Made by a program: the position numbers and the translations under genes
In this document: piece after piece, positions 1 through 24,416 of the stretch
Numbering within the stretch: the stretch's first letter is position 1
Layout: each line of letters opens with the position of its first letter
Notes under the pieces: model-generated
Seen by the model: the letters and a program-made list of their open reading frames with translations, nothing else
What the model was told of the DNA's origin: nothing
The model's database searches: none
NCBI GenBank assembly: GCA_009602725.1
Contig: WELB01000294.1
Span: forward strand, 111,781 to 136,196
Source: Spirogloea muscicola
Taxonomy: Eukaryota; Streptophyta; Zygnematophyceae; Spirogloeales; Spirogloeaceae
Direction: 5' to 3'
DNA: 24,416 nucleotides

Positions 1-3
1 GAC

Positions 4-69
4 GCAAAGAATGTGGCTACATGAAAAGACGCCCTATACTAGGAGGGCCGGAGGTGCCACAGAGCGGGG
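4..69. repeat. Dispersed repeat copy shared with 18561-18621
   Basis: About 60 bases (starting GCAAAGAATG, then CGCCCTATACTAGGA and GCCGGAGGTGCCACAGAG) recur with few changes at 18561-18621. The two copies lie on the same strand on opposite sides of the MON2 gene. No coding content is evident. It is probably another module of the local retrotransposon debris, but I cannot attach it to a specific part of the LINE. Confidence 0.75.
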
Positions 70-307
70 AGAGCCGTGCTGACGGGGGCCATGACGACTC
101 GACCTATACCGCTTGTGGGGCTGCTAGAGGAGGTTGAGGAAGCAGCAATGGCAGGAGGGATGGCGGGAGGGGCGAGGGAGGGTTGGAGGTGCCACAGAGC
201 GGGGGGAGCCGTGCTGACGGGGGCCATGACGACTCGACCTATACCGCTTGTGGGGCTGCAAGAGGAGGTTGAGGAAGCAGCAATGGCAGGGGGGATGGCG
301 GGAGGGA
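51..307 (+). repeat. Tandem duplication, about 135-bp period, roughly 1.9 copies
   Basis: The unit starting GAGGTGCCACAGAGCGGGG at 51 restarts at 186 and stays almost identical through GAGGTTGAGGAAGCAGCAATG. A divergent piece of the same unit (GCCGTGCTGACGGGGGCCATG) occurs at about 19505-19555. A 114-codon plus-strand frame runs across it (76-420), but that frame is just the repeated unit plus an antisense LINE tail, so I do not call a gene. Confidence 0.85.
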
Positions 308-308
308 A

Positions 309-385
309 AGAAGAGGAGCTCGCCCATATAAAAGAGGAGCTGGCAGAAGCCAGCCAAAAAGAATGCATAAAAACCAAAGAGCCAC
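309..385 (-). mobile_element. LINE 3' tail (hairpin module), minus strand
   Basis: On the minus strand this reads CATTCTTTTTGGCTGGC, loop TTCT, GCCAGC, then ATGGGCGAGC, which are the landmarks of the recurrent 3' tail. The stem GGCTGGC/GCCAGC is intact apart from its outer pair. No LINE coding sequence is attached, so this is a tail-only piece. Confidence 0.7.
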
Positions 386-439
386 AACAGGTGCCGGAAA
401 GAAGGGAAGTACACAGCTAGGCATCTAGACAACTAGACT

Positions 440-600
440 CAGCTAGCTTCTTGGACCTGCATCTCCTGTCTAGAGGTTACTGAACGTTCCCTAGCTGATG
501 TCTTAGTCCTAGTCGTTCGCACTCAGGCTCCCTCAGACTGTCCATTCTTTTGGGCTGGCCTTTCCCAGCCACCAGTCAATCTGGCCGCGCTTCCTCACAC
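440..600 (+). mobile_element. LINE C-terminus remnant plus 3' UTR, subfamily B
   Basis: The codons before the stop at about 481-483 read L-D-L-H-L-L-S-R-G-Y, the C-terminal signature of the LINE ORF in this window. The following 3' UTR (GTTCCCTAGCTGATGTCTTAG...) matches the UTRs at 1017-1165 and 19822-19945. It ends in the hairpin GGCTGG-CCTTTC-CCAGCC followed by ACCAGTCAATCTGGCCGCGC. The copy is 5'-truncated so severely that only about ten codons remain. Confidence 0.75.
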
Positions 601-611
601 GACGGAACCAC

Positions 612-750
612 GATGGGCGAGCACTTTCCTGAGCCTAGCATCTCCGACCTGCGGCTGGTTACTGAGTGATTCTCCTGTAGCTCTTTGGATTTTGTCCATT
701 CTTTTTTGGCTGGCTTCTGCCAGCCCCTCTCTTCTATGGGCGAGCTTTTT
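612..750 (+). mobile_element. LINE C-terminus remnant plus 3' UTR and tail
   Basis: It begins with the end of another tail (ATGGGCGAGCACTTTCCT), then S-I-S-D-L-R-L at 637-657. About nine bases (CTTAGCAGG in other copies) are missing before GGTTACTGA. A short UTR follows, then the hairpin GGCTGGC-TTCT-GCCAGCC at about 708-726 and ATGGGCGAGC. Tail, C-terminus, UTR and tail therefore sit end to end, the typical arrangement of this debris. Confidence 0.7.
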
Positions 751-848
751 CTCTTTCCACAGGAAGCTCAATACCCGCGGGCGAGCAACATCAGGTCAGA
801 GTAGCTCGAAGCTGGAAAAGATGCAGGCAGACGAGACCCGGAAGCATC

Positions 849-1165
849 GCTCAAGTCTTCCGAGTGCGGTTGGCCATCTCGATGCAGCGGTCCCTTGCCT
901 TCGCAGTTCACTTGCGCGCAGGCCGAGCTTTGGCGGCGGCCTCCGGCTTCCATCAGGGCGACGTCTTTCCGCCGGCTAGCTACTCAGACTTGCATCTCCT
1001 GACTAGAGGTTACTGATTCTTAATGGGCGAGCACTTCCTTCCACTGAGCGTTCCCTGGCTGATGTCTTAGTCCTAGTCCTTCGCACTCCGGCTCCTTCAG
1101 ACCTTGTCCATTCCTTTGGGCTGGCCTTTCCCAGCCACCAGTCAATCTGGCCGCGCTTTCTGCAG
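849..1165 (+). mobile_element. LINE C-terminal fragment (55 codons) with subfamily B 3' UTR
   Basis: An uninterrupted plus-strand frame, 849-1016, carries A-Q-V-F-R-V-R-L-A, then Q-R-S-L-A-F and L-R-A-G-R-A-L-A-A-A-S, then G-D-V-F-P-P-A-S, ending S-D-L-H-L-L-T-R-G-Y-stop. This is the C-terminal extension that follows the endonuclease domain in the longer copies at 18826-19250 and 1951-2611. A tail end (ATGGGCGAGCACTTCCTTCC) interrupts just after the stop at 1023-1042; the subfamily B UTR and hairpin then run to about 1165. It is 5'-truncated and non-autonomous. Sequence 751-848 shows nothing I can assign. Confidence 0.8.
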
Positions 1166-1261
1166 AAGCAGCAACGAAAGGCCAGCCCAAAGGACACACT
1201 TTCTTCCTACACAGGAAGCGCGGCTCAAAGGATGAGGTATTTCGCACTGCCGTCCACCGGC

Positions 1262-1472
1262 TCCTGGGGCCCCTATTCTCAATGGGCGAACACTTTCTTC
1301 CTGGGGCTACCGCCTCCATGTCTCCAGGCGTGCGTCAGTGTGTATGCGGCGAGCGAGGGGCCGAGTCTGGGGAGCTGGCCGCTCATGTTCTGCGCTGCGC
1401 CCACGGCGGCGAGCGGACAGCGGCCCACGACCGCCTCCGCGATGCGATGCACGGCATCCAGTTGAAAGTGCT
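1262..1472 (+). mobile_element. LINE zinc-knuckle fragment, plus strand
   Basis: After a tail remnant (CCCCTATTCTCAATGGGCGAA, about 1270-1291) the plus frame reads G-V-R-Q-C-V-C-G, then H-V-L-R-C, then A-H-D-R-L-R-D-A-M-H-G. This is a C-x-C ... H-x3-C knuckle followed by the H-x-x-L-R-D-A block that in R2-like LINEs lies between the reverse transcriptase and the restriction-like endonuclease. The fragment breaks at about 1470, where an antisense tail begins. The same region is intact at 24238-24416 and is also present in the minus-strand copy at 20755-22256. Confidence 0.75.
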
Positions 1473-1745
1473 CGCCCGTTGAGGATGGGGGGCTGGAAAA
1501 GCCAGCCCAAAAAAGAATAAACAGAGTACGAGAAGAGAGAAGCGCGGCCGGATTGACTGGTGGCTGGGAAAGGCCAGCCCAAAGGAATGGACAAGGTCTG
1601 AGGGAGCCTGAGTGCGAAGGACTAGGATTAAGACATCAGCCAGGGAGAAGGCGCGCGGGGCGCATGAAATGAAATGGAGGCCAATTCAAGCCGACACATT
1701 GTTCAGGCAGAGTCTAGGGCAAACTAAACAGGGCTACATACTACG
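1473..1745 (-). mobile_element. Three stacked antisense LINE tails (types A, B and F)
   Basis: On the minus strand: 1473-1545 is a type A tail (TCGTACTCTGTTTATTC, hairpin GGGCTGG-CTTTT-CCAGCCC, ATCCTCAACGGGCGAGCAC). 1546-1643 is a type B tail with part of its UTR (TTGGGCTGGCCTTTCCCAGCC, ACCAGTCAATC). 1645-1745 is type F (TGCCTGAACAATGTGTCGGC, then GGCTTGAATTGGCC, then CATGCGCCCCGCGCGCC). No LINE protein-coding sequence lies between them. Confidence 0.7.
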
Positions 1746-1779
1746 GAAACTGAAACCAAGGTGCCTAGGGAGACATCTG

Positions 1780-1928
1780 TACCCACGGGTGAGCACAAAC
1801 AAATCCGACAGGCTAACTTGGGGAGCTGGAGCGCCGCCACGAAAGCCAGAGGCCTGACTTGAAGCGCGCCCTGCAAGTTGATGAAGAGCCAATGCTTGCG
1901 AGGGCTGCAAACTAAGTGAGAGCCGCAT
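1780..1928 (-). mobile_element. Divergent LINE C-terminal fragment, minus strand
   Basis: The minus frame reads M-R-L-S-L-S-L-Q, then A-L-A-L-H, A-G-R-A, A-S-G-F-R, and S-L-S-D-L-F-V-L-T-R-G-Y. This follows the C-terminal consensus (M-R-L-A-V-S-x-Q-R-S, L-R-A-G-R-A, S-D-L-x-L-L-x-R-G-Y) but at clearly lower identity than its neighbours. The usual stop after G-Y is lost and the frame reads on. It is probably an older or different subfamily member. Confidence 0.65.
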
Positions 1929-1950
1929 CCTATAGTATAGCAGGGAATGC

Positions 1951-2611
1951 TCAGTAACCTCTAGTCAGAAGATGCAAGTCCGAGTTGCTAGCTGGCGGAA
2001 AGACGTCGCCCTGACGGAAGCCGGAGGCCGCCGCCAAAGCTCGGCCTGCGCGCAAGTGAACCAAGAAGGCAAGGGACCGCTGCATCGAGACGGCCAAACG
2101 CATACGGAAAACTTGAGCGAGGGACCCGGCGACGTTGAAGCCGGGCTGCTCGCCCTGCTGCCCGAGGCGGCGGGCCGCTGCACGCCGCGCCAGGCTGTGG
2201 AGCAACTCAAGCCATTTCGAGCCAAAGGCTCCGTGCACGTCGACTGCCAGTGGAACGAACTCGTCTCCCACCGGGTGATCCGAGTACTTCCGTTCCTTTT
2301 CGCCCGCCGCTTGGCCGACTGCGTAGCCGGCCTCCTCCGACGAGCGTTTTGCGCTTGCTGGAAACAAAGCTGTCAGTTGTGACGACGTCTGCGATGAGCC
2401 GAGGCCCCCCGCCGAGCGCTGGCGACGAGGTCGGCGCGCCGGGTGTGGATGCGGCCATCCGCCCCAGCGGTCGGAGGCATGTCGCTGGTGTTCTCGAGCG
2501 CCACCGCATAACCGGCCTCGACAAAGATGCCCAAACATGGCATCCCGCAGCAGGTCGTGCGTTCCTGTCCGCTCCCCGCCCCATGCGCACCTCAGCATGT
2601 GAGGCTGGCTT
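1951..2611 (-). mobile_element. LINE 3' half: knuckle, endonuclease region and C-terminus, minus strand
   Basis: Read on the minus strand from about 2611: H-M-L-R-C (second half of the zinc knuckle), then T-H-D-L-L-R-D-A-M, then in a shifted frame the endonuclease core I-A-D-V-V-T-T-D (about 2371-2400). After a second shift come K-E-R-K-Y-S-D-H-P, F-V-P-L-A-V-D-V-H-G-A-F-G, a long R/A-rich segment, L-R-A-G-R-A-L-A-A-A-S and S-D-L-H-L-L-T-R-G-Y-stop at 1951. The order V-D-V ... K-x-x-K-Y ... F-x-P ... G matches the PD-(D/E)XK-type restriction-like endonuclease of R2-like elements. At least two frameshifts make it inactive. It is one of the longer RLE copies in the window. Confidence 0.8.
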
Positions 2612-2952
2612 GGAGGCTGGCTTCTCCGTGGCAGCGGAGCACTCCTTTTGTCCATTCTTTTTTGGCTGGCTTCTGCCAGCCCCTCTCTTCTATGGGCGAG
2701 CTTTTCCAGCATCATGCCGAGCCAGGAAAAGGCCGACGGTCTCCACGCCTCTGGCTCTGTCCAGGGGACCCACTTCCAGGACCCTAGCCTCTCTGATTTG
2801 CGGTTGCTTAGCAGGGGTTACTGAGTAATTTGTAGCTGCTTTCTTTCTTTGTGTGCTTTGGTTTCTTAGCGCTTCCACGCCCGGCGTGTAGACCTGGTGG
2901 CCACCCCACAGGCCGGCGGGCCACGTCTTCTCCTGGACGTTGTTTAGTCTGC
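2612..2952 (+). mobile_element. LINE fragment with 62-bp tail insertion, C-terminus and 3' UTR
   Basis: Plus strand: E-A-G-F-S-V-A-A-E-H-S, interrupted at 2646, continuing from about 2708 with I-M-P, then a deletion-shortened stretch to S-L-S-D-L-R-L-L-S-R-G-Y-stop (stop about 2821-2823). The 3' UTR (GTAATTTGTAGCTGCTTTC..., TTTCTTAGCGCTTCC) matches those at 19251-19295 and 22967-23003. The flanks of the interruption match the uninterrupted copy at 24345-24416, which makes the filled and empty sites directly comparable. Confidence 0.8.
2646..2707 (+). mobile_element. Tail-only insertion inside a LINE copy (62 bp)
   Basis: Inserted between GGAGCACTCC and AGCATCATGCC; the empty copy at 24374-24392 reads AGAGCACTCCGGAATCATGCC. 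The insert starts TTTTGTCCATTC, contains the stem GGCTGGC-TTCT-GCCAGCC and ends ATGGGCGAGCTTTTCC. A possible 2-3 base target duplication (TCC/CC) is all that is visible. Its length, not divisible by three, breaks the host LINE frame. Confidence 0.75.
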
Positions 2953-3035
2953 ACTCGACTCTGCCTGAACAATGTATTGGCTTGAATTGGCCTCCCTTTC
3001 AATTCATGCGCCCCGCGCGCCTTCTCTCTCTCTCC
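2953..3035 (+). mobile_element. LINE tail, type F
   Basis: It holds CTCTGCCTGAACAATGTATT, GGCTTGAATTGGCC and CATGCGCCCCGCGCGCCTTC. The same unit occurs at 1645-1745(-), 16560-16630(+, diverged), 18472-18545(-), 19555-19640(+) and 20070-20140(+). GGCT and GGCC can pair around a six-base loop (TGAATT), comparable in shape to the hairpins of types A-D. Confidence 0.7.
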
Positions 3036-3424
3036 TGGACGTGGTGACCACCGATGCATACAAACCGCTCACACCCAGCCCAATGTGCCACCAAGGCTGC
3101 GTATGCGGTCGCCTGCGCCGGGCTGAAGAGTGCCGACCATCCGCGGGAAGACGAGTTCATTCCGTTGGCAATTGACACCCATGGGGCGCTCGGCGCTCGG
3201 TGGCTCGAGCTGCTCACCCAGCTCGCCCGCCACACCATCGCTCGTCGCTTCCATGGGGAGCCGGTCGACTTTCCTGCAGCCGGGTCGCCGGCGCAAGTGT
3301 ATCGAATGCGCCTGGCCGTCTCGCTGCAGAGGTCTATGGCCCGGGCGTTGCATCTTCGTGCCGGCAGAGCCCTCGCTGCTGCCTCTGCTGCAAGAATCAA
3401 TCAAAGAAAGAAAAAAATGGGTCC
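3036..3424 (+). mobile_element. LINE endonuclease/C-terminal fragment with A-rich end
   Basis: It opens L-L-D-V-V-T-T-D-A (frame of 3036), then shifts frame and reads H-P-R-E-D-E-F-I-P-L-A-I-D-T-H-G-A-L-G-A, L-E-L-L-T-Q-L-A-R, M-R-L-A-V-S-L-Q-R-S-M-A-R-A and L-R-A-G-R-A-L-A-A-A-S. About 18 bases present in the sister copy (E-L-K-Y before A-D-H-P) are missing. It stops before the S-D-L signature and is followed by AAAGAAAGAAAAAAA at 3404-3418, as if the transcript ended early. It is about 95% identical by eye to 18845-19182 in the same orientation. It is the last repeat before the MON2 gene. Confidence 0.8.
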
Positions 3425-3800
3425 AGATCCGCCCAGAGGCGGGTTGCCTTAACCGTGTGATGGAAAGCCCGGAGGCTGTTCCCGTCCTTATCGAGGGAGA
3501 TGCTAACCTTCTCTCGGCTCAACGAACACGGCCTGCCATGCTGGCCACCGTGTTCATGATCCTCCGGCTGTGGCCGGCGTGGTGACCTGCTGGGATAAAC
3601 ATTGAGCTGTGGCCCTGGGAGATGTTTGCATGCCTGCTGCGGCCGGGGCGCCCGCCGGGGCGGACGCCCCCGCGCTCGCTCGCGCTGCGCCATTGCCTCC
3701 TCCGCGCGCGAGCCCTGACGCAGGCCCGCTACTGAAGCACGGTGCCTCCCCGCACCGATGAGCGGCCTGCTCGGCAGGCCTGCGAGTGCAGCCAGGCTGG
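3425..3800 (+). promoter_or_regulatory. Upstream region of MON2 with GC-rich segment
   Basis: No LINE landmark and no convincing coding sequence is present here. Between about 3637 and 3722 the sequence is extremely GC-rich with a self-complementary stretch (GGGGCG ... CGCCCCC, 3647-3675). Its position directly 5' of the first MON2 exon suggests promoter and 5' UTR. I see no TATA box. An in-frame ATG for the downstream part of exon 1 lies at 3758. The assignment rests on position and composition only. Confidence 0.4.
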
Positions 3801-5769
3801 ATGGCTGCCTTCACTGCTGTTCTGGAAGCGGACAGCGCGCTCTGTCCTCGGAGTCTAGGAGGCGCTTCCCCGCCGTCAAAGATGCTGCAGAGCACGGCAT
3901 CATCAAGGCGCGCTCAATTCTCCTCCCCTGCTCCTCGTCTGGCTGCTCCAGAGGGCCCTCTATTCACACTGGAGCAGCCGCCTCCATGCAGCCATGATTG
4001 TGTAGCTTTGCACTCCTCCAAGCCGTGCTACACCAAATCAGCAACCCCAGCGTCAAAGCACAAAAGCACGCTTCATACGCTTCCTGTATCCAATAGTGAC
4101 AGCTGCGAGCTAGACGACTTGCAAACTTGAGACATGACTCATTGTGGTTCTGCCCCTCCCTGATTGCCACTCTCCTTCCTGGCTTCAGACCGATGACCTG
4201 CGATAGTGTTGATCACCTGACGGTTGTTGTATCGGCGCCTTCTTTACAGCTTCGGTCGTTGCCTGATGCTGAAGCCATTGCCAACAGTGAGGATGTGCTT
4301 CGCATCTTCACTATGGCGTGTGAGGTCAAACAGGTCAAGCTCAGTGTCATTGGGCTCTCTTGCCTTCAGAAGCTCATCGCACACGATGCTGTAGCGCCTA
4401 CCGCCCTTCCTCAAATTCTCACCACCCTGAAAGAGGTACAGAAATCTGAAAGCAGCTGCCACTTGCGAGACTTTTGGCGAGATCCGAGTAGCAAGGGCTC
4501 AGCATTATTCACTGGCAATATCACTGCAAATTAGGCAGCCTACTGTGACACAGGCTGTATACTGCAGAGCTGGTTCTCACAATGCTTCAGTTGTGGTATT
4601 CCAGTACATTAAACTGATTGGTTTCACCTTCGATGCTTCTGACTGCAGCAATCGGAGGTCTTTGACGAACTTTCAACGTTGACACCACCTTTGAGGTGGC
4701 TTGGGCAGCATACAGAGGCACAAGATGAAAGTGTGCAACTCAAGGTGCTGCAGACTGTACTCACATTGCTCCAGTCGAGGCTTCATCCCGTGGAGGAGGT
4801 GCAGTACTTGATACTTATGATACAGCCAGCAGCTTATGTGTCGATATGCAGTCTTTCTGCTGATTACAATCCTGTGATCTGCCATACCGAAGCAAGCTGG
4901 TCATTTGGAAGTGGCTTACGTGTCCGAGATGCAGGTCACTGGCATGGCAGATTGAAGCGAGTCTTTGGCAAGCTGCAGGACAATATGGCCACTGCTCTTG
5001 GGATATGCCTGCGTTTGATAGGAAATGGTCGCCAACCAGACAGCGTACACAGGTGTGAGCAGGACAGTGCTTGTTCACCACCTTTAATTGAACATCATGC
5101 ATTACTGAATTACTCCAATTGTACATACTCGTCCACTTCGAGATGATATAGAGAGGTCATGGGACAGGGAGAATTTCTTCTGGTCTTCTGGCAATAAACT
5201 ATCCATTGTAATTGTTGTGCTTGTTGCAGCACAGCTGCAGCTACTCTGAGGCAAGCAGTTGCTCTTATCTTCGACCGAGTTGTAGAGGCGGAGGCTCTTC
5301 CAGTGACCCCTTGGCAGTCAGGTCGAAGATTTTCACGTACTACCTCCGTATCTGGTGATGTCAGCCGTAGCATCATTTACAAAGGGTTTGTAATTCTGCC
5401 CCTTGCATGTCCTATACTTCTATGCCCTGCCAACATCTGCTCACCCTTGGACAGCAGCTTTCAAAGATCAGCTACTGTTCATTAACAGCTTCCCTCATGC
5501 AGGCAGAGCCAGCAGCTTCGTGATTCCAGCTACAGTCGGCCACGAGCTAATATTGCAGTTAGAGCAGGCCAGACAGTTGTCCACCAAGCTCGAAGTATTC
5601 CGCTGCACATTGCTTGGCTGATTCCAATATTGGTGGCCATGGGTTGCTTGACAGTGTACTAAGAGGAGGCCTTGCTGCATCTACTGGTGGTCGAGACAAT
5701 CTGTCCCAGGCTGCAAAATTGGGGCTGAAACTCCTTGAGGACCTTCATGCACTAGCAGCAGGACAACCT
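3801..5769 (+). other. MON2: MON2 exons 1-6 (DCB-type N-terminus)
   Basis: Exons: 3801-3907, 4250-4435, 4709-4798, 4979-5052, 5230-5389, about 5596-5769. Exon 1 starts M-A-A-F-T-A-V-L-E-A-D in one frame and continues R-A-L-S-S-E-S-R-R-R-F-P-A-V-K-D in another; one base is missing near 3834. It ends AAG before a GC donor. Exon 6 (K-L-G-L-K-L-L-E-D-L-H-A-L-A-A-G) has an uncertain start. The acceptors at 5558, 5567 and 5576 look better but lead into a stop if read in phase. They become usable only if a 17-base micro-exon (5503-5519, after CATGCAG) supplies the phase. Confidence 0.82.
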
Positions 5770-8700
5770 GTAAGCTGCCAAGGCTGTTGTAGCAACTGAT
5801 GCTGCCTTTCAATTCAAGTTGGTGATCTCAATGGTCTGAAGACTCTCTTCCTTCGCGGATGATGTGCAGGCCGTGTGGCTGCACGTACCCTCTCTGCCAC
5901 GTGCTTTTGCCATGGACATGATAGAGTAAGTTCTGCAAGCATTATGAACCCCATGGTTTTGGCTCCTGATACAGTCAGCTTCGAGTTCATGCTTTGCTTA
6001 GCAGGTAGATATGTGTCCATGGATGCATTTCCTTCCAACTAGTGAGCTGCATAAGAGTGATGGCTGTGCTAAAGTGGACATTGAGACTACTGGGTTTACT
6101 TGTATTTATGTCTTGCAGGTATGTTTTGTCATACTATGAGCAAATCTTTAGGCAGCTTCAGGAATTTGAGCAGGTTGAGCATCTACATGTAACAGCTTGG
6201 TTGCCTTAGAAGATTGATTGCCTTCCTTGCATATGTTCCGCTTCAGAGACAGCTTCTGCAGAAGTGCTTGTCTGTTGTCTATCACAGGCACTGAGAACCA
6301 AAATAAGCCCCTTGCTCATGACATCTCTGCGAGCTACTGGCGAGGTAATTTTCGTAAGTCTTGTATTATTCTGAGTGCATTGAGCTGTGGCACAATGTTG
6401 TAGTGAGGCACCATCTAAGGGGCTTTAGTTGAGCATTCTGTGAGGGCAAAAGCTCCTATAAGGGGCACTTTGACATTCCTCTTTATGACTACTCCTAAAA
6501 GATTGAAGGAGAAGGTGGTGAACCACCCTTTCGGCGGCTTGTTTTGAGAGCTGTGGCAACTGTGACACGTCTGTATGCCTCAAGCTTCACAACCGAATGC
6601 GAAGTAGGAATACTCTATGCTGGCTGCCTGTACTTGCTTGTATCCTCTTTGACCCAAGAAAATAGCATCTGTTAGATGTGTACCTTGCAAATGTCATCAG
6701 TCGGATGGGCACAATGGGATCTTGCATATTGAGCAGATTGTACTGTCGGATGATCCTATCCAACACATCATGTTGCAGGTGTTCATGAGCATGCTTATCA
6801 AGAGCATGGAGCTAGATCTTCCTCTTTGGCATCGCATCATGGTCCTAGAAGTATTAAGGGTAATTGCTCTGACACCAACTTACTGAGACCTGCACAGACT
6901 TGCATGAGTTTGTGACGTGCATGTGTTGACAGGTATCCTCAATTGTGCAAGAGCTCTGCATTGGCTTCCTTCCGTCTGTTGCTCACATTAAGTTGCTTCC
7001 TGATCATTCAAATATTAGCAGGGATTTTGTGTTGAGGCGAGGATCCTGCCCTACATCTTTCAAATTTTTGATATGTGAGTGTGATCATTTGACTGATCTT
7101 GTCTGATTGTCTTATTGGACAACAGCGCTTCAGGTAGCAATGACATTATAGACCTCACATGGTAGACGAATTCCGCTGGATGCATGTCAAAAGTGGCATC
7201 TACCAGGCAAAGTCTCATCTGGGTGAGCTTTTCAGGTCGTTGTACTTGATGGATGCAGGCAACCCTCAAATACCAACATAGTTGCTGATATGATTGCAGC
7301 CTTGGCCAAGGTAGTGGATACTGTACAGGTATGTATTCTGCATCAAATGTATGCCTCCACAAAGACTTTCAACCCCATGCTCAGTGAGCTATCAGTAGTG
7401 TCATGCTCTTGTAGCACAGCACACATAGCAGCTCCCAAGTTGCCATGGATTCATGCTAAAGTTGCCATGGATTTATGCTACAGGTGCCAGAAGCAAGCGA
7501 GGAGAGTCTTGCAGCAGTCGCTGGCATGTTCAGTAGTAAAGCCAAAGGTATGGCTGCTTCAGGTTGTTGTGCTCATTTGATGACAATGTTTCTGTTGCTT
7601 GCTGCCTCTTAGCACGTGTTGTAGAACTCAAATGTATATCACATTTGAGCTATGCAGTCCTCAAGCAGAGTTGTCAACCTTTTCTAACAGGAGTAGAGTG
7701 GACAATGGACTACGATGGCAGTGGCCAGGCTGTTGTGGTGGCAAGTGAGGCGCATGCCATCACACTTGCAGTGGAGGGACTTCTAGGGGTAGTTTTTACA
7801 GTGGCTACATTAACAGATGAGGCCATGGATGAGGGAAAGGTAATCTCTCTTGAAGTTTGAATTTAGAGGAAATCGTTCATTGGATTGCTCTTCTTGTCGT
7901 ATAAAGATTTACAGCTTGACAATACATCTGTGGCATGATTGGTGTAGCTGCAGTCGCCAAAAGTGCCTGGTGATACAGCACCCTTGAGCACAAAAGAGGG
8001 AGGACTGGTCTATATGTGCAGCAAAATGGTGGATTCAGTCTGGCATATGCTTTTAGACGCTCTTTCCCTGATGTTGGCAAGGTGGGCGACTCCATTCACA
8101 AGACAAAGCTCCTGACTAAGACTTTCAGTTGTGGTCCATTGCAAAATAGGGTATCGCTGTCATCTTATAAGCCCCTGGCAAGTCCGTGTGTCTCGTATTG
8201 AGGAACTTCGTATTGAGGAACTCAGCTATTGTGACTCCTGGATCAGGCGGGCTGGAGGAGCAGAACACTCCAGCTTATTGTCTTCACTTTGACAAGGACC
8301 CCCGAGCCCTGTCATTTGTCCTGAGTTGATGATGACCACTATGCCTTCTGCTTGCTCGTCTGCCATGAAGCAAGCAGGTCACAAGGTGAAGCAGTCGTGC
8401 TTGAGATACTCAAGGGTTACCAAGCATTTACACAGGTGAACAATCAATGCCGTATCTCCTGGGCCTATGGGGTCCAGTAATAATGCCTGGCTCTCATCCT
8501 CCTGTATATGGGCTGTTACTATGACGTCTACTTGCTCATGTTGGTTAACTGCTGGTGATGAAAGGCCTGTGGCGTTCTACAAGCTACGGATGCAAGGGAT
8601 GCTTTCTTGGCATCGCTCTGCCGCTTTACGCTCGTTCAACAGTATGAAGCAGAAAAGAGCAGCAGGTACTGTCCCTGGCTGCATATATTACTCTCCATCT

Positions 8701-11700
8701 TGCTGCCAAGTCTGTCAATTGTACAGCAACGCATTATGTACCAACTAGTCGTGAGTTCGCATGTGAAGGAGGTCCAGCACTGATGGACGCTCTGTCATGG
8801 CTACAGCAGCACTGCCAGTCCAGCAGCTCTTCTGTCTGCCAACATCAAGCGGCTCGACCAGGTGGCAGAACAGCGAGAGAACGTTGTCCTCACCGCCAAG
8901 AATGTCCAGGCAAGGAGTGCTCCTGCCTGCTCATGTCCTGGACGCAGTTGCATTTGTTCTTCTTTGTATACGGTCTGATTAAAACTGGCGGATGCTTGCA
9001 CTTTGTGTGCTTAAACAGGCACTCCGGACGCTTTTCAATGTCTCGCATCGCCTGTGTGCTGTTCTTGGAGGTTCTTCTTGGGCCATGGTAATCACTAAGC
9101 TGCTCAACCACTTCACTAGTGCCATCTCGTCCCCATGCAAGCTCGGGTTGAGTACCAGCTGTACATGAAGCAGATGATGATGTGCATTTTCGACCTATTA
9201 CTTCGGATTGCAGTGACTATTCTGATGTTGTAGCTTAGAGTTTGTTCACTTACACTTTGAGAAAGTTTATGCTGTGGAACTGTTATCAAACTGTTGATGC
9301 GCTGCTTCAGGTACTCGAGACCCTGGCTGCGCTTGATCGTACCATACACGCCCCCAATGCTACAACTCAGGTCTGCATGCCAACGCAGAAGTTGCCGTCC
9401 AGGATGACGGCCCCACAACGCATTTTGTGCCTGTCATTTGCCTTTCTGCTGTGTAAGGATGTGTCCGGCTTGTTTGGCTAGGTCAATGAACATACCATGA
9501 TGTGCACCATCGTGGTGTCTCTCTCTCTCTCTCTCTCTCTCCTTACATTTACATCCAACGATGCAGGATGCTGCTCTGTCAATGCCACGGTCATTACGTG
9601 AGAGTGCAAAGCATTCAAGCGACTTCAGCATATTGTCGACACTGGATGCTCAGGTATGTCAGATTAGCTGCAAGGGTCGCTGCTGCAGAATGCCTCAGGT
9701 TTTCACCCAAAGGCCATGTTTTCACTAGCCAGGCCTCACATTAGGCCTCAGTACCAAAAGACTAGGCCTCAGTACCAACTGCTGACTTTTCTTTGGTTTC
9801 CTTATGTTTGACTGACTTCTGACCAAAACCACTGAGTCGTCTCTCATTTACAACAGCTGTTTGAGAGCTCAGCCTTGATGAGTGATGGAGCTGTGCGAGC
9901 TTTGCTCTCAGCACTTGGAGACATTGAGATTGCAGCCCTGAAGGAGGTCATTTCTGGGCTAGGTCTAGCTGCATCCGGCAGCTCTATAAGTGCCCAGAGT
10001 GGAGTGGCACCCTCAGGCTCAAAGCTATTTTCAACTGAGAGGATGCTTGCCACACTGTCAATAAACCTGAACAGTGAGTTCAGAATCTTATGTTACCTTC
10101 AACATGGCTCGCATTCCCATTTACAAGCTTCATGTCCTCCTGTGCATATCATTGGCCTGGGCCTGGGTGACTTCAACTACTGCAGAGGTGGCTGATCTTG
10201 AAAGCAAAGACCATCACACAAGCTTCCAGGCTGCTTGACTCATGTGCACAACACATTTGGTGCTGTAATGTAGGGCTTGAGCAGATATGGGACAAGATAA
10301 GTAGACACTTCCTGGAGGTACGTCTTGCTTTTGTGAGAAACAGAAGTTCTGTGAGTCGTAGCACATAGACAATGACTTAAAGCACATAAAGTGCAGGCTG
10401 GTAGTTTCTATGGTTTGCTTGCTTTCAAATTCATATTTCCTGTTGTCCATTGAGCTTGTTATGTCTCGCATCCAGAGTTTAGAGTCTCTTTGTGTTGTCA
10501 AACCTAAGACATTTCTAAGTCAGTACTTGGTCCCTGCAGCTCGCCAACCATCAGAGCACGCAAGTGCGCATGTGCGCTTTGGATGCTTTGGACAGGGCCA
10601 TCCTTACAGCCCTAGAGTGTAGTCAAGTGATGCTTGAAGCTGATGAATACAGATCAAGAGAAAGAAATCGAGCAAGTAATGATAGAGGAGAAGGCAGCAC
10701 AGTATTCATGGGAGATTCTTCTGCTGCTTGGAACACTTTGTTAGAGGATGAAGATCGACCTTCATCTAACAATCTGGCTTCGACTAGTGGAAGGGTACAT
10801 TTACCTGGGCAGTTGGAGTGCATGGTTGTTCAGCCACTCGCGGAATTGACATTGTCAGCTCTCGAGAATGATGTGCGAGCTGGTTCTTTGCGTGTCCTTC
10901 TTCATGTACTCGAGGTCAGCTTTCTTCTCTGTGGGACCGTTTTTGCCTGGCCGAGAGGTCCATCACTGCCAGCTTATTTTCGTGGGCAATGCCCTTAGAG
11001 ATGTCTGTGGCCCTCTGATTTGTCTTCCCAGGGCTGTCAGTCTGACAAGTCAAGCAGCTGCATCTCAACAGAGACATGGCGAGAAACTCTTTCACAGTTG
11101 GCCATGCATATTGAAGTTGCTCAGGTGCCCTCTCTCATGAACAGAGGCAGGATGACGATGTAACACTACAATACACGCCAACATATTAGCATATTTGCTT
11201 AGCTTTTATGATAGGTTCTGGTGAGACAATTGACATCAAGATACGACGTGAGATTCAGAGTAGATACGTCTGAAACTTCGAGTTCCAAGGATGTTTTGGC
11301 TTGAGATGCTATTGTAGATATAACCTGTCCGCTGTTTTAAAATTTTTCATGTTGTGTTGTTCTGGGCAGAGCTATAGCAGAGTCAGAGGATGGGGAGTTA
11401 ATACTACCCGCCTTCCAGGTACTACTACATGCTGACAGAGTACCCAATCTCACCGCTTCTCTGACCTAGCTAATCCATGAGAAGTGCGCAGAAGCTGTAT
11501 CCACTTCAAATGGCTTACCTCGTGACTTATGTGTTGTCATCACCTTTTGCTTGGTACAGAGTGTGCGAGTGATTTTGAATGACTGCCTGTCCTCGGTGCC
11601 AGTCCACCTTCTCAACACGTAAGCATTTCCAAGAATCTCTTGAGCATGCCACTGTTTGTGACTGCCATACATGCTGACACAGATCTTCACGTGCAAGTCA

Positions 11701-14700
11701 GGCTGGCCACCCCATAAGTAGATGATGTTGTACCTTTGCAGGAGTATTGAACTGGCAAAGGCATATGCTGCACAGAAGGCTGACATGAATATCAGTCTAA
11801 CGGCGATCAGCCTCCTCTGGACAACTGCTGACTTTTTTGGAGGAGATGGTCATGGTGCCACTTTGAGAGAAGGTATTGAGGAGTCTTGACTTATGTATGC
11901 TTGATACCAACTGGTATTGCACGTTGATCACAGCCAACATTAAATCACTGGTGCTACATCACCTGCCACACCGAGTTGAAGTGTTTTTCCACAAGCTGCG
12001 CAGCTAGGCTTTTCGTGTCAACTGCTTCACTTATGTCAGAATACAAGAGCTCTGTGGGAGTAGTTGTGGACCATGATTCACAGCTCAATACTTGGAGTTG
12101 CAGCTTGGCTTTGCATTGCCAACAAGAATCTTCGTATTTGTGATGGCTATCATAACAGTTTACAAGGAAGCTGACCAGCTGCAAAGTGACGAGGCTTTGC
12201 TACTGGCTGTTTTTGAAGCAATCCAAGGCTTGGGGATGGATGAGCGACCTGAGGCAAGCCCATGCTGTTCAGATTGTGGTTACACATCTCTGTGATCTGT
12301 GTCCCATGTGTAGTCATACTCAGTAGGCTGCTCTACATTCAGCTACCACATGATGCTTGAGTGCTTCAAATGACGTTCTTGCTAATCAAGTTGCCAGTGC
12401 GGGATATTTTTGCAGGTACGAAATGCAGCCATTCGCACCCTCTTTCAATCAGTAGTAAGCCATGGTGCAAAGTTCTCGCCATTGATGTGGCAGCAATGCC
12501 TCTGGCATCTTGCATTCCCCCTTCTTGAAGCTGTACAGCATCTGGTGAGCATCCAGTTTACTTAGTCAATTTCCCCATGCCTGCGATGCTCCAATTTGTG
12601 TGTTGCAGGTGTTAGCAAACAATATACCTTAGCCATGCACAGTCTGAGTTTCAAAGATTCGCTGTACACACTCCGAAACTTAAAGATCCCACTACTTCTG
12701 CTTTACAGGCCGCAACATCCTCCAGTGTTGAGTGGTTGGGCAAAGAGCTTGGAAAGCAAGGTGGCAAAGCAGTGCACATGCTTGTGCATCACAGGTAAGC
12801 TATGTATTGGAGTATATATGCAGAATTGACATGGACTAGAGAAGATGGGACATGCTTACACGGTCCATTGTCTTGTTGTATTGATGACGCTGGAGAAACA
12901 GAAGATTGCACCTGAAGCGCTGATATCTCTTCCTCGTAATTATTGTCCAAATGATCATATGCAGCCGGAATACTGCTCAAAAGCAGTGGGATGAGACTCT
13001 TGTGGTGCTCTTGAATGGTTTCAGCCGGCTCCTGCGTTCATACTTTCCCTTGCTCCTTGAGACACCACACTTCTACTCAGGTGCTCAAATTTGCTCAATC
13101 AGGCTGCACATCAGGCTGCACATCAGCAATTGTGGCTATCTTGGGTTACCTAGAGAGCGTGATCTGTCAATTATTTGTTGCCAGGCTGTCAATTTGTTGT
13201 GCTCTTGTTGAGCCCAGTGCCAGTGCCTGTGGGGGGATCCAGGTTGGACGTCTCTCTTACAGTTTGTAAGACAGTGTCAACTTGAGGGTAGCAAGGAGGT
13301 GGCTCTCGCTGCAGTCAATGCGCTATATGTCATTCTCCACTCACATGTGGTGAAGGCGAGCTTTTTCCCGACTTTGCTATCGTGCAAGACAATAAGACAT
13401 GGCTTCACTCAGTTTAAAATGACAGTGGCACCACCATCACATCGTGCATCTGTCAGCAGTTGTGCCACAGCCATCAGTCTGTGATTCTTCTTTCTTGCAG
13501 GCTCAGGTGCCCCAGCGCTACTGGGAATCTGCCATCTCGGTGTACGAGGAGGTGTTGCGAGAGGGTGCTTCCCGAGATGGCCAAGTGCCTCTCAAGGCAC
13601 GTCAAGAGATTCTGGAGAACTTAGGTAGGTCTGTCATTGGACAGTTTAGGTTGACCAGATTTCAGTATGGAGGAGATCTATCGATTAGGGACAAGCCAGG
13701 GCCTCTGTCATACTGCAGCCGAGCGAGGTAATGCCTTGGTATCTGATGTATGTAGCGTGTTCATGATTGGCAGGAGAGCTATACCAGGTTGGGGCAGACT
13801 CGTTTTCAGAGGATGAGTATGTCAGGCTTATTGCGTTAGTTGATACCACAATTCGATGGCCTTTGAGTGCCGGAGAACCGGCAGGATATCCTGTGAGGAT
13901 CTAAAAGCAGCAGTGCTGCGCTTAAACTAGGAAAAAGTTTGCCTGTCATCATTTGCTGGCCTTAGACACTCTGGGAAGTAATCAGACGTGAGAGGAGGTG
14001 ACTTTATGCCTTTGCAGGGATTGCCCTTAAACCTGCTCACAAGGTCTATCTATCTTTGCCTTCAGGGTACTCTTCCAGCTCTTCAAAGAACAGGCTTGGA
14101 TATACTGCCAAAATTTTCTCCCAAAATTTCTCGCCACCGCTGCCTTTGGCCGACTCTTTTGAAACAGTTGCTTGCTTACTTGCCCGGAGGTGATCACCTG
14201 GGAGGCGAGCATCGCTTGTTGGCGGACGAATGCCAGAGGGGTGAAGACAGCAGTGACTGCCAGAGCGAGGAAGGTGATCGGAAGCCCGCATCTATGAGTC
14301 GTCCACCATCCAGTAGTCACCTGGCAGGCATTACTGCACCAGGACACAGCCACAAGACCACAAGTGCGACTGCACCTGGAAACGGACACAAGACAAGTGC
14401 AACGGGATGGAGTCTGACCAATCGTGATCAAGATGACTTGCCAGAAGGAGCAGTGGTTGGGCTGTCTCATGCATTGGCAGAGAGAGCGATTGTGGTGCTA
14501 ATAAAAATCCACAACATGGCACCTATTGATGCCAGAGCTTTCCACTTGCCGGACCTCATAGCTGCAGTAGGCAGGTACGGACTCGCACTACTCCAGCATA
14601 TGCATGCATGTCAATTGCAGATCTCTTGGATCTCTATTATAATCAAATGTACTGCTCTCAAGAACAGATGAAAGCTCCTCCTGTCCTGCTTGGTAGCTGT

Positions 14701-16462
14701 TAGGAGGTGAGTCTGATTGCCGGTCATCTCATCAGGTTACAGGCATGTGCATGACAGGTGCATGGCTCTGAGGCGCGACTATCCTGATGCACAGCTGTGG
14801 CACACAGCTGTTGTGGCTTTCAACTCCATACTGGACAACATCTTGATGCAGGATGAGCAGCGTAGCTTGAAGGCTGTGCAGCAACAAGTTGATCATGCAG
14901 ATCAGGATAGTGCTGTGATACTCAAAGCTTCAGTTGAGCGGCCCAGAATGTGGAAGGAACTCGTCAATGTGTACGAGAAATTCCTACTTGGAGCCTGTGG
15001 GCGGGCTTTGACTGTGTCCTCTGGACAAGCTCTACCGGAGGATGTCCAGAATGCTGATGAAGCCCTGGAGATTGCAGTGCTCGATGGCCTCTGTGATCGT
15101 GTGCTGACATCGTGTGCTGATGCATCAGATGAGGTCAGCTGCCGCTTGTCAAGCCTTTGGAGAGGTTGAGGCACTCCACCAGGCAGATTCCTGAGCTGCC
15201 GTGTGTTGATCTTCTTTCCTTTGCTCCTGACAGACAAGGCCGGTTTGCCGCTTTCCAGGTGCGACGTAGATTAGTCACGGTGATTGACCGGTGTGCAGCT
15301 CGCACATCGGTCCTCCCGATCAGCAGCATCTCACTGTTGCCAGCACATTGTGGACGATTCTCGCTTGCGTGCTTGCATAGGCTTTTTGTCCTTAGCGGGT
15401 GAGTGTTGCAGAACGTTGATGGTTGTTGTCTTGCTGCTTATTCATGCTTACAGATCTTGCACCTCAGAGAAGGGTAGATGTTGCAGCGATTTGTTGATGA
15501 CGAGTACTTCGCTGTGCTCTTGCTCGAATTTTGGCAACGTAGGGAATCTAGCAGGCAGAATTGGGTGTATAGCTCCAGTACTTGCATCATGAACGGCAAG
15601 TATTGGTCACATGTGCATATCTGCAGACTGATCTGAATGTCAATATCTGATGCCATCGAGATGCTTTCACTGCTATTGGGGCGCAAGGCATGGACAAGAA
15701 GCGGATGGGGAGACATCATCTGTTGTGCAAGTTGGCAGGATAGCGATCAATGTGCTAGTAGGGCGCTGCAACTCCATATTGGAGCGCTTTGCTGCTGACG
15801 AGGCCCAGACAGGTACAATGCCTCCTCAATCTAAGAGCTGCCGGAGATTGTCCTCCAATGTAGATGCTGGTTCTGATGGAGGCTGGCCTGCAGATCAGGG
15901 GAGAAATAGCTGCTGCTATTGCAGCCCACATCCGACACGATTGCTCAATTGGCTGCCTGCTGCTGCGTCGCAGGAGTGACGCCTCTGCCTCAGATGCGGT
16001 TGGACGAAGTGACGACCATGCTGCAGGAGCTGGCCCGCTTGCAGCTGCACCACCTGGTGGCTGCCGCGGTTGACATACCCATTACTCACGTCGAAGACGA
16101 GGGGGAGGCTGAGAGCCCTGGTATTGTACGGGAAGTGCAGCAGCAGGCAGCCGCTTCCAGACTGCGGCTGGTGGATAAGGCAGGGAGGCAGCTGGGGTGG
16201 CGGCGAGCCCACCTCATGCTGCTCTACATGCCCCTCTGCGAGCTGGTGCTTAGCCCGTAAGTAGCCAATCCCCTTCTGACCTGGGCTGCAGTCGCACTAT
16301 GGTGGAAGCTGAAAGGGAGGGCACAGGGTGGCGGGGGGATGCAGGGAGAAGAGGACCCGGGAGCTGCTGCGCGTGCTGCTCAGGCTGGTGGGCCGAGAGC
16401 TGGGCCTGGCGGGGGGAGAGGCGGGGGTTCGCACCTACGGCCTTGAGATGAGTGGCAGCTGA
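3801..16462 (+). CDS. MON2: MON2 homolog (Arf-GEF-related trans-Golgi/endosome scaffold), 42-exon gene
   Basis: Joined exons encode about 1,780 residues (about 1,796 with one optional micro-exon) colinear with plant MON2 proteins of roughly 1,630-1,650 residues. MON2 resembles the non-catalytic arms of large Arf-GEFs (DCB, HUS, HDS/Mon2_C) and has no Sec7 domain; none is visible here. It acts on Golgi and endosome membranes with Dopey-type partners. Anchors in order: V-K-L-S-V-I-G-L-S-C-L-Q-K-L (exon 2), F-R-R-L-V-L-R-A-V-A (exon 10), V-A-S-E-A-H-A-I-T-L-A-V-E-G-L-L-G-V (exon 15), L-E-T-L-A-A-L-D-R-T-I-H (exon 21), R-N-T-A-Q-K-Q-W-D-E-T-L (exon 33), C-G-R-F-S-L-A-C-L (exon 39) and a final R-E-L-L-R-V-L-L-R-L-V. 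Exon 1 lacks one base: the frame from ATG 3801 matches the family up to codon 11 and then must shift. The phases of all other exons fit, with exon 6 the weak point. No other decay is evident, so the gene is probably functional or carries a single sequence error. Confidence 0.93.
5870..7839 (+). other. MON2: MON2 exons 7-15 (HUS-like region)
   Basis: Exons: 5870-5925, 6119-6173, 6288-6344, 6502-6603, 6779-6859, 7022-7074, 7259-7328, 7484-7547, 7691-7839. All have GT donors and AG acceptors and fit in phase. Diagnostic stretches are L-S-Y-Y-E-Q-I-F-R-Q-L (8), L-L-M-T-S-L-R (9), G-E-P-P-F-R-R-L-V-L-R (10), L-P-L-W-H-R-I-M-V-L-E-V-L-R (11), G-F-C-V-E-A-R (12), N-T-N-I-V-A-D-M (13), E-S-L-A-A-V-A-G-M-F (14) and T-V-A-T-L-T-D-E-A (15). 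Confidence 0.9.
7437..7480 (+). repeat. 22-bp tandem duplication at an intron 3' end
   Basis: AAGTTGCCATGGATTCATGCT is followed by a copy with one C-to-T change. The second copy runs to four bases before the end of the intron, so the duplication lies next to the acceptor of MON2 exon 14 (starts 7484). Confidence 0.9.
8193..8222 (+). repeat. 15-bp tandem duplication in a MON2 intron
   Basis: TCGTATTGAGGAACT occurs twice in direct succession in the intron between exons 16 and 17. Confidence 0.9.
9518..9541 (+). repeat. TC dinucleotide microsatellite, 12 units
   Basis: An uninterrupted TC run in the intron before exon 22, whose acceptor lies about 25 bases downstream. It may serve as a long polypyrimidine tract and is likely to vary in length. 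Confidence 0.97.
9742..9778 (+). repeat. 21-bp period tandem duplication in a MON2 intron
   Basis: TAGGCCTCAGTACCAA is repeated 21 bases apart, with a partial third copy (AGGCCTCACATT) just upstream, in the intron before exon 23. Confidence 0.85.
11072..13892 (+). other. MON2: MON2 exons 26-36
   Basis: Exons: 11072-11124, 11370-11418, 11560-11618, 11742-11872, 12159-12253, 12416-12544, 12709-12794, 12965-13080, 13243-13355, 13501-13624, 13774-13892. Anchors: R-H-G-E-K-L (26), V-R-V-I-L-N-D (28), M-N-I-S-L-T-A-I (29), M-D-E-R-P-E (30), V-R-N-A-A-I-R-T-L-F-Q-S (31), G-G-K-A-V-H-M-L-V-H-H (32), E-G-S-K-E-V-A-L-A-A-V-N (34), R-Q-E-I-L-E-N-L-G (35). Exon 30 ends GAG before GCAAGC, a GC donor. Exon 34 most simply ends AAG before GCGAGC, although a GT donor nine bases upstream keeps the same phase. 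Confidence 0.88.
13098..13121 (+). repeat. 12-bp tandem duplication in a MON2 intron
   Basis: ATCAGGCTGCAC is repeated exactly in the intron after exon 33. Confidence 0.9.
14066..16462 (+). other. MON2: MON2 exons 37-42 (Mon2 C-terminal region)
   Basis: Exons: 14066-14574, 14758-15133, 15259-15398, about 15688-15812, 15974-16256, 16345-16462. Exon 37 contains L-W-P-T-L-L-K-Q-L-L-A-Y-L-P followed by a long low-complexity S/H/T/G linker. Exon 38 has R-R-D-Y-P-D-A-Q-L-W and C-G-R-A-L; exon 39 V-T-V-I-D-R-C-A-A-R-T-S. Exon 40's acceptor is weak (CGCAAG at 15687, or an alternative at 15660). Exon 41 has R-A-H-L-M-L-L-Y; its apparent stop at 16258 is removed by the donor GTAAGT at 16257. Exon 42 ends at TGA 16460-16462. 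I found no AATAAA or TGTAA in the next 350 bases. Confidence 0.88.
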
Positions 16463-16544
16463 TGCAAGAGGGCGCCTGTGCGAGGCAGCCGTGTGGGTGG
16501 TGGTATTGAACTGGGTGCCTGAAGCACTCTGTCTGGGCTTCGCT

Positions 16545-16635
16545 TTCTTTAGCCCCATTCTTTGTATAAGCTCCTGCCTGAACAGCATACCGGCCTGATT
16601 TGGCCTCCCTTCCAGTTCTCATGAGCACCGCCCGC
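16545..16635 (+). mobile_element. Diverged type F LINE tail just downstream of MON2
   Basis: CCTGCCTGAACAGCATACCG, then GGCCTGATTTGGCC and CTCCCTTCCAGTTCTCATG, correspond to the type F tail. The stem is GGCC/GGCC here where other copies have GGCT/GGCC, so pairing improves. It begins about 80-100 bases after the MON2 stop. Confidence 0.6.
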
Positions 16636-16754
16636 CTCCCCACGGGGGGCTAACGACCCACTCGAGATGCTCAAGGTCTTGCATGGGTGTCGAGCCCCCT
16701 GCCAGTGAGGGGTCAAGCCTGGGGTGGATGGAATGGAGAGGAGCAGGAGTCCGC

Positions 16755-16806
16755 CTGTGGCACGGCCAACTACTCTGACTTGAGGCTGCTGATTAGGGGT
16801 CTTTGA
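16755..16806 (+). mobile_element. LINE C-terminus remnant
   Basis: TACTCTGACTTGAGGCTGCT and the following bases encode Y-S-D-L-R-L-L-I-R-G-L-stop, a variant of the shared C-terminal signature. The preceding 120 bases may be more of the element but match nothing else I can align. Confidence 0.55.
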
Positions 16807-16904
16807 GCTGCCATTTGATGTAGCCACTTGCATAGCCGTGTCGGTCTAGCGCCTTTCGGCCCTTTGGCCTGCCTTCGCGGGCACTTGCATAGCTGTGCAT
16901 TTCC

Positions 16905-17000
16905 GTATTTCCTGGTCCCTGAGGACCTGGTCCATTCTCTTTGGGCTGGCTCTCTCACAGCCCTCGCCTTCCCTGTTTCTTTTGGAAGAGCTCACTGTGG
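16905..17000 (+). mobile_element. LINE tail, type D
   Basis: CTGGTCCATTCTCTTTGGGC leads into GGGCTG-GCTCTCTCA-CAGCCC (six-pair stem) and then TCGCCTTCCC. The flanks differ from types A-C, but the CATTC-spacer-hairpin core is conserved. An imperfect internal repeat (GCACTTGCATAGC..GTG) sits just upstream at about 16823-16897. Confidence 0.6.
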
Positions 17001-17159
17001 TGGACCTTGCCCGCTTTGTCCGGGCTGGTTGTGCACAACCCTCGCCACTTCCCCGGACGCAACTGGCACGGCAGCGGGCGAGCGGCTCGGCCGCCGGAGG
17101 TCGAGCAGGAGGCTGGTGCGCAGGAGAGCTCTGGGCACGGCGGTCGAGCATCATTGCGA

Positions 17160-17380
17160 CCTTATAATTTTATGTCATTTTACTCATCGTAGTGGTTATG
17201 ACTTAATTGCTATGTACTTACTAAGAGAACTACAAGTATATATAATTGCTGCCTAAAATAGAAATTCTGAATTTCTACAGAAACAGGTTTGAAATATTTT
17301 ATTTTAGGCGCTTTCTCTTCTGGAATTTTGTTGTTTGGTTGTTCTATGATCTATAGATTTACAGGAGTGACTAATTTGGG
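17160..17380. other. AT-rich patch with inverted repeat
   Basis: Composition changes abruptly to AT-rich inside otherwise GC-rich sequence. GCCTAAAATA (17251-17260) and TATTTTAGGC (17300-17309) form a perfect 10-base inverted repeat around 39 bases. That spacer contains a nearly palindromic GAAATTCTGAATTTC. No open frame of note. It could be a small DNA-transposon remnant, an organelle-derived insert or an unrelated intergenic segment; I cannot choose. Confidence 0.5.
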
Positions 17381-17409
17381 CGGGTGGGGCGAAAGAAGTG
17401 AGCTCTTCC

Positions 17410-17530
17410 CAGCTGCAATCCACTCCGACTTGCGGCTTCTGACTCGGGGTTACTGAGCTCCCATCCGCTATGGCCCTTGTACATATTCCTATGGGCTAGC
17501 CTCTCACAACCATCGCCATGCTTTGGAAGA
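17410..17530 (+). mobile_element. LINE C-terminus remnant with diverged tail
   Basis: The frame ending at about 17455 reads [12 protein letters not shown]-stop. The downstream UTR is short and its tail (ATTCCTATGGGCTAGCC, CTCACAACC) has a decayed hairpin. A second decayed copy (TTCCTGGGCTGACCATTCAC) follows at about 17560. Confidence 0.6.
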
Positions 17531-17669
17531 TCCCCTTTCCTCTTGCTTGACCTTGTCCAATCTTCCTGGGCTGACCATTCACCGCCCCCGGCACCTCTTG
17601 GAGACTAGTATCTCTCCTTCCGGCCCATCTTCAGCCTTGTACGTTCTTACTGTGGACCTTGTCTATCAC

Positions 17670-17785
17670 TGTTGGAAGAAGTGGCTCTCCCAAGGGGGGC
17701 AAGGGCTGTGAAACGCCAGTCCGGAAAGAATCGACAAATGGTTCGAAGGGGCCAAAAAACGGAGGGGCCTGAAGTGCCATCACTG
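17670..17785 (-). mobile_element. LINE tail, type C, diverged
   Basis: On the minus strand this matches the tails at 18343-18470 and 22331-22460: CGATTCTTTCCGGACTGGCG, then CACAGCCCTTGCCCCCC and GAGAGCCACTTCTTCC. The outer stem has one mismatched pair (GGA/CCC), so this copy looks older. Confidence 0.6.
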
Positions 17786-17788
17786 TTG

Positions 17789-17805
17789 GTGTAACGAAGT
17801 TACAC
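17789..17805. repeat. Perfect short inverted repeat
   Basis: GTGTAAC-GAA-GTTACAC is a 7-base perfect stem with a 3-base loop directly downstream of the tail at 17670-17785. The function is unknown. Confidence 0.7.
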
Positions 17806-18342
17806 AAGATGGAACATCTATATCATGGGAATGATAGCTGGAGGGGGTACTGAGGAGGCGAAGGACGGGCGCGCGATATTAGAGAAAGCGCATCTCTGAA
17901 TAATGGCGCGCGACGCTGATGAAGGAGCAATATGGAATTCAGGAGCGCGACGGCGGCAAAGCCGGAATCTAGTGTTAGAACTCTACTAGTATTAGTATTA
18001 GTATTCCGCGCGGGTCCCCGCAATCGGCGGCGACTCAACGGCGGAGGCGGCGGCCACGGGTGGATCTTCTGTGAGGGCTTAGCAAGTGGCCGGGCGCCTA
18101 ATAATCCCATGAGGCCGGGGGCAGGGCCCCGAGAACCTCGATGGTTACTTAAGGAGGAGGGGCGGTCTGTCGCGAGCCTGGTCTCCTCTCCAAACGCTTA
18201 CACTTGGCATTGTATACATTTCAACAGCTGGTTTGTTTTGACCCATTGCATACGTTTGGCTCCGACTCCTTTGCTTCGCGACACCAACGCCTCGTCCTTG
18301 GGCTTGACGATCCTCATTCTTTACAGTTGGCCCCAAGGAGGG
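17806..18342. other. Unassigned intergenic stretch
   Basis: I recognise no gene or LINE landmark. It contains a short TAGTAT repeat (about 17984-18004) and a CG-rich segment (18005-18070). A 166-codon plus frame starts at 17932 but runs into an antisense tail and has no recognisable domain, so it is not called. Confidence 0.5.
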
Positions 18343-18545
18343 AAGAAGTGGCACTCCCAATGGGGGCAAGGGCTGCGAAAAGCCAGCCCAGAAAGAATTG
18401 ATAAAGGTTCAGAGGGGCCTACAAGCGTGTAGCAGCTACAAAGGGGCCTGAAGATGCTATGTCAGAGAGCAGGCGCGCGGTACGCATGAAAATGAAGCGA
18501 GGCCAATTCAAGCCAATACATTGTTCAGGCAGAAAATGCAGAAAG
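18343..18545 (-). mobile_element. Antisense LINE tails, types C and F
   Basis: 18343-18470 on the minus strand is type C: GGGCTG-GCTTTTCG-CAGCCC, then CTTGCCCCCATTGGGAGTGC. 18472-18545 is type F (TGCCTGAACAATGTATTGGC, GGCTTGAATTGGCC). The same C-then-signature arrangement recurs at 22331-22484. Confidence 0.7.
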
Positions 18546-18560
18546 TGCAAAGAATGCAGC

Positions 18561-18621
18561 GCAAAGAATTTGTCTACATGAACTGACGCCCTATACTAGG
18601 ACGGCCGGAGGTGCCACAGAG
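18561..18621. repeat. Second copy of the dispersed repeat at 4-69
   Basis: GCAAAGAATTTGTCTACATG through GCCGGAGGTGCCACAGAG matches 4-69 in direct orientation, with a handful of substitutions. Confidence 0.75.
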
Positions 18622-18626
18622 GTAGA

Positions 18627-18812
18627 GCGCGCGGCCAGATTGACTGGTGGCTGGGAAAGGCCAGCCCAAAGAGATGGATAAGGTCTGAAGGAGCCGGAGT
18701 GCGAAGGACTAGGACTAAAACATCAGCCAGGGAACGCTCAGCAACCTCTAGTCAGTAGATGCAAGTCTGAGTAGCTAGTCGGCGGAAAGACGTCGCCCTG
18801 ACGGAAGCCGGA
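18627..18812 (-). mobile_element. LINE C-terminus with subfamily B UTR, minus strand
   Basis: On the minus strand: F-R-Q-G-D-V-F-P-P-T-S-Y-S-D-L-H-L-L-T and a near-complete end (R-G-C in place of R-G-Y), then the subfamily B UTR and the hairpin GGCTGG-CCTTTC-CCAGCC. It is 5'-truncated at the junction with the plus-strand copy at 18826, so the two fragments are head to head. Confidence 0.75.
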
Positions 18813-18825
18813 TGCATACGACCGC

Positions 18826-19360
18826 TTACCACTGACGCATACGACCGCTTACACCCAGCCCAATGTGCCACCAAGGTTGGGTATGCGGTCGCCTGCGCCG
18901 CTCGGGCTAAAGAGCTCAAGTACGCCGACCATCCGCGGGAAGACGAGTTCTTCCCGTTGGCCATTGACACCCATGGGGCGCTGGGCGCTCGGTGGCTCGA
19001 GCTGCTCACCCAGCTTGCCCGCCACACCATCGCCCGTCGCTTCCATGGGGAGCCGGTCGACTTTCCTGCAGCCGGGTCGCTGGCGCAAGTGTATCGTATG
19101 CGCCTGGCCGTCTCGCTGCAGAGGTCTATGGCCCGGGCGCTGCACCTTCGTGCCGGCAGAGCCCTCGCTGCTGCCTCTGGCTCTGGCTAGGGGACCCACT
19201 TCCATGCCTAGCATCTCTGATCTGCGGCTGCTTAGCAGGGGTTACTGAGTGATTCGTAGCTGCTTTGTTTCTTTGTGTTCTTCTTTTCTTAGCGCTTCTC
19301 GTGCTCTATTCATTCTTTGTGGGCTGGCTTCTCCAGCCCCTATCCTCAATGGGCGACCAC
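18826..19360 (+). mobile_element. LINE endonuclease/C-terminal fragment with full 3' UTR and tail
   Basis: Plus strand: A-K-E-L-K-Y-A-D-H-P-R-E-D-E-F-F-P-L-A-I, D-T-H-G-A-L-G-A, L-E-L-L-T-Q-L-A-R, R-F-H-G-E-P-V-D-F, Q-V-Y-R-M-R-L-A-V-S-L-Q, L-R-A-G-R-A-L-A-A-A-S, then after a small frame change S-I-S-D-L-R-L-L-S-R-G-Y-stop (stop 19246-19248). The K-x-x-K-Y motif missing from the sister copy at 3036 is kept here. The UTR runs to the hairpin GGGCTGG-CTTCT-CCAGCCC (about 19320-19338) and ATGGGCGACCACTTTCTTC. A 26-base duplication (GCATACGACCGCTTAC) marks its 5' junction at 18813-18855. Confidence 0.85.
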
Positions 19361-19362
19361 TT

Positions 19363-19500
19363 TCTTCTGATGCCGCCGCCAAAGCTCGGCCTGCGCGCAA
19401 GTGAACCGCGAAGGCAAAGGGACCGCTGCATCGAGATGGCCAAACGCATTCGGAAGACTTGAGCGAGGGACCCGGCGACATCGAAGCCTCCGGCTTCAAT
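19363..19500 (-). mobile_element. LINE C-terminal fragment, minus strand
   Basis: On the minus strand: F-D-V-A-G-S-L-A-Q-V-F-R-M-R-L-A-I-S-M-Q, then with one frame change L-R-A-G-R-A and A-A-A-S. It lacks the S-D-L end; a plus-strand tail meets it at 19362. A fragment of the 135-bp tandem unit follows at 19505-19555. Confidence 0.7.
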
Positions 19501-19554
19501 GTCGAGGGGGGAGCCGTGCTGACGGGGGCCATGTCGACTCGACCTGTACCGCTT

Positions 19555-19735
19555 GTGTTGCCTGAACAATGTGTTGGCTTGAATTGGCCTCCATCTCAAT
19601 CCATGCGCCCGCGCGCCTTCTCCTTGTGTAGGGTGCTAGAGGAGGGTAAGGCCCCCTTCTCGTACTCTGTTCATTCTTATTTGGGCTGGCTTTTCCAGCC
19701 CCTATTCTCAATGGGCGAGCACTTACTTCTTTCTC
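19555..19735 (+). mobile_element. LINE tails, types F and A, in series
   Basis: Type F (CCTGAACAATGTGTTGGC, GGCTTGAATTGGCC, CATGCGCCCGCGCGCC) is followed by type A (TCGTACTCTGTTCATTC, hairpin GGGCTGG-CTTTT-CCAGCCC, CTATTCTCAATGGGCGAGCA). This type A copy is the cleanest in the window. Confidence 0.8.
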
Positions 19736-19745
19736 CAGCCCCTAT

Positions 19746-19970
19746 TGGCGGCGGCCTCCGGCGGCGATGTCTTTCCGCCGGCTAGCTACTCAGACTTGCA
19801 TCTCCTGACTAGAGGTTACTGAGCGTTCCCTGGCTGATGTCTTAGTCCTAGTCCTTCGCACTCCGGCTCCTTCAGACCTTGTCCATTCCTTTGGGCTGGC
19901 CTTTCCCAGCCACCAGTCAATCTGGCCGCGCTTCTTTTATCCTCAATGGGCGAGCACTTCTTCTGTTTTC
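19746..19970 (+). mobile_element. LINE C-terminus with complete subfamily B UTR
   Basis: The frame 19746-19821 keeps A-A-A-S-G, G-D-V-F-P-P-A-S-Y and S-D-L-H-L-L-T-R-G-Y-stop. The UTR (GCGTTCCCTGGCTGATGTC...) reaches the hairpin GGCTGG-CCTTTC-CCAGCC at about 19891-19908, then ACCAGTCAATCTGGCCGCGC. After it comes an end resembling type A (ATCCTCAATGGGCGAGCAC), suggesting the two tail types are modular or recombined. Confidence 0.75.
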
Positions 19971-19984
19971 GGCGCTTCTTTCTT

Positions 19985-20165
19985 TGGCTTTGGACATTGT
20001 GCATTCTTTTTGAGTGGCTTTGCCAGCTCCCTCTTCCGTACTATGTAGCCCTGTTTAGTTTGCCCTAGATTCTGCCTGAACAATGTGTCGGCTTGAATTG
20101 GCCTCCATTTCATTTCATGCGCCCCGCGCGCCTTCTCTCTATGGGCGAGCTCTTCTTCTACCTCC
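19985..20165 (+). mobile_element. Further plus-strand LINE tails
   Basis: A variant hairpin (TGGC-TTT-GCCA within GAGTGGCTTTGCCAGCTC, about 20011-20028) is followed by a type F unit (20070-20140) ending ATGGGCGAGCTCTTCTTC. Its upstream context (TATGTAGCCCTGTTTAGTTT) also precedes the antisense type F copy at 1645-1745, so type F extends at least 40 bases 5' of the hairpin. Confidence 0.65.
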
Positions 20166-20206
20166 AAAAAATAACTAAGCAGCAATGGCAGGAGGGAGGG
20201 CGGGTG

Positions 20207-20515
20207 TCAGAAGAAGAAAGTGCTCGCCCATTGAGAATAAGGGGCTGGAAAAGCCAGCCCAAAGAAAATGAACAGAGTACGAGAAGGGGGCCAGGGGAAG
20301 GGGAAGCGCTGAGAAAAAGAAGAAAGAAGAAAGCGCGGCCAGATTGACGGGTGGCTGGGAAAGGCTTGTCTCGCCCCTATCAATGAAGAGGAGCTCGCCC
20401 ATAGAAAAGAGGAGCTGGCTGGGAAAGGCCAGCCCAAAGGAATGGACAAGGAAGGAAGTGCTCGCCCATTGAGGATAGGGGCTGAAAAGCCAGCCCAAAC
20501 AATAAACTAGCACAC
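20207..20515 (-). mobile_element. Four stacked antisense LINE tails
   Basis: On the minus strand: type A at about 20213-20300, type B at about 20330-20362 (hairpin half lost), type A/B at about 20385-20455, type A at about 20458-20500. Each has ATGGGCGAGC and most have GGGCTGG ... CCAGCCC. Four tail units within 300 bases, with no LINE coding sequence, is the densest cluster in the window. Confidence 0.75.
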
Positions 20516-20529
20516 AAAGAAACAAAGCA

Positions 20530-20600
20530 GTCAGAACAGGGGGGAGGATGGATCACTCAGCAGTTACGAGTGAGGAGCCTCAGATCCAACAGATCCAGAA
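20530..20600 (-). mobile_element. LINE C-terminus remnant, minus strand
   Basis: The minus strand reads [10 protein letters not shown]-stop opposite GGATCACTCAGCAGTTACGA. The same sequence, better preserved as [10 protein letters not shown], occurs at 22481-22520. The overlapping plus-strand 71-codon frame (20548-20763) is an antisense artefact. Sequence 20600-20750 is unassigned. Confidence 0.6.
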
Positions 20601-20754
20601 GAAAAGGAAGAATGCGGCTGCTGATACTGCAGAATCCAAAAGAAGAATTCCGTGTGTATTAGAAACTAATGTAGGCCAAATCGCCAAGTACAAGGCAAGC
20701 ACATCTATTGATCTACATAACCTACAGCAGATTGACCCGCTCAATAACCATGGG

Positions 20755-22256
20755 TCAAAATAGGTCTCTAATCGATGCATGAATACTAGATGCCAGAAAC
20801 GGAACCCTTCTGCCACCAACTAGAGCTCGCCCAGCTTTCTGGTGCAAGGCAATAGCCTGAGCACGCTGCAAACAGGCCGAAACTTGTCGTCGCAAGAGCG
20901 ACAGATGCAGCTGGCTAGCCCATCTCAGCCGGAAACACATCTGCACGTCGAGTGTAGCCTAGGTTGGCAATTTTTCGAAGGAGAGTGTGGAAACGAGGAC
21001 CCAGACAGCCAAGAATGTCGATTGCCGCTGGCAGGAGCTGATCGCATTGGGGGTAATCGGAGTAGTGCCGCAAGCAATTTCCTTTGTTCTGCACCGCCCA
21101 CTGCATGCCCAGCGATGTGTGTCGATGCTGGGCCTTCAGATGCCTCCGTAATAACAACGTCGACCAGGGCCCGTGGTCCTCCACCAGGTTGCACGCCCAC
21201 AATGTCAAGTGTGCGGCTATGATGACGTCCCTGGACGTCCGTGGTGATAGGCATGATATTGTTGACTTCCACAACCGCACGGTAGTGGGCGTCGCGCATC
21301 AAGCCCGCCAGGGCATCGCGAAGGAGGTTGTGAATGCCCACCACTTCTGGTCCAGTGGGCCATCTCAGCATGTGAGTGGCGAGCACAGCACCCTCTGCAC
21401 GGAAGCCGCACTCGCACTGGCGCACCCCAATGAGGCAGTTAGGTGGGAGGCCGAGGAAGAGTTGAAGCGATGTCCGAAAGGCCTCGGAGCTGATGCTGAA
21501 GGCGTTGGCGATGGGGGGAGAGGTGATCCAGTCAGTGGCACCAGGTGTGGCCACAGAAGTAAGTCCTGCCAAGCTCCTTGGATTGTTCTGAATCTCTGGC
21601 AGCCTCCTCAACCTTCTGCTGCATTCGTCTTCCGCTGCCGTAACCAGTCTGGGTTGTGCCCCTCTATCAGGAGCTTGGGCGAGGGCGGAGAATGGCGTGA
21701 GTAGGGGTTGGAGAGAGGGGAAAGAGCTGATGGCTGAGTCGCGGATGATCCCCAGATCAGCTTGGAAGGGGAAGGAGCCTTCCTCCACATTGCGTACAGG
21801 ATCGTGAAGGCAAGGGAAGCGCATGGGGAGCAGGGAGGCGGTCTGGTGCCAGCAGCCCAGGAAGGCTGCTTGCGCCGTCTGCTCCAACGACCGGCAGCCA
21901 AGGCCGCCCATGCGAGTAGGGAGGGAGGCCTGGAGGGAGGCTGAAGCTGAGGGGAAAGACGAAGAATAAAGTAGGGATGCCAGGGACTGCTGAAGGGAGT
22001 CATCATATTCCTTGTAGAAGAAAGCGGCTGCTGATATGAAAGAATCGGCTGTGAAATGCCAGCCAGATGCATACAGGTGTTCATGACGGAGCCAAAGGCT
22101 AGGCAGACAGGGCGCCCTCAATACCCCCTTGTAGAGCTCCGCCACCATGCCCAATGGGGCGACTGTCCGTTGCAGATAGCAGCCCGTTGGCCGATGCAGC
22201 GGGTGAGGATGGCAAACTCCAGCTGCGTGTCCCCAAGGAGGGGAAGGGAAGGGAGG
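20755..22256 (-). mobile_element. LINE ORF, C-terminal half: thumb, zinc knuckle and restriction-like endonuclease (decayed)
   Basis: It contains the longest open frame in the window (minus, 22385 to 20925, 486 codons). In order: a thumb-region block (G-D-T-Q-L-E-F-A-I-L-T, in a neighbouring frame near 22240), a long linker (M-G-G-L-G-C-R-S-L), the knuckle (Q-C-E-C-G ... H-M-L-R with the expected last Cys changed to Trp), H-N-L-L-R-D-A-L, then T-L-D, 14 residues, D-V-V-I-T-E. The last fits the R/K-P-D-X12-14-D/E spacing of R2-type restriction-like endonucleases with a degenerate first triplet. The frame shifts near 20930 and continues A-L-H-Q-K-A-G-R-A-L-V to about 20755. The C-terminus is diverged from the short copies, so this is another subfamily. 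It is the downstream part of the reverse transcriptase at 23095-23962. Confidence 0.8.
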
Positions 22257-22261
22257 GGGGC

Positions 22262-22331
22262 GAGGTGTTTTGAGCTGCTCACCCAGCTCGCCTGCCACAC
22301 CATCGCCCGTCGCTTCCATGGGAAGCCGGTA
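22262..22331 (+). mobile_element. Small plus-strand LINE endonuclease fragment
   Basis: Encodes F-E-L-L-T-Q-L-A-C-H-T-I-A-R-R-F-H-G-K-P-V, a 70-base piece of the region that is complete at 19000-19065. It ends exactly where an antisense type C tail begins. Confidence 0.7.
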
Positions 22332-22780
22332 AGAAGAAGAAGTGGCACTCCCAATGGGGGCAAGGGCTGCGAAAACCCAGCCCAAAAAAAATTCACAAAG
22401 GTTCAGAGGGGCCTAAGAGCGGTGAGCAGCTACAAAGGGGCCTGAGGATGCAATGGTAAAACAGGGGGAGGATGGATCACTCAATAAGTACGAGTGAGGA
22501 GCCTCAGATCCGACAGACTAGCTGCCGGGAAGCTATCACCCTGACGAAACCCAGAGCCCGCAGCGAGAGCACGGCCAGCTCGCAGATGCAGAGCGTGGGC
22601 CATGGACCGCTGCAGGGATACAGAGAGGCGCATCCGATATACCTGAGCCCACGAGCCCGCGGCGTTGAAGTCGGCTGGCTCGCCGCGTCTGCGGGACACA
22701 GCCCGCCGCGCAAGCCTAGCCAATAGGTCAAGCCACTGGGACCCAAGAGCCCCGTGCACGTCCACCGCCAAGGTAGACTG
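22332..22780 (-). mobile_element. LINE C-terminal fragment with type C tail, minus strand
   Basis: The minus frame 22771-22481 reads A-V-D-V-H-G-A-L-G-S-Q-W-L-D-L-L, M-R-L-S-V-S-L-Q-R-S, L-R-A-G-R-A-L-A-A-G-S-G-F-R-Q-G-D and [10 protein letters not shown], then a stop. Its 3' UTR and type C tail (GGGCTG-GGTTTTCG-CAGCCC) extend to 22332. This 5'-truncated copy meets a plus-strand copy head to head at 22781-22785, inside the larger minus-strand LINE. Confidence 0.8.
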
Positions 22781-22784
22781 CAGC

Positions 22785-23090
22785 CGGGTCGCTGGCGCAA
22801 GTGTATCGCATGCGCCTGGCCGTCTCGCTGCAGAGGTCTATGGCCCGGGCCATGCACCTTCGTGCCGGCAGAGCCCTCGCTGCTCTGTCTCTGGCTCTGG
22901 CCAGAGGACCCACTTCAACGAGCCTAGCATCTCCGACCTGCGGCTGCTTAGCAGAGGTTACTGAGTGATTCGTAGCTGCTTTGTTTCTGTTTCTTAGCGC
23001 TTCCCCTGGCCCCCTTTTCGTACTCTGTTCATTCATTTTCGGGCTGGTTTTTCCAGCCCCTATTCTAAATGGGCGAGCACTTTCTTCTTG
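22785..23090 (+). mobile_element. LINE C-terminal fragment with 3' UTR and type A tail
   Basis: Plus strand: A-A-G-S-L-A-Q-V-Y-R-M-R-L-A-V-S-L-Q, L-R-A-G-R-A-L-A, then with a small frame change S-I-S-D-L-R-L-L-S-R-G-Y-stop (22962-22964). The 3' UTR is uninterrupted: GTGATTCGTAGCTGCTTTG, TTTCTTAGCGCTTCCCCTGG, TCGTACTCTGTTCATTC, hairpin GGGCTGG-TTTTT-CCAGCCC, ATGGGCGAGCACTTTCTTC. It shows that the free-standing type A modules are the end of this UTR. Confidence 0.85.
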
Positions 23091-23094
23091 TTTT

Positions 23095-23962
23095 TGAAGG
23101 CGTTCCCGCAAGTCCACCGCCCGGTGAGCTTGGTGTACCGAAGGGGACCTTGAAAATGGCCACCCATTGGCAGGGGTCTGACAGCCGTGGGGGAGCTGAA
23201 GGTTGGCAGGGAGACCGCGCGGGGACCAGGCCACGCTCTTAGACGGGCAAACCCGCAGGCCCATCAGGTCCAATTCGCGAACGAGCAAGGGGTAAGCCGC
23301 CATGACTTCAGCTGGAGGTCCAATGATGTGTGTGTCATCCGCGTAGGAAGCGAAGAGGAGGTCTGGGTGTTGGCTCTGAGTACGCCCAATAGCCCGGCAA
23401 TGTGCCAACGCAAACAGGATTGGGCTAAGGGGATCCCCCTGGCGTGTGCCAGAAGATGACCACAGCGTCTTCCACGACTCTCCGGCTTGCCACAGCAGCC
23501 GCCCTGGGCGGCCATAGGCCATGAGGAAAAAGGGTATAAGGGGAGGGAGGTAATCGCGTCAGCTCCTCCATGATGACGCTGCGCTCCACTGTGTTAAAGG
23601 CGTTACTGATATCCAGCCCAAGGACCATCATTGAAGGGTCCACGTCGAGAGCGGCACGGATGCCGTGGACGAGGGCCTCCGCCCCGCAGGACATGCCAGC
23701 ACCAAATTGGTGGGGTGATAGATGGCTGGTCAGCTGGGGTTTCAGCTCGCTGCACACGGCCTTTGATACCAGCCGCATGACAACCTCCGTCATCACAATG
23801 GGTCTCACACCGCCTGTTGGCTTCGCAAGGGCTAGCAGGTAGCTGGAGTTTAAGGCGTCAGCAATGCGTGGTGGAATGGCAGCCCTGGCAATGTGCCGGC
23901 AGGTCGAGAGGAACAGGGAGAAGCTCCTCTCATCCCCATCAAGGAATAGGTCGTGTAGGTGC
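23095..23962 (-). mobile_element. LINE reverse transcriptase domain (frameshifted), minus strand
   Basis: Two minus frames together give a non-LTR reverse transcriptase. From 23962: A-L-A-K-P-T-G-G-V-R-P-I (fingers), H-Q-F-G-A-G, motif A L-G-L-D-I-S-N-A-F-N-T-V (about 23595-23630). After a frameshift near 23530 come motif B G-T-R-Q-G-D-P-L-S-P (about 23425-23455) and motif C F-A-S-Y-A-D-D-T-H-I (about 23325-23355). The catalytic aspartates of motifs A and C are present, and N-A-F and Y-A-D-D are typical of LINEs. The N-terminus is cut by a tail insertion at 23963, and the 3' side by the nested insertions at 22262-23090, beyond which the same LINE continues at 22256. Confidence 0.9.
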
Positions 23963-24035
23963 TCAAAGAAGAAAGTGCTCGCCCATTGAGAATAGGGGCT
24001 GGAACAACCAGCCCGAAAAAGAATGAACAGAGCCA
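23963..24035 (-). mobile_element. Type A tail inserted at the 5' edge of the RT fragment
   Basis: On the minus strand: CTGTTCATTC, hairpin GGGCTGG-TTGTT-CCAGCCC, CTATTCTCAATGGGCGAGCA, CTTTCTTCTT, then directly the RT reading frame (E-H-L-H-D-L-F). The tail is in the same orientation as the LINE. Whether more of the LINE lies upstream cannot be seen. Confidence 0.75.
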
Positions 24036-24059
24036 TCCAGAAGGGCCTCCAGACACCAT

Positions 24060-24155
24060 CCGGGGGGCTTTGGTCCCTCAGGCTCCCTCAGACTTTGTCC
24101 ATTCTTTCGGGCTGGCCTTTCCCAGCCACCAGTCAATCTGGCCGCGCTTCCTCTC
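24060..24155 (+). mobile_element. LINE tail, type B
   Basis: CAGGCTCCCTCAGACTTTGT, then CATTCTTTCGGGCTGGCC, TTTCCCAGCC and ACCAGTCAATCTGGCCGCGC, matching 525-598 closely. Confidence 0.75.
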
Positions 24156-24159
24156 TTTG

Positions 24160-24237
24160 GTCACCCACTTCCAGGAGCCTAGCGTCTCTGACCTGAGGCT
24201 GCTTAGCAGGGTTTACTGAGTGATCCGTAGCTGCTTT
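24160..24237 (+). mobile_element. LINE C-terminus remnant with start of 3' UTR
   Basis: S-V-S-D-L-R-L-L-S-R-V-Y-stop (24217-24219), followed by GTGATCCGTAGCTGCTTTG, the UTR beginning seen at 19251 and 22967. It breaks off into the next fragment. Confidence 0.75.
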
Positions 24238-24416
24238 GCGCGGGACCGAGCCTGGAGAGCTGGCTGCTCATGTTCTGCGCTGTTCCCACAGCGGAGAGCG
24301 GACAGCGGCCCACGACCACCTCCGCGACGTAATGCATGGCATCCTGTTGGAGGCTGGTTTCTCCGTGCCAGCAGAGCACTCCGGAATCATGCCAATCCAG
24401 CACAGGGCCGACGGTC
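24238..24416 (+). mobile_element. LINE knuckle/endonuclease fragment running off the window
   Basis: Plus strand: G-E-L-A-A-H-V-L-R-C-S, G-E-R-T-A-A-H-D-H-L-R-D-V-M-H-G, then E-A-G-F-S-V-P-A-E-H-S-G-I-M-P and A-D-G at the edge. The frame is uninterrupted. It provides the empty-site reference for the 62-bp insertion at 2646-2707. The first Cys pair of the knuckle lies upstream of the breakpoint. Confidence 0.75.

Follow-up and report, generated by a model that had tools for sequence, protein, structure and literature searches.

To our knowledge, a 3' RNA element has been defined for few RLE-type LINEs other than R2. In R2, an RNA-binding helix (NTE-1) just ahead of the reverse transcriptase (RT) binds the 3' RNA; the 3' element of UnaL2 has an Rfam family, and Dualen elements bear two endonucleases. 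According to excerpts of the published accounts, an R2 3'-UTR tag of 43 nt suffices for target-primed reverse transcription (TPRT) (PMC10499050), and the 3' stem-loops of ZfL2 are bound by ORF2p, the loop carrying the specificity while the stem is recognised generally (PMC4176376). Excerpts of a further study describe a 3' hairpin of plant L1 elements and SINEs with compensatory changes, a variable stem and a conserved UCU loop, as well as RandI/Dualen and SINEX of Chlamydomonas, where green-algal LINEs share their 3' ends with SINEs (PMC3747384).

We analysed a stretch of 24,416 nt from Spirogloea muscicola (the window), in which the pattern GGGCTGG, a loop of 3-12 nt and CCAGCCC was scanned with stem mismatches allowed stepwise. 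Six sites with a perfect stem, 19 with at most one stem mismatch and 24 with at most two were found, as compared to means of 0, 0.4 and 2.2 (maxima 0, 2 and 6) in 20 dinucleotide shuffles of the window. At three mismatches the count is 40 against a shuffle mean of 20, and therefore single sites that degenerate are not safe. Sites listed in a first-pass annotation of this DNA are exactly the 19 with at most one mismatch, within 11 bases; its figure of more than 20 hairpins holds when degenerate sites are included and otherwise falls to these 19. Loop length among the 19 sites is 4-10 nt. Degenerate sites lie, for example, at 337, 17022 and 17703, and one more was seen by eye near 20012. The 19 hairpins are as follows.

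552-571, plus strand: type B (GGGCTGGCCTTTCCCAGCCA), then a ACCAGTCAATCTGGCCGCGC-type tail
707-726, plus strand: type D (TGGCTGGCTTCTGCCAGCCC), tail ending in CTATGGGCGAGC
1118-1137, plus strand: type B, about 101 nt past the SDLHLLTRGY stop at 1016
1490-1508, minus strand: type A, stem perfect
1561-1580, minus strand: type B
2663-2682, plus strand: type D
16943-16963, plus strand: older type, tail CTCGCC...TTTTGGAAGAGCTC, 136 nt past SDLRLLIRGL and its stop
18370-18389, minus strand: type C (GGGCTGGCTTTTCGCAGCCC; tail TTGCCCCCATTGGGAGTGCCAC)
18648-18667, minus strand (by eye, from the reverse complement): type B
19321-19339, plus strand: type A, 72 nt past the SDLRLLSRGY stop at 19248
19683-19701, plus strand: type A
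19893-19912, plus strand: type B, 70 nt past the SDLHLLTRGY stop at 19822
20242-20260, minus strand (by eye): type A
20412-20435, minus strand: B-like core fused to a D-like tail
20479-20496, minus strand (by eye): type A, loop one base shorter
22364-22383, minus strand: type C, 97 nt past the LINE C-terminal motif
23041-23059, plus strand: type A, 76 nt past the SDLRLLSRGY stop at 22964
23996-24014, minus strand: type A, short copy at the start of an RT fragment
24109-24128, plus strand: type B, truncated copy with a candidate target duplication CTTTGGTC

By eye, an A-type tail is inserted between the stop at 1016 and the hairpin at 1118. The four flank types distinguished earlier (A-D) are real and represent subfamily-specific 3' tails. 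The proposed type F (16591 and others), however, is a different 3' end, whose GGCT/GGCC pairing spans just 4 bp and whose change is one-sided.

Across the genome, perfect stems number 9,234 as compared to 2 for the reversed control pattern, and ATTC-led GGCTG/CAGCC hairpins 16,408 as compared to 9 control matches. Among 57 distinct C-terminal stops sampled from LINE-selected loci and the window, 43 are followed by a sense-oriented hairpin with its lead, 49-164 nt downstream (47 have a hairpin by a looser, orientation-blind regular expression), and 14 are without a sense-oriented one, some through nested insertion or decay. The 3' UTR of these LINEs is roughly 110-180 nt long. With copies aligned on the hairpin and positions counted from its core, similarity drops sharply at +28 in type A (28 copies), +22 in B (30), +29 in C (23) and +20 in D (16), the information at this element end falling from 1.3-1.8 to 0.15-0.34 bits. 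Direct repeats of at least 8 bp flank 13 of the 111 testable truncated copies (shuffled mean 3.3, maximum 10), and seven clean target duplications recognised by eye start 25-34 nt past the core, five of them at 27-28 nt. The hairpin is found in at least four subfamilies (A-D) and in older ones, about 20-29 nt ahead of the element 3' end. Its assignment to the LINE 3' UTRs of several subfamilies, with a core that outlasts the flanks, is thereby borne out, and its position relative to LINE 3' ends is a fixed short distance in the sample, not a random one. Copy ends carry no poly(A) or simple-repeat tail, save for CTT-rich ends.

Instead of RT recognition, such a hairpin might serve to form the 3' end of the LINE RNA or to stabilise that RNA, through host processing as in histone mRNA. 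A stem of 6-7 bp ahead of the RNA end, the ACCA directly past the stem in type B, an arrangement shared with histone hairpins, and copy ends devoid of poly(A) or simple repeats (CTT-rich ones excepted) are in line with this role. However, the element ends 20-29 nt past the stem and not at about 5 nt, where the RNA ends behind a histone hairpin, and no match to the Rfam histone hairpin with an E of 10 or less occurs in the window; we therefore regard this role as unlikely. Binding of the dyad as double-stranded DNA, by a host factor or an element protein, with LINEs spreading it, would agree with an inverted repeat kept as sequence. This seems extremely improbable, as the motif keeps one orientation and a fixed spacing from the 3' terminus in reverse-transcribed copies, and 19 of 20 sites chosen without regard to LINEs score at least 11 for a LINE tail.

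Upstream sequences of 153 copies form six clusters of at least two copies, each of which includes LINE C-termini, and 61 singletons, 16 of them with a LINE C-terminus. Accordingly, no cluster free of LINE C-termini, as expected of a SINE family borrowing the hairpin, was seen among the 153 copies, whereas RandI/Dualen has SINEX as its SINE partner.

LINE coding fragments in the window are listed below.

1951-2817, minus strand: LINE ORF fragment ending in RAGRALAAASGFRQGDVFPPASNSDLHLLTRGY and a stop, no hairpin in the 260 nt past the stop
20925-22412, minus strand: LINE region with linker, knuckle and RLE-like motif, from an older subfamily
22481-22837, minus strand: LINE C-terminal ORF fragment, type C subfamily
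22728-23558, minus strand: second part of the RT, GTRQGDP..YADD (Pfam RVT_1, E 2.8e-07)
23425-24087, minus strand: first part of the RT (Pfam RVT_1, E 3e-08)

The final C of the knuckle reads W in the ORF at 20925-22412. Searched against solved structures, the RT profile retrieves R2 proteins first (3.3e-07, 4.4e-07 and 1.4e-04), followed by an RNA-directed DNA polymerase (0.053) and L1 ORF2 (about 0.1). A single ORF of 1501 aa (L032; Pfam RVT_1 1.1e-14) combines N-terminal zinc fingers with the RT. Two CX2CX11-12HX3C motifs were located in it by regular expression at aa 335 and 458; as for zinc fingers, Pfam gives just Zn_SUZ12 at 0.029, below the cut-off. After the RT, at aa 1271, CX1CX12HX3C stands in place of CX2-3CX7-8HX4C, the spacing that defines the RLE-type CCHC knuckle (PMC5678591). 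In the candidate endonuclease region, compared with a PD-(D/E)XK-like nuclease, R-x2-D-x14-D is invariant in eight aligned rows and the P is not kept; its sole PDB match is an unrelated chain (E 2), and the predicted structure (pLDDT 33) is useless. Unlike RandI/Dualen, which have an APE besides the RLE, the 1501-aa sequence is one ORF only, with no APE family in a Pfam scan up to E = 1. Since the nearest solved RT is that of R2 (E 3e-7; L1 0.1) and RLE-like motifs are present, the superfamily is likely RLE-type, as labelled earlier. Of the 150 scored genome matches to the fragment at 22481-22837, counting that of the window itself, 28 are identical across 96 aa, which indicates that the LINE family is recently active.

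The element resembles R2Bm and its R2 tag in having an R2-like protein, R2 being the nearest solved RT relative, and the hairpin with its tail, at about 45-50 nt, would be of matching size to the tag of 43 nt as given in excerpts of PMC10499050. However, R2Bm has a UTR of 248 nt with P1/P2, in place of one small hairpin about 28 nt from the end; the R2 family finds no match in an Rfam scan of the window, and R2 proper inserts at the 28S rDNA site, whereas the copies seen here are dispersed and lie nested within each other and within other DNA. With UnaL2/ZfL2 the element shares a 3'-terminal stem-loop common to related LINEs. These belong to the L2 clade, in which ORF2 has EN before RT, a different LINE class from the R2-like LINEs here; their TGTAA-type 3' repeat is absent, and the UnaL2 covariance model has no hit at E = 10 or below anywhere in the window. 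Specificity in ZfL2 lies in the loop (excerpts of PMC4176376), in contrast to the near-invariant stem core and the 53 loop versions among 157 copies of the present LINEs. Plants likewise have related LINEs, and there SINEs too, with a hairpin conserved at the 3' end (Ohshima 2012/2013), but that hairpin belongs to the L1 clade and, in the excerpts, has a variable stem with compensatory changes, in contrast to the near-invariant stem without covariation here.

Core stem columns (pairs 2-6) hold 1.47-1.85 bits and the 23 tail columns 0.12-0.99 bits. The contrast between stem and loop is a matter of degree and the loop is not free, because its first base holds 1.59 bits and the commonest six loops cover 93 of the 157 copies. 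An excess of paired substitutions, put forward earlier as a check, was not found: two-sided standard-pair changes number 0 in 785 cells (five core pairs, 157 copies), in a near-invariant core that gives low power, and in the 7-bp stem the outermost pairs for the most part break instead of covarying. Since the stem is kept as sequence, the compensatory-change test has little power; with a core nearly invariant, the lack of covariation does not disprove the hairpin, nor does covariation prove it. In folding, 60-nt segments of A and D do better than shuffles (z -3.9 and -4.6), unlike those of B and C (z -0.8 and -1.1); the centroid of B is without the hairpin and the lowest-energy fold of C differs from a simple hairpin. 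Over the hairpins of the window, all Rfam families stay below their gathering scores, and up to E = 10 just three weak miRNA models overlap one of them, at 1105-1199.

These data bear on whether what the protein reads is primary sequence at the 3' end (e.g. GGGCUGGC and tail) in single-stranded form, the inverted repeat being incidental or an aid to presentation. The core is kept as sequence without compensatory change, G at position 7 of the 5' arm (1.75 bits) and the first loop base (1.59 bits) are fixed although the partner of this G holds 0.68 bits, and B and C fold no better than shuffles. On the other hand, both complementary core arms are about equally conserved, folding is significantly better than that of shuffles in A and D, and complementarity at five adjacent positions over a loop of mostly 5-6 nt is, in our judgement, unlikely to arise by chance. 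We consider single-strand reading doubtful. A larger structure, enclosing the hairpin through pairing of the TGTCCATTC lead to the ATGGGC tail, was found by RNAfold in A and D, where the duplex of own lead and own tail reaches -6.9 and -8.6 (shuffled tails -3.2 and -4.5). In B (-4.3 against -5.0) and C (-4.6 against -4.1) there is none, and B leads pair with A tails at -12.0, better than A leads do, which argues that lead and tail are not co-adapted. A general outer helix of this kind fits A and D, fails for B and C, and is very improbable.

Taken as a hairpin, the motif is rather probably the element conserved at the 3' terminus of an R2-like (probably RLE-type) LINE superfamily that is large and dispersed, and a probable handle for the RT. 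We infer that it is recognised by the cognate RT: the element's own protein would bind the hairpin in the RNA, the bound hairpin would set the last ~28 nt into the RT active site, and TPRT would then start exactly at the 3' end. As conservation is higher in the stem sequence than in the loop, what the protein reads is probably the stem together with the 5' GGGCUGGC side, and many loops would be tolerated.

The 3' stem-loop is a known kind of device, that of stringent LINEs, found here in a family that is new and very abundant. Its fixed stem and more variable loop form a clear contrast to UnaL2/ZfL2 and plant L1. A compact hairpin with a tail of ~28 nt, present in thousands of copies, is a ready substrate for studies of R2-like template choice, which also bears on R2-based gene insertion tools. 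It is possible, and we propose it only tentatively, that the fixed GGCUG/CAGCC stem is a recognition code common to many R2-like LINE lineages of one alga that have diverged and are not site-specific, the stem being read by protein and the loop largely free. If true, such a shared stem code would reverse the ZfL2 rule, and the lineages could compete over one another's RNA or cross-mobilise it; this would go some way towards explaining a copy number above 16,000 and the nesting of the copies.

The 19 sites listed in the first-pass annotation are all of the window sites that depart by no more than one base from GGGCTGG, a loop and CCAGCCC, whereas 20 shuffles of the window gave a mean of 0.4 and a maximum of 2 such stems. 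The genome (153.1 Mb, 471 contigs) has 68 matches to the chlorophyll a/b-binding family (PF00504) and is thus that of a photosynthetic eukaryote, probably a green alga. It contains 9,234 perfect stems as compared to 2 matches of the reversed pattern, and the lead (the sequence 5' of the hairpin) with the 5-bp core GGCTG/CAGCC (pairs 2-6 of the 7-bp stem) occurs 16,408 times (8,166 + 8,242) as compared to 9 control matches (6 + 3).

The sequence preceding many hairpins (for example GACCTGCGGCTGCTTAGCAGGGGTTACTGA) codes for the LINE protein C-terminus SDL(R/H)LL(T/S)RGY*, for which a rough genome-wide count gives 19,669 candidates. Of the 57 distinct ends with a stop in the window and in the fetched loci, which were selected for LINE C-termini, 43 are followed by a sense-oriented hairpin with its lead 49-164 nt downstream of the stop; with a looser regular expression and orientation ignored, a hairpin follows 47 of the 57. 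Several of the 14 stops lacking a sense-oriented hairpin appear by eye to be broken by nested insertions or to have decayed stems. For this count only the locus L001 was dropped and identical UTRs were then removed, which reduced 69 matches to the 57. The loci L001, L002, L003, L006 and L014 were excluded from the type, 3'-end, covariation, truncation, upstream-cluster and target-duplication counts, since the window or longer loci already contain them.

When copies are aligned on the hairpin, likeness ends 28 nt after the core in type A, 22 nt in B, 29 nt in C and 20 nt in D, with weaker conservation in type D continuing to about 28 nt; 24 of the 121 copies used for this type-wise alignment could not be typed. 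Of 111 truncated copies that could be tested, 13 have direct repeats of at least 8 bp at their flanks (200 re-pairings gave a mean of 3.3 and a maximum of 10). Judged by eye, seven look like true target duplications, which start 25-34 nt beyond the core and in five cases at 27-28 nt, and 6 of the 13 are LINE-tail or CTT repeats and not clear target duplications. Since likeness ends at 20 to 29 nt and the target duplications start near the same place, the hairpin is a 3'-terminal feature of these insertions, very short ones included. Together with the stop-to-hairpin count this places the hairpins, within the loci sampled, at a fixed position relative to LINE 3' ends and not at random, as had been anticipated from the window sequence.

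Ultra-short insertions, truncated at the hairpin or a little way upstream of it and reduced down to hairpin and tail (the stretch from the core to the element 3' end), are seen at L046:241-290 and at other loci; the L046 copy is by eye little more than hairpin plus tail. A 5'-truncation hot spot at the hairpin was considered and is not supported by this sample: short copies are common, yet the bins do not single the hairpin out, and old copies blur the measure. At L026:6104-6138, L008:493-530 and L024:5727-5806, truncated 3' ends lie by eye directly behind the 3' end of another copy in the same orientation, an arrangement that re-initiation or template jumping could make.

The context of the hairpin was also checked without starting from LINEs, by taking 20 perfect stems along contig 1 as 500-nt pieces. 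A lead-like motif (loose regular expression) is present in 18 of the 20. Tail scores reach at least 11 in 19 of the 20, and in 13 the A-D tail reaches or exceeds the 99th percentile of the control; this control is a harsh one, consisting of 500 windows from the same LINE-rich loci with a median of 6. The piece L063 scores 5 in the orientation chosen by the script, and its reverse strand resembles by eye a LINE lead.

The core arms GGCTG and CAGCC carry 1.47-1.85 bits over 157 copies, and the loop, mostly 5-6 nt long (145 of 157), occurs in 53 versions, six of which account for 93 copies. The covariation set was drawn from 204 profile matches, 13 of them without locatable arms, and held 186 copies, 157 of them distinct. 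The position of the arms was set by their closest match to the consensus, so that the counts lean towards it. In pairs 2-6, 720 cells are wild type, 63 are changed on one side (17 of these still form standard pairs) and 2 on both sides, neither of them giving a standard pair. The changes that distinguish the types at pairs 1 and 7 disrupt pairing (G-A in B, T-C in D, G-A or G-G in C), and two-sided standard pairs occur in 4 of 314 cells. Thus the excess of compensatory substitutions that a structurally maintained stem was expected to leave does not appear in pairs 2-6 across these 157 copies of one genome; it is the sequence of the stem that is conserved, and structure cannot be judged from covariation.

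Folding divides the types. Measured against shuffles, folding is much better in types A and D (z -3.9 and -4.6) and no better in segments of B and C (z -0.8 and -1.1), the hairpin being lost from the centroid in B and another fold being preferred in C. Single folds of A and D suggest a larger, outer helix formed around the hairpin by pairing of the TGTCCATTC lead with the ATGGGC tail, and in these two types the lead-tail duplex exceeds in strength those made with shuffled tails. However, in B and C it is no stronger than with shuffled tails, and A tails pair better with the B lead than with their own leads. Convincing as it is in the single folds, the outer helix failed this cross-type test; therefore it is not claimed as common to all types and stands as no more than an improbable alternative. 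A second hairpin of type B, CCAG/CTGG, was rejected as some B variants (CCAGTCAATTCGG, CCAGTCCATTCGG) break it.

Type F LINE 3' ends, of which the commonest form is GGCTTGAATTGGCCTCCCTTTCAATTCATGCGC, follow a C-terminus, SDLFVLTRGY, that by eye has the same motif as in the other types. They lie in the window as follows.

2979, 16592, 19576 and 20090, forward strand, type F 3' ends
near 1680 and near 18500, reverse strand, type F 3' ends

The commonest form has a 7-bp TGAATTG/CAATTCA pairing, which is broken by eye in several of 15 copies inspected. Type F was rejected as a carrier of the A-D hairpin since its 3' end and hairpin differ despite the shared C-terminal motif.

The encoded element can be read in one fetched locus.

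L032:3728-8233, one uninterrupted open reading frame among the loci, 1501 aa

It contains two N-terminal zinc-finger-like CX2CX11-12HX3C motifs, a reverse transcriptase (RVT_1, 1.1e-14) and, C-terminal to it, a CX1CX12HX3C knuckle and an invariant R-x2-D-x14-D stretch. A profile of three reverse transcriptases against solved structures finds R2 proteins first (3.3e-07) and L1 ORF2 only at about 0.1. These features fit the proposed RLE-type LINE. Departures from the description in PMC5678591 are the spacing of the knuckle and a PD motif that lacks its P. A PDB sequence search with the endonuclease region gave nothing meaningful, and the single-sequence structure prediction of the window fragment of this region has very low confidence (pLDDT 33). 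Unlike R2, the insertions seen here are dispersed and nested. That one subfamily moved recently is indicated by identity over 96 aa in 28 of the 150 scored matches, counting the window's own. None of 33 pattern matches in viral contigs was confirmed as a relative.

Other features of the window are listed below.

42-306, two 135-bp copies, head-to-tail, 96% matches
1105-1199, reverse strand, weak miRNA-model matches, none reaching the gathering score, the best being mir-2574 (E 0.1)
3410-3529, reverse strand, U6atac minor spliceosomal RNA, full-length model match (85.5 bits, E 1.3e-19)
about 4100-16250, forward strand, gene-like run of short open frames in the LINE-poor middle

Five scanned pieces of the 4100-16250 stretch gave no Pfam match at E 0.01. 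Green algae were reported to be without U12 splicing (PMC2846911), and a later report describes minor introns and snRNAs in some of them (PMC10639083). In the Rfam scan of the window no family reached the cut-off over any hairpin, and with the limit relaxed to E = 10 the sole overlaps with one are those of three weak miRNA models; the stretch at 1105-1199 is by eye a chance-like foldback of a type B hairpin with a nearby reverse GGCCAGCCC.

In R2Bm, according to PMC10499050, a 3' UTR core of about 40 nt wraps an N-terminal extension of the reverse transcriptase, the RNA 3' end is directed to the active site and a tag of 43 nt suffices for TPRT. The ZfL2 protein binds its 3' stem-loop and recognises the stem in a general and the loop in a specific way (PMC4176376). 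Position and conservation of the present hairpin are observed, and we infer that it is probably also bound and functional, as the first-pass annotation had proposed in calling it the recognition element of the reverse transcriptase. As the stem is fixed and the loop varies more, the element protein would probably read the stem or its 5' GGGCUGGC side. No description of this hairpin was found in the titles, abstract openings and passages searched of the open-licence PMC literature. Among LINEs, 3' stem-loops or RNA cores that are conserved have been described in L2, R2 and plant L1; the present hairpin shows an unusual pattern of conservation.
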